64,000 nt of DNA, taken from Pseudomonadota bacterium (GTDB lineage Bacteria; Pseudomonadota; Gammaproteobacteria; Burkholderiales; Burkholderiaceae_C). The DNA is taken from the NCBI GenBank assembly GCA_029780695.1, contig JAKOYD010000164.1:62001-126000 (forward strand). Reading direction: 5' to 3'. Positions within the stretch are counted from its first letter, which is position 1; each line of letters begins with the position of its first letter. The notes below the pieces were generated by a model that ran no database searches, was not told the DNA's origin, and saw only the letters and a list, made by a program, of their open reading frames with translations. The translations under genes and the position numbers were made by a program. Positions 1 through 64,000 of the stretch are shown in pieces.

Positions 1-499
1 TGTCGGGCGTCAGGCTGTCATACGCCTCGAACGGCTGGTGAATCCAGGGATTCGACGGCAGGTCTTCGACCGAATAGTCGGCATTGAAGCTGGAGCAGCC
101 CTTGGTCCAGATCACCGCCGTGCGCAGTTCGGTGATCGGTTCATAGTTGTTGCGCAGGCGGTCCACCACCGCCTGCAGGGTCACGCCCGTGTCGGCCAGG
201 TCGTCCACCAGCAACACCTTGCCGGCGATTTGACCGCGCGGCGTGGTGATGTAGTGCGCAATGTCCAGGTGGCCCTGCTGCGTGCCTGCCTCGGCGCGGT
301 AGCTGCTGGTGGACATGATGGCCAGCGGCACGTTGAAGATGCGGCTGAGAATGTCGCCCGGCCGCATGCCGCCGCGCGCCAAGCACAGGATGGTGTCGAA
401 CTGCCAGCCCGATTGATGCACCTTGATCGCCAGCTTCTCGATCAGGTTGTGGTATTCGTCGTAGCTGACGTAAAGGTGCTTGCCGTCTTCGGTCAACAT
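1..499 (-). CDS. Phosphoribosyltransferase, C-terminus off window
   Basis: Type I phosphoribosyltransferase, an enzyme class that joins a phosphoribosyl group from PRPP to a base; the natural substrate cannot be told from this sequence, although the family beside purA is usually treated as purine-related. 166 codons are visible from ATG 499, so probably only the last residues are missing. The PRPP loop VLLVDDLADTGVT is at residues 95-107, with CLARGGMRPG at 39-48 as the second conserved loop. It lies downstream of purA in the same direction, about 200 bp away, separated by two dispersed repeats, so co-transcription is possible but not shown. Confidence 0.85.
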   Translation of the reverse strand, partial: MLTEDGKHLYVSYDEYHNLIEKLAIKVHQSGWQFDTILCLARGGMRPGDILSRIFNVPLAIMSTSSYRAEAGTQQGHLDIAHYITTPRGQIAGKVLLVDDLADTGVTLQAVVDRLRNNYEPITELRTAVIWTKGCSSFNADYSVEDLPSNPWIHQPFEAYDSLTPD

Positions 500-507
500 C
501 TCATTGC

Positions 508-548
508 TCCTGATTAAATAGCTGATTGCGCTTGCCCATCAAGCGCTG
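508..548 (-). repeat. Dispersed AAGCGC-type palindromic repeat, copy a
   Basis: Short AT-flanked repeat with the pattern AATAGCT, a spacer, then an interrupted palindrome of the form GCGCTTG-N-CAAGCGC. The same arrangement recurs at about 7366-7415, 12727-12774, 17741-17782, 29311-29360, 37892-37945, 61240-61275 and 62680-62733. It is noncoding here, between purA and the phosphoribosyltransferase. Confidence 0.6.
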
Positions 549-578
549 ACGACTGAATTGACCACATGAACACACGGG

Positions 579-699
579 CTGCGCAGCCAGCCCGAAGGGG
601 CCGCGGAGCAGGCCATGCTGGAACGCCGTGGAGCGGGCTTGTCCCGGCCAATGGCGTTGTCCCCCTGGCGGGAAGGCGCCGCAGGCGACTCAGGGGGGT
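579..699 (-). repeat. Gene-3'-end GC-rich repeat, copy 1 (after purA)
   Basis: About 120 bp directly after the purA stop codon. Read on the minus strand it opens with a CCCCCCTGAGTCGCCTG...CAGGGGG stem, then GACAACGCC...GGCGTTC, and ends GGCCTGCTCCGCGGCC. Related copies lie at 3374-3500, 9188-9304, 14095-14222, 22163-22290 and 61306-61430, four of them just downstream of a gene in the sense direction. It may act as a 3' hairpin or factor-dependent terminator; there is no U-tract. Confidence 0.6.
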
Positions 700-2130
<1,431 letters not shown>

Positions 2131-2167
2131 TTAGCCATGCCGCTGCGCAACGGCGGGGTATGGGGCC

Positions 2168-3328
2168 TCATGCGACCGCTTGCACCACCCATTGACCGGC
2201 GGCGTCAACCAGCTCGCGGTCGCAGTGGAATTCGTCGATCTCGGTCTGACCGGGCAGCACGCAGACCACGGTTTCGCCGCGCCCACGCAGCGCGCGCACG
2301 GCGGCGTGCAGGCCCGGCGCGTCGCCCCAGGGCGCGCGAATGGCGGCGCGCAGCGGGCGCGCGTCGGCCACGCGCACCAGTTGCTTCAAGTCCAAGCTGA
2401 AGCCGACCGCTGGCCGTTCGCGGTCAAGCTTGTGGCCGAACACCGCGCCCACGCCGTCGTAACGCCCGCCGCGCAGCACGGCATCACCCGCACCCCGCGC
2501 GTAGACGGCAAAGCGCGCGCCGCTGTAATAGCCCCAGCCGCGCGCCTCGGCCAGGTCGAAGCTGGTGTGCACGCCCTCCAGGCGCGACGCCAGCCACTTC
2601 AAGCTTGATAGCGCATCGCGCACGGCTGGCATGGGCGGCAGGGCTTTTTCTGCCTCGTCCAGCACTTCCGCGCCACCATACAGGCCGACCAACGCGCGCA
2701 GCCCCGCGCGGGCCGCGTCGGGAAAGGTGCGCGTCACGCGGGCCAGCTCGCTCGCGTCCTTGGCGGCCAGCGCGTCGTGCACTTCGGCCAGCAGCTGCGG
2801 GTCGACCATGACGCCGGCCAGCAGCGCCCGCACGATGCGCACGTCGGCCATGTCGACCGACAGGTGGTCGACGCGCGCCGCCTTCAGGCAGTCGAGCGCC
2901 AGGGTGAGGATTTCAAGGTCGGCCTCGCGCCCGGCATGGCCGTAGATTTCGGCGCCAAACTGCAGTGGCTCGCGCGTGGCGTGCGGGCGTTCGGGGCGGG
3001 TGTGCAGCACGGGGCCGCAGTAGCACAGGCGGGTGACGGCCTGGCGACCCAGCAGGTGGGCGTCGATGCGGGCCACCTGCGGCGTGGTGTCGGCGCGCAG
3101 ACCGAGCGAGCGGCCGGACAGCTGGTCCACCAGCTTGAAGGTCTGCAGCTCCAGCGCTTGGCCGGTGCCGGTAAGCAGGGAATCGAGGTGCTCGATCAGC
3201 GGCGGGATGACCAGCTCGTAGCCGTAGCCGCGGGCGGTATCGAGCAGATCGCGGCGGAGTTCCTCGATATGCCGGGCCTCGGAGGGCAATACATCGGCGA
3301 TGTGATCCGGCAGAAGCCAGGCGGACAT
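2168..3328 (-). CDS. hisZ: ATP phosphoribosyltransferase regulatory subunit HisZ
   Basis: Regulatory partner of short-form HisG in the first step of histidine synthesis; it is a paralogue of histidyl-tRNA synthetase that does not aminoacylate. 386 residues, typical of HisZ and shorter than the 438-residue HisS at 11401-12717, with no anticodon-binding domain. The class II synthetase-like core includes [13 protein letters not shown] at 77-89 and a late GGRYDGVGA segment. Placement next to purA, away from the other his genes, is usual in Burkholderiales. The start at ATG 3328 lacks a strong Shine-Dalgarno. Long alanine-rich stretches near the C-terminus look like ordinary GC-driven drift. Confidence 0.93.
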
Positions 3329-3373
3329 GGCTGGGGCAGCTTTCGCGGGGCTGTTAAAAACGCGATTCTAAAG

Positions 3374-3500
3374 GGTTCCCCCTGTGGCGCTGCGCGCCTT
3401 CCCCCGAAGGGGGACAACGCTGGTGGACGGGCCAGGCCCGTCCACGGCGTTCCGGCGTGGCCTGCTCCGCGGCCTCTGGCGGGCTTGCTGCGCAGCCCTG
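3374..3500 (+). repeat. Gene-3'-end GC-rich repeat, copy 2 (inverted relative to genes)
   Basis: Same family as copy 1 but on the plus strand, so it runs opposite to both hisZ and the DUF2065 gene. It contains the CCCCCTG...AAGGGGG hairpin, a self-complementary GGACGGGCC-AGGCCCGTCC section and the GGCCTGCTCCGCGGCC end. The 323-bp stretch 3329-3651 between hisZ and the DUF2065 gene holds this copy plus the partial duplication at 3484-3677 and nothing else I can support. Confidence 0.55.
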
Positions 3501-3677
3501 ATGAGGGGAGGCGCCGAGGCCTCGCCGCTGCTACACCAACCAGAGCGGCAGCAGGCCCCCGCCTAACGCGAGGGCCGAAATGCTCGGGGGCCGGCTGGGG
3601 TGCTTGCTGCGCAGCCCTGTGATGAGGGGCGGCACCGAAGCCCCGACGCTGCTACACCAACCAGAGCAGCAGCAGGC
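3484..3677. repeat. Imperfect tandem duplication of the DUF2065 gene tail
   Basis: Two roughly 75-bp units, 3484-3557 and 3603-3677, with the same start (CTTGCTGCGCAGCCCTG) and end. The right unit contains the last codons of the DUF2065 gene (GLLLLWLV then stop); the left unit carries the same tail with one change (GLLPLWLV then stop) in the noncoding space 120 bp further on. The 46 bp between the units is unrelated. Confidence 0.7.
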
Positions 3678-3837
3678 CGCCACCCACGGCCAGCAGGCCG
3701 AAGAAGCGCAGTTGCCCGTCCTGCAACTGCATCAGCTGGCTGAACGCCCGGCGCCAGGCGCTGGGCGCGATGAAGGGCATCAGGCCCTCCATGATCAGCG
3801 CCAGCCCGAGCGCGGCCAGCAGCGTGTCGCTGTCCAT
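3652..3837 (-). CDS. Small DUF2065 membrane protein
   Basis: 61-residue protein with two hydrophobic segments (about residues 5-25 and 42-61) and no catalytic motif. DUF2065 (YjeT-like) proteins of this size are found immediately after hflC in many proteobacteria; their function is not established. The start ATG at 3837 is only 4 bp after the hflC stop, so the two are surely co-translated. The last eight codons are duplicated in the noncoding region downstream. Confidence 0.8.
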   Translation of the reverse strand: MDSDTLLAALGLALIMEGLMPFIAPSAWRRAFSQLMQLQDGQLRFFGLLAVGGGLLLLWLV

Positions 3838-3841
3838 GGCG

Positions 3842-4729
3842 TCAACGGCGGCTGGGCGCGTTGCGCATGTTGCGGAAGAAGTCGGACGACTGCGGGTCGA
3901 CCACCAGCACGTCGCCCTTGTGGCCGATGCTGGCCTTGTAGGCGTCCAGGCTGCGGTAGAACTCGGCGAACTGCGGGTCGCGGCCGAAGGCCTCGCCGTA
4001 GATGCGGTTGGCCTCGGCATCGCCCTGGCCGCGCACTTTTTCGGCGTCGCGGTAGGCGTTGGCCACGGTCACTTCGCGCTGGCGGTCGGCGTCGGCGCGG
4101 ATCTGCTCGCCTTCGGCGGCGCCGGTGGAGCGCAGTTCGTTGGCCACGCGCTTGCGCTCGGCCTCCATGCGGCCGTAGACCGACGCGGTGATCGATTCGA
4201 CGTAGTCGGCGCGCGTGATGCGCACATCCACGATGTCGATGCCCCAGGGCTTGGCGCCCTTGACGGACTCGGTCACCTCGCGCTTGACGTCGGCCATCAG
4301 CGTTTCGCGGCGGGTGGAGATCAGCTCGCGCACGGTGCGGCGGTTGATCTCTTCCTGGAAGGCGTTGCGCACCACGCGGTTGAGCTGCGTGGCGCCGGCG
4401 TTCTCGTCCAGGCCCACGTTGCGGATGTAGGCCTGCGGATCGGTGATGCGCCAGCGCACGTACCAGTCGATGACCACGCGCTGCTTCTCGGCGGTCAGCA
4501 TCGGCTCGGTGTCCATGCTGTCCAGCGTCAGCAGGCGCTTGTCGATGTAGCTGACGTTCTGCAGCGGCGGCGGCAGCTTGAAGTTGAGCCCCGGCTGCGT
4601 GATCACCTTCTGGATCTGGCCGAGCTGATAGACCACGCCGAACTGGCGCTGGTCGACCACGAACATGGTCGATGCCAGCAGCGCCAGCAGGATGAGGACG
4701 GTGGTTCCGATGAATCCGATTCTGTTCAT
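3842..4729 (-). CDS. hflC: HflC, SPFH-domain regulator of FtsH
   Basis: Membrane-anchored partner of HflK; in E. coli the HflKC complex surrounds the FtsH protease and limits its access to membrane proteins. 295 residues with one N-terminal membrane segment (about residues 4-24) followed by a Band-7/SPFH domain and a helical region. It begins 32 bp after the hflK stop, in the standard hflK-hflC order, and is followed at 4 bp by the DUF2065 gene. Confidence 0.95.
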   Translation of the reverse strand: MNRIGFIGTTVLILLALLASTMFVVDQRQFGVVYQLGQIQKVITQPGLNFKLPPPLQNVSYIDKRLLTLDSMDTEPMLTAEKQRVVIDWYVRWRITDPQAYIRNVGLDENAGATQLNRVVRNAFQEEINRRTVRELISTRRETLMADVKREVTESVKGAKPWGIDIVDVRITRADYVESITASVYGRMEAERKRVANELRSTGAAEGEQIRADADRQREVTVANAYRDAEKVRGQGDAEANRIYGEAFGRDPQFAEFYRSLDAYKASIGHKGDVLVVDPQSSDFFRNMRNAPSRR

Positions 4730-4761
4730 GGGTGTACTGACCTGTTCTTGGTCGAGGGCGC

Positions 4762-6069
4762 TCAGCGGCTCTCGCGCTCGCGGCCGCGGGCGTTTTCACG
4801 CGCGCGCGCATCGGCAGCCGGTGCGGGCGCGGCGGGCGGCGGGGCGGGTGCCGCCTGCGCAGGCGCTGCTGCTGCGGCGGCGGCGCCCGCGGACTGCATC
4901 ACCTTGTCGAGCGGCAGGTACATCAGGTTGCCGCCCGCGCGGCTGTCGACGATGACCTTGTTGACGCCGCTGTAGATGGACTGCATGGTGTCCAGGTACA
5001 TGCGGTCGCGCGTCACCTGGGGCGCCTTCTGGTATTCGGCCAGCACCGAGCTGAAGCGCTGCGCATCACCCTGCGCCTGCGCCACGATGCGCGCCTTGTA
5101 GCCCTCGGCCTCTTGCGTCAGGCGTGCCGCCGTACCCGAGGCGCGCGGCACCACGTCGTTGGCGTAGGCCTGCGCCTCGTTCTTGACACGCTCGCGTTCC
5201 TGCCCGGCTTTCAGCACGTCGTCGAATGCGGCCTGCACTTGCTCGGGCGGACGCACGCCGCCCTGCTGCATGTTCACGGCCACCACCTCGATGCCGACCT
5301 TGTAGCGGTCGAGAATGGTTTGCATCAGCTCGCGCACGCGCGGGGCGATCTGGTCGCGCTCCTCGGCCATGGCGGTGTCCATGGTCATCTTGCCGACCAC
5401 TTCGCGCACCGCGCTTTCGGCGGCCTGCACCACGGCGTCGTCGGGGCTTTTGCTTTCGAACAAGTAAGCGCGCGCGTCGTTCAGGCGGTACTGCACGGCG
5501 AACTTGATCTCGACGATGTTCTCGTCTTGCGTCAGCATGGCCGATTCGCGCAGGCCGGTGGACTTGATGACGCTGTCGCGCCCGACGTCGACCGAGCGAA
5601 TCTGCGTCACGCGCACCGTTTCGTGCCGCTGAATGGGAAAGGGCATGCGCCAGTTCAGGCCGGCGTTGCGCGTCGAGTCGTACTTGCCGAAGGTCGTGAC
5701 CACGCCCTGCTCGCCTTCGCGCACGATGAAGATGCCGCTGGCCAGCCAGATGGCGACGGCCGCCACGGCAACCATGCCAATGCCGATGCCGGCGCCCTTC
5801 ATGTCCGGCTGAAAACCGCCGCCGCCGGGCGCGTGGTTGCCCGGGCCACGCCCGCGCCCGCCGCCGAACAGGCCGGTGAGCTTGCGGTTGAAGTCGCGCC
5901 ACAGCTCGTCCAGATCGGGTGGCCCCTGGTTGGGGCCGCCACGCGGCGGCTGCGGCGCAGGCGGTGGCGGCCGCGGCGGATCGGCGGGGCGCTGGTCGTC
6001 GGGGCGCGGGCCGCCCTGCTCCGACGGCTCGTCGCCGCGCCCCCAGCGCGGGTCATTCAGGTTGAACAT
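4762..6069 (-). CDS. hflK: HflK, SPFH-domain regulator of FtsH
   Basis: Forms the HflKC complex with HflC on the periplasmic face of the inner membrane. 435 residues from ATG 6069 (MFNLNDPRWG), the start that looks most like other betaproteobacterial HflK proteins; ATG 6126 would add 19 residues. Order of parts: Pro/Gly-rich cytoplasmic stretch, one membrane segment (AVAAVAIWLASGIFIV), Band-7 domain, coiled region, and an Ala/Pro-rich then Arg-rich tail that ends the protein. The low-complexity tail is probably disordered. No strong Shine-Dalgarno is seen for either start. Confidence 0.93.
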   Translation of the reverse strand: MFNLNDPRWGRGDEPSEQGGPRPDDQRPADPPRPPPPAPQPPRGGPNQGPPDLDELWRDFNRKLTGLFGGGRGRGPGNHAPGGGGFQPDMKGAGIGIGMVAVAAVAIWLASGIFIVREGEQGVVTTFGKYDSTRNAGLNWRMPFPIQRHETVRVTQIRSVDVGRDSVIKSTGLRESAMLTQDENIVEIKFAVQYRLNDARAYLFESKSPDDAVVQAAESAVREVVGKMTMDTAMAEERDQIAPRVRELMQTILDRYKVGIEVVAVNMQQGGVRPPEQVQAAFDDVLKAGQERERVKNEAQAYANDVVPRASGTAARLTQEAEGYKARIVAQAQGDAQRFSSVLAEYQKAPQVTRDRMYLDTMQSIYSGVNKVIVDSRAGGNLMYLPLDKVMQSAGAAAAAAAPAQAAPAPPPAAPAPAADARARENARGRERESR

Positions 6070-6146
6070 GCCCCGGATGCGGCGCGGCCATAAGGCCAGC
6101 CGCGAGTCGCTCGTGCGGTCTTTCATTCGTTGGCTTAAAAGGGGTG

Positions 6147-7337
6147 CTACCCCGGATTGTGCCCAATCGCCACGGCCTGGCCGTCCGGGGCGGGCCATGG
6201 CGCGGCTTCGCGCCCGGCGCGCGCGCGCGCGGCCAGCTCGGCCCGCAACAGCGGCAGGCCCTCGCCAGTGCGCGCGCTGACGAAAATGCGGGTGCATTCA
6301 CGGCCGTCCAGCGCCAGCGTGTCCTGCAGCGTGTGCGGGCGCCGCGCGGGCTCCAATCCGTCGAGCTTGTTGAACACCAGCAGCTGCGGCACCTCGTCGG
6401 CGCCGATCTCGCGCAGCACGCGCTGGACTTCGTCGATTTGTTCGGGATGAGCGGGATTGGCGGCGTCCACCACGTGCAGCAGCAGGTCGGCGTCGGCAGC
6501 CTCGTGCAGCGTGGCCTCGAAGGCTTCGACCAGGCCGTGCGGCAGGTCGCGGATGAAGCCCACCGTGTCGGACAGCGACACCGAACTGCCGCCGCCCTGG
6601 CTGTCGCCCAAATAAAGCTGGCGCGTGGTGGTGTCGAGCGTGGCGAACAACTGGTCGGCGGCGTAGGCACGCGCCTTGACCAGGGCATTGAACAGCGTCG
6701 ACTTGCCGGCGTTGGTGTAGCCCACCAGCGAGATGCTGAAGGCACCCTGCCGCTGGCGCTGGCGGCGCTGCGTCTGGCGCTGGCGCTTGACTTTTTCGAG
6801 CCGGTCCTTGGTGCGCTTGATGGCGTCGCCGATCATGCGGCGGTCAAGTTCGATTTGCGTTTCGCCCGGGCCGCCGCGCCCGCCGATGCCGCCCTGCTGG
6901 CGTTCCAGGTGTGACCAGCGGCGCACCAGGCGCGTGCTGAGGTATTGCAGGCGCGCCAGTTCGACCTGCAGCTTGCCTTCATGGCTGCGCGCGCGCTGGG
7001 CGAAGATTTCGAGGATCAGCAGCGTGCGGTCGTTGACCGGCAGGCCGATGGCGCGCTCGAGGTTGCGCTGCTGCACCGGGCTCAGGGCTTGGTCGAACAG
7101 CACTTCCTGCGCGCCCTCGGCTTCGGCCAGCAGGCGGATTTCCTCGGCCTTGCCGCTGCCCACGAACAGGGCGGCGTCGGGCGCATGGCGGTTGCAGGTC
7201 AGGCGTGCCACCGGCTGCAGGCCGGCGGTTTCGGCCAGTTGGCCGAGTTCGTCCAGTTCGTGGTCGAAATGCGGCGCGCCAAAGTTCACGCCCACCAGAA
7301 TGGCGGCGGTGCGGTCGGGGGCAGCGGTCGAGGGCAA
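6147..7337 (-). CDS. hflX: GTPase HflX
   Basis: Ribosome-associated GTPase; in E. coli it splits stalled or heat-damaged 70S ribosomes. 396 residues. The N-terminal HflX domain includes the FDQALSPVQQRNLE signature (81-94), then a basic Gln/Arg-rich helical stretch and the G domain with P-loop GYTNAGKST at 206-214, DTVGF and NKLD. The first codon is TTG at 7337; no good in-frame ATG lies nearby, so the start is less sure than the gene. It follows hfq, 77 bp away, in the common hfq-hflX-hflK-hflC order. Confidence 0.93.
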   Translation of the reverse strand: MPSTAAPDRTAAILVGVNFGAPHFDHELDELGQLAETAGLQPVARLTCNRHAPDAALFVGSGKAEEIRLLAEAEGAQEVLFDQALSPVQQRNLERAIGLPVNDRTLLILEIFAQRARSHEGKLQVELARLQYLSTRLVRRWSHLERQQGGIGGRGGPGETQIELDRRMIGDAIKRTKDRLEKVKRQRQTQRRQRQRQGAFSISLVGYTNAGKSTLFNALVKARAYAADQLFATLDTTTRQLYLGDSQGGGSSVSLSDTVGFIRDLPHGLVEAFEATLHEAADADLLLHVVDAANPAHPEQIDEVQRVLREIGADEVPQLLVFNKLDGLEPARRPHTLQDTLALDGRECTRIFVSARTGEGLPLLRAELAARARAGREAAPWPAPDGQAVAIGHNPG

Positions 7338-7365
7338 TGCGGATGAGTCGGGTCGGCCGTTTGAA

Positions 7366-7415
7366 CGCTATTTATTTAATAGCTATATACGTAGTCAGAA
7401 CAAGCGCTGGCGGCT
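7366..7415 (-). repeat. Dispersed AAGCGC-type repeat, copy b
   Basis: AT-rich arm with a short inverted repeat (GCTATT-TATTT-AATAGC) followed by AACAAGCGCTGG. It fills the hfq-hflX spacer and may touch the last bases of hfq. Confidence 0.5.
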
Positions 7416-7666
7416 TATTTGCCGTCAGAATCGCCCACTTCGCCGGCGGCCGTGAAGTTGACCGCGCGGCCCGGCACGATGGTGGAGATGGCGTGCTTGT
7501 AGACCATTTGCGTGACGGTGTTGCGCAGCAGCACGACGTATTGGTCGAAGGATTCGATCTGACCCTGGAGCTTGATGCCGTTGACCAGGTAAATGGACAC
7601 CGGGATGTGCTCACGACGCAGGGTGTTCAGGAACGGGTCTTGTAGGAGTTGCCCTTTGTTGCTCAC
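7415..7666 (-). CDS. hfq: RNA chaperone Hfq
   Basis: Hexameric Sm-like protein that pairs small RNAs with mRNAs. 83 residues from a GTG start at 7666, chosen because a clear GGAG Shine-Dalgarno lies 6-7 bases upstream and the product then opens [14 protein letters not shown], the usual Hfq N-terminus. Sm1 covers about residues 10-50 with the GQIESFD turn, and Sm2 is [10 protein letters not shown] at 56-65. The C-terminal tail is short (about 17 residues), as usual in betaproteobacteria. It heads the hfq-hflX-hflK-hflC set. Confidence 0.96.
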
Positions 7667-7807
7667 GATATTCTCCGTGTTCTCGGATAGTTGAAGGGGG
7701 TGGAAGTTACCACATGGGGGTGGCAAGACCCGGTATCAAGTCCAATAAACCGGCCGCCGCCGCCGAATTGGCGAACCCGGCCTACAAAATGCTCGCCGGA
7801 CAAGAAC

Positions 7808-9148
7808 TTAGGACTCCTTGTCGGCGTAGGGGTTCCGCGCCGTTTTCATCTCGACGCGCAAAGGCGTGCCGGTCAGGTCGAACGCCTTGCGAAAGCGCCC
7901 TTCGAGGAAGCGCTTGTACGCGTCGGTAACGCCTTCGAGCGAATTGCCGTGCACCACGATGACCGGCGGATTCATGCCGCCCTGGTGCGCGTAGCGCAGC
8001 TTGGGGCGAAACATGCCGCTGCGCTTGGGCGCCTGAAACTGCACCGCCTCTTGCAGCAGGCGCGTCAGCTGCGGCGTCGGCATCTTGCGCATGGCCGCCT
8101 GATGGGCCTTGGCGATGGAACCCCACAGCGGGCCGATGCCCTGGCGCTTGAGGGCCGAGATGAAATGCAGCTCGGCAAATTTCAGAAACGCCAGTCGCGT
8201 TTCGATGGAACGCTGCACCAGTTCGCGCTGGTAGGCGTCGACCGCGTCCCATTTGTTGACGGCCAGCACCACCGCGCGGCCCGATTCGAGGATGAAGCCG
8301 GCGATGTGCGCGTCCTGGTCGGTCACGCCCTGCGTGGCGTCGAGCAGCAGCAACACCACGTTGGCCGATTCGATGGCCTGCAGCGTCTTGACGACCGAGA
8401 ACTTCTCGATCGCCTCGAACACCTTGCCCTTGCGGCGCAGGCCGGCGGTGTCGATGAGCTGAAAGCGCTGCCCGTTGCGTTCGAAATCCACCGTGATGGC
8501 GTCGCGCGTGGTGCCGGGCAGGTCGAAGGCGACCAGCCGCTCTTCGCCCAGCCAGGTGTTGATCAGCGTCGACTTGCCGACGTTGGGCCGCCCGGCCACC
8601 GCCAGGCGAATGACGCGCTCGTCAGGCGCTTCGGCCTCGGCGTCGGCGTCGGGCAGGTGCAGCTCGTCCAGCGCGGCTTCGAGCATGGCACGCACGCCCT
8701 GGCCGTGCGCCGCCGACACCGGCAGCACCTCGCCCAGGCCCAGTTCGTAGAACTCGGCCAGTTGCGCGCCTTCGCGCATGCCCTCGGCCTTGTTGGCGAC
8801 CAGCAGCGCCGGCTTGGACAGACGACGCAGGTAGTTGGCGATGTCGTGGTCCTGCGCCGACACGCCGGCACGCGCGTCCACCACGAACACCACCACGTCG
8901 GCCTCGGCGACGGCCTGGCGCGTCTGCTTGGCCATCTCCTTGAAAATGCCGCTTTCGGCATCCGGCTCGAAGCCGCCGGTGTCGATGACGATGTATTCGC
9001 GGTTGCCCAGGTGTCCCTGGCCGTAATGGCGGTCGCGCGTCAGCCCCGCATAGTCCGCCACGATGGCGTCGCGGCTTTTGGTGAGCCGATTGAACAGCGT
9101 GGATTTGCCCACATTGGGCCGCCCCACCAGCGCGATGACAGGTTTCAT
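7808..9148 (-). CDS. der: Ribosome biogenesis GTPase Der (EngA)
   Basis: Tandem GTPase needed for 50S subunit assembly. 446 residues from ATG 9148, which gives the expected [17 protein letters not shown] opening; the frame continues upstream without support. Two G domains with P-loops GRPNVGKST at 9-17 and 186-194, DTGGF and DTAGL switch II motifs, NKAEG and NKWD, then a KH-like C-terminal domain. A GC-rich repeat and a MITE-like element separate it from bamB, with which it normally forms an operon. Confidence 0.96.
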
Positions 9149-9187
9149 GGACAGGAGTTTCCCATACCGCAAGGCCGCGAAGCAGGC

Positions 9188-9304
9188 CGCCAAATATCAG
9201 ATGGCCGCGGAGCAGGCCACACCAGAACGCCGCGCAAGGGCTTTGCCCGCCCGCCAGCGTTGTCCCCCTTCGGGGGAAGCCGGCCACCGGCCGTCACAGG
9301 GGGA
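9188..9304 (-). repeat. Gene-3'-end GC-rich repeat, copy 3 (bamB-der gap)
   Basis: Minus-strand sense copy with the GGCCTGCTCCGCGGCC end, the central GACAACGC...GGCGTTC arm and a CTTCCCCCGAAGGGGG hairpin. It lies between the MITE-like element and der, so it was probably next to the bamB stop before the element arrived. Confidence 0.5.
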
Positions 9305-9579
9305 GATTAGGGCCTGTTCACGCTATTTTTAGCCCTGCGTTGCGAGTCAAAAAGGCCACTCGCCAAGGCGCCAGCCGCCGCCAAGGTGCGTACCTTGGCA
9401 AGGATGGCAACGCCGGCGATGGCCTTTTTGATCGCAACCCGCAGGGAACATGCTTGAAAAACCGCCACTCGTCGTTGCGCTCCTAGCGCAGACGCCCGGT
9501 CTGGGCGTCGTCGCGCGCCTGGATGGGCGGTTTTCAAGCAGGTTCGCAAGGCAAAAAATAGCGTGAACAGGCCCTAATC
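9305..9579. mobile_element. MITE-like element with 26-bp perfect terminal inverted repeats
   Basis: 275-bp noncoding unit whose ends, 9305-9330 and 9554-9579, are exact inverted copies starting GATTAGGGCCTGTTCACGC. Inside there is a second inverted pair (a GAACATGCTTGAAAA-type arm near 9437-9460 and its partner near 9522-9545), so the whole can fold as nested stems. There is no transposase. The TAG stop of bamB lies inside the right-hand repeat. TA at both junctions would fit mobilisation by a TA-targeting transposase (IS630 or IS5-like), which is inference. Confidence 0.75.
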
Positions 9580-10710
9580 CGGCACGAAGCCGTACACGCC
9601 GCCGCTGCGCGTGACCACCACCAGCGTGTTGGCCGCCACCACCGGCGTCGCGGCGATGCCCGACGCGTCCGTCGTCAGGCGGTTGAGCGGGCTGCCATCC
9701 TCGCGCGACAGCAGGTGCACCAGCCCGGTGCTGTCGCCCACCACGACCGAGCGGCCCAGCACCAGCGGGCCGGTCAGGCGGCGCCAGCGCAATGGCTCGG
9801 CCGACCAGGCGCGGTCGCCCGTGTCGGCGCGCCACGACAGCACGCGGCCGTCGGATTCGACGCCGTACACGCGCTCGGCATCGCCCGCCACGCCGGTGGC
9901 GCCGCTGGCGGGCTTGGTCCAGCGCACGTTGCCGCTGGCGGTGTCGACACAGCCGACGGCGTTCTGGAACGCCCGCGCGCACAGCACGTTGCCCTGGCGG
10001 CTGACGCCGCCGACCAGATCGACCAGCCGTTCGACGTCGTTGGTGCCGCGCGCGGCGGCCAGCGGCGCTTCCCAGCGCACATTGCCGTTGTCGGGGTCGA
10101 TGCCGACCATGCGGCCGGCCAGGCCCGCCACCAGTGTGTTGCCCACGGCCTGCAGCATGCCGGCCTGGCGCAGCACCAGCGGCTCGGCCGGGCGGTCCAG
10201 GTGCCAGATGCGCGCGCCGTTGCGGGCGTCGAAGGCGCTGAGCGAGCGGTCGGCCCCCAGCACGAACACGCGCCCGCCGGCCACCAGCGGGGCGGTATAG
10301 CTTTGCGTGACCAGGCGCTGGCGCCACAGCTCGCGGCCACCTTCCAGCGCGACCACCTGGTTGGCGCGCGTGACAACGGCGCTGACCCGGCCGTCGCTGC
10401 CGACACCGCCGGTCAGCGGCGCGCCCGCACTGGCACGGCCCAGTTCGCGGCCGCTGGCGGCGTCGAGCGTGACCATCGTGCCGTCGCCACCGGCCAGCGT
10501 GACCTGCTGGCCCTGCACGCTGACTTGCAGGGGGAAGTCCACCGGCGGAACGCGAACCTGCCAGGCCTGGCGCACGCCCACCAGAGCCAGGTTGGGCGGC
10601 AGCTCGGCCGGTTGCGGGCGCGACGAACCGCCGGCGCAGCCCGCCAGCACGGCTGCCGCCAGCAGCACCCCGGCCAGCGCCACGCCACGGGTGCGGTGCA
10701 GCTTCGTCAT
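9574..10710 (-). CDS. bamB: Outer membrane assembly lipoprotein BamB
   Basis: Lipoprotein of the BAM complex, which folds beta-barrel proteins into the outer membrane. 378 residues with a signal peptide and lipobox VLAGC (Cys25), then PQQ-type beta-propeller repeats across the rest (for example FVLGADRSLSAFDARNGARIW). The start overlaps the yfgM-like stop by 4 bp (ATGA), fixing the start and implying coupling. The stop codon is supplied from within the terminal repeat of the MITE-like element, so the last residue or two may differ from the ancestral protein. Confidence 0.94.
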   Translation of the reverse strand: MTKLHRTRGVALAGVLLAAAVLAGCAGGSSRPQPAELPPNLALVGVRQAWQVRVPPVDFPLQVSVQGQQVTLAGGDGTMVTLDAASGRELGRASAGAPLTGGVGSDGRVSAVVTRANQVVALEGGRELWRQRLVTQSYTAPLVAGGRVFVLGADRSLSAFDARNGARIWHLDRPAEPLVLRQAGMLQAVGNTLVAGLAGRMVGIDPDNGNVRWEAPLAAARGTNDVERLVDLVGGVSRQGNVLCARAFQNAVGCVDTASGNVRWTKPASGATGVAGDAERVYGVESDGRVLSWRADTGDRAWSAEPLRWRRLTGPLVLGRSVVVGDSTGLVHLLSREDGSPLNRLTTDASGIAATPVVAANTLVVVTRSGGVYGFVPD

Positions 10711-11384
10711 GACGCGGCCCCGGTCTTGACGCCGCTGGCGTCGGGGTCAATGCCCAGTGCATTGAGCTTCATGCCGACCAGGCGGCGGTAGTCGCCGCTG
10801 TCGGCCGTCAGGCCCTGGTAGGCCTTGCCGAATTCGGCCACGGCCTGCTCGCGCTTGCCTTGCAGCAGCAGCACGTCGCCCCGGCGGTCGGACGCCAGCG
10901 CGGTGAATTGCGCGGGGAAGCTGCCCGACAGCACCTTCAGCGCCTCGTCGTAGGCTTTTTCGCCCAGCAGCAGCGACGCCAGCCGCAGGCGCGCGACGGC
11001 GCGCAGGCCTTCGTCGGGCGCCTTGTCGGCCACCCAACCGAGCGCGGCCTTGGCTTCGGCGGGCTTGCCCTTTTCTTCGAGCAACTTGGCGCCCTGCAGC
11101 CCGGCGTGGGCGGCATAGGCGGTGCCGCCATAGCGGTCCTTCATGTCGGCCAGCGCACGCTCCACGCGGCTCACGTCGCCGGCCTGCGCGGCGCGGTCGA
11201 CCTCGTCGTACAGCACCGCCGCCAGGCCCGCCTGGCGGCGCTGCCAGTACTGCCAGCCGTTGAATGCCGCGTAAGCGGCCAGCGCGGCGATCAGCACCCA
11301 GGTGATGAGGTTGCCCCACTTGTTCCAGAAGTGTTTGAGCGCGTCGAGCTGTTCCTGCTCTTCAAGGTCGAGATGGGTGGCCAT
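10707..11384 (-). CDS. YfgM-like tetratricopeptide membrane protein
   Basis: 225-residue protein with one membrane segment (about residues 25-42, LITWVLIAALAAYAAFNG) and a periplasmic TPR-like region. In E. coli YfgM binds the SecYEG translocon and periplasmic chaperones; it sits between hisS and bamB just as here. The N-terminus MATHLDLEEQEQLDALKHFW is typical of the betaproteobacterial family. It starts 16 bp after hisS and overlaps bamB by 4 bp. Confidence 0.88.
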   Translation of the reverse strand: MATHLDLEEQEQLDALKHFWNKWGNLITWVLIAALAAYAAFNGWQYWQRRQAGLAAVLYDEVDRAAQAGDVSRVERALADMKDRYGGTAYAAHAGLQGAKLLEEKGKPAEAKAALGWVADKAPDEGLRAVARLRLASLLLGEKAYDEALKVLSGSFPAQFTALASDRRGDVLLLQGKREQAVAEFGKAYQGLTADSGDYRRLVGMKLNALGIDPDASGVKTGAAS

Positions 11385-11400
11385 GCGTGATGTGTGTCGG

Positions 11401-12717
11401 TTAAGCGGTCGATTTTAGGACGTCGCACCAGAGCGCGGGGTCGGTCAGCGACTGGCGCGTCTGCGCGCCGGCGCCGTCGCGCAGCGCCTTGACGGTGACA
11501 CCGCCCGCCGCCAGCTCGTCGGCGCCAAAAATCAGCGCAAAGCGCGCGCCCGATGCGTCGGCCCGTTTGAACTGGCTCTTCATGCTGCCCATGCCCTCGC
11601 CGGCCTGGCCGGCGGCGGCGTGCATCTGCACCGCCACGCCCAGCGCGCGCAGCTGCTGCAGGCAGTGCATGGCCTGCGGCAGCGCGGCGGCGTCGGGAAT
11701 GACGGCGTAGGCGTCGGGCGTCGGCTCCAGCGTGTGCACGCCCTCTTCCTTCAGCAGTTCCAGCACGCGTTCGACGCCCAGCGCCCAGCCCACGGCAGGC
11801 GCCGGCTTGCCGCCGATCTGCTCCACCAGGTAGTCGTAACGTCCGCCGCCGCAAATGGTGCCCTGCGCGCCCAGGCTGTCGGTGATGAATTCGAACACCG
11901 TCAGGTTGTAGTAGTCCAGCCCGCGCACCAGCCTTGGGTTGATGCGCCATTCGACGCCGCTCGCGGCCAGGATGGCCTGCACGGCCTCGAAGTGCCGGCG
12001 CGACGCTTCGCCCAGGTAGTCGATCAGCTTCGGCGCGCCTTCGACCAGCGCCTGCATGGCCGGGTTCTTGGTGTCGAGGATGCGCAGCGGGTTGCTGTGC
12101 AGGCGGCGACGCGCGTCTTCGTCCAGTTGGTCGGCGTGCGCCTGCAGGTAGGCGATCAGCGCCGCGCGGTGTTCCAGCCGCTCGGCGGGCTGGCCCAGGC
12201 TGTTCAGCTCCAGCCGCCAGTTATGGATGCCCAGTTCGCGCCACAGCGCCACGGCCAGCAGGATCAGCTCGGCGTCGACTTCCGGCCCGCCAAAGCCCAG
12301 CGCCTCGGCACCGATCTGGTGGAACTGGCGGTAGCGCCCGCGCTGCGGCCGCTCGCGCCGGAACATCGGCCCCATGTAGAACAGCCGCTTGCCACCTTCG
12401 TACAGCAGGTTGTGCTCGGCCACCGCGCGCACCAGGCCTGCCGTGCCCTCGGGGCGCAGCGCCAAGTGGTCGGCGCGGCCGTGCTGGTCGGCGCGGTCTT
12501 CGAAGGCGTACATCTCCTTCTCGACAATGTCGGTCACTTCACCCAGGCCGCGCGTGTACAACTGCGTCAGCTCCATGATCGGCGTGCGCACGTTGCGGTA
12601 AGCGTGCGCGGCCATCACGCGGCGCACCACCGATTCGAGCCATTCCCAACGCGCCGATTCAGGCGGCAGGATGTCGTTCATGCCCTTGATGGCGGTGATC
12701 TGCGGAGCTTTTGACAT
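11401..12717 (-). CDS. hisS: Histidyl-tRNA synthetase
   Basis: Class II synthetase charging tRNA-His in the cytoplasm. 438 residues. Motif 2 region is [20 protein letters not shown], the histidine-specific [13 protein letters not shown] and GGGRYDYL segments follow, and the C-terminal anticodon-binding domain is present, unlike the HisZ paralogue at 2168-3328. It leads the hisS-yfgM-bamB-der order common in proteobacteria and follows ispG. Confidence 0.96.
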
Positions 12718-12726
12718 TCAGCGAAT

Positions 12727-12774
12727 ACTATCTATTTGATAGCTGCAAGCGCTTGTCCATAAAGCGCTGGAGCC
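12727..12774 (-). repeat. Dispersed AAGCGC-type repeat, copy c
   Basis: The clearest copy in the window: ACTATCTATTTGATAGCTG followed by CAAGCGCTTGTCCATAAAGCGCTGG. Both the AT arm (TATCTATTTGATA) and the AAGCGCTTG core are near-palindromic. It occupies most of the 67-bp ispG-hisS gap. Confidence 0.65.
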
Positions 12775-12784
12775 AGTTTTTATA

Positions 12785-14053
12785 TCAATTTTGCGTCGCG
12801 CCAAAGCGCTCGGCGATGTAGCGCTCGACGATGGCGTGAAACTCTTGCGCGATGTGCTCGCCGCGCAGCGTCATGGCTTTTTGGCCGTCGATGAACACCG
12901 GCGCGGCCGGCGCCTCGCCGGTGCCGGGCAGGCTGATGCCGATGTCGGCGTGCTTGCTTTCTCCCGGGCCGTTGACGATGCAGCCCATCACCGCCACTTT
13001 CAGCTTTTCAACACCCGGGTAGCGCGTGCGCCACACCGGCATCTGCGCGCGCAGGTGGTCGTCGATCTGCTTGGCCAGTTCCTGAAACGTGGTGCTGGTG
13101 GTGCGCCCGCAGCCAGGGCAGGCGGTGACGCTGGGCACGAAGATGCGCAGGCCGAGCGACTGCAGAATCTCGCTGGCAATCACCACTTCCTGCGTGCGCG
13201 CCTCGCCCGGCTGCGGCGTCAGGCTGACGCGGATGGTGTCGCCAATGCCTTCCTGCAGCAGGATGGCCAGCGCCGTGCTGGACGCCACGGTGCCCTTGGT
13301 GCCCATGCCCGCCTCGGTGAGGCCTAGGTGCAGCGGATAGGTGCAGCGGCGCGCCAGCTCTCGATACACCGCTATCAAATCCTGTACGCCGCTGACCTTG
13401 CAGCTGAGGATCACCTGCTGCGGCGCCATGCCCATCTCGACCGCCTGGCTGGCCGAGCCGATGGCGGACTGGATCAGCGCCTCGTACATGACCTGGCGCG
13501 CCTCCCACGGCTGGGCGCGCGCCGCGTTCTGGTCCATCAGGCCGGCCAGCAGTTCTTGATCGAGGCTGCCCCAGTTGACGCCGATGCGCACCGGCTTGTC
13601 CCACTTCAGCGCCGCCTCGATCATCTGGCCGAACTGCGCGTCCTTCTTGGCGCCCTTGCCCACGTTGCCCGGGTTGATGCGGTATTTGGACAGCGCCTGC
13701 GCGCAGTCCGGAAAATCGGTCAGCAGCCGGTGGCCGTTGTAATGAAAGTCGCCGATCAGCGGCACGTCGACGCCCATGCGGTCGAGCTGCTCGCGGATGT
13801 AGGGCACCTGCGCCGCCGCCTCGGGCGTGTTGACGGTGATGCGTACCAGCTCGCTGCCGGCCAGCGCCAGCTCTTTCACCTGAATGGCGGTGCCGATGGC
13901 GTCCACCGTGTCGGTGTTGGTCATCGACTGCACCCGCACCGGGGCGTCGCCCCCCACGGTGACCACGCGCTGGCCCCACACCACGCGCCCCTGCAAGGAG
14001 CGGCGCGGCGCCGGTTGAGCCACGGCGACGGGCGCTTGAACCTCAGTCGTCAT
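12785..14053 (-). CDS. ispG: 4-hydroxy-3-methylbut-2-enyl diphosphate synthase IspG
   Basis: Iron-sulphur enzyme of the MEP isoprenoid pathway that converts methylerythritol cyclodiphosphate to HMBPP. 422 residues. The N-terminal TIM barrel opens with the VQSMTNTDT motif, and the C-terminal domain holds the three cluster cysteines in [11 protein letters not shown] and GCIVNGPGE. The first 20 or so residues are a Pro/Ala-rich extension. It lies between rodZ and hisS, a usual place. Confidence 0.95.
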
Positions 14054-14094
14054 TCAAATTCTCCGAAGCGCCGCCCGCGCCCTTCGCCCTCGCT

Positions 14095-14222
14095 CAGGGC
14101 TGCGCAGCAAGCCCTTTCCAATGGCCGCGGAGCAGGCCACGCCGGAACGCCGCGGAACGGGCTTGGCCCGGCCACCGGCGTTGTCCCCCTGGGGGGAAGG
14201 CGCCGCGGGCGACTCAGGGGGG
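14095..14222 (-). repeat. Gene-3'-end GC-rich repeat, copy 4 (after rodZ)
   Basis: Starts at the base after the rodZ stop and runs toward ispG. This copy is close to the consensus: CCCCCCTGAGTCGCC stem with its CCAGGGGG partner, GACAACGCC...GGCGTTC arm, GGCCTGCTCCGCGGCC end and GCTTGCTGCGCAGCCC tail. Confidence 0.6.
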
Positions 14223-15128
14223 TCATTTGACTTGAAAACGAGACACCGTCGTCTTGCTGAGCGCCCGGTGGTTGAACGGCTCGCCGCGCACGCTGACGTC
14301 CACCGCATCCTTGCGACCGATGGTGACCGACAACGGCACGTCGCCGCTCACGCCCACGGTTTCGCCCGCGCTGAGCGCCCGGTTGATCAGCTGCTTGCCG
14401 GCCGCGTCGCGCACCGTCACCCAGGTTTCCGCCTTGGCGACGAATTGCAGCAGCTCGGCGCTGGCGCCGGGCCGTGACGCGTCGGCCGCAGGGGCGGCGG
14501 CGGCGGCGGTGGCCGGGGCCGGGCTGGTCTGCTCGGCCGACGCGGCGCCCGCCGGCATTTCAGCAGGCGTCGGCTCGGCGGCAGGCGCGGGCGCGGCGGC
14601 CTCCCGCGCGGTGTCCGCGCTGACCGGCGCATCGGCAGGCGCGGGCGGATTCAGCTGAATCGGCAGCGTGGGCAGAAACCACAGCGCCGCGGCACCCAGC
14701 ACCAGGGCGGCAATCGCGATCAGCAACGGGCGCGAGAAGTTGCTGGCCAGCATTGGCGTCGGGCCATCGCCGCTGCGGCGAAACGGCTGGTTGATGTTTT
14801 GCGCCGGCGCCTTCAGACCCGGAGCCGACGCCGGCATGCGTTCGAGCACCGGCGCCGGATCGGCCCCAAAGGCGCGGCAGATGGCCGACGCCAGACCGCG
14901 CGCAAAGGTCACGTCGGGCAATTGGTCCAGCCGGTCGTTTTCGAGCGCGTCCAGCTTTTGCGGCGACACCTTCATGGCGCTGGCCAGCAGCACGGCGTCG
15001 ACACCGGCGGCTTCACGCAGCTGGCGCAGCATGGCACCGGCCGATGCGGGCGGCGCGCTGGTGGGGGCCGCGGCCGGTGTCGGTGCGGTCTCCGCTTCGG
15101 GTTGGGTATCGGCGTTGCGTTCACTCAT
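14223..15128 (-). CDS. RodZ-like helix-turn-helix membrane protein
   Basis: 301 residues: N-terminal helix-turn-helix domain (LRQLREAAGVDAVLLASAMK and the next 45 residues), one membrane segment (PLLIAIAALVLGAAALWFLP), a long Ala/Pro/Thr-rich linker and a C-terminal DUF4115 domain. This is the architecture of RodZ, which links MreB to the membrane in cell-shape control. ATG 15128 overlaps the pilF stop (GATGAGTGA), which decides against the ATG six codons upstream. The low-complexity linker is longer than the two folded parts need and is probably disordered. Confidence 0.85.
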   Translation of the reverse strand: MSERNADTQPEAETAPTPAAAPTSAPPASAGAMLRQLREAAGVDAVLLASAMKVSPQKLDALENDRLDQLPDVTFARGLASAICRAFGADPAPVLERMPASAPGLKAPAQNINQPFRRSGDGPTPMLASNFSRPLLIAIAALVLGAAALWFLPTLPIQLNPPAPADAPVSADTAREAAAPAPAAEPTPAEMPAGAASAEQTSPAPATAAAAAPAADASRPGASAELLQFVAKAETWVTVRDAAGKQLINRALSAGETVGVSGDVPLSVTIGRKDAVDVSVRGEPFNHRALSKTTVSRFQVK

Positions 15129-15945
15129 CGAAAGCGCCCCGTTCATAGTTCAGCAATTCACGCGATTGGGGAAAACGGCGGCGCAGTTGCGCCGCCAGTT
15201 GCTCCATCGCCTGGCGGTTATTCAAACGCCGCTCCACCTTGATGCCCAGCCACAGCGATTCGGCATTGGCCAGTTCGCTGTTGTTCAGGCGCCGGATGTA
15301 GAACTGCGCGCGTGTCTGGTCGCCGCGCCGGTACAGCAGCTGCGCCAGGTTGAAGGCGGTCACCGGGTTGCCGGCGTCCAGCTCATAGGACCGCATCAGC
15401 GTGGCTTCGGCCTGCTCCAGCTGGCCGGCGCGCGCCTGGCAGATGCCCTGGGTCATCAGCGTGCGGGCGCGGTCGCGGTAGGTGGGCACGGCCACGGCGC
15501 GCTGAAACCAGGGCATGGCGTCGGCAAAGCGCCCGGCCTGGCAGTGCAGCCAGCCCACGTTGTGCATGGCCGAGGCATCGCGCGGATTGAGCGCAATGGC
15601 GCGCTGGAAGTGCGACAGCGCCATCGCGTCGTCGCCCAGCGCCATGTAGATCAGGCCGCCCAGGTTGTAGGCGTCGGCGTAGTTGGGGTCGGCCTGCAGG
15701 GCTTTTTTCTGCTCGTCCAGCGCGACCACGTGCTGCCCGTTTTCGTAGTAGCTGGTGGCCAGCATCAGGCGGGTGCGCGCGCGCTTGCGCACTTCGGTCT
15801 CGTCGGACGCGGTCTGGAATTCGGGCGGCACCTCGGTCAGGCCGGGGCCGGCGCTGCAACCGGCCAGCCAGGGCGCAAGGCCCAGCGCACCCAGCGCCAG
15901 CAGCGCCGACGCCAACCAGACCGGACGGGGAGCCAACATGGTCAT
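15121..15945 (-). CDS. pilF: Type IV pilus biogenesis lipoprotein PilF/PilW
   Basis: 274-residue outer-membrane lipoprotein of tetratricopeptide repeats that helps assemble the PilQ secretin. Signal peptide with lipobox WLAGC (Cys30), followed by at least five TPR units (for example NYADAYNLGGLIYMALGDD). The start ATG shares one base with the rlmN stop (TGATG) and the stop overlaps rodZ, so rlmN-pilF-rodZ are translationally coupled. The order ndk-rlmN-pilF-rodZ-ispG-hisS is conserved in proteobacteria. Confidence 0.92.
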   Translation of the reverse strand: MTMLAPRPVWLASALLALGALGLAPWLAGCSAGPGLTEVPPEFQTASDETEVRKRARTRLMLATSYYENGQHVVALDEQKKALQADPNYADAYNLGGLIYMALGDDAMALSHFQRAIALNPRDASAMHNVGWLHCQAGRFADAMPWFQRAVAVPTYRDRARTLMTQGICQARAGQLEQAEATLMRSYELDAGNPVTAFNLAQLLYRRGDQTRAQFYIRRLNNSELANAESLWLGIKVERRLNNRQAMEQLAAQLRRRFPQSRELLNYERGAFDE

Positions 15946-17096
15946 CAAGCCCCTTTCGTGGGCGCCAGGGCCGAAACGGGATGCAGCACCACCGTGCGCT
16001 GGCGCGCAATGCGCTCGTGCACGCGGGTGCGGTCCTGCACGTCGCCCGCCAGCTGGCCGCACGCGGCGTCGATGTCGTCACCGCGCGTCTTGCGCACCGT
16101 GGTGACGATACCCGCCTCGTTCAGCAGCTTGCCAAAGGCCATTACGCGCGCCATGGGCGATCGCGTCAGCCCCGACTGCGGGAACGGGTTGAACGGAATC
16201 AGGTTGAACTTGCAGCGCAGGCCGTCCTGCCCGTGGCGGCGCACCAGCGCGATCAGGGCCTGCGCCTGCTCGGGCGAATCGTTGACGCCGTCGAGCATGC
16301 AGTATTCAAAGGTGATGAAGTCGCGCGGCGCCGACGCCAGGTAGGCTGTGCAGGTGCGCAGCAGTTCATCGATGGGGTATTTGCGGTTGAGCGGGACCAG
16401 GTGGTCGCGCAGCGCGTCGGTGGGTGCATGCAGCGACACCGCCAGCGCCACCGGGCAGTCGCGCGCCAGGCGCTCGATCATGGGCACCACGCCCGAGGTC
16501 GACACCGTCACACGCCGGCGCGACAGGCCGTAGCCGTGGTCGTCGAGCATGGTGCGCAGCGCGGGCACCAGCCGGTCATAATTTTGTAGCGGCTCGCCCA
16601 TGCCCATCATGACGATGTTCGAGATCACGCGTTCGTCGGTCTTGAGGTGCTGCCGCAAGAAGTGCTCGGCAAACCACAACTGGGCGACGATTTCGGCCGT
16701 GGTCAGATTGCGGCTGAAGCCCTGGTGACCGGTGGAGCAAAAGCGGCAGTTGACCGCACAACCCGCTTGCGACGACACGCACAGCGTGCCCCGGTCGTCC
16801 TCGGGGATGAACACGGCCTCGACGGCATCACCGCCGCCGACGTCGAACAGCCACTTGACGGTGCCGTCCTTCGACTCGTGCTGGGTGATGACGGGCAGCG
16901 CCGTCACGGTGGCGCGGCCGGCGAGCTTGTCGCGCAAGGACTTGGCCAGATCGGTCATCTGGCCGAAGTCAGCCACGCCGCGCTGGTGAATCCAGCGGAA
17001 CAGTTGCGTGGCGCGAAAGCGTTTTTCGCCCAGCGATTCGCAGAACGCAGTCAACCCGTCGAGGTCGAAATCGAGCAGGTTGACGGTCGTGTTCAT
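15945..17096 (-). CDS. rlmN: Dual-specificity 23S rRNA/tRNA methyltransferase RlmN
   Basis: Radical SAM enzyme that methylates C2 of A2503 in 23S rRNA and A37 in some tRNAs. 383 residues from ATG 17096, the usual length. The radical SAM cluster motif CxxxCxxC is [10 protein letters not shown] (Cys113, 117, 120), and the second catalytic cysteine near the C-terminus lies in [12 protein letters not shown]. An upstream ATG in frame would give an unsupported N-terminus. It is followed by pilF with a one-base overlap. Confidence 0.96.
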
Positions 17097-17121
17097 GCCA
17101 GCGGGCCAGTGCCGCGTGCGA

Positions 17122-17547
17122 TCAACGCGAGTAGATCGCCAGGCCGGGGAAGAAGAAGGCCACTTCCACGGCAGCGGTTTCGGGCGCGTCCGAGCCGTGC
17201 ACGGCGTTGGCGTCGATGCTGTCGGCAAAGTCGGCGCGGATGGTGCCCTTGTCGGCCTTCTTGGGGTCGGTGGCGCCCATCAGTTCGCGGTTCTTGGCAA
17301 TGGCGCCCTCGCCTTCCAGCACCTGGATCATCACCGGGCCGGAGATCATGAAGCTGACCAGGTCCTTGAAGAAAGGGCGCTCCTTGTGCACGGCGTAGAA
17401 CTGCTCGGCTTCGCGCTGCGACAGGTGCTGCATGCGGGCGGCGATGACTTTCAAGCCAGCAGCCTCGAAACGGGCGTAGATCTGGCCGATGACGTTCTTG
17501 GCGACGGCGTCGGGCTTGATGATGGAGAGGGTGCGTTCGGTGGCCAT
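17122..17547 (-). CDS. ndk: Nucleoside diphosphate kinase
   Basis: Balances nucleoside triphosphate pools by transferring the gamma phosphate through a phosphohistidine. 141 residues, the family length, with the active-site NAVHGSDAP (His117). ATG 17547 gives the standard [15 protein letters not shown] start. It is the first gene of the long minus-strand run to purA; a TAAAAT sequence at 17607-17612 could be a -10 box, but there is no good -35. Confidence 0.96.
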
Positions 17548-17740
17548 TTTTGAGGAGTTTCCTGAAGTTTTATGAAACGCGTCTGCCGCGTTGGGCAAAG
17601 CCATTGATTTTAACCGGCGACAGCGGCCAGCGCAGGCCCGTGGCATGACCGGCACCGGGCGCCTGCACGCGGGCCGCGCCGCACGGGCCGGACATGGCGG
17701 GCACCGCGCCCACGCCCGGTTCATGAATGTTTTCAGCCGC

Positions 17741-17782
17741 CAGCGCTGGCTGTATCAGCGCATGCAGCTATCAAAAAATGAG
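17741..17782. repeat. Dispersed AAGCGC-type repeat, degenerate copy d
   Basis: CAGCGCTGGCTGTATCAGCG followed by ATGCAGCTATCAAAAAATGA, matching the family in the reverse orientation with an eroded core. It borders the rluB stop codon. Confidence 0.35.
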
Positions 17783-19305
17783 TCAGCGGCTGCGCCCGCC
17801 GCGCGAGCCGCCGCCCCGCGGGCCGCCGCTGCCGCGGGGTCCGCCCGAGCGCGGACCGCCCGCCGGGCCTGCACCGCCCGGCCCCCCGCGCCGGCCGCCG
17901 GGGCCGCCGCGCGCGGCGTTCTGCCGCTGGCGCTGAAAACTGTCTGCGCCGATGTAGCCCTGCGAGGTCTTGAGCGGATCGGGTTGCTGGCTGCCGCCGC
18001 TGCCGCCCTGCCCGCCGCCAGGGCCACGGCGGCGCGGGGCGCTGCCGAACGGCCGCGGCGCATCGTCCTGCGGGCGGGCGCCGGTCACGTTGGGGCGCGG
18101 GCCGCTGCCCTTGCCGCGGTCGCTGCGCGCGCGGCGCGGCTTGTCCTGCGGCAGCGGGCGCGGCTCGGGCGCGCCGCGGATCACGCGCTCGGGCGTGCCC
18201 GAGGCCTCGCCCAGCGCGCGGATGTCGCGCTCGCCCAGGTCCATCCACATGCCGCGCCGCAGGCCGCGCGGCAGCATCATGGCGCCGTAGCGGATGCGGA
18301 TGAGCCGGCTGACCGCGTGGCCCACGCTCTCGATCATGCGGCGCACCTCGCGGTTGCGGCCTTCGCTGATGGTCACGCGGTACCACTGGTTGGCGCCCTC
18401 GCCCAGGCCTTCTTCCTTGATCGAGCTGAACTGCGCCATGCCGTCGTCGAGCGGCACGCCGTCCAACAGGCGCTGCTTTTCGTCGTCGCTTAAAGGCCCC
18501 AGCACGCGCACGGCGTATTCGCGCTCCAGCCCAAAGCGCGGGTGCATCAAGCGGTTGGCCAGCTCGCCCGAGTTGGTGAACAGCAGCAGGCCTTCGGTGT
18601 TCAGGTCGAGCCGGCCGACCGACTGCCATTTGCCCTGCCCCGGCTGCAGGCGCGGCAGCTTGCGGAACACGGTGGGGCGGTTCTGCGGGTCGTCCATGGT
18701 GACGACTTCGCCCACCGGCTTGTGATAGGCCAGCACGCGCGCCGGCGGCGGGGCGATGCGCACCTTGATCGGCCGGCCATTGACCTTGACCGTGTCGCCG
18801 AACTGGATGCGCTGGCCGACGTGCGCCGGCTGGTTGTTGACGCTGATGCGACCTTCGAGGATGAGCTGCTCCATCTCCAGACGCGAGCCCAGGCCCGCCT
18901 GCGCCAGCACCTTGTGCAGCTTGGGCGTGTCGGCCTGCGGCAGCAGCACGCGCTTGGCAAGCCCGGCGGGCGCATTGGCCTCGACGTCGAAGCGGCCGGA
19001 CAGCACGTCGTCGATGGCGACCGGGGCGTCGGCTTCGGCAGCGTCGGTGACCGTCGCATCGGCCGTGGCGTCCGTGGCGTCGGCAGCAGCCTCAGGCAGC
19101 CCGGCCGGCTGCGCTGCGGCGGGATCATCCGTGGCGGTGGCGGCGGCCGCATCGGGCGCAGCCTGCACGGACTCATCCGCTATCTTTTCAGAAGCATCCA
19201 GCGCCCTATCAGCTTGCGCTGGCGCCGGTTTTTTTCTTGAACGCGCCGGTCGAGCCGGACGGTCTTCGGGTGCGCTGGGCAACGGGTCGATCGGCTCGTC
19301 GGTGT

Positions 19306-19309
<4 letters not shown>
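17783..19309 (-). CDS. 23S rRNA pseudouridine synthase, RluB-like, with RG-rich tail
   Basis: 508 residues. An Ala/Asp-rich N-terminal extension (1-120) precedes an S4 RNA-binding domain (129-180) and a pseudouridine synthase domain with [11 protein letters not shown] at 232-242 (catalytic Asp235). From about residue 385 to the end the protein is Arg/Gly/Pro-rich with repeated GGPRG-type units. RluB of E. coli modifies U2605 of 23S rRNA and is about 290 residues, so both ends are extra. A degenerate copy of the dispersed repeat (about 19178-19215) is translated inside the N-terminal extension. The start overlaps scpB by 4 bp. Confidence 0.88.
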
Positions 19310-20139
<830 letters not shown>

Positions 20140-20309
20140 AAAAAGTCGGTCGCTTCCGAATCAAGATGAGGGTCGAACGCGCGGGTCAAGGGGTCACGCC
20201 TGGCCAGCAAGCGGAAAGCGGCGTCAAGCCTGGATGAAGCGGCGCCACCAGACGGCGGTGCCGGACGTTTCGGGATCGCCGCGCGGCAGTGGCCGCGCGC
20301 GTCACTTCG

Positions 20310-21341
20310 TCATGCGGGCATTGTAAGGCCCCAGTCCGCCAGCGCCGCCGCCAGGTCGGCGGGTAGGGGCGCCTCGAAAGCCAGCGGCTCGCCGGTGATC
20401 GGGTGCTGGAAAGCCAGCCGCCGCGCGTGCAGCGCCTGCCGCTGCAGCCCGGCCGCTGGCGTGCCGCCGTACAGCGCGTCGGCCACCAGCGGATGCCGCA
20501 GCTGCGCCAGATGCACCCGGATCTGGTGCGTGCGGCCGGTGCGCAGCGCGCAGCGCAGCAGGCATCCTTGCTCTGCATTTTGCAGCAACTGAACGCCGGT
20601 CTGCGCGGGCTTGCCGGCATTTCTGTCCAGATCGACGACCGCCATGCGCAGCCGGTTGCGCGGGTCGCGGCCGATCGGGGCGTCCACCTCGCGCTCGGCC
20701 GGCCCGGTCCACGGCCGGTGCGCCAGCGCCAGGTATTCGCGCGTGACGCGCCGTGCCGCGATGGCCGCCACCAGCGCGTCCATGGCCGGGCGCGAACGCG
20801 CCACCACCATCAGCCCGCTGGTGTCGCGGTCCAGCCGGTGCACGATGCCGGCGCGCGGCAACTGGCGCGCCCGTTCGTCGCGCGCCAGCAGGCCGTTGAG
20901 CAGCGTGCCGCTCCAGTGGCCGGGCGCGGGGTGCACCACCAGCCCGGCGGGTTTGTCGATCACGGCCAGGTGCTCGTCCTCATGCACCACGTCCAGCGCC
21001 ATGGGCTGCGGCACGAAGGCCTGGCTCATGGGCGTGGGGCGCAGTTCGATGTCGATGCGGTCGCCCGCGCGCAGCCGGTGCGCCGGCTTGGCCACGGCGC
21101 GGCCGTTGACCTGCGCCGCGCCCGCTTCCACCAGCTGGCCCAGGTAGCTGCGCGAAAACTCGGGCACCAACGCCGCCAGCGCGCGGTCCAGCCGGTCGCC
21201 ATGATGGGCCGGGGGCACCTGCAGGGCGCGCGATTCGGCTTCGGCGGCGGTGTCGGCGGCTTCGTCGTCCCCGTCGACCGCGGCAAGGGCCAGCGCCTGC
21301 GCAGAAGGGGTGGCCGATATAATGGGTCGAGCTTGATTCAA
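20310..21341 (-). CDS. rluD: 23S rRNA pseudouridine synthase RluD
   Basis: Makes pseudouridines in helix 69 of 23S rRNA. 343 residues: S4 domain (about 47-100), RluA-type catalytic domain with HRLDRDTSG at 168-176 (catalytic Asp171), and GRTHQIRVHL late in the protein. The first codon is TTG at 21341 and no Shine-Dalgarno is obvious, so the true start may be internal. It is divergent from bamD with only 14 bp between start codons, the usual rluD/bamD pairing. Confidence 0.92.
   Translation of the reverse strand: MNQARPIISATPSAQALALAAVDGDDEAADTAAEAESRALQVPPAHHGDRLDRALAALVPEFSRSYLGQLVEAGAAQVNGRAVAKPAHRLRAGDRIDIELRPTPMSQAFVPQPMALDVVHEDEHLAVIDKPAGLVVHPAPGHWSGTLLNGLLARDERARQLPRAGIVHRLDRDTSGLMVVARSRPAMDALVAAIAARRVTREYLALAHRPWTGPAEREVDAPIGRDPRNRLRMAVVDLDRNAGKPAQTGVQLLQNAEQGCLLRCALRTGRTHQIRVHLAQLRHPLVADALYGGTPAAGLQRQALHARRLAFQHPITGEPLAFEAPLPADLAAALADWGLTMPA
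21318..21323 (+). promoter_or_regulatory. Candidate -10 box for bamD
   Basis: Perfect TATAAT 33 bases before the bamD ATG, overlapping the first codons of rluD on the other strand. The -35 region is poor (about 21295-21300), so activity is inferred from the -10 alone. Confidence 0.4.
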
Positions 21342-21355
21342 GAGGACTGCGACTG

Positions 21356-22159
21356 ATGCAACGTGCCCGATTATCAGCCGCCGGCGCTGCCGTTCTGGCG
21401 CTTGCCGTGCTGCTGTCGGCGTGCTCGTCCAAGCCGGTGGACAAGACCGCCGGCTGGAGCCCCAACCGCATTCACGCCGAGGCCAAGGACGAACTGAAGT
21501 CCGGCGCCTACGACAAGGCGATCCCGCTGTACGAAAAGCTGGAAGGCCGCGCCGCCGGCACGCCGCTGGCGCAGCAGGCCCAGCTGGACAAGGCCTACGC
21601 CCAGTTCCGCGACGGCCAGCGCGCCGAGGCGCTGGCCACGCTCGACCGCTTCATGCGCCTGCACCCGGCCAGCCCGGCGCTCGATTACGCGCTGTACATG
21701 AAGGGCGTGATCAACTTCAACGACAACCTGGGCCTGTTCTCCTTCCTGTCGCGGCAGGACTTGTCCGAACGCGACCAGAAGGCCGCCAAGGAAGCCTTTG
21801 AGTCGTTCAACGAACTGGTCACGCGCTTCCCCGATTCGCGCTACGCGCCCGACGCGCGTGCGCGCATGCGCTACACCGTCAATGCGCTGGCGCAGTACGA
21901 AGTGCATGTGGCGCGCTACTACTACACGCGCGGCGCCTACGTGGCCGCCGTCAGCCGCGCGCAGCAGGCGCTGGCCGACTACCGCGACGCCCCGGCGCTG
22001 GAAGAAGCGCTGTACATCCTCACCCAGTCCTACGACAAGCTCGGCATGACCGAACTGCGCGACGACGCCCGCCGCGTGCTGGACCAGAACTACCCCAACA
22101 GCGTCTACCTGGCGCGCGGCCTGCGCGGGCGCGACAAGCCGTGGTGGCAGTTGTGGTGA
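21356..22159 (+). CDS. bamD: Outer membrane assembly lipoprotein BamD
   Basis: Essential TPR lipoprotein of the BAM complex that contacts BamA. 267 residues with a signal peptide and lipobox LLSAC (Cys23), then TPR-type helices. The C-terminal motif ...YPNSVYLARGLRGRDKPWWQLW is characteristic of the family in Burkholderiales. It is monocistronic here: a divergent rluD lies upstream and a GC-rich repeat directly downstream. Confidence 0.95.
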   Translation: MQRARLSAAGAAVLALAVLLSACSSKPVDKTAGWSPNRIHAEAKDELKSGAYDKAIPLYEKLEGRAAGTPLAQQAQLDKAYAQFRDGQRAEALATLDRFMRLHPASPALDYALYMKGVINFNDNLGLFSFLSRQDLSERDQKAAKEAFESFNELVTRFPDSRYAPDARARMRYTVNALAQYEVHVARYYYTRGAYVAAVSRAQQALADYRDAPALEEALYILTQSYDKLGMTELRDDARRVLDQNYPNSVYLARGLRGRDKPWWQLW

Positions 22160-22162
22160 CAA

Positions 22163-22290
22163 CCCCCTGAGCGCCTGACGGCGCTTCCCCCTTCTCTCGC
22201 TGCGCTGCGCTTCGCGGGAAGGGGGACAACGCCAGCGGGCGGGCCAAGCCCTTCCGCGGCGTTCCGCGGCTGGCCTGCTCCGCGGCCTGT
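22163..22290 (+). repeat. Gene-3'-end GC-rich repeat, copy 5 (after bamD)
   Basis: Plus-strand sense copy a few bases after the bamD stop. The first stem is longer than in other copies (CCCCCTGAGCGCC...GGGAAGGGGG), followed by the GACAACGCC...GGCGTTC arm and GGCCTGCTCCGCGGCC. The same element follows purA, rodZ and iscS on the other strand. Confidence 0.6.
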
Positions 22291-22659
22291 CGACTTGCTA
22301 CGTATTCAATAGCTTCATGCGCCGACTGAGCAGGCGGTGGAGCAGGATTTTCCTGTTTTGCGTCAGTTGCTCAATGAAGCAGGTGCTGACGCCCGACCGC
22401 GCCGCCTGTGTCGCGCGGCCCGGGCATGCCGTTGCTAAACCGTGGCCTGCCAACGTTCAACGCATATCGAACTGTTGGGTATGTCGGCGGCAATGGGTCA
22501 TAGCCCCCTGGTTCGGGCCTTGTCTACCGCACTCACCACCGCTAAAATCTAAACCTGACGCCTAATTATTTAGACTAAAGCATTAGTTTTGGCGTGCGGG
22601 CGTGATTCAACGCCCAATTTCACCCACAGTGCGCCGCCAGCCGTCGGGCGCCAACCGTC
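22291..22659. other. Intergenic stretch upstream of the IPTL-CTERM gene
   Basis: No convincing gene. A fragment of the dispersed repeat (ATTCAATAGCTTCATGCGCC) is near 22303-22322, and 22540-22600 is markedly AT-rich compared with the neighbourhood, as expected for a promoter or regulator site of the next gene. I could not define -10/-35 boxes. Confidence 0.4.
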
Positions 22660-24321
22660 ATGGAATCCCAGGTCATGTTCAGCAAGTTTAGATGGATCGG
22701 AGGTTGGGTCGTTGGTGCCTGCCTCGCGCTGGCTGGCGCCCAAACGCAGGCAGCCACCCTGAGTTATGCGGTCTCAACGCCAGTGTCGAATTACGCCGGC
22801 TCAGTAACCGAGCCGACGCCGCCTGCCTGGTGGACCGAAGGACAACGCATCTTTATCCCAACTCCCGTCAACCAAACCTTGGCGGTGCCCCAATTCAACC
22901 CCGCGTTGGGCACGTTGACAGCGGTGCGCATCAAGACGCGCGCAGCGTTACAAGGCACCATCACCTTAGCGCTTGGCTCCACAGGCGGTAACGCAAGCGA
23001 AACCGTTACAGGAACCTCTAACGGCAGGTTGCGATTCACGTTGCCGTTGATGACCCAGATGACGTCATCGCCTGCATACAGCTTTACCGCAGATTTGACG
23101 CCCAACACCGCAGCCACGTCGCCCGATTTGCTGGCCGATGAACCAGACTACAACCTGGCCACCGTCCCATCCAGCGCCTTCGCAGCCTACCTAGGCTCTG
23201 GAACCTGGAGCGCCAGGGTGACCGGCGGCGCTTCATTTGAAGTGGACGACGCCAACCAAACGGGTCAATCGGGAGGCAGTCAGGTAACGCGTGCGTGGGC
23301 CGCCGTCGTTGTGGAGTATGACTACACGCCTGCGCCCATTGACCTGACCCTGGCCAAGACGCTCACTTCCACCGGCCCTTACGTGGCTGGCAGCACCGCC
23401 ACTTTCAAACTGGCGGCCAGCAACCTAGGCCCCGGCACGGCGCAGCCGGCCATCGTCGTCAAGGACATGCTGCCCACCGGCCTGCAGTTCGTCAGCGCCA
23501 CCGGCACCGACTGGACTTGCGGCGCCGCCGGCCAGGTAGTGACCTGCACCCGCAGCAGCACGGCGGCCGAACTGGCGAGCGGAGATGCAGCCAGCCCCAT
23601 CACCGTGACGGCGAAGGTGGCAGCGGGCGCCAGCGGCACATTGACCAACGTCGCTTATGTGGCCCCGGCCGCCGATGAAACCGCCACGGAATCGAACCTG
23701 GCCAACGGCTACGACGACGGCAATCCCGCCACCGGTTCCAACAACGACGCCTCAGCCGCGCTCACCGTCACGCCGTCCATCGACCTGACGCTGGCCAAGA
23801 CCCTGACGTCCACCGGCCCCTACGCCGTGGGCAGCACCGCCACCTTCAGCCTGGTGGCCAGCAACCGGGGCCCGGATACGGCGCAGCCGGCCATCGTGGT
23901 GCAGGACACACTGCCCACCGGCCTGCAGTTTGTCAGCGCCACCGGCACCGACTGGACCTGCACCAACGCCGGCCAGGTGGTCACCTGTACACGCAGCGCC
24001 ACGGCAGCGGCCCTGGCCAACGGCGCAACGGCCCGTCCGATCACGCTGACCACCAAGGTGGCGGCGGGCGCCAGCGGCACCTTGACCAGCACGGCTTATG
24101 TGGCACCCGCGGCCAACGAAACGGCCATCGAAACCAATCTGGCCAACGGCTACGAGGACGGCAGCCCGCTGACAGGATCGAACAACGATGCGTCGGCGGG
24201 TTTGACGGTGGCCGCCGTGACGCCGCCCGCCCCGGTGCCAACGCTGAACGAATGGGCATTGATGCTGCTGGGCCTGCTGGCCTGGGGCACCGCCGCCCTA
24301 CGGTTGCGGCGCGGGGTGTGA
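22660..24321 (+). CDS. IPTL-CTERM surface protein with two DUF11 repeats
   Basis: 553 residues. The N-terminal signal segment ends near AQTQAA, followed by a roughly 190-residue region without an obvious family. Two near-identical 147-residue DUF11 units follow, each opening IDLTLAKTLTSTGPY (DNA 23341-23781 and 23782-24222). The C-terminus is PVPTLNEWALMLLGL, a hydrophobic segment and RRGV: the IPTL-CTERM sorting signal, which in other bacteria is handled by exosortase XrtH. Predicted to be exported and processed at the envelope. ATG 22675 (MFSKFRW) is an alternative start. Ligand and role are unknown. Confidence 0.85.
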   Translation: MESQVMFSKFRWIGGWVVGACLALAGAQTQAATLSYAVSTPVSNYAGSVTEPTPPAWWTEGQRIFIPTPVNQTLAVPQFNPALGTLTAVRIKTRAALQGTITLALGSTGGNASETVTGTSNGRLRFTLPLMTQMTSSPAYSFTADLTPNTAATSPDLLADEPDYNLATVPSSAFAAYLGSGTWSARVTGGASFEVDDANQTGQSGGSQVTRAWAAVVVEYDYTPAPIDLTLAKTLTSTGPYVAGSTATFKLAASNLGPGTAQPAIVVKDMLPTGLQFVSATGTDWTCGAAGQVVTCTRSSTAAELASGDAASPITVTAKVAAGASGTLTNVAYVAPAADETATESNLANGYDDGNPATGSNNDASAALTVTPSIDLTLAKTLTSTGPYAVGSTATFSLVASNRGPDTAQPAIVVQDTLPTGLQFVSATGTDWTCTNAGQVVTCTRSATAAALANGATARPITLTTKVAAGASGTLTSTAYVAPAANETAIETNLANGYEDGSPLTGSNNDASAGLTVAAVTPPAPVPTLNEWALMLLGLLAWGTAALRLRRGV

Positions 24322-24393
24322 CGACCGGTGCAGTCGCGCCGGGGACGACTTTGACGCGCGATTGAGTCTGGGTGCATGGGGTGTGCCTGGTGG

Positions 24394-24432
24394 GTTCCCG
24401 CGTTCACGGAAATGGCGGGAAGACGCGGGAAC
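24394..24432. terminator. Inverted repeat between convergent genes
   Basis: Perfect 10-bp arms GTTCCCGCGT (24394-24403) and ACGCGGGAAC (24423-24432) around a 19-base loop, between the convergent IPTL-CTERM gene and dinG. No U-tract follows on either strand, so it is at best a weak bidirectional terminator. Confidence 0.3.
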
Positions 24433-24502
24433 GCCGGAGGAGCCATTCAATCGCTGCTCAATCCACCATCCCATTTGCTCCTGAAAAAATAGCTAACTGC
24501 GC

Positions 24503-26575
24503 CTACCGGACGGGCGCTACAGGTCGATTTATTGCAGAATCATTGTCGGCTGGTGCTGGCGCAGCGCGCAGCGCGCCCAGCGCGGCGTCGAATTCGGCCT
24601 GACTGGTCAGGCGCCGCATGGGCGGCAGCGCGGCCAGCAGGCGGCGGCCGTAGCCCATCTGGGTCAGGCGGGTGTCGCAGATGACGAGCAGGCCGGTGTC
24701 GGTTTCGCGGCGGATCAGGCGGCCGGCGCCTTGCTTCAGGGCCACGGCGGCTTCGGGGACCGAATAGTCGGCGAAGGCGCTGCGGCCCTCGGATTCGATG
24801 CGGCGGCAGCGCGCCTCGACCAGCGGGTCGCCGGGCGGCGGAAAGGGCAGCTTGTCGATGACGACCAGTTGCAGCGCGTCGCCCGGCATGTCGATGCCTT
24901 CCCAGAACGAAGCCGAGGCGACCAGCACGCAGCCGGGCCGGCCGTCCGCGCTGCCGGCGCGAAAACGGTCCATCAACACCCGCTTGGGCCACTGGCCTTG
25001 CACCAGCACTTCGACGCCCGAACTGGGCGGAAAGCGCTCGGCGAGCGATTCGCCGATGCTGCGCAGCGCGCGCAGCGTGGTGGTCAGCACCAGGGTGCGG
25101 CCGCCCAGCCGGGCCGCCGCGTCGCCGGCCAGCCGCGCGACATGGGCGCTGTGGGCCGGGTCGGCCGGGCGCGCGATGTGCGCGGGCACGTACAGCGCGG
25201 CCTGGCGCGCGTAGTCGAAAGGGCTGCCAATGCGCAGCACCTGGGCCTGCTGCAGCCCGCACGGCTGGGTGAACCACGACAGCCGCTCGTCGTCGCCCAG
25301 CGTGGCCGACACGAACACCCAGGCGCGCTGGCGTTCGCCCTCGGCCGGCGCGGCCAGCAGGCGGGTCCGCACGGCGTCGGCGATGTCGAGCGGCGATTCG
25401 ATCAGGCGCAGCGCCTGGCCGACGTCGACCCAGCGCACCAGCGCGACGTCGCACGGCGCGCCGAAGCGCTCGGCGCGGCCGGCCAGCAGCAGCGCGCGTT
25501 CGTGCAGGCGCACGAAGTCGGGCGCCAGTTCGCTCACGGTGTCGAGTGCGTCGCCGGCCTGCAGCAGCGCCTGGTGCAGGCGGCTCAGGCCGGCGCGCCA
25601 TTCAGTGGGGTCTACGCCGTCGGGCGCCTCGTCGGTCCAGCGCAGGCGGGTGGCGCCGCGCACGCTGCCGGCGGACAGGCGCAGTTGCCGCGCCGCCATT
25701 TCGACGCCGCTGGCCAGTGCCGTCCAGTCGCACAGGCCGCGCGCCTGCTGCAGGCCGGCGCCCAGCAGGTCGCGGGCAAAGTCCAGCAATTGCCCGGTGG
25801 CCAGCTGCTGGCCCAGAAACTGGATGCCGGTCTCATTGAGCTGGTGCGCCTCGTCGAAGATGGCCACGCGCACGGTGGGCAGCAGCTCGGCCATGCCGGA
25901 TTCGCGAATGGCCAGGTCGGCAAAGAACAGGTGGTGGTTGATGACCACGACGTCGGCCGCCATGGCTTCGCGCCGCGCCAGGTTGACGTGGCAGGCGCGA
26001 AACTGCGGGCAGTCGGCGCCCAGGCAGTTCTCGCGCGTACTGGTGACCAGCGGGATGAGGGGCGACCGCTCGTCCAGCCCCGGCATTTCGGCCAGGTCGC
26101 CGGTTTTCGTCGTCTTCGACCAGCGCTCTACTTTGGATAGCGCGTGATACCCGTGTGGCGCGGGCAGGTCGCCGCTGTGGGCCGCCAGATCGAGCCGGTG
26201 CAGGCACAGATAGCTGGCGCGCCCCTTGAGCAGCGCCATGCGCACCGGCACCCCCAGCGCGCGCGCCAGCCGCGGCAGGTCGCGGCCGAACAGCTGGTCC
26301 TGCAGCGTCTTGGTGGCGGTGGACAGCAGCACGCGCTCGCCCGACAGCAGCGCCGGCACCAGATAGGCAAAGGTCTTGCCCACGCCGGTGGCGGCTTCGG
26401 CCACCAGCACGCCGCCCTGCTCGATGGCCTGGGCGACGGCCAGCGCCAACTGCGTCTGGCCCGCGCGGGCGTGAAAGCCCTCGGCCGCCTGGGCCAGCGG
26501 GCCGGTGTCGGCAAACTGGGCGCGCACGGCGTCGGCCAGCGGGTGGCGTGGCGGGTCGCTGGGTGGCTGGCTCAT
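24503..26575 (-). CDS. DinG-family ATP-dependent DNA helicase
   Basis: 690 residues from ATG 26575. Superfamily 2 helicase of the XPD/DinG type, with Walker A AATGVGKT (61-68), DEAH box (241-244) and the four iron-sulphur cysteines Cys124, 184, 189 and 195 in the expected spacing. It could be DinG or its paralogue YoaA; either unwinds 5'-tailed DNA and R-loops during repair. The last residues, INRPVAPVR and the stop codon, are encoded by a copy of the dispersed repeat, and another degenerate copy lies within codons near 26120-26145. An upstream in-frame start would overlap the DUF465 gene and is unlikely. Confidence 0.9.
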   Translation of the reverse strand: MSQPPSDPPRHPLADAVRAQFADTGPLAQAAEGFHARAGQTQLALAVAQAIEQGGVLVAEAATGVGKTFAYLVPALLSGERVLLSTATKTLQDQLFGRDLPRLARALGVPVRMALLKGRASYLCLHRLDLAAHSGDLPAPHGYHALSKVERWSKTTKTGDLAEMPGLDERSPLIPLVTSTRENCLGADCPQFRACHVNLARREAMAADVVVINHHLFFADLAIRESGMAELLPTVRVAIFDEAHQLNETGIQFLGQQLATGQLLDFARDLLGAGLQQARGLCDWTALASGVEMAARQLRLSAGSVRGATRLRWTDEAPDGVDPTEWRAGLSRLHQALLQAGDALDTVSELAPDFVRLHERALLLAGRAERFGAPCDVALVRWVDVGQALRLIESPLDIADAVRTRLLAAPAEGERQRAWVFVSATLGDDERLSWFTQPCGLQQAQVLRIGSPFDYARQAALYVPAHIARPADPAHSAHVARLAGDAAARLGGRTLVLTTTLRALRSIGESLAERFPPSSGVEVLVQGQWPKRVLMDRFRAGSADGRPGCVLVASASFWEGIDMPGDALQLVVIDKLPFPPPGDPLVEARCRRIESEGRSAFADYSVPEAAVALKQGAGRLIRRETDTGLLVICDTRLTQMGYGRRLLAALPPMRRLTSQAEFDAALGALRAAPAPADNDSAINRPVAPVR

Positions 26576-26618
26576 CGGGCTACGCACTTGGGCGGCGACA
26601 GTCGGCGGCACGACGAGG

Positions 26619-26822
26619 TCATGCCGGCTCGCGCGGGTCAAGCGCGGCTTCAAGCCGGGCGATGCGGTCGCGCAGGGCCAGGCGGCGCTTTTTCAAGCGC
26701 TGCAGGGCCAGCTCGTCCAGCGGCGTCTGGTCGGCCAGGCGGTCGATGACGGCGTCGAGGTCGGCGTGCTCGATGCGCAGCGCGATGAGTTGGCGCTCGG
26801 GGGAATGCAGATTGGCCGTCAC
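26619..26822 (-). CDS. YdcH/DUF465 small protein
   Basis: 67-residue mostly helical, charged protein (ALQRLKKRRLALRDRIARLE), matching the DUF465/YdcH type in length and pattern. Function is not established. It lies 43 bp upstream of dinG on the same strand. Confidence 0.7.
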   Translation of the reverse strand: MTANLHSPERQLIALRIEHADLDAVIDRLADQTPLDELALQRLKKRRLALRDRIARLEAALDPREPA

Positions 26823-26948
26823 GGATCAGATGCAGGGCAGGAAGCGGCGGAGCGAGGATCGCCCCCCGAGCGGGGGATGGGTACGCCTGTCCGCCCGTTC
26901 AATAATACGGTGTTGCCGCCTGGCGGCGCCCACCCGAGAGTCTTCCGC

Positions 26949-27734
26949 ATGAAAAATGGCTATCGACTCAGTGCCGCCACCGGCTTGCACAAGGGGGATC
27001 GCGCCTATCAGCAGGATCAGGTGGCCCTGCTGTCGCACCCGCGCGTGGCCGGCTGCGTGATGGGCGTGGTGGCCGACGGCATAGGTGGCCGATCAGGCGG
27101 ACGCAAGGCGTCGGACCAGGTGCTGCTGACAGCGCGGCAACTGTTCGAGCACTACGCGCCCGAAGCCGAGGACGCGGGCGAGCTGCTGCGCCAAGTCGGG
27201 CTGCAGGCGCATCTGGTGATCCGGCTCACGGCCATTGCCGCCGAGCAGGAGCCGCACAGCACCCTGGCGGCGTTCGTGATCCACCCCGGGGCCGAATGCC
27301 ATTGGGTGCACACCGGGGATTCGCGGGTGTACCACTTTCGCGGCAACACACTGCTGCGTCGCACCAAGGATCAGTCGTACGTGCAGGCGCTGGTCGACCA
27401 AGGCCAGATGACCGAGGACGAAGCGGCGGACAACCCCCAGTCGAACGTGCTGGTGCACTGCCTGGGCACCCCGGCCGAGCCGACGCTGGAGCTACACCGC
27501 ATCACGCGGCTGCGCATCGGCGATTCGCTGCTGGCCTGCAGCGACGGACTGTGGCATTACTTCACCAGCGAAGAGCTGGGCATGGTGCTGCATGCGTTGC
27601 CGCCGCGCGATGCGAGCGAGTTTCTGGTGGAAAAGGCGCGTTCGCGGGCTGAAGGCCATGGCGACAACCTGTCGCTGGTCATTGTCAAGCTAGAACCGCT
27701 GCAAGACGCCCCACCGGCCCACGCCCGGTCGTGA
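26949..27734 (+). CDS. PP2C-type serine/threonine phosphatase
   Basis: 261 residues from ATG 26949. The metal-binding motifs of the PPM family are all present: GVVADGIGG near residue 35, HTGDSRVYHF, LLACSDGLW and GDNLSLVI near the end. No transmembrane or sensor domain, so it is a stand-alone cytoplasmic phosphatase like Stp/PppA. No partner kinase is in the window. A much longer frame extends upstream across the DUF465 region but has no start support. Confidence 0.88.
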   Translation: MKNGYRLSAATGLHKGDRAYQQDQVALLSHPRVAGCVMGVVADGIGGRSGGRKASDQVLLTARQLFEHYAPEAEDAGELLRQVGLQAHLVIRLTAIAAEQEPHSTLAAFVIHPGAECHWVHTGDSRVYHFRGNTLLRRTKDQSYVQALVDQGQMTEDEAADNPQSNVLVHCLGTPAEPTLELHRITRLRIGDSLLACSDGLWHYFTSEELGMVLHALPPRDASEFLVEKARSRAEGHGDNLSLVIVKLEPLQDAPPAHARS

Positions 27735-27757
27735 CGCCGCCCGCGGCGCGCGCCCGA

Positions 27758-28198
27758 TCAGGGTTTGCCGTCGCCTTTGGGCGCTTGCTTGTCCTGCAAT
27801 TGGCGCAGGCGGGCGGCCGTGCGGCGCTGGCGCTCGACCTCGTTCACGGCCAATTCTTCCTGGCGCAGACGGTCCTGCACGACGCGCCGTTGCAGCCGGG
27901 CTTGACGCACGCAGGCGTTGACGGCAAAGCGCTGCCAGCAGGCTTTTTCAGCCACTTCGAAGCGCTGCAGGGCGGCTTTTTGAGCGGCTTCGATGCGCGC
28001 GCGCTGGGTGTCGAGCCAGGGTTGCAGGGCCTCGGCATCGCTTTCGGGTGGGGCCGTGGCGGCCAGTGCCTGGGCGGCGGCGGCATCGGCGGCGCGTTGG
28101 TCGGCACGCGGATCGGGTGGCGGGGCCGAGCTGCAGGCAGCCAGCGCGCTGGCGCACACCATCAGCAGCCACCATGGGCGAAGGGTCAGGCGCTTCAT
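27758..28198 (-). CDS. Small lipoprotein, unknown role
   Basis: 146 residues with a signal peptide and lipobox LAAC (Cys22), followed by a Gln/Arg/Ala-rich, strongly helical and probably coiled-coil body (for example RQARLQRRVVQDRLRQEELA). No family recognised. The start overlaps the zapE stop by 4 bp, so it is the last gene of the lpdA-zapE direction. Confidence 0.72.
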   Translation of the reverse strand: MKRLTLRPWWLLMVCASALAACSSAPPPDPRADQRAADAAAAQALAATAPPESDAEALQPWLDTQRARIEAAQKAALQRFEVAEKACWQRFAVNACVRQARLQRRVVQDRLRQEELAVNEVERQRRTAARLRQLQDKQAPKGDGKP

Positions 28199-29298
28199 GT
28201 CAGCTGAGTATCCACCGTGCGATGCTCCAGCGCCAGGTATTCCATCGAACGCATCTCGTTCAGCCGGCTGACGGTGCGCGGAAACTCGTGCGCCAGCGGG
28301 CCTTCGGTGTACAGCAGCTCGGGCGCCACTTCGGCGGACAGGATGAACTTGACGCGCCGGTCGTACAACACGTCGACCAGCCATGTGAAGCGGCGCGCCT
28401 CGCTGGCCATGCGCACCGGCATGTGCGGCACGCCGGACAGCAGCACGGTATGAAACTGGCTGGCGATCTCGAGGTAGTCGTTCTGCGACCGCGGGCCGCC
28501 GCACAGGGTCCGAAAGTCGAACCACACCACGCCGCCAGCGCGCCGGCGCGCGGTGATCTCGCGCGCCTCGATGCGCAGCACCACGTCGTCGTCGCGCGCG
28601 TTGGCGGCCAGGCTGTTGAAGGCGTCGTTCATCGCCGCGTCGGCCTGCGGGCCCAGGGGCGTGTGGTACAGCTCGACCTGCTCGAGCGCGCGGCGCCGGT
28701 AGTCGGTGCCGTTGTCGACGTTGACCACTTCCATGCGCGCGTTCAGCAGGTCGATGGCGGGCAGGATGCGGTCGCGGTGCAGGCCGCCGGGGTACAGGTC
28801 GTCGGGCTTGAAGTTGCTGGTGGTGACAAAGCCCACGCCGTTATCGAACAGCGCCTGCAGCAGGCGGTGCAGGATCATGGCGTCGGTGATGTCGGCGACG
28901 TGGAATTCGTCGAAGCAGATCAGCTTGAACTTGGCCGCCATGCGCTTGCCCAGTTCGTCCAGCGGGTTGACGGTGCCCTGCAGCCCGGCCAGTTCGCGGT
29001 GCACCTCGCGCATGAATTCGTGAAAGTGCAGCCGCGTCTTGCGGCGGATCGGCACGGCGTTGAAGAAGCAGTCCATCAGGAAGCTCTTGCCCCGCCCCAC
29101 CCCGCCGTACATGTACACGCCCTTGGGCACGGGCGGCTTGCGGATCAGCTTCTTGAACGCGTTGGAGCGCTGGGTCTTGTAGACCGTCCAGTCGTCGGCG
29201 CAGCGCTGCAGCGCGGCCACGGCGCGCAACTGCGCCGGGTCGCTCTGGTAGCCGCGCGCGGCCAGTTCGGCTTCGTAGGCTTCGCGCACCGAACTCAT
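28195..29298 (-). CDS. zapE: Cell division protein ZapE (AFG1-like ATPase)
   Basis: 367 residues. P-loop YGGVGRGKSFLMD near residues 65-77 and Walker B CFDEFHVADI identify the AFG1/ZapE ATPase family; in E. coli ZapE acts on the Z-ring under stress. It lies just after lpdA (94 bp) and overlaps the downstream lipoprotein gene. Placement next to the 2-oxoglutarate dehydrogenase genes is common in Burkholderiales. Confidence 0.92.
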   Translation of the reverse strand: MSSVREAYEAELAARGYQSDPAQLRAVAALQRCADDWTVYKTQRSNAFKKLIRKPPVPKGVYMYGGVGRGKSFLMDCFFNAVPIRRKTRLHFHEFMREVHRELAGLQGTVNPLDELGKRMAAKFKLICFDEFHVADITDAMILHRLLQALFDNGVGFVTTSNFKPDDLYPGGLHRDRILPAIDLLNARMEVVNVDNGTDYRRRALEQVELYHTPLGPQADAAMNDAFNSLAANARDDDVVLRIEAREITARRRAGGVVWFDFRTLCGGPRSQNDYLEIASQFHTVLLSGVPHMPVRMASEARRFTWLVDVLYDRRVKFILSAEVAPELLYTEGPLAHEFPRTVSRLNEMRSMEYLALEHRTVDTQLT

Positions 29299-29310
29299 GC
29301 CGCCCGCCCT

Positions 29311-29360
29311 TCGCTATCCAATCGATAGCTATCAACGCAAGTCAGATCAGCGCCAAGGCC
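29311..29360 (-). repeat. Dispersed AAGCGC-type repeat, degenerate copy e
   Basis: CGCTATCCAATCGATAGCTATC followed by an eroded core (ACGCAAGTC...CAGCGCC). It lies in the 94-bp lpdA-zapE spacer. Confidence 0.45.
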
Positions 29361-29392
29361 ATTTTTCATGCCGAAAACTGCGTCGTCAACGC

Positions 29393-30847
<1,455 letters not shown>

Positions 30848-30886
30848 GATGAATCTTCTCGAATCGGGCGCAGCCCGCCACAAGGA

Positions 30887-30915
30887 CACGGCCCGTGAAG
30901 CGGGCCGTGTTTTCC
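30887..30915 (+). terminator. Hairpin with U-tract, antisense to the odhB-lpdA operon
   Basis: Perfect 9-bp stem CACGGCCCG/CGGGCCGTG with a five-base loop, followed on the plus strand by TTTTCC. All genes here run on the minus strand, so it would stop antisense transcription, and as RNA on the sense strand it is a strong intercistronic hairpin just before the lpdA leader. Confidence 0.5.
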
Positions 30916-30920
30916 TCCTT

Positions 30921-32201
30921 TTAAATGTCGAACAGCAGGCGCGCAGGGTCTTCCAGCGCTTCCTTCATCGCCACCAGCCCCAGCACGGCTTCGCGGCCGT
31001 CGATGATGCGGTGGTCGTAGGACATGGCCAGGTAGTTCATCGGGCGCACCACAACCTGGCCGTTTTCGACCACGGCGCGGTCCTTGGTGGCGTGCACGCC
31101 CAGGATGGCCGATTGCGGCGGGTTGATGATGGGCGTAGACATCATGGAGCCGAACACGCCGCCGTTGCTGATGGAGAAGGTGCCGCCGGTCATCTCTTCA
31201 ATGCCCAGCTTGCCGTCGCGCGCCTTGCTGCCGAATTCGGCGATCTTCTTCTCGATGTCGGCAAAGCTCATCTGGTCGGCGTTGCGCAAAATCGGCACCA
31301 CCAGGCCGCGCGGCGAGCCGACGGCAATGCCGATGTCGAAGTAGCCGTGGTAGACGATGTCGTTGCCGTCCACCGAAGCGTTCAGCACCGGATATTTCTT
31401 GAGCGCGTGCACGGCGGCTTTCACGAAGAAGCTCATGAAGCCGATCTTGACGCCGTGCTCCTTCTCGAACTTGTCCTGGAAGCGCTTGCGCATGTCCATC
31501 ACCGGTTGCATGTTCACTTCGTTGAACGTGGTGAGGATGGCGTTGGTGCTTTGCGACTGCAGCAGGCGCTCGGCCACGCGGGCGCGCAGGCGCGTCATGG
31601 CGACGCGTTGCTCGGGGCGGTTGCCCAGGTCGGGCGCGGCGGGGCTAGCGACCTGCGGCAGTGCGCTGGTGGGCGCGCCGGTGGGGATCTGGGCGGCTTT
31701 GGCCGGCGCTGCGCTTGCTGCGCCTGCGCTGGTAGCTCCTGATTGAATAGCACCCAGCACGTCGCCCTTGGTCACGCGGCCATCCTTGCCGGTGCCGGCC
31801 ACCGAGCCGGCGGCCAGCTGGTTGTCGGCCATCAGCTTGGCGGCGGCGGGCATGGCAATGTCACCCTTGCTGCCGCCGGCAGCGGGTGCGGCAGCCACGG
31901 CCGGCGCGGCGGCGGGGCCCGCAGCGGCCGCGGGTGCCGGCGCGGCGGCACCGGCCACGCCCTCGGTGTCGATGCGGGCCAGCAGCTGGTCGGCCACCAC
32001 GGTGGCGCCATCGCCCTGCACGATTTCGGCCAGCACGCCCGAGGCGGGCGCGGGCACTTCGAGCACGACCTTGTCGGTTTCGACTTCGATCAGGATTTCG
32101 TCGGCCGTGACGGCCTCACCGGCTTTTTTCTTCCACTGCAGCAGCGTGGCTTCTGCCACGGATTCGGACAGTTGGGGGACCTTGACTTCAACGATGGCCA
32201 T
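30921..32201 (-). CDS. odhB: 2-oxoglutarate dehydrogenase E2, dihydrolipoyl succinyltransferase
   Basis: Core of the 2-oxoglutarate dehydrogenase complex, forming succinyl-CoA. 426 residues: lipoyl domain (1-75, lipoyl Lys44 in [11 protein letters not shown]), Ala/Pro linker, E3-binding domain (about 112-150), second linker, and catalytic domain with [13 protein letters not shown]. The second linker (about 152-167, [16 protein letters not shown]) is encoded by a copy of the dispersed repeat (31704-31755). ATG 32201 gives the family's [14 protein letters not shown] start. Also known as sucB. Confidence 0.96.
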
Positions 32202-32303
32202 TTGAGTTCTTCCAATTCTTGTGAGATATGGGTCAGCGTTCGGTGTCGAACGAGGGACGAGATCAGGCGCCACGCGCAGGGCGCCCGATGCTCGACCGCT
32301 TTC

Positions 32304-35180
32304 TTATTTCTGCAGCACGAAGCCCTTCATGCGGCCGAAGGCAGCGTCGATCAGTGCCTTCTGCTGGTCCTGGTGCAGGTGCGCGTAGCCGACCGCGGGC
32401 GATGCCGACGCGGCACGCCCGGCGTAGCCCAGCTTCTGGCCCGCGGTCATGTTCTCGTGGATGTTGTGCTGCACGAAGAACCAGGCACCCTGGTTTTGCG
32501 GCTCGTCCTGGCACCACACGATCTCGGTCGCGTTGGGAAACTTCTTCAGTTCACCGGCAAACACCTTGTGCGGGAAGGGATAGAGCTGCTCGACACGGAT
32601 GATGGCCATGTCGTCCAGGCCCTTTTCGTCGCGCTTCTTGGCCAGGTCGTAATACACCTTGCCCGAACAGGCAATGATGCGCTTGACCTTGGCGGCATTC
32701 TTCAACACGGCCTCGTTGTTCTCGGCAATGATGGTCTGGAACTGGCCGCTGGTGAACTCGCTCACGGGCGAGGTGGCGTCCTTGTTGCGCAGCAGGCTCT
32801 TGGGCGTGAAGATGATCAGCGGCTTGCGCAGGTTGCGCACCATCTGGCGGCGCAGCACATGGAAGATTTGGCTGGCCGTGGTGGGCTGCACGATCTGCAT
32901 GTTGGTGTCGGCGGCCAGCTGCATGAAGCGCTCCAGCCGCGCCGACGAGTGCTCGGGCCCCTGCCCTTCGTAGCCGTGCGGCAGCATCAGCGTGATGCCG
33001 TTGATGCGACCCCACTTGACTTCGCCCGAGGCGATGAACTGGTCGATGACCACCTGCGCGCCGTTGGCGAAGTCGCCGAACTGCGCTTCCCACACCACCA
33101 GGGTGTTGGGGTCGTTGGACGCGTAGCCGTATTCGAACGCCAGCACCGCCTCTTCGGACAGGATGGAGTCGATGACGACGAACTGCGCCTGGCCTTCGGA
33201 CACGTTTTGCAGCGGAATGTAGGTGCCGGTGTCCCACTGCGCGCGCGCCTGGTCGTGGATTACGGCGTGGCGGTGCGTGAAGGTGCCACGGCCGCAGTCC
33301 TCGCCCGACAGGCGCACCGGGTAGCCGCTGGCCACCAGGCTGGCGAAGGCCATGTGCTCGCCCATGCCCCAGTCGACGTTGATCTCGCCGCGACCCATGG
33401 CGGCGCGGTCTTCAATGACTTTCTTGACCAGCGTGTGCGGCGTGACGCCGGCCGGCAGCGTGGTGATGCGCTCGGCCAGGCGCTTCCATTCGACCAGCGG
33501 AATGTGTGTGTCGGCAGCGTCGGTCCACTTCTTGTTGAGGTAGGGCGCCCAGTCGACCGCGTACTTGCTCTTGAAGTTGGACAGCACCGGGTCGACGGTA
33601 TGGCGGCCCGCGTCCATGGCGGCGCGGTAGGTCTTGGCCATGTCGTCGCCTAGCGTGTCGCCCAAACCCTGCGCGGCCAGCTTGTCGGCGTACAGCTTGC
33701 GGGTGCCTGGGTGCGCGCCGATCTTGCGGTACATCAGCGGCTGCGTGAGCATGGGGGTGTCCTGCTCGTTGTGGCCCAGCTTGCGGAAGCAGACGATGTC
33801 GACCACCACGTCCAGCCCGAAGGTCATGCGGTATTCCAGCGCCAGCTGCGACGCCAGCACGACCGCCTCGGGGTCGTCGCCGTTGACGTGCAGCACGGGC
33901 GCCTCGACCATCTTGACCACGTCGGTGCAGTACGCCGACGAGCGCATGTCGCGCGGGTCGGACGTGGTGAAGCCGATCTGGTTGTTGATGATCAGGTGCA
34001 CCGTGCCGCCGGTGGTGTAGCCGCGCGTCTGCGCCAGCGCCAGGGTTTCCTGGTTGACGCCCTGGCCGCCGAAGGCGGCGTCGCCGTGCACCAGCACCGG
34101 CAGCACCTGCTTGCCCTTGGAGTCGCCGCGGCGGTCCATGCGGGCGCGCACGCTGCCTTCGACCACGGGGTTGACGATTTCGAGGTGCGACGGGTTGAAG
34201 GCCAGCGACAGGTGCACCGGGCCGCCGGGGGTGGTGATGTCGGAGCTGAAGCCCTGGTGATACTTGACGTCGCCGGCCGGCAGGTCTTCGGGCGCGGTGT
34301 GGTCGAACTCGGCAAACAGCGTGCCGGGCATCTTGCCCAGGGTGTTGACCAGCACGTTCAGGCGGCCGCGGTGCGCCATGCCGATAACGATTTCCTGCAC
34401 GCCCTGCGAGCCGGCGCTCTGGATGATCTCGTCGATGGCGGCGATGAAACTTTCGCCGCCTTCGAGCGAGAAGCGCTTCTGGCCGACGTACTTGGTGTGC
34501 AGGAAACGCTCCAGGCCTTCGGCGGCCGTCAGGCGATCCAGGATGTGCTTTTTCTTGTCGGCGACGAAGTTGGGTTTGCTGCGGATGCTTTCGAGCTTCT
34601 GCTGCCACCAGCGCTTTTCGGCCATGTCGCTGGTGTACATGAACTCGACCGCCATGGTGCCGCAATAGGTTTCGCGCAGCGCGTTCAACAGCTCGCGCAA
34701 GGACATGCGGTCCTTGCCGAAGAAGGTGTTGCTGGTGTCGAAGACGGTTTCAAGATCGGCGTCGGCGAAGCCGTAGTACGCCGGGTCCAGCTCGGGGATG
34801 TTGGGGCGCTCGCTGCGCTTGAGCGGATCCAGGTCGGCCCACTGGTGGCCAACCGTGCGGTGCGCGGCGATGAGCTGCTGCACGGCGGTGCGCTTGCGGC
34901 CCATCTCGGCGTCGGCGTTGGCCATGACGACCTTGGTGCCGCCGGCCTTGGCGCGCTCGGCAAAGGCGTTGATGACGGGCATGTGCGGCACGTCGCGTGC
35001 GTCGCTGCCGTCCACCGCGGGTACGTGCTGCAGGGCATCGAAATACTCACGCCAAGAATCCGGCACGCTGCCGGGATTGGCGAGGTAGTTTTCGTACATC
35101 TCCTCGACATACGGCGCGTTGCCGCCGAAGAGATAGGTGTTGCCCTGGTAGGTTTGATAGACGGATTTCGTCTCGCTCAT
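32304..35180 (-). CDS. sucA: 2-oxoglutarate dehydrogenase E1
   Basis: Thiamine diphosphate-dependent decarboxylase of the TCA cycle. 958 residues, the family length. Motifs include GMAHRGRLNVLVN, the cofactor region GDAAFGGQGV, and HLIINNQIGFTTSDP; the C-terminal third holds PHGYEGQGPEHSS. First gene of sucA-odhB-lpdA, with 102 bp to odhB. The 197 bp upstream, shared with prpE's 3' end, should hold the operon promoter but I could not define it. Confidence 0.97.
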   Translation of the reverse strand: MSETKSVYQTYQGNTYLFGGNAPYVEEMYENYLANPGSVPDSWREYFDALQHVPAVDGSDARDVPHMPVINAFAERAKAGGTKVVMANADAEMGRKRTAVQQLIAAHRTVGHQWADLDPLKRSERPNIPELDPAYYGFADADLETVFDTSNTFFGKDRMSLRELLNALRETYCGTMAVEFMYTSDMAEKRWWQQKLESIRSKPNFVADKKKHILDRLTAAEGLERFLHTKYVGQKRFSLEGGESFIAAIDEIIQSAGSQGVQEIVIGMAHRGRLNVLVNTLGKMPGTLFAEFDHTAPEDLPAGDVKYHQGFSSDITTPGGPVHLSLAFNPSHLEIVNPVVEGSVRARMDRRGDSKGKQVLPVLVHGDAAFGGQGVNQETLALAQTRGYTTGGTVHLIINNQIGFTTSDPRDMRSSAYCTDVVKMVEAPVLHVNGDDPEAVVLASQLALEYRMTFGLDVVVDIVCFRKLGHNEQDTPMLTQPLMYRKIGAHPGTRKLYADKLAAQGLGDTLGDDMAKTYRAAMDAGRHTVDPVLSNFKSKYAVDWAPYLNKKWTDAADTHIPLVEWKRLAERITTLPAGVTPHTLVKKVIEDRAAMGRGEINVDWGMGEHMAFASLVASGYPVRLSGEDCGRGTFTHRHAVIHDQARAQWDTGTYIPLQNVSEGQAQFVVIDSILSEEAVLAFEYGYASNDPNTLVVWEAQFGDFANGAQVVIDQFIASGEVKWGRINGITLMLPHGYEGQGPEHSSARLERFMQLAADTNMQIVQPTTASQIFHVLRRQMVRNLRKPLIIFTPKSLLRNKDATSPVSEFTSGQFQTIIAENNEAVLKNAAKVKRIIACSGKVYYDLAKKRDEKGLDDMAIIRVEQLYPFPHKVFAGELKKFPNATEIVWCQDEPQNQGAWFFVQHNIHENMTAGQKLGYAGRAASASPAVGYAHLHQDQQKALIDAAFGRMKGFVLQK

Positions 35181-35334
35181 TGCTTCGCTGACCTTTCGCC
35201 CCCCTGCAGGAGGCTCAAGCTGGTGAAAAAACCTTCCGCGTCACGGCTGAACCGGTTGGCGGACGCGACTGGCTGGGAAGGGCCGGGTACTTCGCAAGGT
35301 CGGATTGTGCCACCGAACCCTGACACGGGCGTGA

Positions 35335-35352
35335 CCGGGGCGAATGCCCCGG
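35335..35352. terminator. Short perfect hairpin after prpE
   Basis: CCGGGGCGAATGCCCCGG, a 7-bp stem with tetraloop, 26 bases after the prpE stop and upstream of sucA. There is no U-tract. It may attenuate prpE read-through into sucA. Confidence 0.3.
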
Positions 35353-35377
35353 CCCCGCGCCACACAAACACAAAGGC

Positions 35378-37282
35378 TTACGCCTTGCCGCCGACCATGT
35401 CCTTGATCTGCTGCAGCGCGGCAGGGTCTTCCATGGTGGTCAGGTCGCCCGGGTCGCGGCCTTCACACACCGCCTGCACGGCGCGGCGCAGCAGCTTGCC
35501 CGAACGCGTCTTGGGCAGCACCGACACGAAGCGCACGCGGGCCGGGCGCGCCACAGCGCCCAGGCTGCCGTCGACGATCTTCATCACCTCGCCTTCCAGC
35601 TTGAGCATGGCGGCTTCGTCGTCCAGCTGCGTGGCGTCCTTGAGCACGGCGAAAGCCATGGCGACCTGGCCCTTGAGCTGGTCGGCCACGCCCACCACCG
35701 CCACTTCGGCGATGTTGGGATGGCTGGCGATGCTTTCCTCGATCTCGCGCGTGCCCAGGCGGTGACCGGCAACGTTGATCACGTCGTCGGTGCGGCCCAG
35801 GATGAAGTAGTAGCCGTCTTCGTCGCGGATGGCCCAGTCGAACGTGCTGTAGACCAGCTTGTTGGGCACGCTGGACCAGTAGGTGTTGATGTAGCGCGCG
35901 TCGTCGCGCCACACGGTCTGCAGGCAGCCGGGCGGCAGCGGGCCTTCGACGGCCAGCACACCCTTCTGGTTGGCGCCTGTCAGCTCGGCGCCAGTCTGGT
36001 CGTCGAGCAGCTTGACGTCGTAGCCATAGACCGGCTTGCCGGGCGAGCCGAACTTGCTGGGCGCCTTTTCGACGCCGTTGCAGATGGTCAGGATCGGCCA
36101 GCCGGTTTCGGTCTGCCAGTAGTTGTCGATGATCGGCTTGCCCTTGAGGCCTTCGCTGATCCACTGCGCGGTCGGCTCGTCCAGCGGCTCGCCGGCCAGG
36201 AACAGCGCGCGCAGGCTGGACAGGTCGTATTTCGTCAGGTACGCCGGGTCCTGCTTCTTCAGCACGCGGATCGCCGTCGGCGCGCTGAACATCACGGTGA
36301 CCTTGTATTTTTCGACCAGCTGCCACCAGATGCCGCCGTCCGGCCGCACCGGGGTACCTTCGTACATCAGCGTGGCCATGCCGCCGATCAGCGGGCCGTA
36401 GATGATGTAGCTGTGGCCGACGACCCAGCCGATGTCGCTGGTGGAGAAATAGGTTTCACCCGGGTTGCCGCAGTAGATGTACTTCATCGACGCGGCCAGC
36501 GCCACCGCGTAGCCGCCGGTATCGCGCTGCACGCCCTTGGGCTTGCCGGTGGTGCCGCTGGTGTACAGCGTGTAGCTGGGGTGCGTGGCATCGACCCATT
36601 CGCACGGGACCTGAGTGTTCAGGTTCTTTTCGCGCAGCGCGCCCCACAGGTGGTCGCGCCCGTCGACCAGGTTCATCGGCGCCAGGCCGCGGTCGACCAG
36701 CAGCACCGCCGCCGGCTTGTGCTTGGCCAGTCCGATGGCCTCGTCCAGCAGGTGCTTGTAGGGCACCGGCTTGCCGCCGCGCGAACCGGCGTCGGCGCTG
36801 ACGATCACCGTCGGTTCAGCGTCGTCGATGCGGGTCGACAGCGAGCCCGACGCAAAGCCGCCGAACACCACCGAATGCAGCGCGCCGATGCGCGTGCAGG
36901 CCAGCATGGCAAACGCGGCCTCGGGGATCATCGGCATGTAGATCAGCACCCGGTCGCCCTTCTTGACGCCCAGTTCCTTGAGCGAGGCGGCCATGCGCTG
37001 CACTTCGGCGTGCAGGTCGCGGAAGGTGTAGACCTTTTCCTGGTCCGTTTCGGTGGACACGAAGATCAGCGCCGGCTGATCGGCCCGGTCCTTCAGGTGG
37101 CGGTCGACTGCGTTGTGGCACAGGTTGGTGGTGCCGCCGACAAACCACCTGGCGAAGGGCGGATTGCTGTAGTCGCACACCGTCTGCGGCGGCGTCTGCC
37201 ATTCGATGAGCTTGGCCTGCTCGCCCCAGAAGGCGTCGCGATCCTCGATCGAGCGGCGGTGGAATTCGGCGTAATTGGTCAT
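35378..37282 (-). CDS. prpE: Propionate--CoA ligase PrpE
   Basis: AMP-forming acyl-CoA synthetase. 634 residues. Motifs: YTLYTSGTTGKPKGVQRD (the PrpE form of the P-loop, unlike the acetyl-CoA synthetase version), DNYWQTETGWP, ILGRTDDVINVAGHRLGT and the C-terminal acetylatable Lys in PKTRSGKLLRR. Close in pattern to Salmonella PrpE, so propionate is the likely substrate. No prpBCD genes are nearby. A clean AGGAG Shine-Dalgarno precedes ATG 37282. Confidence 0.9.
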   Translation of the reverse strand: MTNYAEFHRRSIEDRDAFWGEQAKLIEWQTPPQTVCDYSNPPFARWFVGGTTNLCHNAVDRHLKDRADQPALIFVSTETDQEKVYTFRDLHAEVQRMAASLKELGVKKGDRVLIYMPMIPEAAFAMLACTRIGALHSVVFGGFASGSLSTRIDDAEPTVIVSADAGSRGGKPVPYKHLLDEAIGLAKHKPAAVLLVDRGLAPMNLVDGRDHLWGALREKNLNTQVPCEWVDATHPSYTLYTSGTTGKPKGVQRDTGGYAVALAASMKYIYCGNPGETYFSTSDIGWVVGHSYIIYGPLIGGMATLMYEGTPVRPDGGIWWQLVEKYKVTVMFSAPTAIRVLKKQDPAYLTKYDLSSLRALFLAGEPLDEPTAQWISEGLKGKPIIDNYWQTETGWPILTICNGVEKAPSKFGSPGKPVYGYDVKLLDDQTGAELTGANQKGVLAVEGPLPPGCLQTVWRDDARYINTYWSSVPNKLVYSTFDWAIRDEDGYYFILGRTDDVINVAGHRLGTREIEESIASHPNIAEVAVVGVADQLKGQVAMAFAVLKDATQLDDEAAMLKLEGEVMKIVDGSLGAVARPARVRFVSVLPKTRSGKLLRRAVQAVCEGRDPGDLTTMEDPAALQQIKDMVGGKA

Positions 37283-37434
37283 CTCTGTCTCCTAGATTCT
37301 TGTGCTTGGCCGCACCCGCGCCAGTACGACGCAGGCGATGAGCCGACCCGCGTCGAAGAATTCTTAATTATGGCGAACACGCCCTTGCGAAAAACTGACT
37401 TGGCCGCCGCGCCGTCGGCCGCCGGGGCGTTTTT

Positions 37435-37854
37435 TCAGCGCGCGGCGCGACCGAGGCGGCGCGCGTTGGCCACAGCACGCCGGCGCACTGGCGTCATGCC
37501 TTGGTGGGCGACGTCGAACATCGAGGCCAGCAGCCGTTGCTGCGCGCTGGAAGACAACTGCTGCAGGCTCGGCGGGTTCATCCAGCCGCCCAGCGCCACC
37601 TTCCACCAGGCCTGCATCCACCACGCCGCGAATTGCTGTTGCGCCGCCAGCGCCTGCCACGACATGGCGGCCCATGATTCCTGAAACGCCGCGACCTTTT
37701 CGGCGCCCATCAGGTAAAACTCCTGCTGATCGCGGCCGCTGGGCAGCATGCCCGCGCCCATCATGCGACCCACGCGATGCGCGATTACTTGCGGCACCGC
37801 GGCCGCCATTTGCGCCGTGTCGCGGCCCAGGCGCCGTTGCTTGCCAGTCACCAT
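37435..37854 (-). CDS. Phasin-like granule-associated protein
   Basis: 139 residues with no enzyme motif, rich in Ala, Gln, Trp and Met in the middle (for example QQQFAAWWMQAWWK) and basic at both ends. This composition and length match small proteins annotated as polyhydroxyalkanoate granule-associated phasins in Comamonadaceae, but I cannot prove the assignment from sequence alone. Good AAGGAG Shine-Dalgarno before ATG 37854; the gene is single, 150 bp upstream of prpE. Confidence 0.6.
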   Translation of the reverse strand: MVTGKQRRLGRDTAQMAAAVPQVIAHRVGRMMGAGMLPSGRDQQEFYLMGAEKVAAFQESWAAMSWQALAAQQQFAAWWMQAWWKVALGGWMNPPSLQQLSSSAQQRLLASMFDVAHQGMTPVRRRAVANARRLGRAAR

Positions 37855-37891
37855 GTCGAAAGCTCCTTGCGCCGGCCGTTGGTCAGCTCGT

Positions 37892-37945
37892 GATTGCTAT
37901 TAAAAAAGAAGCTGCGTATGCGCATCCAGCTTGCGCTACAGCCTG
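37892..37945 (+). repeat. Dispersed AAGCGC-type repeat, copy f
   Basis: ATTGCTATTAAAAAAGAAGC, then TGCGTATGCGCATCCAGCTT with an eroded core. It lies in the 129-bp gap between the phasin-like and isochorismatase genes, with no other feature. Confidence 0.4.
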
Positions 37946-37983
37946 AAAATGGTCAAATATCCCGGTCGTCTCGGCGGATGCGG

Positions 37984-38583
37984 TTACTTGATCAGTGCCT
38001 GCCAGGCGCGGAACTGCGGGTGCTCGCAATCGCGCAGCCATTCAAAGCCCACCATTTCGGTCGTCACCAGCTCGCAGCCGGCGCCTGCCAGGCGGTCGTA
38101 GGCAGCATCGCGGTTGCGCTCGGTGCGCGAGCCGCAGGCGTCGGTGACGACGCACACGTCCCATTCGGCCTCCAGCAGCATCAGCGCCGTCTGCAGCATA
38201 CAGACATGCGTTTCGCAACCGGCGATGACCACGGTGCCACGCTCGGGCGCGGTTTCGGCCGGTTTTTGCAGGTGCCGTGGCAGGCTGCGCGCATTGCCGC
38301 GCGGCGCGGGCGCCGGGGGCGCCAGCAGGGCTTGCAGCTCGTCGGCGCCGCTGAAGCCCATTTTGGGCACGATGCGGTCGCACAGCGGCACCAGCGCTTC
38401 GTCGGTGCCACCCAGCCGGGCGGGATTCTGCTCGGTGGCCCACACCGGCACCTGCAGCAGCCGCGCGGCTTGCGCCAGCCGGCGCGCGTTGGCCAGCACC
38501 GCGGGGCCATCGTGAATGGCCGGCATCAGGCGGGCCTGATAGTCAATCAGCACCAGTTGGCAGTCGTCGGCGTCGAGCAGCAT
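37984..38583 (-). CDS. Isochorismatase-family hydrolase
   Basis: 199 residues from ATG 38583 (GGAG Shine-Dalgarno 7 bases before). Cysteine hydrolase fold with the triad in LVLIDYQARLMP (Asp), RIVPKMGFSG (Lys) and VIAGCETHVCMLQTAL (Cys). Substrate unknown: family members hydrolyse isochorismate, nicotinamide, carbamoyl groups or similar. The frame continues upstream through the tRNA region, which is not coding. Confidence 0.85.
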   Translation of the reverse strand: MLLDADDCQLVLIDYQARLMPAIHDGPAVLANARRLAQAARLLQVPVWATEQNPARLGGTDEALVPLCDRIVPKMGFSGADELQALLAPPAPAPRGNARSLPRHLQKPAETAPERGTVVIAGCETHVCMLQTALMLLEAEWDVCVVTDACGSRTERNRDAAYDRLAGAGCELVTTEMVGFEWLRDCEHPQFRAWQALIK

Positions 38584-38653
38584 GGAGTTCTCCGAATTGC
38601 GGGCAGGCACGCCCGGACTGGCGTCGGGGCCGGCACCGGAATCAGCGCCGCAC

Positions 38654-38688
38654 AAAAAAGGCCCCGATGTGGAGAGCACCGGAGCCTT
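38654..38688 (-). terminator. Original tRNA-Val terminator, stranded by the element
   Basis: Minus-strand hairpin AAGGCTCCGGTG / CATCGGGGCCTT around a six-base loop, followed by six U. It lies just outside the left att copy (38695) and points away from the element, so before integration it lay directly after the tRNA-Val gene. It may still serve nothing, or terminate leftward read-through from the element. Confidence 0.65.
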
Positions 38689-38694
38689 CAAGAG

Positions 38695-38743
38695 TTGGTG
38701 GGTGATGCAGGGTTTGAACCTGCGACCCCTGCCGTGTGAAGGC
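38695..38743. repeat. Left attachment site: 49-bp copy of the tRNA-Val 3' end
   Basis: Exact copy of 56201-56249, covering the CCA end, T-arm and anticodon stem side of tRNA-Val(CAC). The match ends at 38743 and the rest of a tRNA is missing, so this copy is not a gene. Marks the left boundary of the 17.5-kb element. Confidence 0.92.
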
Positions 38744-38821
38744 CGGGCTACGATGGTTCTTAGGGGATGTTGATGGCGCATTTCCCTCTGAGTACTCCTT
38801 CATGATCCATCAAAATCCACC

Positions 38822-38827
38822 TATAAT
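38822..38827 (+). promoter_or_regulatory. Integrase promoter -10 with adjoining CCGTAC repeats
   Basis: Perfect TATAAT with a weak -35 TTCATG at 38799-38804 (17-base spacer). The predicted start point falls among three CCGTAC repeats at 38831, 38842 and 38851, so an integrase bound to these would repress its own gene. Confidence 0.5.
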
Positions 38828-38830
38828 TTT

Positions 38831-38857
38831 CCGTACTCTCTCCGTACTTTCCGTACA
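38831..38857. repeat. Left arm-type repeats (CCGTAC x3)
   Basis: CCGTAC at 38831-38836, 38842-38847 and 38851-38856, spaced 11 and 9 bases. Two copies with the same 11-base spacing are near the right end at 56117 and 56128. Presence at both ends of the element suggests arm-type integrase sites. Confidence 0.55.
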
Positions 38858-38869
38858 AGGAGCAAGCGG

Positions 38870-40066
38870 ATGCCGATCATCAACACAGTCGCCGGTCGAG
38901 ACAAACTCAAGCCGCGGCGCGAGCCGTATTGGCACAAAGTCAGCACCGGTTGCTTTCTCGGGTTCCGAAAACAGTCGCAGTCTACCGCAGGCACGTGGGT
39001 GGCCCGGTGGCGCGACGACACAGGCAAACAACAATACCGCGCGCTGGGCGCCTTTGACGACCTTCCGCCCAATGCCCGCTTCGATGCCGCGATGCGGTCA
39101 GCCAACCAATGGTTGACCCATGTTGCTGGGGGTGGCAGAGCGAAGGAAGTCACCGTCAGGAGTGCTTGCGAGCGTTACGTGGCCCACCTTCGGGCCGAGA
39201 AGACAGCCGATGCCGCCGACGATGCCGACAAGCGGTTTCAGCGCCACGTCTACACCCAGCCGATTGCCGCGATCGCCATGGACAAGCTGCGCCCGATCCA
39301 CGTCGACACCTGGCGCAAGCGATTGCAGGACGGGCCAAAACTGGTGGCCGGACGCAAGCCAGCCAACCAATCCGCCAGCCCCAAAGACCCGAACGCCAAG
39401 CGATCGGCGGCAACGCTCAACAGGGACATGACCTGTCTGCGCGCGGCCCTCAACCTGGCATATCGCGACCAGATTGTGTTGAGCGATGCCGCTTGGTCAG
39501 TGAAGCTGCTGCCGATCAAGAAAGTGGGCGGCCGGCGCACCCTCTACCTTGACCGGGACCAACGCCAATCCCTCATCGACCACATGGACGCCGATCTTGC
39601 GCAGTTCGCCCGCGCCATGAGCAATGTGCCGCTGCGACCGGGCGCCCTCGCCGCCCTGACCGTCGGCCGGTATGACAAGCGCCTGCGCGCCCTGCACGTG
39701 GGCAGCGACAAGGCGGGCGCTGATCGCTCAATCGTGCTGCCCGCAACCACAGCCGCACAGTTCGAGCAGGCGGCAGCCAGCAAACTGCCGGGCGCCCTGC
39801 TGTTCACGCGGGGAGACGGTGCAGGATGGGACAAGGACAAGTGGAAATGGCCAGTCAAGGCCGCTGCGGCCGCAGCCGAGCTACCTGCTGAAACCACGCT
39901 CTACACGCTCCGGCACTCCGTCATCACGGACCTGGTTGTGGCCGGCGTCGATCTGTTCACGGTGGCCAAGCTGGCCGGAACCAGCGTGCGGATGATCGAG
40001 GAACACTACGGGCATTTGCGCAGCGATGTGACGGCATTCGCTCTGGAAAAAGTAGCACTCAACTAA
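38870..40066 (+). CDS. Site-specific tyrosine integrase
   Basis: 398-residue tyrosine recombinase that would insert and excise the element at tRNA-Val. Catalytic residues: Arg257 (NVPLRPGAL), Lys near 281, Arg348 (TLRHS) and Tyr380 (EEHYGHL). The His normally three before the second Arg is Tyr345, and the later His/Trp is Thr, as in one large proteobacterial subfamily. N-terminal 90 residues form an Int-SAM-like/arm-binding region. Strong AAGGAG Shine-Dalgarno. It lies next to the truncated att copy, at the opposite end of the element from the intact tRNA gene. Confidence 0.93.
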   Translation: MPIINTVAGRDKLKPRREPYWHKVSTGCFLGFRKQSQSTAGTWVARWRDDTGKQQYRALGAFDDLPPNARFDAAMRSANQWLTHVAGGGRAKEVTVRSACERYVAHLRAEKTADAADDADKRFQRHVYTQPIAAIAMDKLRPIHVDTWRKRLQDGPKLVAGRKPANQSASPKDPNAKRSAATLNRDMTCLRAALNLAYRDQIVLSDAAWSVKLLPIKKVGGRRTLYLDRDQRQSLIDHMDADLAQFARAMSNVPLRPGALAALTVGRYDKRLRALHVGSDKAGADRSIVLPATTAAQFEQAAASKLPGALLFTRGDGAGWDKDKWKWPVKAAAAAAELPAETTLYTLRHSVITDLVVAGVDLFTVAKLAGTSVRMIEEHYGHLRSDVTAFALEKVALN

Positions 40067-40072
40067 CCAAAT

Positions 40073-40129
40073 TTGCCGGCCCTAGGCTGATCCCCGAACA
40101 CCCGTTTCCCCGACGGGCCGGGCCGGCAA
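40073..40129. terminator. Long GC stem-loop downstream of the integrase
   Basis: Perfect 10-bp arms TTGCCGGCCC (40073-40082) and GGGCCGGCAA (40120-40129) around a 37-base loop, beginning 6 bases after the integrase stop. No U-tract. Possible terminator or structured origin-like site. Confidence 0.35.
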
Positions 40130-40161
40130 CCCATCGTTTAGGGGGGGGCGTGGGGACGCGC

Positions 40162-40863
40162 ATGGACAAATCGTATTTGCCTTGGAAGTTCGCTGATAGC
40201 TTCACCACCGAAGAGGCTGCCCAGTTGATGGCCGGTATTCACCCCGCCGCGTTCGGGCCCCACAACAAAGTTCTGATTCACCCCATTGTTGAACGAATCA
40301 CTTCTGCACACGCTCAAGCAGCAAGCGAGTTAATGAGGCGCTTTTCAGCCACAGAGAACGGCAGTGTGGCTCGTGTCGAATCCGATGCGGCGAACTTATC
40401 GGCAGGAGCTCTGCCCGACCTATGGTTTGAACTGCTTGCTGATGACCCTAGCAACGCCGACTTCTACGATTACGAAGGCCTATACCGCGTGGTTTGGCTG
40501 CGGGTTGATGGCCCGGTCGCTCCGAACTTCAGTCACGCGGCACTCGCCAAATGGATAGAGACGAACAACCTTCCGAGTGCATATGACTTCATGAAGCGGG
40601 AGCCCGTCGCCAGCGTGGCCACAGTATCACCAATAGCATCGCGATCACAAGAACCGGACTACAGGGCGCAATACGCCGCGGTCGCGTCAAACCCTGAGCA
40701 GCGCCGTCAGCTCCTGATCGAGCTAAAGAAGACGCTGAAATCAGACGAAAAGGTCGGCAATGCCATCGGCATCACCCGCCAGGCCGTCGCCAAACAACTG
40801 CGTTCCTCTGGTGCAGCCGACCACCACAAGAACGACCCGTTCGCCCGAACTGCACCGCGCTAA
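40162..40863 (+). CDS. Unknown element protein with C-terminal HTH-like helix pair
   Basis: 233 residues from ATG 40162 (a GTG 12 bases upstream is alternative). The N-terminus LPWKFADSFTTEEAAQLMAG resembles a short segment seen in other phage and element proteins. The middle has no assignable fold. The last 50 residues include GNAIGITRQAVAKQLRSSG, which looks like a helix-turn-helix. Codon usage is less GC-biased than the flanking chromosome. A regulator of the element is possible, but I do not recognise the family. Confidence 0.6.
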   Translation: MDKSYLPWKFADSFTTEEAAQLMAGIHPAAFGPHNKVLIHPIVERITSAHAQAASELMRRFSATENGSVARVESDAANLSAGALPDLWFELLADDPSNADFYDYEGLYRVVWLRVDGPVAPNFSHAALAKWIETNNLPSAYDFMKREPVASVATVSPIASRSQEPDYRAQYAAVASNPEQRRQLLIELKKTLKSDEKVGNAIGITRQAVAKQLRSSGAADHHKNDPFARTAPR

Positions 40864-40872
40864 CGGTAGCGC

Positions 40873-40985
40873 GGTTGCGGCAACCGGCGCAACCATAACA
40901 ATCCATAACAGTCACAAGTGCTTCCAGCACTGAATTCATTGCTATCGTTTTCATAGGCAACCAGGTTGCGTATTGCGGCAACCGG
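40873..40985. repeat. Cluster of GGTTGC/GCAACC repeats upstream of alpA
   Basis: Six copies of GCAACC or its complement at 40873, 40880, 40889, 40957, 40964 and 40978, including a 13-base direct repeat TTGCGGCAACCGG at 40875 and 40973. Between them 40895-40955 is AT-rich. Could be operators for the AlpA-like protein or iterons of a replication origin. Confidence 0.5.
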
Positions 40986-41025
40986 ACATTGCTTGGTGCA
41001 ATTGCTCCCACATCAGGAGCACCCA

Positions 41026-41301
41026 ATGTCCACCACCGCCAACAACACCCGCAAGCCACGCATCCGCACGCAGTCCATCGACGTGCTGCGCATCCCCGAC
41101 GCGCTGGTGCGCGAGCCGATCGTGATCGAAGCCTCTGGCCTGTCGGGCTCGACCATTTACCGCGAAGTCCTCGCTGGGCGCTTCCCGACGCCCCGCCGCG
41201 TCGGCAACTTGAAGCTGTGGGTAGCGAGTGAACTGACCGACTGGCTCAAGGCTCAGGCGGAAGGCCGGGCTTGGACCCCGACACAGCGCGCCGCGGCTTG
41301 A
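41026..41301 (+). CDS. AlpA-like excisionase/transcription regulator
   Basis: 91 residues from ATG 41026, with an AGGAG Shine-Dalgarno. A MerR/AlpA-type helix-turn-helix: SGLSGSTIYREVLAGRFPTP followed by LWVASELTDWLKAQ. AlpA proteins of P4-like elements control integrase expression and excision. Its upstream region holds a dense repeat cluster. Confidence 0.8.
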   Translation: MSTTANNTRKPRIRTQSIDVLRIPDALVREPIVIEASGLSGSTIYREVLAGRFPTPRRVGNLKLWVASELTDWLKAQAEGRAWTPTQRAAA

Positions 41302-41489
41302 AGGGGCGCCATGTCGCCCACCATCCACTGCGCGGGCCGATCCCGCCAGCCACGCGCGCCGCGCCTGTCCGAGCAGGCCGCGCCGATCAACCCCGCCGGC
41401 GCGCGGGGAAACCAACACCGTTTTGGCGCAGGAGGTGCCTCGCGGTGCTACCAATATTGGAGCACCAGGATTAGACACCACAAAGAGAA

Positions 41490-41520
41490 AGCGCCGCACG
41501 GTTGGCAGACCGGCGGCGCT
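41490..41520 (-). terminator. Strong hairpin with weak U-tract on minus strand
   Basis: Stem AGCGCCGC-CGGT / ACCG-GCGGCGCT with one bulge and a six-base loop. On the minus strand it is followed by TTTCTCTTTG. The 258-bp interval 41302-41559 contains only this structure and no convincing gene. Confidence 0.35.
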
Positions 41521-41559
41521 CGGACGAACACGAAAGAAAACAAGAATCACGACTCTGCC

Positions 41560-41736
41560 ATGCGCGTCACGCGCCGCGCAAGCGATCAGGACTACCTGGG
41601 CGGTCTGCTGGCAGGGGCGTGCACATGCCGGCTGACCGCTCCGCGGCTGTGCCCGCAGTGCTCGCACATGGCGAGTTATGTGACTGAGGTCACGATCCGC
41701 CGTGCCGCATGGCGGGCGTGGGGGGTCGGGGCATGA
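41560..41736 (+). CDS. Small Cys-rich protein
   Basis: 58 residues with CTCRLTAPRLCPQCSH, four Cys and a His in a zinc-knuckle arrangement. The stop overlaps the next gene's start (ATGA), which supports translation. No family recognised; only the overlap and the metal-binding pattern support it. Confidence 0.45.
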   Translation: MRVTRRASDQDYLGGLLAGACTCRLTAPRLCPQCSHMASYVTEVTIRRAAWRAWGVGA

Positions 41737-41948
41737 CCACGCCAACCAATCCCACTGACCAAGCGAAGGCCCTGGCCACGCTGCAGGCGGAGTTCGCGCT
41801 GGCCGGCCATACCCTGACTGCGAGCGTTCGCGCCGATGGCTCGCCCTGTCTGGTGGCGAGCCGCTGGGGGTTGACCCGCGAGTTGCGCGATCCCGATGAA
41901 GCGCACGAATTCCTGCAGCAAATTGGGGGGCGGCATCATGGGCTTTGA
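41733..41948 (+). CDS. Small unknown element protein
   Basis: 71 residues (MTTPTNPTDQAKALATLQAE start), no motif. Likely a compact alpha/beta fold by composition. It overlaps the preceding small gene by 4 bp and the CHC2 gene by 11 bp, so the three are a translation-coupled set leading into the replication genes. Confidence 0.55.
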   Translation: MTTPTNPTDQAKALATLQAEFALAGHTLTASVRADGSPCLVASRWGLTRELRDPDEAHEFLQQIGGRHHGL

Positions 41949-42396
41949 CCGCACCCACCTACCCGAAACCGTCTCGTTTTTCGAGGGCGAAGGGCTGCCC
42001 CTGACCGGACGGGGTAAGTGGCGATCCACGCAATGCCGCTTCCATGGCGGCAGTGACAGCCTGCGCATAAATACCGAGTCCGGGGGCTGGTGCTGCATGG
42101 CCTGCGGTGCGCACGGCGGCGACGTGTTGGCCTACCGCATCGCTGTCACCGGCGAGGACTTCATCACAGCAGCCAAAGCGCTGGGCGCTTGGGTGGAAGA
42201 CGGCCGCCCTGCTCCCCGCAACCCGGCCCCGCTGTCGCCGCGCGATGCCCTGACGCTCCTGGCCAGCGAGGCCAACCTGGCCGCCGTCGCTGCAGCCAAC
42301 GTGGGCCGCGGCGTGGCACTCAATGCAGCCGATTGCGAGCGCTTGCTGGTGGCCGTAGGCCGCATCAACCTCGTGCGGGAGTGGTATCAGCCATGA
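41938..42396 (+). CDS. CHC2 zinc-finger (primase-like) protein
   Basis: 152 residues. Primase-type zinc ribbon: Cys33, His36, Cys52 or 53 and Cys56 (TQCRFHGG and GGWCCMACGAHGGD), then ITAAKALGAW typical of the DnaG N-terminal domain. No TOPRIM or catalytic primase domain follows, so it may bind DNA or partner the host primase. ATGA overlap with the RepA-like gene. Confidence 0.75.
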   Translation: MGFDRTHLPETVSFFEGEGLPLTGRGKWRSTQCRFHGGSDSLRINTESGGWCCMACGAHGGDVLAYRIAVTGEDFITAAKALGAWVEDGRPAPRNPAPLSPRDALTLLASEANLAAVAAANVGRGVALNAADCERLLVAVGRINLVREWYQP

Positions 42397-43748
42397 CCGC
42401 GAGCATCGAAGCCATTGAGGCCAGGGCAGACGCCGCTATCAAGCAGGCACGGCAGAAGGAGCCGCCGCCGTTCTACGGCGAGGGTGATCCCGAGGCGCAG
42501 CCCCAAGAGGTCGCGCCGCCGTTTCGCGCGCTGGACATAGCCAAGCTGGCTCACGAAGACCCACCGCCGCCGCGCTACCTATGGGCGCAACGCATACCCG
42601 TCGGCCTCGTGACCATGCTCGCAGCACATGGTGGCGTGGGCAAGTCAACGCTGATGAGCATGCTGGGCATCGCCGCGGCGTCCGAACAGGATTTCCTGGG
42701 CCTGCCGACGCTGGCAGGCCCGGTGCTGATGCTGTCGGCCGAGGACGGCGAGCGCCTGTTGGGCTACCGCATCAAGACGATCTGCCGCCACATGAGCGTC
42801 GATCCGGCAGACCTTGTCGACAGCTTGCACGTCCTCGATGCCACCGAAGGCCAACCTGAGATGTTCCGCGACGGCAAGACGACCGTGACGCTGGCTGCAC
42901 TGCGCAACGAGGTCGAACGCCTGCGGCCGGTTCTGATCATCCTGGACAACGCGAGCGACGTGTTTGCCGACAGCGAGATCGATCGCGCCGCGGTGCGCGG
43001 TTTCATGCGCGAGCTGGCCAAACTCGCTGCCCACGCCGACGCAGCCGTGGTTCTGATCGCCCACGTCGACAAAGCCACCAGCCGAGGCGATCGTGTCGTC
43101 AACAGCGAGGCGTACAGCGGCAGCACGGCATGGCACAACAGCGCACGCAGCCGCCTGTTCCTGAGCCGGGACAAGGATGGCCTGCTCAGGCTCGAGCACC
43201 AGAAGTGCAACGTCGGCCCGCTTGCGCCGCCGCTGGTACTGACTTGGCCGCAGGACGGCATCCCCATGCTCGATCAGCCACTCAGTCCGGTCACCCAGCA
43301 CCTGGCCGACCGGAACAACATTCGCGCGATCCTGCGCCTGATCCACGAGTTCGAGCAGCGCGGTGAATATGTGACGACGGCGACCACGGCGCGCGCGCAC
43401 GCCGGCAAGCTTTTCGGACGCGAACAGACATATCCGCGTCTCAAGGACGCAGAACTGTTCGGCCTGTTGCGCGACGCTGAGCGTGCCGGGCATATCGAGC
43501 GCTTCAACTACAAAACTGTCGGACGCAAGGACGCCCAGCGGTGGCGGCTGACCGCATCGGGGGCCGCCTTTGCCGGCATTTGTGCGCCGACTGCGCCAAC
43601 TGCGCCGACTTCACCTGATTCGGAGGTAAGCGCAGCGGGCGCGAAGGCTGCGCCAACTGCGCCGACTTCGGCGCTAGGGGGTGTGGGGGAGAGAGCGCGC
43701 ACAAAGTCGGCGCAAAAGGGGGGTGGCGATGCTCGCGCCGACTTCTGA
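42393..43748 (+). CDS. RepA-like AAA ATPase (AAA_25)
   Basis: 451 residues. Walker A HGGVGKSTL (79-87), Walker B VLIILDNASD, and STAWHNSARSRLFLS, the pattern of the RSF1010 RepA/AAA_25 family of hexameric replicative helicases found on plasmids and phage elements. The C-terminal 90 residues are low-complexity with PTAPT repeats. ATG 42393 overlaps the CHC2 stop; a longer upstream reading in this frame is out of the real coding context. Confidence 0.82.
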   Translation: MTASIEAIEARADAAIKQARQKEPPPFYGEGDPEAQPQEVAPPFRALDIAKLAHEDPPPPRYLWAQRIPVGLVTMLAAHGGVGKSTLMSMLGIAAASEQDFLGLPTLAGPVLMLSAEDGERLLGYRIKTICRHMSVDPADLVDSLHVLDATEGQPEMFRDGKTTVTLAALRNEVERLRPVLIILDNASDVFADSEIDRAAVRGFMRELAKLAAHADAAVVLIAHVDKATSRGDRVVNSEAYSGSTAWHNSARSRLFLSRDKDGLLRLEHQKCNVGPLAPPLVLTWPQDGIPMLDQPLSPVTQHLADRNNIRAILRLIHEFEQRGEYVTTATTARAHAGKLFGREQTYPRLKDAELFGLLRDAERAGHIERFNYKTVGRKDAQRWRLTASGAAFAGICAPTAPTAPTSPDSEVSAAGAKAAPTAPTSALGGVGERARTKSAQKGGGDARADF

Positions 43749-43938
43749 CCCGCGATCGGTTTTGCGCCGACTTCAACCCGCCACCCGCCGCGCCTGCGAC
43801 CACTGGGGCGACAGCGAATCCGCGCGCCAGGCGATGCGCGACCGGCTTGCCGAGGTCCAGCCCGAGCACCATGGTGCGCTGCTGACGCACTTTGAGCGCA
43901 CCTACCCCGCACAGGAGATCGACCCATGGGCGCGATGA
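43729..43938 (+). CDS. Small unknown element protein
   Basis: 69 residues from ATG 43729 with a purine-rich upstream stretch (AAAAGGGGGGTGG). It overlaps the RepA-like stop by 20 bp and the nuclease start by 13 bp. Charged helical middle (SARQAMRDRLAEVQ). No family recognised. Confidence 0.5.
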   Translation: MLAPTSDPRSVLRRLQPATRRACDHWGDSESARQAMRDRLAEVQPEHHGALLTHFERTYPAQEIDPWAR

Positions 43939-44348
43939 GCCGAACGAAGGGCAAGGCCGGCGAACGGGAAATCGCCAACCTGCTGGCCGATCTGACCGGC
44001 TGCGACGTGCGCCGGCGCGTGCGGCAGCACGACGGCGACAGCGACCTGGAGGGCCTGCCGGGCTGGTGCGTGGAGGTCAAGCGTCACGCCCGCGCCACTC
44101 GCGCCTGTATCGCCGACTGGTGGGACCAGGCCATCGCCCAGGCCGAGCGCCACGGCGGCACCCCCTTGCTGCTGTTCCGCCAGGACCGGGACGCCTGGCG
44201 GGCTGTCTGGCCACTATCGGTCAGCCTGACCGCACCCTCAGCGGAAATCTGGCGCGGCTACCCGTGGACGGTCGAGGGCTCGCCCGAGGCTTGGGCAGCC
44301 GTATTCCGCGAAACCATCACCAGCCACCCTAAGGAAAGCAACCCATGA
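43926..44348 (+). CDS. PD-(D/E)XK nuclease, resolvase-like
   Basis: 140 residues. Core of the Hjc/VRR-like restriction-nuclease fold: GKAGEREIANLL (Glu13 or 15), then Asp40 and EVK (Glu50, Lys52) in DGDSDLEGLPGWCVEVKRH. Similar small proteins in phage replication modules are annotated as Holliday junction resolvases. Good AGGAG Shine-Dalgarno. It overlaps the SSB-like gene by 4 bp. Confidence 0.75.
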   Translation: MGAMSRTKGKAGEREIANLLADLTGCDVRRRVRQHDGDSDLEGLPGWCVEVKRHARATRACIADWWDQAIAQAERHGGTPLLLFRQDRDAWRAVWPLSVSLTAPSAEIWRGYPWTVEGSPEAWAAVFRETITSHPKESNP

Positions 44349-44743
44349 TCGACGCACTTGTCGCTGGCAGGCTGTTCGGCCAACCCCAGCGGCGCACCGG
44401 CAAGACCGGTTAGCCCTACGTCACCGCCAAGGTCCGCGCGGCCGACGGCCAGGGCGAAGGCCAGTTCATCAACGTGATCGCGTTCAGCCGCACCGCCGGT
44501 GACGCGCTGATGGCGCTCGGCGACGGAGAAAGTGCGGCGCTGTCGGGCACGCTGACGGCGGCCACCTGGACCGACAACGCCGGCAAAGTTCGCCCAAGCC
44601 TGAGTCTGCAGGCGCACGCCGTGCTGACGCCGTACCACGTCACGCGCAGGCGCCAGGCGGTCGACAAGCCGAAGGACACCGAGCCACGCACGCATGCGAC
44701 GGCGGCGATCGACGACCTGCCCAACGACCAACTGGATTTCTGA
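44345..44743 (+). pseudogene. SSB-like gene with in-frame amber codon
   Basis: Reads MIDALVAGRLFGQPQRRTGK, two more codons, TAG (44411-44413, codon 23), then continues in frame for 110 residues to a normal SSB-like acidic end, DDLPNDQLDF. The paralogue at 45901 aligns across the stop with Arg there. Apart from the amber the gene is intact, so it is a single-base recent change, an error, or a suppressed stop. An internal GTG at 44474 could allow restart without the first 43 residues. Confidence 0.75.
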
Positions 44744-44754
44744 GGACTCCAACC

Positions 44755-45084
44755 ATGACCATGCACTGGATGCTGCGCGAACTCGCCCGGTCGGCGATGC
44801 GCGAACCGAGAAAATCGGCGTTCAACCCGAAGCCGCCGGGCTCGATGCAAACCGGATCGGCAACGTACAAAGCACTTGCCACGCTGTGCGAGGCGCGGGG
44901 CAACTGGCTGTCGTATGGCGACATCCTGGCAGGCATGGGCGCATCGAAGGGGCGCTCGATCCATTGGTCACTGAGGCTGCTCACGCACCGCGGCTACATC
45001 GAAGTCGCCAACAACGACGGACGCAACCCGCGCTACGCCATGTATCGCCTGACCCCGGCCGGCAGGGAGGCCAAGCGGCCATGA
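44755..45084 (+). CDS. Winged-helix-like unknown protein
   Basis: 109 residues. YGDILAGMGASKGRSIHWSLRLLTHRGYIEV resembles a winged helix, ending with basic residues. No family recognised. ATGA overlap with the next gene. Confidence 0.6.
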   Translation: MTMHWMLRELARSAMREPRKSAFNPKPPGSMQTGSATYKALATLCEARGNWLSYGDILAGMGASKGRSIHWSLRLLTHRGYIEVANNDGRNPRYAMYRLTPAGREAKRP

Positions 45085-45428
45085 CCTGCTGCGACTTGAG
45101 CCAGGACTGCGGACGGTACGACCAAGCCACGAAATTGGCCCGCCAAGCCGTTGACGCGCTCGCGGAGGTGCGTCACCAGCTTGACCTCGCCAAAATCGTT
45201 TCTAGGGGCGTTTTGGAGCATCAGGCCGAACTCGATGCGATCCCGCTGACGCCGAACGCCCGCCCGCCAGAGCGGGTCTACGAACTGTGCAGCCTGATCG
45301 ACCGCGCATTGCCACGGCTTGATGAGCGGCTGGCGAAAGTCATCGCCGTGACGCAGGTCGAAACCGACGCGCTGCAGGGCCTGCTCGGCCAGCTCGAACG
45401 CGACGGCGCAGGCGCGGCGCAGCATTGA
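45081..45428 (+). CDS. Unknown element protein
   Basis: 115 residues, largely helical (ALAEVRHQLDLAKIVSRGVL and LPRLDERLAKVIAV). Two Cys pairs near the start (MTCCDLSQDC). Coupled to its neighbours by overlaps of 4 bp on each side. No family recognised. Confidence 0.55.
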   Translation: MTCCDLSQDCGRYDQATKLARQAVDALAEVRHQLDLAKIVSRGVLEHQAELDAIPLTPNARPPERVYELCSLIDRALPRLDERLAKVIAVTQVETDALQGLLGQLERDGAGAAQH

Positions 45429-45439
45429 AAGGCAACGAC

Positions 45440-45736
45440 ATGGCGATCCAGACGAAATCCCCGGTCAGCGCGTGGCTGGCGCAGTACCTGAGCCACCGGC
45501 CCGAGGCTCGCGCAGTCGATGCCTGGCGGTTCCTGATCGATCAGGCCATACCGCTCGGCGTGCCGGGCATCGACGGCTTCGACGCAAACAGCGAGGTTGT
45601 GCTGTTCCGCACGGCGCCGCACCGGCCGCAGCGCCAGATCGGGCGCGCCACCTTTGTGCGCCTGGTGTTCGATACGCGACGGCGCCTCAACGCGCGTGTC
45701 GAACCCCATAGCTTGGGACGAACTTCGGTGGAATGA
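45440..45736 (+). CDS. Unknown element protein
   Basis: 98 residues from ATG 45440; an in-frame TTG 15 bases upstream overlaps the previous gene. Contains VSAWLAQYLSHRPEARAVDA and a basic C-terminus (FVRLVFDTRRRLNARVE). Function unknown. Confidence 0.55.
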   Translation: MAIQTKSPVSAWLAQYLSHRPEARAVDAWRFLIDQAIPLGVPGIDGFDANSEVVLFRTAPHRPQRQIGRATFVRLVFDTRRRLNARVEPHSLGRTSVE

Positions 45737-45900
45737 TGTGGCGGTTGCTCCTGCTGGGGCTGGGCGGTGTCCATCGTGTGGAACTGGCGCGCACGGGGTT
45801 GAACCTTATGGAAACCTTAGTACTGACCGTATTGCCCGCCCCACGGACAGCGCGGCTGTTTGCCAGCCCTCGCCCTCGCCATTCCCTTGGAGTGCAGTCC

Positions 45901-46605
45901 ATGATCGACGCCCTCATCGTCGGCCGCGTTCACGGTCAGCCAGTTGGCCGCACCAGCAAGAACGGCCGCCAGTCCGTGACCACCAAGCTGCGCGTTCCGA
46001 CGGCCAGCGGAGATAGCTTCTTCGCCAACACCATCGCTTTCAGCGAAACCGTGCGCACGGGCTTGCTGGCCCTTGGAGACGGCTACAGCGTCGCCCTGGC
46101 CGGCAGCCTGACGCCCGGCATCTGGCATGACCGTTATGGGCACGCCCGCGTGTCACTCGACCTCAGCGCGCACGCCGTGGTCAGCCCGTACCACGTCAGC
46201 CGCAAGCGCGACGCGATGGCCAAGCCCAAGAAGTCGGACAACCCGCCGAGCGCGGGCTTTTTCTTGGTTAGGCGGCGTTTTTGTATTGACATTAATCATT
46301 GTTGTCATTACAATAACAGCATGCAAATCGAGTTCGACACCGCCAAGGACGCCGCCAACCAGGCCAAGCACGGCGTGTCGCTGGCCGACGCGGCTGAACT
46401 CGATTGGGGCCTGCTGCTGTGTCGCCCGGACATGCGCCGCGACTATGGCGAGCTGCGCGAGATCGGCTTTGCGCCCATCGGCGCGCGCGTGCATTGCGTG
46501 GTGTTTGCCCAGCGCGGCGACAGCATCAGGATCATCAGCCTGCGTAAGGCCAATTCCCGAGAGGTGCAAGACTATGCCCAAGCCCTTGAACAAGCGGGCC
46601 TTTGA
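45901..46605 (+). CDS. Second SSB-like gene, read through in frame into BrnT
   Basis: SSB-like OB-fold region of about 119 residues (MIDALIVGRVHGQPVGRTS start, GGAG Shine-Dalgarno), paralogous to 44345. It has no stop codon before brnT, so the frame runs on through 46605 as a 234-residue fusion. The acidic SSB tail is absent; after AMAKPKK the reading passes through a terminator-like hairpin (46242-46263) and the brnT promoter. Probably an SSB gene truncated by arrival of brnTA. The fusion itself is unlikely to be the working product. Confidence 0.6.
   Translation: MIDALIVGRVHGQPVGRTSKNGRQSVTTKLRVPTASGDSFFANTIAFSETVRTGLLALGDGYSVALAGSLTPGIWHDRYGHARVSLDLSAHAVVSPYHVSRKRDAMAKPKKSDNPPSAGFFLVRRRFCIDINHCCHYNNSMQIEFDTAKDAANQAKHGVSLADAAELDWGLLLCRPDMRRDYGELREIGFAPIGARVHCVVFAQRGDSIRIISLRKANSREVQDYAQALEQAGL
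46242..46263 (+). terminator. Rho-independent terminator inside the ssb-brnT frame
   Basis: Stem CCCGC/GCGGG with a five-base loop, followed by CTTTTTC. Ribosomes on an mRNA ended here would meet no stop codon, as the reading frame is open across it. Confidence 0.5.
46286..46314 (+). promoter_or_regulatory. brnTA promoter and operator
   Basis: Consensus -35 TTGACA (46286-46291), 17-base spacer, -10 TACAAT (46309-46314). The start point, about seven bases later, coincides with A of the brnT ATG (46321), so the transcript is predicted to be leaderless. An ATTGT-N7-ACAAT inverted repeat spanning the -10 is a candidate BrnA operator. Confidence 0.7.
46321..46605 (+). CDS. brnT: Toxin BrnT
   Basis: 94-residue RelE-fold ribonuclease toxin of the type II BrnT/BrnA system. 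Typical start MQIEFDTAKDAANQAKHGVS and later RIISLRKANSREVQDY. The promoter places the transcription start at the ATG. Overlaps brnA by 32 bp. Confidence 0.85.
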   Translation: MQIEFDTAKDAANQAKHGVSLADAAELDWGLLLCRPDMRRDYGELREIGFAPIGARVHCVVFAQRGDSIRIISLRKANSREVQDYAQALEQAGL

Positions 46606-46855
46606 AGTGCCCACGGCGGCGGAAGACGCCGCCATCGCCCGAGGCATTGCAGCCGACGCCGACACGTACGAGGTCCCCAGCGAGCAGATCGCCGGCATGC
46701 GCCGCCTGGGCCGCCCACCGGTGGCGGTTCCGCGCCCCATGCTCAGCATGCGGGTGGATGCCGCCCTGCTGGAGAAGCTGCGCGCCAGCGGGCGTGGCTG
46801 GCAGACGCGTGTGCACGCGGCACTGAAGGAGGCGGTAGACAGCGGGCGGCTGTAA
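46574..46855 (+). CDS. brnA: Antitoxin BrnA
   Basis: 93 residues. Ends with the ribbon-helix-helix segment RPMLSMRVDAALLEKLRASG and a helical tail, as in BrnA antitoxins, which bind BrnT and repress the operon. It starts inside brnT. Confidence 0.85.
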   Translation: MPKPLNKRAFEVPTAAEDAAIARGIAADADTYEVPSEQIAGMRRLGRPPVAVPRPMLSMRVDAALLEKLRASGRGWQTRVHAALKEAVDSGRL

Positions 46856-46881
46856 ACCTTCCTACCACGGGTGCCTGCATT

Positions 46882-46930
46882 AATCGTATGACGATAGGGC
46901 TTGCACCACTCGATTAAACGTCATACGATT
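46882..46930 (+). promoter_or_regulatory. Inverted repeat flanking a promoter for the RHH gene
   Basis: Exact 12-base arms AATCGTATGACG (46882-46893) and CGTCATACGATT (46919-46930). Between and over them lie a -35 TTGCAC (46901) and a -10 TACGAT (46924-46929); the start point would be at or next to the ATG at 46936, again leaderless. Looks like autoregulation by the downstream ribbon-helix-helix protein. Confidence 0.6.
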
Positions 46931-46935
46931 GAGGC

Positions 46936-47172
46936 ATGAAGGAACCGATCGACACGGACAAGAAGGCTAGGCGCGGCGGTCGCGCTCCACTGGACGCGTC
47001 CTCGCCGACGGTGATCGTGTCAGTGCGCATGAGCGAAACGCAGCGCGAGAAGTTGGACAAACTGGGCGGTGGGCCTTGGGTGCGTGATCGCATCGACCGG
47101 GCCAGACTGCCGGACGAAGAAACCGCCAAGCCCCGCGGCGGATCGAGCGGGGCGAAAAGGCGGGGCCAGTAG
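46936..47172 (+). CDS. Ribbon-helix-helix-like small protein
   Basis: 78 residues, basic at both ends, with TVIVSVRMSETQREKLDKLG, a pattern expected for an Arc/CopG strand and first helix. Possible regulator of its own promoter (12-bp inverted repeat upstream). Another possibility is a solitary antitoxin. Confidence 0.6.
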   Translation: MKEPIDTDKKARRGGRAPLDASSPTVIVSVRMSETQREKLDKLGGGPWVRDRIDRARLPDEETAKPRGGSSGAKRRGQ

Positions 47173-47223
47173 GTGTTGCAGCACCGACCAGCCCCTGACC
47201 ATCATCAAAAAAGGACTTTGAAA

Positions 47224-47475
47224 ATGGCTACCGGAACTGTAGTGCAAGTGAACATGGAGCAATCAGCGGCTGCTGAGTTGCAGGCCAAGGGCTACGCCGT
47301 CTATCGGTGCGATCCGCTCACAAGCGGGCAGGCCACCATTTGGATGGTTCATCGCGGATTCGGCATGAAATTCTTTAATTCGCTGGATGAGCTCGCCGAG
47401 TACGCACGCGAGTGCGGTCCTTGTGATCCACGCAAAGGGCGCTTCACGCCTGAGCCTGGCTTCGAGGTGGAGTGA
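47224..47475 (+). CDS. Unknown element protein
   Basis: 83 residues from ATG 47224 (AAGGA Shine-Dalgarno). Contains MVHRGFGMKFFNSLDELAEYA and two Cys pairs near the end. No family recognised. Confidence 0.55.
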   Translation: MATGTVVQVNMEQSAAAELQAKGYAVYRCDPLTSGQATIWMVHRGFGMKFFNSLDELAEYARECGPCDPRKGRFTPEPGFEVE

Positions 47476-47478
47476 ACC

Positions 47479-47898
47479 ATGATCGAAGCTGTCAAAACCC
47501 ATCCTCTCCCCGCGCTCAAGTGGTCGCCCCTGATCGGCCTGCCCGACGGCACATCGCTCGTGTTGCCGTGCCAGGACTCGCATGCTGCGGCCATCCTCGC
47601 CGCCGATACCGAGGCCGACGCGCGGCTGGCCCAGGGCTCGCCAGTGGCGTGGACGGGCGCCCGGCGCCACATCGAAGCAGGCGACTTTTCCGACCCGCGC
47701 GTGATGCTGACACGTCCCGGCGATCCCCGCTGCGGCCGGCTGTGGCGCGAGCACGAAACCGGCTTCGAGCAGGGGAGCGACGGCCCCACGCTCCTGGTCA
47801 TTGGCCGCCAGGCCGACGATGCTCAACTGGCTCGCATGGCGCAGCGCTTTGGCGTGCCACTGACGCAGTTGCAAGCGTTCCGGGGAGTGCAGGTATGA
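47479..47898 (+). CDS. Unknown element protein
   Basis: 139 residues; the Shine-Dalgarno (GGAG) lies inside the preceding gene, 3 bp away. Regions LPDGTSLVLPCQDSHAAAI and LLVIGRQADDAQLARMAQRF. No family recognised. 4-bp overlap with the next gene. Confidence 0.5.
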   Translation: MIEAVKTHPLPALKWSPLIGLPDGTSLVLPCQDSHAAAILAADTEADARLAQGSPVAWTGARRHIEAGDFSDPRVMLTRPGDPRCGRLWREHETGFEQGSDGPTLLVIGRQADDAQLARMAQRFGVPLTQLQAFRGVQV

Positions 47899-48314
47899 AC
47901 TCCAATATGGCGATTGCGCCCGCTCTGACGCCGGTCCAGACCATGCCCACGGACGGCCTGAAGGGCCGCGCGGTGTTTGAGGGCCGCTACTGCGAATACG
48001 GCGAATACATCAGCGCGGACGACGTGGTGCTGGCCAACTTCGACCAGCGGCGCGTAACGACAGGCGGCGGCCTCTACGTGGTCCAGTCGATTAAGGATGG
48101 TCAACCCGCATGGACGGGCTGCCGGTACATGATGCGCCAATTGTCCGGCATCGTCGTCAATGAGGATGGGCGCAAGAACTGGCAGCACGTACCCGACCTG
48201 GACGCCACCAAGTGGGTGGTGGTCGGCACGGTGGAGGCGGTCTACCGGCCAAGGCATTACGCCGACCATGACGTGTTGTCCGACTCTCGGCAGCGCGTTC
48301 CAGCCAAGGTCTGA
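47895..48314 (+). CDS. Unknown element protein, possible S24-like beta fold
   Basis: 139 residues. The middle, ADDVVLANFDQRRVTTGGGLYVVQSI-type beta pattern, resembles the peptidase S24/LexA sheet, but no catalytic Ser/Lys pair can be identified. Last gene of the plus-strand run, followed by a terminator at 48335. Confidence 0.45.
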   Translation: MNSNMAIAPALTPVQTMPTDGLKGRAVFEGRYCEYGEYISADDVVLANFDQRRVTTGGGLYVVQSIKDGQPAWTGCRYMMRQLSGIVVNEDGRKNWQHVPDLDATKWVVVGTVEAVYRPRHYADHDVLSDSRQRVPAKV

Positions 48315-48334
48315 CCGCCACCAGCACCACCCTA

Positions 48335-48360
48335 GCCCGCCACACGGCGGGCTTTTCTCT
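48335..48360 (+). terminator. Rho-independent terminator of the plus-strand run
   Basis: Stem GCCCGCC/GGCGGGC with a four-base loop, then TTTTCTCT. It follows the 47895-48314 gene by 20 bases and separates the plus-strand half from the converging minus-strand operon. Confidence 0.75.
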
Positions 48361-48455
48361 GGGCGCAGTTGCTTGCGCAAAGCAGCACCCTTGGCTAAAC
48401 CTTGACATCCACCCACTGGCACAAGCTCGAAATGTCAGGTTTTCATCCGCCCTGA

Positions 48456-48472
48456 GGTTAACTTTGGTTAAC
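48456..48472. repeat. GGTTAAC direct repeat
   Basis: GGTTAACTTTGGTTAAC, two tandem GTTAAC palindromes, in the 200-bp gap between the converging halves of the element. Possible regulator site; no gene starts nearby. Confidence 0.3.
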
Positions 48473-48561
48473 ATGGCGAGTCCCTCGGTTCGCCCGTGTG
48501 CGGCGGGATCAACCGCGCCCCGCGTAGGCCTTGGGCGACCATGGCGATGGTGCCGCCCCTG

Positions 48562-49068
48562 CTACACCGGCACGAACCCGACGCCCTGAGACTCGCCCCG
48601 GCGCTCCAGTTCCTGGCGTGCCTTGACGATTTCTGTCCGGTCGCTGCAGTCGTGCGCTGGCAACTCCCTGGCCGCCAGCGCGTGCAGTTTGGCCAGGCGC
48701 TCGGCCTGCGCATCCGCGCGGGTGGGCGGCGCCACGCTGGGCGCCGCGGCCGCTGCCGGCTCGGGCAGTTCGCGGGTGATGCCCAGCACCTTGAGCCCGA
48801 TCACTTGCTCAATGCGGCGGGCCAGGTCGTCCTGACTGCGGGTGACGACCACCAGCGGGCGGAACATGTCCTCGAACTTGACGATCATGCGCATGGCGCG
48901 CGGCAAATTGGTGAAGGCGTTGCGCTGGCTGGCCTGGCTGAACTCGTAGCCGGCGTCCGCGCCGCTGGAGAACATGTCCGGCCGCAGGGTCGCCGCGATC
49001 TCGCCCGACAGGACGGCGAAGCCGCAGGCGGCCATTTGCTGGTTGACGTAATCGACGGCTTTGCTCAT
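48562..49068 (-). CDS. Unknown protein of the late-type operon, ends GFVPV
   Basis: 168 residues, mainly helical, with an Ala/Pro-rich hinge near residue 105. C-terminal residues GFVPV match a short motif repeated in the large protein just upstream. AGGAG Shine-Dalgarno; 4-bp overlap with the upstream gene. Last gene of the operon. Function unknown. Confidence 0.65.
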   Translation of the reverse strand: MSKAVDYVNQQMAACGFAVLSGEIAATLRPDMFSSGADAGYEFSQASQRNAFTNLPRAMRMIVKFEDMFRPLVVVTRSQDDLARRIEQVIGLKVLGITRELPEPAAAAAPSVAPPTRADAQAERLAKLHALAARELPAHDCSDRTEIVKARQELERRGESQGVGFVPV

Positions 49069-52000
49069 GGTTGGCTCCTTTGCTTCTGGGCGTCGCGGGT
49101 TTGCTTTACCGCGTTCTTGATGAAGTCGTTGCGCTGCCGGATCAGATCGTCCAGGCGCTCGCGCTTTTCGTCGGGCGTCAGCACTTCCGAACGCCGGACA
49201 TCGCGCATGTCCTTGTTGATGCCCGACAGTTCATTGTTGGCGTACTCAAGGGCGCCAGCCTCCTCGCCAAGGGGTCCTTTTTCCTTGGCGTCGGCCATGT
49301 GAGACAGCCCCAGCTTGTCCAGCTCGCGCAGCGTGCCGCGCAGGCGCTTGGCCTCGGTAAGCATGTCGTAGAACTCGGTTTCGTAGCGGGTGCCGCGGGG
49401 CGGATCGTCGGTGTAGAAACGCCGCAGGATCGGCAGTTCGTCGGTGCGCTTGGTCGGCAGCCGGTCGCCAAAGAAGGCCTTGTCGCTGAGCTGCAGGCCG
49501 TACAGCGCCCAGGTGTTGAAAAACCCCCTCAGCAGCGCCTCGCTGCGTGCCGGGTTCACCTGCGCCCACTCGGGCAGGTTGGCCGTGGCCATGCCGGCCG
49601 CGCGCAGGGTTTCGCTGGTGGTCGGCTTGGCGCGCAGGAACGGCTGCAAGTCTTCCATGCCGGGCGTCTCGATCGGCGCCTTGGTGAAGGCGTTGCGGTT
49701 GGTCGCCTGCTCGTACAGCGGCGCCACAAGCTGAGGCATGTAGTTGAAGTTGAACGTCGCGGCCAGGATGCGCGCGAAGTCCTTGCCGATGCCCTGCGGG
49801 TCGGCCTTGATGATCGCTTCGGTCGAGCGTTCGGCCAGCGAAGCCATGGCGCCGATCTCCCAAATTTTGGGGTAGCGGAAGTGCTGGTCGCCGACGAAGA
49901 AGTGCCAATGACCGTCGCGGTCCCAGTCCGGCATGTCCTGATACTTCGGGTTGTCCTTGTTGAGCAGGTACAGTGCCGAACTCATGAGCGCGACCATGCC
50001 TGACTTGGTGGCGATGGCGCCACGGTTCGGGTCGTGCGCCAGGCCGCGCACCAGGCGATCCAGCGACGTGATCGCGGGGCGCAAGACCGTATCGGTCATG
50101 AAGCCCAGTGCGCGACTGTCTCCCCGCATGGCGAAGTCCGTGCTGATCTCGCGCGCCAGGTAGGCGGCGTGGCGCGGGTGTTCGCCGGCCTGGATGGCCC
50201 GGCTGTACTCGCCCAGGCGCGTGCTGGTTTCAAAGGCGTCGGCCAGCGTCTCCACGAAGCCCATCAGCTTGTCAGGCGCGTCGAGCACCGTGCGCATGTC
50301 GATGCCCTGCTGCTTGTAGAACCGCTCCAGCCGGGTCTTGAAGCGGCCTTCCTCCAGGTAGATGCTGGACAGGCCGCCGCCGTTGGCGATGAAGTCCTTG
50401 TACAGCGGATCATTCGTCAGCCGCATCCGCATGCCCTTGAGGCTGTCGAGCACCGGCCGGAAACCGGCGCGGCTCATGACGCCTGCTTGGATCGTGTCGC
50501 GGGCGATGTTGGCGATCATGAAGTCGGGCGTCAGCGTGATCGTGGTCTGGCCGATGCGCTTGGGCAGGCTCAGCCACTTCATGACCCACGGCTGGTGCGG
50601 CCGGTCGATGCTGTCCAGCGCGCGCAGCAGGATCGGGTCGGCGACCTCGTACCAGACGGGCTTGCCGTTCTTGAGCACGGCCACCACGTTGCTGCCGGCG
50701 GGCGGCGTGTTGTTCTGCATGACCTCGATCAGGCCGGGTGCGTCCTCAAAGGTCTTGTGCAGGCTGTCGATCACCACCTTGGCCTGCTGGTCGGCCTTGT
50801 CCAACCCCATGGCCTTGGCCATGCTGTCGATCACGGCGTCCTTCGGCAGCCGCGTCGGCCGCGATTCGGGCGGGATGCGGGTCATGAAGCGCCCGCCGCC
50901 GGCGCCGTCCCGCTCGGCCAGTTCGGCGATCTTCACGCGCGCCTCGTTCTTCACGGCCTTGTCGATCAGCATCGCGGCGTTGCTGGTCATGTTGCCCAGG
51001 ATGTCGCGCAGGTTCTCGGTGCCGCCAGTCAGCGCCTTAACGCCCGACCAGTCACCGGGCTTGACGCGGCCCTGGCCAGGCTGGCCGATGCGGTGGAATG
51101 GCAGGTACTGCGTGCGCTGCCATTGCGCGCGCGCCTCGGCGTTGATCACGCCCTGAGCCTCGGCGAAGTCCAGGATGGCGCCGTTCCACTGCTGGTACTT
51201 GGTGAAGGCGGCGTCGAATTCAGGCGTGCGCAGGCTCAGCATGGCGTCGATCTCGCCGCGCGTGAACAGGTGTTCGCGCCCCTGCTTCATCAGTTCGTCG
51301 GCCGACTTGCCCACGAAGTACAGCAGGCCGTCGTCCAGGTTGCCGGCGATCGGCTTGAGGATTTCTTCCAGCCCCTGCCCTTTCCACGAAAACGAGCCGT
51401 CGGCGTTCTTCACCGGCGCGCCGTAGCGCAGGGCGCCGTCGGCCATGCTGGCGGATGCGCGCGCCAGGCGGGCGGATTCGTAGGCCCCGGCCGGCGCGAT
51501 CTTGCCGCCCGACAGTTCCCGCTCCATCCGGTAGACGCCGTGCAGGTCGTCGGTGATGGCTTGGCGAAAGGCGTCCCAGCGACTGTCCATGGCGTCGGAC
51601 AGCGGGCGGTGATCGCCGATCTTGCTGCGCGCGCGGTCGAGTGCGTCCTGCGCGAACCATTCGCCCATGCCCTGGCGCGCCTTCTGGATCGCCGGGCCGT
51701 ACTTGTGCGTCTGCACGAAATCATCGAACCAGCGCGAGAAAGTCGGCGCCTTCGCCGCAGCCACGTCCGGCTGCGTCATGTACAGGCGCGTGAACTCGGC
51801 AAACCCCTCGTACACCTTGCCGTTGTCGTAGCTGAGTGCGCGCAGTTCCTTGTTGATCATCTTGGCCTGCGGGCCTTTCAGCCACGCCTCGCGCACGGCC
51901 GGCACGCGGCTGTCGATCAGGTGCGCCATCTCATGGGTGGCAACCTCCAGGTCGGCGTGCCGCTTGACGCGGACGGTTTCCGTGGCGGTGTTGAAGGTGC

Positions 52001-53945
52001 CCAGGGTCTTGCGACCACGGACGCGGCCGGTGTAGATGCTGGTTCCCAGCTCCTTGGCGAACGGGACCAGAATGTCCTCGCGTCGAATGGGTGTGGCGCG
52101 CGCCTTGCCGCCCGTGCCTGCATCCGCCATGCCGCCGCCTGCCGTGCCTGGGCGGGTCACGCTGTCATCGATCAGGCCGACGTAGTTGGCGCCCGGCCCC
52201 ATGTTGACGGTGCCGCGCTTCGGCAGCACGTCGCCAGCGTCCGGCACGGAAAGGGCCGCGCGCTCCGGCGCGACCTCCGGCGTGACTCTCGGCGCTTGTT
52301 CAGGCGGCCAGGCCGGCGCCGACCGCGGGCCGGCAGTTTCATCGGCCAGCGTCAGGCGCGCCAGCGTGGGCGTCATGCCCGGCTGCCGCATCAGTTCGGC
52401 GTAGCGCGGGTTGCCGTCGAGCAACTGAACGTGCGATGTGCCGGTGACGCCGTCGTGCACGCCGTCGGCGGTGGTGACGGCGCGGCGCTCCAGCGCATCG
52501 GCCGCCGCGCGGAAGGACGTGGCCACGTCGGGCACGCCTTGCGCCGCCATCTCATCCGCTGCCGCGCGGACCCGCGCCGCCTCGCTGCGGTAGCCGTCCA
52601 CCCGGCGCATGGGGTCGGCGACCACGGTGTCGATGTTGTCGACCAGGTTCTGCGCGACAACGTAGGTTCCGCGCTGCTCGGGCGTGAGCTTGGTTTCCAT
52701 CAGGTCGATGGGCGGCGCGTCGGGCGCCAGGCCTTCCGGCGCCAGCAGTTCAGGCGCCATCGCGTCGGGACCGTCGCCCGTAAGGCGCGGCTCGCTGGCG
52801 TCACGGGGCGGGCGTGGGATGGGTTGGGCATCGTCCAGCGGCACGAATCCGCCACGCGGTTCGCTACCGCGCGCGACAGGGCGACCGGCGCGACGATCCC
52901 AGTTGGCGATCGTGTCGGCGACGGTCTTGCCCTTGAGGTACTGATTCGCCGCCAGTTGCTTGGCCGTCAGCAGTTCGGCGATGGGCGTGTCCGGCGCGGC
53001 GCGCGCGATGCGTACAGCGGCATCGGGGCCGAAGTGGTGCGCCGCGTACATCGTCTGGTTGGTGATCTCCACGCCGGCCGAGCGCAGCGCCGCGGCGTTG
53101 CTGGTGTCCAGAGCGCGTGCCATCTGGCCGGATTTCGCCGGATCGGCGCGCAGGGCCAGCAGTTCCTCGGGCGCCAGGCCAGCAGCCCAATCTGGTTTTG
53201 CCTGCTCCACGGTGCGAAGCCAGGTGCCTGCGGTGAACTGATCGGGGCCGTAGGCCGTGCTGCGCGGGTTCTTGGCGGTCGCGCTGCCGCCAGATTCCAG
53301 GGTGCGCCGATAGGCGTGATAGTCGGCAGCGTCGAACCGCGGCGACGGCGGCGCAGCGCGACCGCCCGCCTTCCAGCCCAGCATGCCCGGCGCGACCATC
53401 GGCAGCGACTGAATGGCGGTGTCGACCACCGTGGCAGCCACGGGGCTGCCGGTGGCGTCGAGCGTCTTGCCGCCGGCCCAGTGCGCGCCCTCGGCCAGCT
53501 TCTCGAAGGGGTAGGCCACGATGCCGGCGCCGCGCTGGCCCAGCTCGCCGCGCGGCTGATAGGTCAACGCCTCGCCAACCGACTGCACCACGTCAGCGCC
53601 GCGCCTGTCGGTCAGCCCGAGCTGGTGCGCGGCCTCGGTGGCCAGCCCTGCCAGGCCGGCAACCGGCTGCGACACGCCCATGCTGCCCAAGCTCAGCGCG
53701 ACCTCGCCAAGGGCGGTCAGCGGGTTGTTGAGCAGGATGTTTCGCAGCACGCCGGGTTTACCGGGTGCCGGAGCGGCGCCGCCGCCTTCGGCGACTGGGA
53801 CGAAGCCGGGCTGTCTACCCGTTTCGGCCGCCGGCGCCTGGGGCTCCAGCTCGGCGAGAGGGACGAAGCCGCGGCGTGCGGCCGTCGGGGAGGGTTGCGC
53901 CTCGATGGTGTCGCCATCGATCTCGGAGAGAGGAATGAAGCCCAT
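49065..53945 (-). CDS. Large polyvalent phage internal virion-type protein
   Basis: 1,626 residues from ATG 53945 (a GTG three codons upstream is alternative). In order: GFxP motifs at 2-6, 26-30 and 47-51; hydrophobic helices; transglycosylase-like domain about 205-330 with Glu217 in TLESGGS; another GFVPL at 366-370; HExxH (THEMAHLID, His671) in a putative metallopeptidase; and a long C-terminal region like the LPD38 segment of phage polyvalent proteins (about 1150-1500). Resembles podovirus DNA-ejection proteins such as T7 gp16, though only by architecture. No neighbouring capsid genes. Confidence 0.78.
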   Translation of the reverse strand: MGFIPLSEIDGDTIEAQPSPTAARRGFVPLAELEPQAPAAETGRQPGFVPVAEGGGAAPAPGKPGVLRNILLNNPLTALGEVALSLGSMGVSQPVAGLAGLATEAAHQLGLTDRRGADVVQSVGEALTYQPRGELGQRGAGIVAYPFEKLAEGAHWAGGKTLDATGSPVAATVVDTAIQSLPMVAPGMLGWKAGGRAAPPSPRFDAADYHAYRRTLESGGSATAKNPRSTAYGPDQFTAGTWLRTVEQAKPDWAAGLAPEELLALRADPAKSGQMARALDTSNAAALRSAGVEITNQTMYAAHHFGPDAAVRIARAAPDTPIAELLTAKQLAANQYLKGKTVADTIANWDRRAGRPVARGSEPRGGFVPLDDAQPIPRPPRDASEPRLTGDGPDAMAPELLAPEGLAPDAPPIDLMETKLTPEQRGTYVVAQNLVDNIDTVVADPMRRVDGYRSEAARVRAAADEMAAQGVPDVATSFRAAADALERRAVTTADGVHDGVTGTSHVQLLDGNPRYAELMRQPGMTPTLARLTLADETAGPRSAPAWPPEQAPRVTPEVAPERAALSVPDAGDVLPKRGTVNMGPGANYVGLIDDSVTRPGTAGGGMADAGTGGKARATPIRREDILVPFAKELGTSIYTGRVRGRKTLGTFNTATETVRVKRHADLEVATHEMAHLIDSRVPAVREAWLKGPQAKMINKELRALSYDNGKVYEGFAEFTRLYMTQPDVAAAKAPTFSRWFDDFVQTHKYGPAIQKARQGMGEWFAQDALDRARSKIGDHRPLSDAMDSRWDAFRQAITDDLHGVYRMERELSGGKIAPAGAYESARLARASASMADGALRYGAPVKNADGSFSWKGQGLEEILKPIAGNLDDGLLYFVGKSADELMKQGREHLFTRGEIDAMLSLRTPEFDAAFTKYQQWNGAILDFAEAQGVINAEARAQWQRTQYLPFHRIGQPGQGRVKPGDWSGVKALTGGTENLRDILGNMTSNAAMLIDKAVKNEARVKIAELAERDGAGGGRFMTRIPPESRPTRLPKDAVIDSMAKAMGLDKADQQAKVVIDSLHKTFEDAPGLIEVMQNNTPPAGSNVVAVLKNGKPVWYEVADPILLRALDSIDRPHQPWVMKWLSLPKRIGQTTITLTPDFMIANIARDTIQAGVMSRAGFRPVLDSLKGMRMRLTNDPLYKDFIANGGGLSSIYLEEGRFKTRLERFYKQQGIDMRTVLDAPDKLMGFVETLADAFETSTRLGEYSRAIQAGEHPRHAAYLAREISTDFAMRGDSRALGFMTDTVLRPAITSLDRLVRGLAHDPNRGAIATKSGMVALMSSALYLLNKDNPKYQDMPDWDRDGHWHFFVGDQHFRYPKIWEIGAMASLAERSTEAIIKADPQGIGKDFARILAATFNFNYMPQLVAPLYEQATNRNAFTKAPIETPGMEDLQPFLRAKPTTSETLRAAGMATANLPEWAQVNPARSEALLRGFFNTWALYGLQLSDKAFFGDRLPTKRTDELPILRRFYTDDPPRGTRYETEFYDMLTEAKRLRGTLRELDKLGLSHMADAKEKGPLGEEAGALEYANNELSGINKDMRDVRRSEVLTPDEKRERLDDLIRQRNDFIKNAVKQTRDAQKQRSQP

Positions 53946-53957
53946 GGCGGCCACCGA

Positions 53958-55559
53958 TCAGCGGTAATAACCGATGAGCTTGCCGCGCGAATCGAGGACT
54001 TCCACGCCCCGGTCGGTGGACTGGCCAAGCTTGTATTTGTTCATGCTGGCGTCCGAACTGAACCGCTTGGCCAGGTCCTGACGGGCGCGGGTGGCCGCAT
54101 CCTGCTGCTGGCGCAGCGCGGGGCCGCGCGGCGCGGTGTCGAAGGTGTCGTCCTCGCCGATCTTGCGGCGGTTGGCCAGCGCCGCCTGGCGCGCCAGGCC
54201 GGGGTCATAGTTGGGGTTCTCGCGCCCGGTGTTCGTGGCCTTGCTGGTGCGGCGCCGGATTTCCTCAAGCGAAAGCCCGTTGATCGCCTCGCGCGCGGCG
54301 TCGATTTCAGCATTGCTGCGTTGCTGTGCCGAAGTCAGCGGACGGTCGACAGGGTTGCCGCGGGCGTCGAGTTGGCGGGTCAGCCGCTGGTCGGCCGCGT
54401 CAATGCCGCGCTGCGCACGCCGGTCGGCGGCTTCGATCTGCTGCGCCGTGCGGGCGTCGCGCCGGTCCTCCATGGCGTCACGGCCGACCTGGCGCTGCGC
54501 CTCCAATACCTGTTGCCGCTGCAACTGTGCTGACTCGGCGGTGCGCTTGGCGCCCTGGTTTGCGTAGAACTTCACCGCTTCATGCGGCGCCAGAAAGATG
54601 GCGGCCTGGCTCAGCAGGTCGTCGGTGGGCTGCGTCACTGCCCCGAGTTCCTGGCCATCCGCCCCGAACTGCGTCACGGTCATCGTGTTCGGTTCGCGGC
54701 CGGGCTGAAGTTTCACCGTGTTGCCGTCCCTATAGAGCTGCCTGTTGTAAAGGTTCTCGAATGACTGCAGCGCGCCTCGCGTGTCGCCGATGGAGAACTT
54801 GCGCACGCCGTCGGTCCAGCCCCGCGCGTAGTCGCGCCCTTCCTGGGTGTCGAGAAACTTCTGGTATGCCTGCGCCTGATCCACCTTGCCCTGACGCAGC
54901 AGCACGTCGATCACCTTGGGGGTGCTGGTCTTGAGGTAGTAGTCCAGGGCCGAATCGTTGGCGACCCGCTTGGCAATCTGGCCATTTGCGGAAGCTGTGG
55001 CTTGCTCGATGCCACCCACAGCGCCTGCGCCGGGCGCCGTCATCTCGGGCGCGCCGCGCAGGGCCTGCTGCAGCTCGCGGCGGTCGGCGTCTTCGCGTTC
55101 GGACTTGTCCAGTGCCAGCGAAGCGCTGGCCGCCCGCATCGGATCGGTCAGGGCGCCGGCCTCGATCAGTTTGCGCGCGCGCATGGCACCGACCTGGCCG
55201 GCGGTAAGGGCGCCAGCGGTGCGCTCGCCCATGAAGTCGGTGACCGTGTGGCGGCTGATGACCTGACTGGGCATGACGCCTTGGCCCTGGCCGGGGTTCT
55301 CCGCCGTCGGCGTTGCCGTGTAGTTGCCTTGGGCGTCGGTGCCGATCTGGTAGAGCGGGTTGCCCAGCACATCCTTAGCGTTGGCCAGTGCCTCCAGCTT
55401 GCGGCCGTCCTCGGCGGTGTAGCCCTGCATCTGCTCTGGCTTGGCCTTCAGCGCAGCGTCGATGGCCTGATCCTGCTGAATCTGCCGGCCGACGCTGTAG
55501 CTCTTGATGCCGCCGGACACCAGCCCGGTAATGAAGTTTGCGGCGACTCTATTAGCCAT
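53958..55559 (-). CDS. Phage internal virion-like protein, long helical
   Basis: 533 residues from ATG 55559 (GGAG Shine-Dalgarno). Gly-rich N-terminus with a possible hydrophobic segment, then long Gln/Arg/Asp-rich helices (QVLEAQRQVGRDAMEDRRDA). Length, order and composition are like the second ejection protein of podoviruses (T7 gp15 type). Lies 12 bp before the 1,626-residue gene, in the same operon. Confidence 0.65.
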   Translation of the reverse strand: MANRVAANFITGLVSGGIKSYSVGRQIQQDQAIDAALKAKPEQMQGYTAEDGRKLEALANAKDVLGNPLYQIGTDAQGNYTATPTAENPGQGQGVMPSQVISRHTVTDFMGERTAGALTAGQVGAMRARKLIEAGALTDPMRAASASLALDKSEREDADRRELQQALRGAPEMTAPGAGAVGGIEQATASANGQIAKRVANDSALDYYLKTSTPKVIDVLLRQGKVDQAQAYQKFLDTQEGRDYARGWTDGVRKFSIGDTRGALQSFENLYNRQLYRDGNTVKLQPGREPNTMTVTQFGADGQELGAVTQPTDDLLSQAAIFLAPHEAVKFYANQGAKRTAESAQLQRQQVLEAQRQVGRDAMEDRRDARTAQQIEAADRRAQRGIDAADQRLTRQLDARGNPVDRPLTSAQQRSNAEIDAAREAINGLSLEEIRRRTSKATNTGRENPNYDPGLARQAALANRRKIGEDDTFDTAPRGPALRQQQDAATRARQDLAKRFSSDASMNKYKLGQSTDRGVEVLDSRGKLIGYYR

Positions 55560-55705
55560 GTGGACTCCAGTGATTGAACTGGCGGCAGTGAGCCACATGG
55601 GGATCGAAAAGCGGAATGATCGATTGATTCCTCATCCTCGCGGCTAGCAGAAGGCTTTGCCGGCTACCATCGCATTGCGACAAACCGTCGAGAGAGGGAT
55701 ACACC

Positions 55706-56092
55706 GTGAAGAAGCTTGCCGTTCTCCTTTTGGCCGCCGCCTTGGCTGGCTGCGCAACAGTCAACTACCAGCCGTACGAAGGCAAGAACAACCTCCATGA
55801 AGGCCAAGGCGGCACGAAGGTGGTGATCGACGGCGTGGACTTCTGGGCGAATGGCGCGCCACCAAGGAAGTACACCATCATCGGCGTGGCCGACGGTGAA
55901 ATCGGCGAGGGAATGGGAGATACCCAAGCTATCCGCCAGGCCGTGGCCAGCGAGATCAAGAAACAGGGTGGCCACGGCGCCATCGAGATGGGCGGTAGTT
56001 CATCCTTCGGCGGAATCATGCCCGTGGGCGGACTGATGATGGCCCTGAACAACAAGAAAATTCGCTACCAGGTGATCAAGTACGTGGATTGA
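55706..56092 (+). CDS. Small lipoprotein, element cargo
   Basis: 128 residues; GTG start at 55706 with a GAGAGAGG upstream. Signal peptide with lipobox LAGC (Cys16), then GGTKVVIDGVDFWANGAPPR and a Gly-rich C-terminal hydrophobic patch. Divergent from the late-type operon. Position at the end of the element suggests a cargo (moron) gene expressed in the host; role unknown. Confidence 0.72.
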   Translation: MKKLAVLLLAAALAGCATVNYQPYEGKNNLHEGQGGTKVVIDGVDFWANGAPPRKYTIIGVADGEIGEGMGDTQAIRQAVASEIKKQGGHGAIEMGGSSSFGGIMPVGGLMMALNNKKIRYQVIKYVD

Positions 56093-56116
56093 CGTGGGCT
56101 GCGCGAATCAGGTTTT

Positions 56117-56133
56117 CCGTACTTCTTCCGTAC
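56117..56133. repeat. Right arm-type repeats (CCGTAC x2)
   Basis: CCGTAC at 56117-56122 and 56128-56133, 11 bases apart, matching the first two copies at the left end (38831, 38842). Confidence 0.55.
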
Positions 56134-56136
56134 CGG

Positions 56137-56167
56137 AAACAAAAACGCCCGCTAAGTTAGCGGGCGC
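56137..56167 (-). terminator. Element-supplied terminator for tRNA-Val
   Basis: Minus-strand hairpin GCGCCCGCTAA/TTAGCGGGCG followed by TTTTTGTTT, 34 bases past the 3' end of the tRNA. It lies inside the element, replacing the chromosomal terminator now 17.5 kb away at 38654-38688. Confidence 0.75.
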
Positions 56168-56200
56168 TACCACTGCAAGGCGCAGCGAATATAGGAATTC

Positions 56201-56249
56201 TTGGTGGGTGATGCAGGGTTTGAACCTGCGACCCCTGCCGTGTGAAGGC
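56201..56249. repeat. Right attachment site within tRNA-Val
   Basis: 49 bases identical to 38695-38743, covering the 3' half of tRNA-Val(CAC). Right boundary of the element. Confidence 0.92.
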
Positions 56250-56276
56250 AGTGCTCTACCGCTGAGCTAATCACCC
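56202..56276 (-). tRNA. tRNA-Val(CAC)
   Basis: 75 nt including an encoded CCA. Acceptor GGGTGAT/ATCACCC, D-arm AGCTCAGCGGTAGAGC, anticodon loop TTCACAC (anticodon CAC, reading GTG), T-arm GGTTCAAACCC. Complete, but its 3' half now comes from the element's attachment site. Confidence 0.95.
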
Positions 56277-56308
56277 GTTCGCAGCTTGGCGAAAGGCGAA
56301 AGTATATA

Positions 56309-57022
56309 TCAAATCGGCACGTCGATGGCACGCCATACCGTCTTGCCGCCACTTGACTTGTCGATCTGCGCCAGCACGTCATCGTGCGCGGCCAGTTCGC
56401 TGGTGTTGGCGTGCAGCACCGGCAAAACAAACACGCTGAGGTCGATGCGCTCGCCCGCCGCGCCCTGCTCGCCCACGTGGCCCAGGTCGATCAGCAGCGC
56501 TTCCTGCCCGCGCGTGAGGTTGATGTAGACGTCGGCCAGCAGTTCGGCGTCCAGCAGCGCGCCGTGCAGCGTGCGGCCCGAATTGTCGACGCCCAGGCGG
56601 TCGCACAACGCGTCGAGGCTGTTGCGTTTGCCGGGGTACAGCTGCTTGGCCATGGCCAGCGTGTCGGTGACCTCGCCGACCACGCTGGTGAAGGCGCCGC
56701 GGCCCACGCGCTCCAGTTCCTTGTCGAGAAAGCCGACGTCGAAGGCCGCGTTGTGGATGATGACTTCGGCGCCTTCCAAGTAGCGCAGGATCTCGTCGGC
56801 CACCTCGGCAAACTTGGGCTTGTCGCGCAGAAATTCGTTGCTGATGCCGTGCACCTTCAGCGCGTCTTCATGGCTGTCGCGCTCGGGGTTGACGTAGAAG
56901 TGCAGGTTGTTGCCGGTGAGCTTGCGGTTCACCAGCTCGACGCAGCCGATCTCGATGATGCGGTCGCCGCCCTCGGCGGACAGCCCGGTGGTTTCGGTGT
57001 CGAGAACGATCTGGCGCGACAT
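56309..57022 (-). CDS. dnaQ: DNA polymerase III epsilon subunit (proofreading exonuclease)
   Basis: 237 residues, DEDDh exonuclease: Asp8 and Glu10 (VLDTETTG), HNAAFDVGFL and HGALLDAELLAD. Ends with a tail for the alpha subunit. It follows fdx by 10 bp; the tRNA gene lies 32 bp after its stop. Confidence 0.95.
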   Translation of the reverse strand: MSRQIVLDTETTGLSAEGGDRIIEIGCVELVNRKLTGNNLHFYVNPERDSHEDALKVHGISNEFLRDKPKFAEVADEILRYLEGAEVIIHNAAFDVGFLDKELERVGRGAFTSVVGEVTDTLAMAKQLYPGKRNSLDALCDRLGVDNSGRTLHGALLDAELLADVYINLTRGQEALLIDLGHVGEQGAAGERIDLSVFVLPVLHANTSELAAHDDVLAQIDKSSGGKTVWRAIDVPI

Positions 57023-57032
57023 GCGGGGTCTT

Positions 57033-57371
57033 TCAGTGGTTTTCGCGGGCGTGGTTGATCGAGTAGCGCGGAATTTCCACCGTCAGGTCTTCCTTGCCCA
57101 CGATGGCCTGGCACGACAGGCGCGACTGCGGCTCCAGGCCCCAGGCGCGGTCCAGCAGGTCTTCCTCTTCTTCCTCGGGCTCCTCCAGCGAATCATAGCC
57201 TTCGCGCACGATGCAATGGCAGGTGGTGCAGGCGCGGCTCATCTCGCAGGCGTGCTCGATGGGGATGTCGTGGTCAAGCAGCGCCTCGCAGATCGAATCG
57301 CCGGTGTTGGCGTGGATCTCGGCGCCCTGCGGCGCGTATTCGGGGTGCGGTAGTACTTTGATGATGGGCAT
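57033..57371 (-). CDS. fdx: ISC-type [2Fe-2S] ferredoxin
   Basis: 112 residues. Cluster cysteines 42, 48, 51 and 87 (HACEMSRACTTCHC and LSCQA), the ISC ferredoxin spacing, with an acidic loop EEPEEEEEDL. Supplies electrons for cluster assembly. Start ATG 57371, 14 bp after hscA. Last gene of the isc cluster before dnaQ. Confidence 0.95.
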   Translation of the reverse strand: MPIIKVLPHPEYAPQGAEIHANTGDSICEALLDHDIPIEHACEMSRACTTCHCIVREGYDSLEEPEEEEEDLLDRAWGLEPQSRLSCQAIVGKEDLTVEIPRYSINHARENH

Positions 57372-57385
57372 GCGGTGTGCGGTCC

Positions 57386-59245
57386 TCAAATCGATTCGAC
57401 GGACTTGCCGGCCAGCGCCTTCTGGATGCCGGCGTTCATGCGCGCGGCGGCAAAGGCTTCGGTTCCGTGCGCCAGCGCTTCGGTGGCGGCCTCGATCGCC
57501 GCGGCATCGGTGCTGTTGGCGGCAATGCCGCGCAGCGACAGCATCAGCGCGTCGATTTCGGCACGTTCGTCGGCCGACAGCAACGCGCCATCGGCGTCCA
57601 GCGCGCTCTGCGTGGCCAGCAGCATGCGGTCGGCGTCCACCCGGGCTTCGACCAGCGCGCGCGCCTTCACGTCGGCGTCGGCCGTGGTGAAGCTGTCCTG
57701 CAGCATGCGCGCAATCTGCTCGTCGCTCAGGCCGTAGCTGGGCTTGACGTCGATCTGCGCCTCGACGCCGCTGACCTGTTCGCGCGCCGAGACGTTCAGC
57801 AAGCCATCGGCATCGACGGTGAAGGTCACGCGGATGCGCGCCGCGCCCGCCGCCATGGGCGGCATGCCGCGCAGTTCAAAGCGCGCCAGGCTGCGGCAGT
57901 CCTGCACCAGGTCGCGCTCGCCCTGCACCACGTGCAGCGCCATCGCGGTCTGGCCGTCCTTGTAGGTGGTGAAGTCCTGCGCCATCGCCACCGGAATGGT
58001 CTGGTTGCGCGGCACGATGCGCTCCACCAGCCCACCCATGGTTTCGATGCCGAGCGAGAGCGGAATCACGTCCAGCAGCAGCAGGTCGCCCGCGGCGTCA
58101 TTGCCCGCCAGCTGGTTGGCCTGGATGGCCGCGCCCAGCGCCACCACTTCGTCGGGGTTCAGGTTGATGAGCGGCTCGCGACCGAAGAAGTCGGCCACCG
58201 CGCGCCGGATGACGGGCATGCGCGTGCTGCCGCCCACCATGACGATGCCCTGCGTTTCATCGGGCTTGAGGCGCGCGTCTCGAAACACACGCCGCAGCGT
58301 GGCCACGCAGCGCGCGGTCAGCGCCGCGGTGGCGGCCTCGAAGTCGGCCGACTTCAGGTCAAATCGGGCTTCGCCGCTGGACAGGATTGCGTGGAATGCT
58401 ACGTTTTCTGAAGCACTCAGCGCTTCCTTGGCGCGCCGGGCCGCTGCCTGCAGCGCGGCCCGGTCGGCGGCGGTAACCAGCTGTGCGCCGGTGCGCGACA
58501 CCACCCAGTCGGCCAGCGCGGCGTCGTAGTCGTCGCCGCCCAGGGCCGAATCGCCACCGGTGGCGATGACTTCGAACACCCCCTGTGTCAGCCGCAGGAT
58601 GGAGACGTCGAACGTGCCGCCGCCCAGGTCGAACACGGCATAGACGCCCTCGGCCGCGTTGTCCAGCCCGTAGGCGATGGCGGCGGCCGTCGGCTCGTTG
58701 ATCAGGCGCAGCACGGGGATGCCCGCCAGCTGCGCTGCGTCCTTGGTGGCTTGGCGCTGCGCGTCGTCGAAGTAGGCGGGCACGGTGATGACGGCGCCGT
58801 GCAGGTCATCGCCAAAGGTGTCTTCCGCCCGGTAGCGCAGCGTGGCCAGGATCTCGGCGCTGATCTCGACCGGTGACTTTTCGCCGGCCACGGTCTGCAG
58901 CGTCACCATGCCGGGCCGGTCGAGCAGCTGGTATGGCAGCTTGTCGCGCCCGATGATGTCGGCCAGGCCGCGCCCCATCAGGCGCTTGGCCGATGCGATG
59001 GTGTTTTCGGCGTCGGCCGGTTCGGCCTGCAGCGCGTCGTAGCCGATGCGGCGCCCGCCGCCCGCCAGGTAGCGCACCACCGACGGCAGCAGCACGCGCC
59101 CCTGCTCGTCGGGCAGGCATTCGGCCACGCCGTGGCGCACGGCAGCGACCAGCGAATGCGTGGTGCCCAGGTCGATGCCGACCGCGATGCGCCGCTGGTG
59201 CGGGTCAGGCGATTGGCCGGGTTCGGAGATTTGAAGCAGCGCCAT
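57386..59245 (-). CDS. hscA: Fe-S assembly chaperone HscA
   Basis: Hsp70 that, with HscB, moves clusters off IscU. 619 residues from ATG 59245. ATPase motif [38 protein letters not shown]-terminal substrate domain. Around 58388-58430 the coding DNA contains a degenerate copy of the dispersed repeat ([10 protein letters not shown]), a position of the family that normally varies. Confidence 0.95.
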
Positions 59246-59298
59246 GAAGTTAGCCAAAGCGGCCCGCGGCGCCCTGGCGCGCGCTGGCCGCAAAAAGG

Positions 59299-59820
59299 TC
59301 AGTCCGTTTCGAGTTTCTCATGCCGCCGATCAATGTCGGCGGCCAGCTTGTCCAGAAACATCAGCGCCCGCACCGACTGCGCGGCGGCAAGCCAGTCGTG
59401 TTCGCCGTCCATCTGATGCTCTAATTTTTGAAGCAGCTCGCGCTGGACAGACAAGCACGAGCGACTGATGTCATCCAAGTCTTTGGCGCTGGTGGCCTCG
59501 TCCAGCTGTTCGCGCAGCTCCATCTGCTGCATGAGGAATTGCGCCGGCATGGCGGTATTGCTCTCGGCCTCGATCGGCGCGCCGTGCAGCTCGCACAGGT
59601 AAGCGGCGCGGCGTTGCGGGTCTTTCAGACGGCGGTGCGCTTCGTTGATGCGGGCCGACCACTGGGCGGCCACGCGCTGCGCCGCCGCGCCCTGCGCAGC
59701 AAAGCGGTCAGGATGGACCTGGCGCTGCAGGTCTTTCCAGCGTGCGTCCAGTTTCGCCGCGTCCTGGGCGAAGCGCGCGGGCACGTCGAACAGCTCGAAG
59801 TCGGTGGATTGCAGGTTCAT
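59299..59820 (-). CDS. hscB: Co-chaperone HscB
   Basis: 173-residue J-domain protein with the HPDRF motif and the C-terminal helical domain that binds IscU. 53 bp upstream of hscA. The codons near 59415-59455 (KLEHQMD) overlap a degenerate dispersed repeat. Confidence 0.94.
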
Positions 59821-59834
59821 GCCACAGCCGCCGT

Positions 59835-60068
59835 TCAGTCCGCGTGCAGCGCCGGGCGCACCATGCCGCGCGGCAATTCGGCCAGGGCCTGCTGCGGCGC
59901 CTGCACGTCCCACGCGTCCAGGCAGCAGCCGCAGCCCAGGTCGTCGAACCGGCGGATGCGCGCGCCCCAGCGCTGGAACCAGGCGTTCAACGCCCGGACC
60001 TCGCGCTCGTTGTCGATGGTCACGCCCACGCGCACACGCTCGAAGCCGGCAGCCAGCGCGTCCGCCAT
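59835..60068 (-). CDS. Small Cys-rich protein in the isc cluster
   Basis: 77 residues. VRVGVTIDNEREVRALNAWF then LGCGCCLDAWDV, three closely spaced Cys. The start overlaps the iscA stop by one base (TGATG). Small proteins of this kind appear at this place in other Burkholderiales isc clusters; function unknown, metal binding plausible. Confidence 0.65.
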   Translation of the reverse strand: MADALAAGFERVRVGVTIDNEREVRALNAWFQRWGARIRRFDDLGCGCCLDAWDVQAPQQALAELPRGMVRPALHAD

Positions 60069-60391
60069 CAGACGCGGAAGCTCTCGCCGCAGCCGCAGCG
60101 GTCGCGTTCGTTGGGGTTGTTGAAGCGGAAGCCTTCGTTCAGGCCCTCGCGCACGTAATCGAGCTCGGTGCCGTCGATGTAGGCCAGGCTCTTGGGGTCG
60201 ATCATCAGCTTCACGCCGTGCTGCTCGAACAGCTGGTCCTCGGGCGCCACGTCGTCCACGTATTCGAGCTTGTAGGCCAGGCCCGAGCAACCCGTGGTCT
60301 TGACGCCCAGGCGCACGCCCACACCCTTGCCGCGCTTGGCGAGATATTTGCTGACATGCCGCGCAGCGGCTTCGGTCAAAGTGACGGCCAT
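60068..60391 (-). CDS. iscA: A-type Fe-S carrier IscA
   Basis: 107 residues. Conserved Cys35, Cys99 and Cys101 ([11 protein letters not shown] and RCGCGESF). Carries clusters to apo-proteins. Follows the cupin-like gene by 8 bp. Confidence 0.93.
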
Positions 60392-60399
60392 GATGTGGA

Positions 60400-60753
60400 T
60401 TATTTTTCGGGCAAGGCAATGGTGAGCAGCACCACCGAGGCCACCACGGCCAGCAGTTGGTGCGGCTCGCCGCGTTGCAGATACAGCAGCTCGCCTTCGG
60501 CCAGGCGCGCCTTGGGGCGCGGACGCGCACGGTCGACCGCCTGCGAAATCACCTGCACGCAGCCCTTCAGGCACTGCAGCGTGATCTCGCCGTCAACCCG
60601 GTGATCGAGCATGCGCCGGCCCTCGGGCATCGACAGCAGGATCACCTCAAGGTCCTGCGACTTGAACAGCGCGCGCGATTCGAACTCGGCCGGCACCGGT
60701 CCGGTCGGCATCAGGGCCATCGTCTTTCCTGGCAAGAGATGTTGCAGCGCCAT
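60400..60753 (-). CDS. Small cupin-like protein in the isc cluster
   Basis: 117 residues from ATG 60753 with GGAGGA Shine-Dalgarno. Single cupin-type barrel by pattern ([15 protein letters not shown] ... [19 protein letters not shown]). No metal-binding His set is complete. Lies between iscU and iscA, not part of the E. coli isc operon. Confidence 0.65.
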
Positions 60754-60830
60754 GTCCAAGTCCTCCGTTTCTGGGGCGAGTGGATGAGCGTGCCGCGTCA
60801 TGCGCGGCACGGGGTTAAGCGTCGCCCGTG

Positions 60831-61223
60831 TCAGGCGGCGACGGTGTGCTTTTTGCGGTAGTCCTCGACCGCCGCCTTGATGGCGTCTTCGGCCAGGATC
60901 GAGCAGTGGATCTTGACGGGCGGCAGCGCCAGCTCTTCGGCGATCTGGCTGTTCTTCAGTTCGGCCGCTTGGTCCAGCGTCTTGCCCTTGACCCATTCGG
61001 TCACCAGCGAACTGGACGCGATGGCTGAGCCACAGCCGTAGGTCTTGAAGCGCGCGTCCTCGATCACGCCGGTGCTCGGGTTGACGCGGATCTGCAGCTT
61101 CATCACGTCGCCACAGGCCGGCGCGCCGACCATGCCGGTGCCCACGCTGTCGTCGCCCTTGTCAAAGCTGCCGACGTTGCGGGGGTTTTCGTAGTGGTCA
61201 AGAACCTTGTCGGAATAAGCCAT
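60831..61223 (-). CDS. iscU: Fe-S scaffold IscU
   Basis: 130 residues. Cluster cysteines 37, 64 and 107 and the HscA-binding LPPVK motif at 100-104. Start ATG 61223. Two repeat elements separate it from iscS. Confidence 0.96.
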   Translation of the reverse strand: MAYSDKVLDHYENPRNVGSFDKGDDSVGTGMVGAPACGDVMKLQIRVNPSTGVIEDARFKTYGCGSAIASSSLVTEWVKGKTLDQAAELKNSQIAEELALPPVKIHCSILAEDAIKAAVEDYRKKHTVAA

Positions 61224-61239
61224 GGTGTTTGCTCCTTTA

Positions 61240-61275
61240 CTGATAGCTGCCTGCGCTTGATGGACAAGCGCAAGC
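61240..61275 (+). repeat. Dispersed AAGCGC-type repeat, copy g
   Basis: ACTGATAGCTGCCTGCGCTTG followed by ATGGACAAGCGCAAGCC. Good core palindrome. In the iscS-iscU gap. Confidence 0.55.
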
Positions 61276-61305
61276 CGTGGGATGGACATGAATCACCCGG
61301 AAACC

Positions 61306-61430
61306 GAGGGCCGCGGAGCAGGCCACGCCGGCAAACGCCGTCGCCGGACCTGCGCCGGCGACTGGCGTTGTCCCTCCTCCCTCCGGAGAGGGGGGAAGGC
61401 GTCGCAGGCGACTCAGGGGGGTGGTCATGG
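61306..61430 (-). repeat. Gene-3'-end GC-rich repeat, copy 6 (after iscS)
   Basis: Minus-strand sense copy just after iscS with a longer inner arm (CCCCCTCTCC...GGAGGGAGG). The iscS-iscU gap is therefore 207 bp, unusually long for this operon. Confidence 0.6.
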
Positions 61431-62651
61431 TCAATGCGCGGCCCACTGGATGGTGGACAGGTCGATGCCGTCCTGGTGCATTTCCCACAGGGGGCTGAGC
61501 TCGCGCAGCTTGGCGACGTTCTCGCGGATCGTCTGGATCGCGTAGTCGATGTCGTCTTCGGTGGTGAAGCGGCCGATGGTGATGCGCAGGCTGCTGTGGG
61601 CCAGTTCGTCGCTGCGGCCCAGCGCTCGCAGCACATAGCTGGGCTCCAGGCTGGCGCTGGTGCAGGCCGAGCCGGACGACACCGCCAGCCCCTTGACGCC
61701 CATGATGAGCGATTCGCCTTCGACGAAGTTGAAGCTCATGTTGATGTTCTGCGGCACGCGCTGCGTCGGGTGGCCGTTGAGAAACACTTCCTCAACGTCC
61801 TTCAGCCCTTCGACCAGCCGGTGGTGCAGCGCCCAGGCCTTTTCGTTGTCCTGCGCCATTTCTTCCTTGGCGATGCGGAAGGCCTCGCCCATGCCGACGA
61901 TTTGGTGCGTGGCCAGGGTGCCGCTGCGCATGCCGCGCTCGTGTCCGCCGCCGTGCATCTGCGCTTCGAGCCGCACGCGCGGCTTGCGGCGCACGTACAG
62001 CGCGCCAATGCCCTTGGGGCCGTAGCTCTTGTGGCTGGCCAGGCTCATCAGGTCGATGGGCTGGCGCGACACGTCGATGGCGACCTTGCCGGTGGCCTGC
62101 GCGGCGTCAACGTGGAACAGCACGCCGTGCTCGCGGCAGATCTTGCCGATGGCGTCCACGTCCTGCACCACGCCGATCTCGTTGTTGACCAGCATGACGC
62201 TGGCCAGGATGGTGTCGGGGCGGATGGCAGCCTTGAACTTGTCCAGGTTGAGCAGGCCGTCCGGCTTGACGTCGAGATAAGTCACCTCGAACCCCTGGCG
62301 CTCCAGCTCGCGCATGGTGTCGAGCACGGCCTTGTGCTCGGTCTTGACGGTGATCAGGTGCTTGCCCTTGCCCTTGTAGAACTGGGCGGCGCCCTTGATG
62401 GCCAGGTTGTCGGACTCGGTCGCGCCGCTGGTCCACACGATTTCGCGCGGGTCGGCACCGATGAGGTCGGCCACCTGCTCGCGCGCCTTTTCGACCGCCT
62501 TTTCGGCTTCCCAGCCCCAGGCGTGGCTGCGGCTGGCCGGGTTGCCGTAGTTTTCGCGCAGCCACGGGATCATCGCGTCGGCCACGCGCGGGTCAACCGG
62601 CGTGGTGGCGGCGTAGTCCATGTAGATGGGGAAATGCGGGGTCTGGCTCAT
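61431..62651 (-). CDS. iscS: Cysteine desulfurase IscS
   Basis: 406 residues. PLP lysine in SHKSYGPKG (Lys208) and catalytic Cys330 (SGSACTSAS). Sulphur donor to IscU. The first 12 residues are typical of the IscS family. Confidence 0.96.
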
Positions 62652-62679
62652 GACAAATTCCGAATCGCTGATTTTTCTT

Positions 62680-62733
62680 TATTAAAAGGGCGCCTGCCGC
62701 AAGCGGTGCAAGCGTTTATTGCTATTTATTTGC
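62680..62733. repeat. Dispersed AAGCGC-type repeat, copy h
   Basis: TTTATTAAAAGGGCGCCTGC followed by GCAAGCGGTGCAAGCG and an AT arm TTATTGCTATTTATTTGCTA. In the 74-bp iscR-iscS spacer. Confidence 0.45.
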
Positions 62734-63259
62734 TAGTAAGACCACCCAGTGCGAAGACCGAGTTGGGTGCGTTCACGCGGATCGGCTTGACCACCGGCGC
62801 GCTGGAAATGGCGCGCTTGGCCGAGGGCTTGTCCTCGACCTCGATGCCGTTGGCGTGCTGGTCGTCCACCAGTTTCTGCAGCGTGACGGATTCGAGAAAT
62901 TCGATCATGCGTGCGTTGAGCGACGTCCACAGGTCGTGCGTCATGCAGCGCCCGCCTTCGCCGTGGCAGTTTTCGCGGCCACCGCAGTGCGTGGCGTCCA
63001 GCGGCTCGTCGACCGAGGTGATGATGTCGGCCACGGTGATGTCCGCCGCCTTGCGGCCAAGCGAATAGCCGCCGCCCGGCCCGCGCGTCGATTCGACGAG
63101 ATCGTTGCGGCGCAGCTTGCCGAACAGTTGCTCCAGGTACGACAGCGAGATCTGCTGGCGCTGGCTGATGGCGGCCAGGGTCACCGGACCGTTGTCCTGG
63201 CGCAGGGCCAGATCGATCATGGCGGTGACCGCAAATCGTCCCTTGGTGGTGAGGCGCAT
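62726..63259 (-). CDS. iscR: Fe-S cluster regulator IscR
   Basis: Rrf2-family repressor of the isc operon. 177 residues: winged helix (EQLFGKLRRNDLVESTRGPG recognition region) and cluster cysteines 92, 98 and 105. AAGGAG Shine-Dalgarno before ATG 63259. The C-terminal 25 residues are longer than in E. coli. Confidence 0.95.
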   Translation of the reverse strand: MRLTTKGRFAVTAMIDLALRQDNGPVTLAAISQRQQISLSYLEQLFGKLRRNDLVESTRGPGGGYSLGRKAADITVADIITSVDEPLDATHCGGRENCHGEGGRCMTHDLWTSLNARMIEFLESVTLQKLVDDQHANGIEVEDKPSAKRAISSAPVVKPIRVNAPNSVFALGGLTSK

Positions 63260-63338
63260 GGGTTAGCTCCTTGCAATATGAGGGGTTCGAAGCCAGGCGG
63301 CGGGATGTGGCGGGATGTCTTTCCCTGGCGCCGCCTAA

Positions 63339-63386
63339 TTTCCGAGTGTTTTTATCAAGTATACACCAAAGCCCCCCAAAAGTCAG
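63339..63386 (-). promoter_or_regulatory. iscR promoter with candidate IscR site
   Basis: -10 TATACT at 63358-63363 and -35 CTGACT at 63381-63386 with a 17-base spacer (minus strand). The bases over and after the -10 (ATACTTGATAAAAACACTCGG) resemble a type 1 IscR box. The rest of 63260-63578 holds only the divergent leader regions. Confidence 0.6.
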
Positions 63387-63578
63387 GGGGCATCGGCCAC
63401 AAGCGCACACAGGGCGCTGGTGGACGGCCGCGGTCTTGCTTGTCCTACAGCGGTTTCAACCACCGCCGACGCACGGGGCGGAACCCGGTGCCTACAGTCA
63501 CCCCGTGAACCGGCGTTCGCACCCTTTCAAGCGGCGCCGGCCAACGCGCACTGTCACACTGAAACCGAGGAAACCATC

Positions 63579-64000
63579 ATGAACGCTACCCAACCCACGC
63601 TGCTGCGCGCCACCACGCTGGCCGCCGCCATCGCCCTGGCCACCAGCCTGGCCGCCTGCAACAAAAAGGACGAGCGCACCGCCGGCCAGCAGGTCGATTC
63701 AGCCATCGCCAAGAGCGAGCAAGCCGCCAAGGACGCGCAGGCCAAGGCCGCCGACGCCGCGCAAGAAGCCAAAGTAGCCGCCAACCGTGCGGGCGCCGAA
63801 ATCAAGCAGGAAGCCCGTGAAATGAAGGCCGACGCCAACGCCGCCGTGGCGCGCGCCGGCGACGCCGCCAGCGATGCGGCCACCACCGCGGCCGTGAAGG
63901 CCAAGCTGGTGGCCGACAGCGAGCTCAGCGCGCTGCGCATCGACGTCGACACCAAGGACGGTGCGGTCACGCTCACCGGCCCCGCGCCCAACGCCGCCGC
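63579..64000 (+). CDS. BON-domain lipoprotein, C-terminus off window
   Basis: At least 140 residues. Signal peptide with lipobox LAAC (Cys27), an Ala/Lys/Glu-rich helical stretch (SAIAKSEQAAKDAQAKAADA), and the start of a BON domain (VKAKLVADSELSALRIDV). BON lipoproteins such as OsmY bind envelopes under stress. Strong GAGGAA Shine-Dalgarno. Confidence 0.85.
   Translation, partial: MNATQPTLLRATTLAAAIALATSLAACNKKDERTAGQQVDSAIAKSEQAAKDAQAKAADAAQEAKVAANRAGAEIKQEAREMKADANAAVARAGDAASDAATTAAVKAKLVADSELSALRIDVDTKDGAVTLTGPAPNAA

Follow-up and report, generated by a model that had tools for sequence, protein, structure and literature searches.

Phage satellites are generally thought to borrow ejection proteins, and satellites with virion genes of their own are known as an exception, in the form of capsid-forming PICIs. 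Gram-negative PICIs are described as lacking phage virion genes other than packaging genes, and PMC13376191 describes satellites without viral structural genes. For short-tailed phages, infectivity requires ejection proteins (PMC8954989, cited passages). Here we describe a 17.5-kb integrative element that is probably of the phage-satellite kind and carries its own podovirus-type ejection genes; a full-text search of open-licence literature returned, among the matches listed, no satellite with ejection proteins or such a cassette. The Charybdis elements, 4.6-kb circles in the cited part of PMC12324425, are unrelated.

The window, the whole 64,000-nucleotide stretch analysed (positions 62001-126000 of its contig), comes from a draft genome of 180 contigs that is 83.8% complete and 6.5% contaminated. 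A sequence-only reading had proposed a tyrosine-integrase element at the 3' end of tRNA-Val(CAC), bounded by identical 49-bp copies, the right one within the tRNA, with an integrase just inside the left copy. The repeat listing and the tRNA call bear out both copies at the coordinates given below, and the integrase starts with an ATG at 38870, 126 bp inside the left repeat, with PF00589 and phrog_1 matches. The 49-bp pair is the longest exact repeat of the window in a 20-mer listing, a third copy of its first 20 bases is absent from both strands of the window, and we estimate the probability of a 49-bp exact repeat arising by chance in 64 kb as negligible (below 1e-15). Measured from repeat to repeat, the element is 17.5 kb long and has a G+C content of 65.9%, compared to 67.8% for the remaining window. 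The attachment site and the plus-strand genes are as follows.

38695..38743: left attachment repeat, 49 bp, identical to 56201-56249
38870..40066, plus strand: tyrosine integrase, 398 aa (PF00589, E 3.4e-6; phrog_1, E 2.3e-34)
41026..41301, plus strand: AlpA-like regulator (PF05930, E 3.5e-7; phrog_2790)
42393..43748, plus strand: AAA_25 replication ATPase, primase/helicase-like (PF13481, E 7.4e-31; phrog_906, scanned from 42090)
43926..44348, plus strand: PDDEXK nuclease, RusA-like (PF24608; phrog_244)
46321..46605, plus strand: BrnT-type toxin of a toxin-antitoxin pair (PF04365, E 1.8e-21)
46574..46855, plus strand: BrnA-type antitoxin (PF14384, E 9.9e-12)
55706..56092, plus strand: small lipoprotein-like gene in the cargo slot (open reading frame; lipoprotein appearance judged by eye)
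56201..56249: right attachment repeat, 49 bp, identical to 38695-38743, inside tRNA-Val(CAC)
56202..56276, minus strand: intact tRNA-Val(CAC)

We compared this site across 29 genomes of the genus, searched for the neighbouring dnaQ, which was present in 27. Eight relatives (G413, G492, G497, G504, G505, G507, G509 and G510) have an empty site, where the left flank known from the window leads into one copy of the tRNA-Val core and on to dnaQ, and in G516 a related 16.2-kb element occupies the same tRNA-Val. The sequence-only reading had staked the insertion on a comparison with related genomes at tRNA-Val(CAC), and these eight empty sites and one occupied site uphold it: direct repeats from the tRNA 3' end, an integrase inside them and an empty site in relatives are all present. 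In other genomes of the genus, the left flank was different or not reached. G518 carries another element at its tRNA-Val site, with a related integrase and AlpA, that resembles a capsid-forming satellite and encodes capsid, protease, portal and terminase. In G495, ~5.8 kb of unrelated sequence lies between the left flank and the tRNA; this genome was left out of the occupied count because a second core copy is absent. A second tRNA-Val in the source genome, on contig C89, was also considered as an empty-site allele; its hscA-dnaQ-tRNA stretch is only about 74% identical to that of the window, and it is therefore a diverged second locus rather than an allele, with contamination by another genome as its probable origin. 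Among 100 sampled genomes of the family, a related integrase (45–54% identical) occurs in five genomes besides that of the window. The tRNA-Val core lies upstream of it in three of the five, with 48 of 48 bases matching in L054 and a 92% match over 25 bases of it in L055 and L056, and is absent in L053 and L057.

That the integrase lies far from the intact tRNA, as had been remarked before, is correct; G516 and G518 (which have related integrases), L081 and the Sneathiella element share this layout. The Dechloromonas denitrificans element has the opposite arrangement. Besides the genes listed, the plus strand encodes a 237-aa protein of unknown function between the integrase and the AlpA-like gene, and small unknowns. 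An integrase with an AlpA-type regulator and a replication module (AAA_25, primase/helicase PHROGs) are features of Gram-negative PICIs. The lipoprotein-like gene has an 80% identical counterpart in O. beijingensis, and G516 carries a methyltransferase near the equivalent cargo slot. Pfam and PHROG scans of the window's genes gave no conjugation families; a plasmid or conjugative element was rejected, the LPD38 region having no match among 72,556 plasmid records.

The minus strand carries an operon (48562-55598) of three genes, encoding an internal virion protein (IVP), a protein with LPD38 and transglycosylase domains, and a third protein, F2.

53958..55598, minus strand: IVP, 546 aa (533 aa from a later start), matching phrog_9667 'virion structural protein' (E 4.6e-13)
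49065..53954, minus strand: polyvalent protein, 1,629 aa, with a transglycosylase domain and LPD38 (phrog_4067, E 3.5e-20; PF18857, E 3.6e-40)
48562..49068, minus strand: F2, 168 aa, recurring in related elements (by alignment)

The previous statement that no structural phage genes are present thus fails, given the IVP (phrog_9667) and the transglycosylase/LPD38 protein (phrog_4067, PF18857). Relatives of the IVP, at 26–31% identity, occur in the Burkholderia phages BcepIL02 and CSP3 and in Pseudomonas phage Skulduggery; the BcepIL02 protein and one Skulduggery record carry a virion-protein annotation. The late region of BcepIL02 ends with the IVP-like gene and, after it, the gene for a giant DarB-like polyvalent protein. 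Among 399 genomes of the order, four contain IVP relatives, the window's included. As a single query the IVP found no relative among viral contigs; as an alignment it found three loci there. The LPD38 region of isolate phages is at most 28.3% identical to that of the window (best 40 of 64 records). A related helper within the same genome would be marked by a second LPD38 gene, and the 84% complete host sequence shows none.

Neither the window's F2 nor that of L080 has a match in 50,697 phage records; the longer F2 of L082 resembles phrog_296 weakly in its C-terminal part (E 2.8e-5). The predicted structure of F2 (mean pLDDT 80.6, pTM 0.55) gave no match at E <= 0.001 in a search of the PDB. 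An F2 profile matched 20 of the 399 genomes; matches reaching the N-terminal end are confined to six of these (G000, the window's own genome, G111, G046, G048, G092 and G100), and the remainder cover the C-terminal part only, mostly the helix-turn-helix region that longer F2 proteins contain. The N-terminal parts of ten other LPD38 proteins were also compared: three (L084, L087 and L088) match endolysin or lytic families, five match only families of unknown function and two match nothing; for L084 and L087 there are also matches to families named 'minor head protein' and 'virion structural protein'. A variable N-terminal part on a conserved LPD38 would fit a role in entry.

Related LPD38 proteins were found in eight bacterial loci (48–79% identity, best segment) and in viral contigs (59–67%), except for L090 (36%; on a 40-kb contig). 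We defined a lineage of 24 loci, including the window and G516 and leaving out L090 and repeats of one contig; it consists of 21 rows of the tree described below plus L110, L113 and L114. Loci were mapped with a simple longest-ORF script, and several are fragments. Those that are long enough have integrase, helicase, IVP and LPD38 in common, with F2, F7 or F8 in some. The operon recurs in elements of roughly 13–24 kb in Beta- and Alphaproteobacteria, with varied tRNAs and integrases; at tRNA-Arg, -Asn, -Ala and -Glu sites, elements with the same genes have other integrases. Six lineage members, and one element with a diverged LPD38 (L140), are delimited by direct repeats.

Window element: tRNA-Val, 49-bp repeats, 17.5 kb
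G516 element: tRNA-Val, direct repeats, 16.2 kb
Dechloromonas denitrificans element: tRNA-Arg, 20-bp repeats, 13.4 kb
L081 element: tRNA-Asn, 51-bp repeats, 17.7 kb
Sneathiella chungangensis element: tRNA-Ala, 50-bp repeats, 24 kb
L076 element, Sulfuritalea assembly: no tRNA called, 18-bp repeats, 17.6 kb
L140 element, from G046: tRNA-Glu, 44-bp repeats, 12.9 kb

In L140, F2 is present, the IVP-like ORF was assigned from its position, and LPD38 is just 29% identical. The O. beijingensis element adjoins tRNA-Asn. Attachment repeats were not found at 11 loci tried, namely Dechloromonas sp. (two tRNAs), O. beijingensis, L072, L080, L082, L086, L088, L099, L137, L138 and L141. F8 of L110 matches phrog_4287 'DNA ejection protein', and F8 of L084 contains an endosialidase-chaperone domain (PF13884), which we take to be typical of tail fibres.

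Ten of the 24 lineage members carry a small terminase, detected by PHROG in L072, L083, L081, L088, Dechloromonas sp. (phrog_1206) and L082 (E 1.5e-5), and by similarity or clustering in L078, L084, L113 and L114. L086 and L089 also clustered with small terminases, and the profile confirmed neither. Run on 16 sets, this small-terminase profile matched clearly only in L082 and L113, and weakly (E about 5e-5) in a short relic-like stretch of G516; it had no match in the window, D. denitrificans, O. beijingensis and ten others, among them Dechloromonas sp., which carries a different small terminase. For head genes, we took 83 ORFs of at least 150 aa to which similarity had given no label, drawn from the window, G516 and 13 further loci, and scanned them against Pfam and PHROGs (all 14 Pfam families and 25 of 72 PHROG families listed). 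A second set of 40 ORFs, taken from both Dechloromonas elements, Sneathiella, O. beijingensis, L110, L113 and L123, was scanned against Pfam (all 22 families listed); L137–L141 were compared by in-house labels only. The families listed (14 and 22 from Pfam, 25 of 72 from PHROG) include no capsid, portal or large terminase. Also on these lists are a single small terminase, a single endosialidase-chaperone domain and, at E 2.4e-4, a weak match to Clp protease, a type of enzyme that some phage heads use as well. A weak tail-fibre match in Sneathiella (E 5.5e-4) and a tape-measure-like protein on the G520 contig of L113 and L123 count against a strict absence of other virion genes, as do the N-terminal head and virion-family matches of the LPD38 proteins in L084 and L087. 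In the window itself, Pfam and PHROG scans gave neither the head, portal and large-terminase genes of a complete temperate podovirus nor the capsid, protease, portal and terminase of a capsid-forming PICI.

Selection was estimated between the window and G516 only, with a simple Nei-Gojobori script. The dN/dS is 0.092 for LPD38 (1,626 codons), 0.105 for the IVP and 0.038 for the integrase, 0.23 for F2, 0.24 for AlpA and 0.44 for ORF 40150; four flanking host genes gave 0.07–0.18. Values for the 47479 and 47907 genes (0.46 and 0.62) were set aside, because their starts in G516 had been chosen by length. The dS of integrase, AlpA, F2, LPD38 and IVP is 0.04–0.18, versus 0.16–0.68 for the four flanking genes. 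We abandoned recent horizontal transfer as an explanation for the low dS of the element: farther out on the left, the flank (33000-36480) is 97.4% identical as well, and ORF 40150 has a dS of 1.0. A maximum-likelihood tree of 32 LPD38 rows, which carries a long-branch warning and leaves out the prophage row G270, without a BLAST hit, places 19 element rows in one group (100/99), joined by two alphaproteobacterial rows (100/100) to make 21; ten isolate phages and L090 lie outside this clade. In O. beijingensis, IVP, LPD38 and ATPase look interrupted, perhaps by decay, perhaps through an error of assembly. Insertion and gene content, as well as recurrence and selection, can be read from the sequences themselves.

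These data bear on whether the element might be a remnant prophage, that is, a Bcep22-like temperate podovirus that lost its head, portal, terminase and tail genes by deletion and kept the integrase, the early genes and the end of the late set. Its virion genes do have phage relatives, in the order in which the BcepIL02 late region ends; the window has no small terminase by profile search, and G516 may hold a terminase relic. However, related elements that differ in host, tRNA and integrase are missing the same genes, the LPD38 proteins of the elements group together in a clade that excludes isolate phages, and the IVP and LPD38 reading frames are open and, by the values above, under purifying selection between the window and G516, so that we consider such a remnant unlikely. 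Another possibility is an anti-phage island, rarely or never packaged, whose ejection-like proteins spoil helper particles or block phage entry. Helper interference is common among satellites in the cited passages of PMC6092414, and the BrnT/BrnA pair and the cargo slot would suit such a role, but intact mobility features that are under selection (integrase dN/dS 0.038) and the small terminases of ten of 24 relatives make this explanation improbable. A complete small phage with capsid and terminase too diverged for recognition is very improbable: several genes lack a match, neither PHROG nor Pfam is complete and one scan listed 25 of 72 PHROG families, but the element has little space in which genes for head, portal, terminase and tail could fit, none of the largest unlabelled ORFs matched such a family in the scans, and the lone small terminases of relatives fit a borrower.

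For the satellite reading, we infer induction, helper use, packaging and delivery from PICIs (PMC6092414, cited passages) and from ejection proteins (PMC8954989, likewise). A helper phage would induce the element, AlpA and the integrase would excise it, and its own module would replicate it. Packaging into helper heads would follow, assisted in ten of the 24 lineage members by a small terminase from the element; the window's element would need the helper's terminase or a mimic of its packaging site. Going by the cited passages of PMC11773190, the lack of a small terminase is not fatal to the satellite reading. The element's ejection proteins would be loaded into helper heads and leave them first, opening a way through the wall by which the satellite DNA enters the next cell.

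As observations on the other side, IVP relatives are rare in the order, the small-terminase profile matched clearly in just two of 16 sets and not in the window, the host genome shows no second LPD38 gene that would mark a related helper, and satellites have been described without virion genes.

More tentatively, the lineage may point to a general satellite strategy of replacing the helper's DNA-delivery machine rather than building heads, with an ejection set for podovirus helpers whose N-terminal domains can be exchanged, and perhaps with tape-measure proteins where the helper is long-tailed, such that a helper-built particle injects satellite DNA and proteins. Were this true, it could bring wider recipients, DNA protected on entry, or sterile helper particles. 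A satellite lineage with its own ejection proteins would separate the particle builder from the controller of DNA entry, and would make it testable whether ejection proteins set recipient range. The elements would also offer compact natural ejection cassettes for study, and F2, LPD38 and small terminase could serve as markers for satellites that might otherwise be called prophage remnants.

Compared with polyvalent proteins as described in the cited passages of PMC5512222, the element's protein has in common LPD38, peptidoglycan-cleaving domains and the notion of proteins injected with DNA; those passages place such proteins in phages and conjugative elements and leave satellites unmentioned. 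BcepIL02, a Bcep22-like podovirus, shares an IVP relative followed by a giant polyvalent protein, and Vibrio phage FGH and Thalassomonas phage BA3 share relatives of the LPD38 region, whereas the LPD38-bearing podoviruses have genomes of 36–63 kb, with head genes annotated in BcepIL02 and FGH. Gram-negative PICIs resemble the element in size, specific attachment site, integrase with AlpA and replication module (PMC6092414, cited passages), and some relatives of the window element have a small terminase as well. In contrast to them, the window element carries virion ejection genes, and profile search gave no small terminase; because its IVP and LPD38/transglycosylase genes are virion genes beyond packaging, we do not file it as a Gram-negative PICI despite the PICI-like layout. 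Capsid-forming PICIs likewise have virion genes on a satellite, and the G518 element has that layout at the same tRNA, but the virion genes of the window are an ejection set rather than a head set.

The interval that separates the ejection operon from the adjacent end of the element, a cargo slot, differs in gene content among elements, as the following occupants show.

Window element, 55706-56092: lipoprotein-like gene
Genus relative G516, locus L058:17784-18464: methyltransferase
O. beijingensis, locus L070:7153-8351: both lipoprotein-like gene and methyltransferase

Two loci (L137:10987-18953 and L138:10818-11940) carry F2 together with small-terminase-like genes and lack LPD38; L137 has two other large open reading frames, of 791 and 684 aa, where the operon would sit. 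Near a tRNA-Lys gene, locus L141:1282-11259 contains F2, an IVP-like open reading frame assigned by position, a weak small-terminase match and an LPD38 protein of 2,326 aa that is 29% identical, and is perhaps a second, diverged lineage. The F2 profile also matched locus L139 in genome G092, with an integrase as the sole labelled gene seen nearby. Tape-measure-like proteins at L123:7043-8911 and L016:9984-12299 share a contig with, or adjoin, ejection-gene elements, perhaps representing satellites with a long-tail counterpart. L110, a 16.9-kb viral contig of the lineage, has 19 bases common to both ends (1-19 and 16848-16866), and is possibly an exact element or a circle.

The draft genome containing the window (G000) holds a second hscA-dnaQ-tRNA-Val locus on contig C89 (L006:2844-5945); this locus is ~74% identical to the window's and suggests a contaminating genome in the draft.

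Within the genus, the T-arm of tRNA-Val(CAC) varies, with differing forms among loci L025-L052. The form found in the repeat is present at all three occupied loci seen (window, G516 and G518, a second genus relative), and likewise at several empty tRNA-Val(CAC) loci. The occupant of this same site in G518 is a 10.9 kb element (L094:3951-14892) with AlpA and an integrase ~50% identical to that of the window element. It encodes an HK97-type capsid, an S78 protease, a portal and a large terminase, a gene content that makes it resemble capsid-forming satellites.
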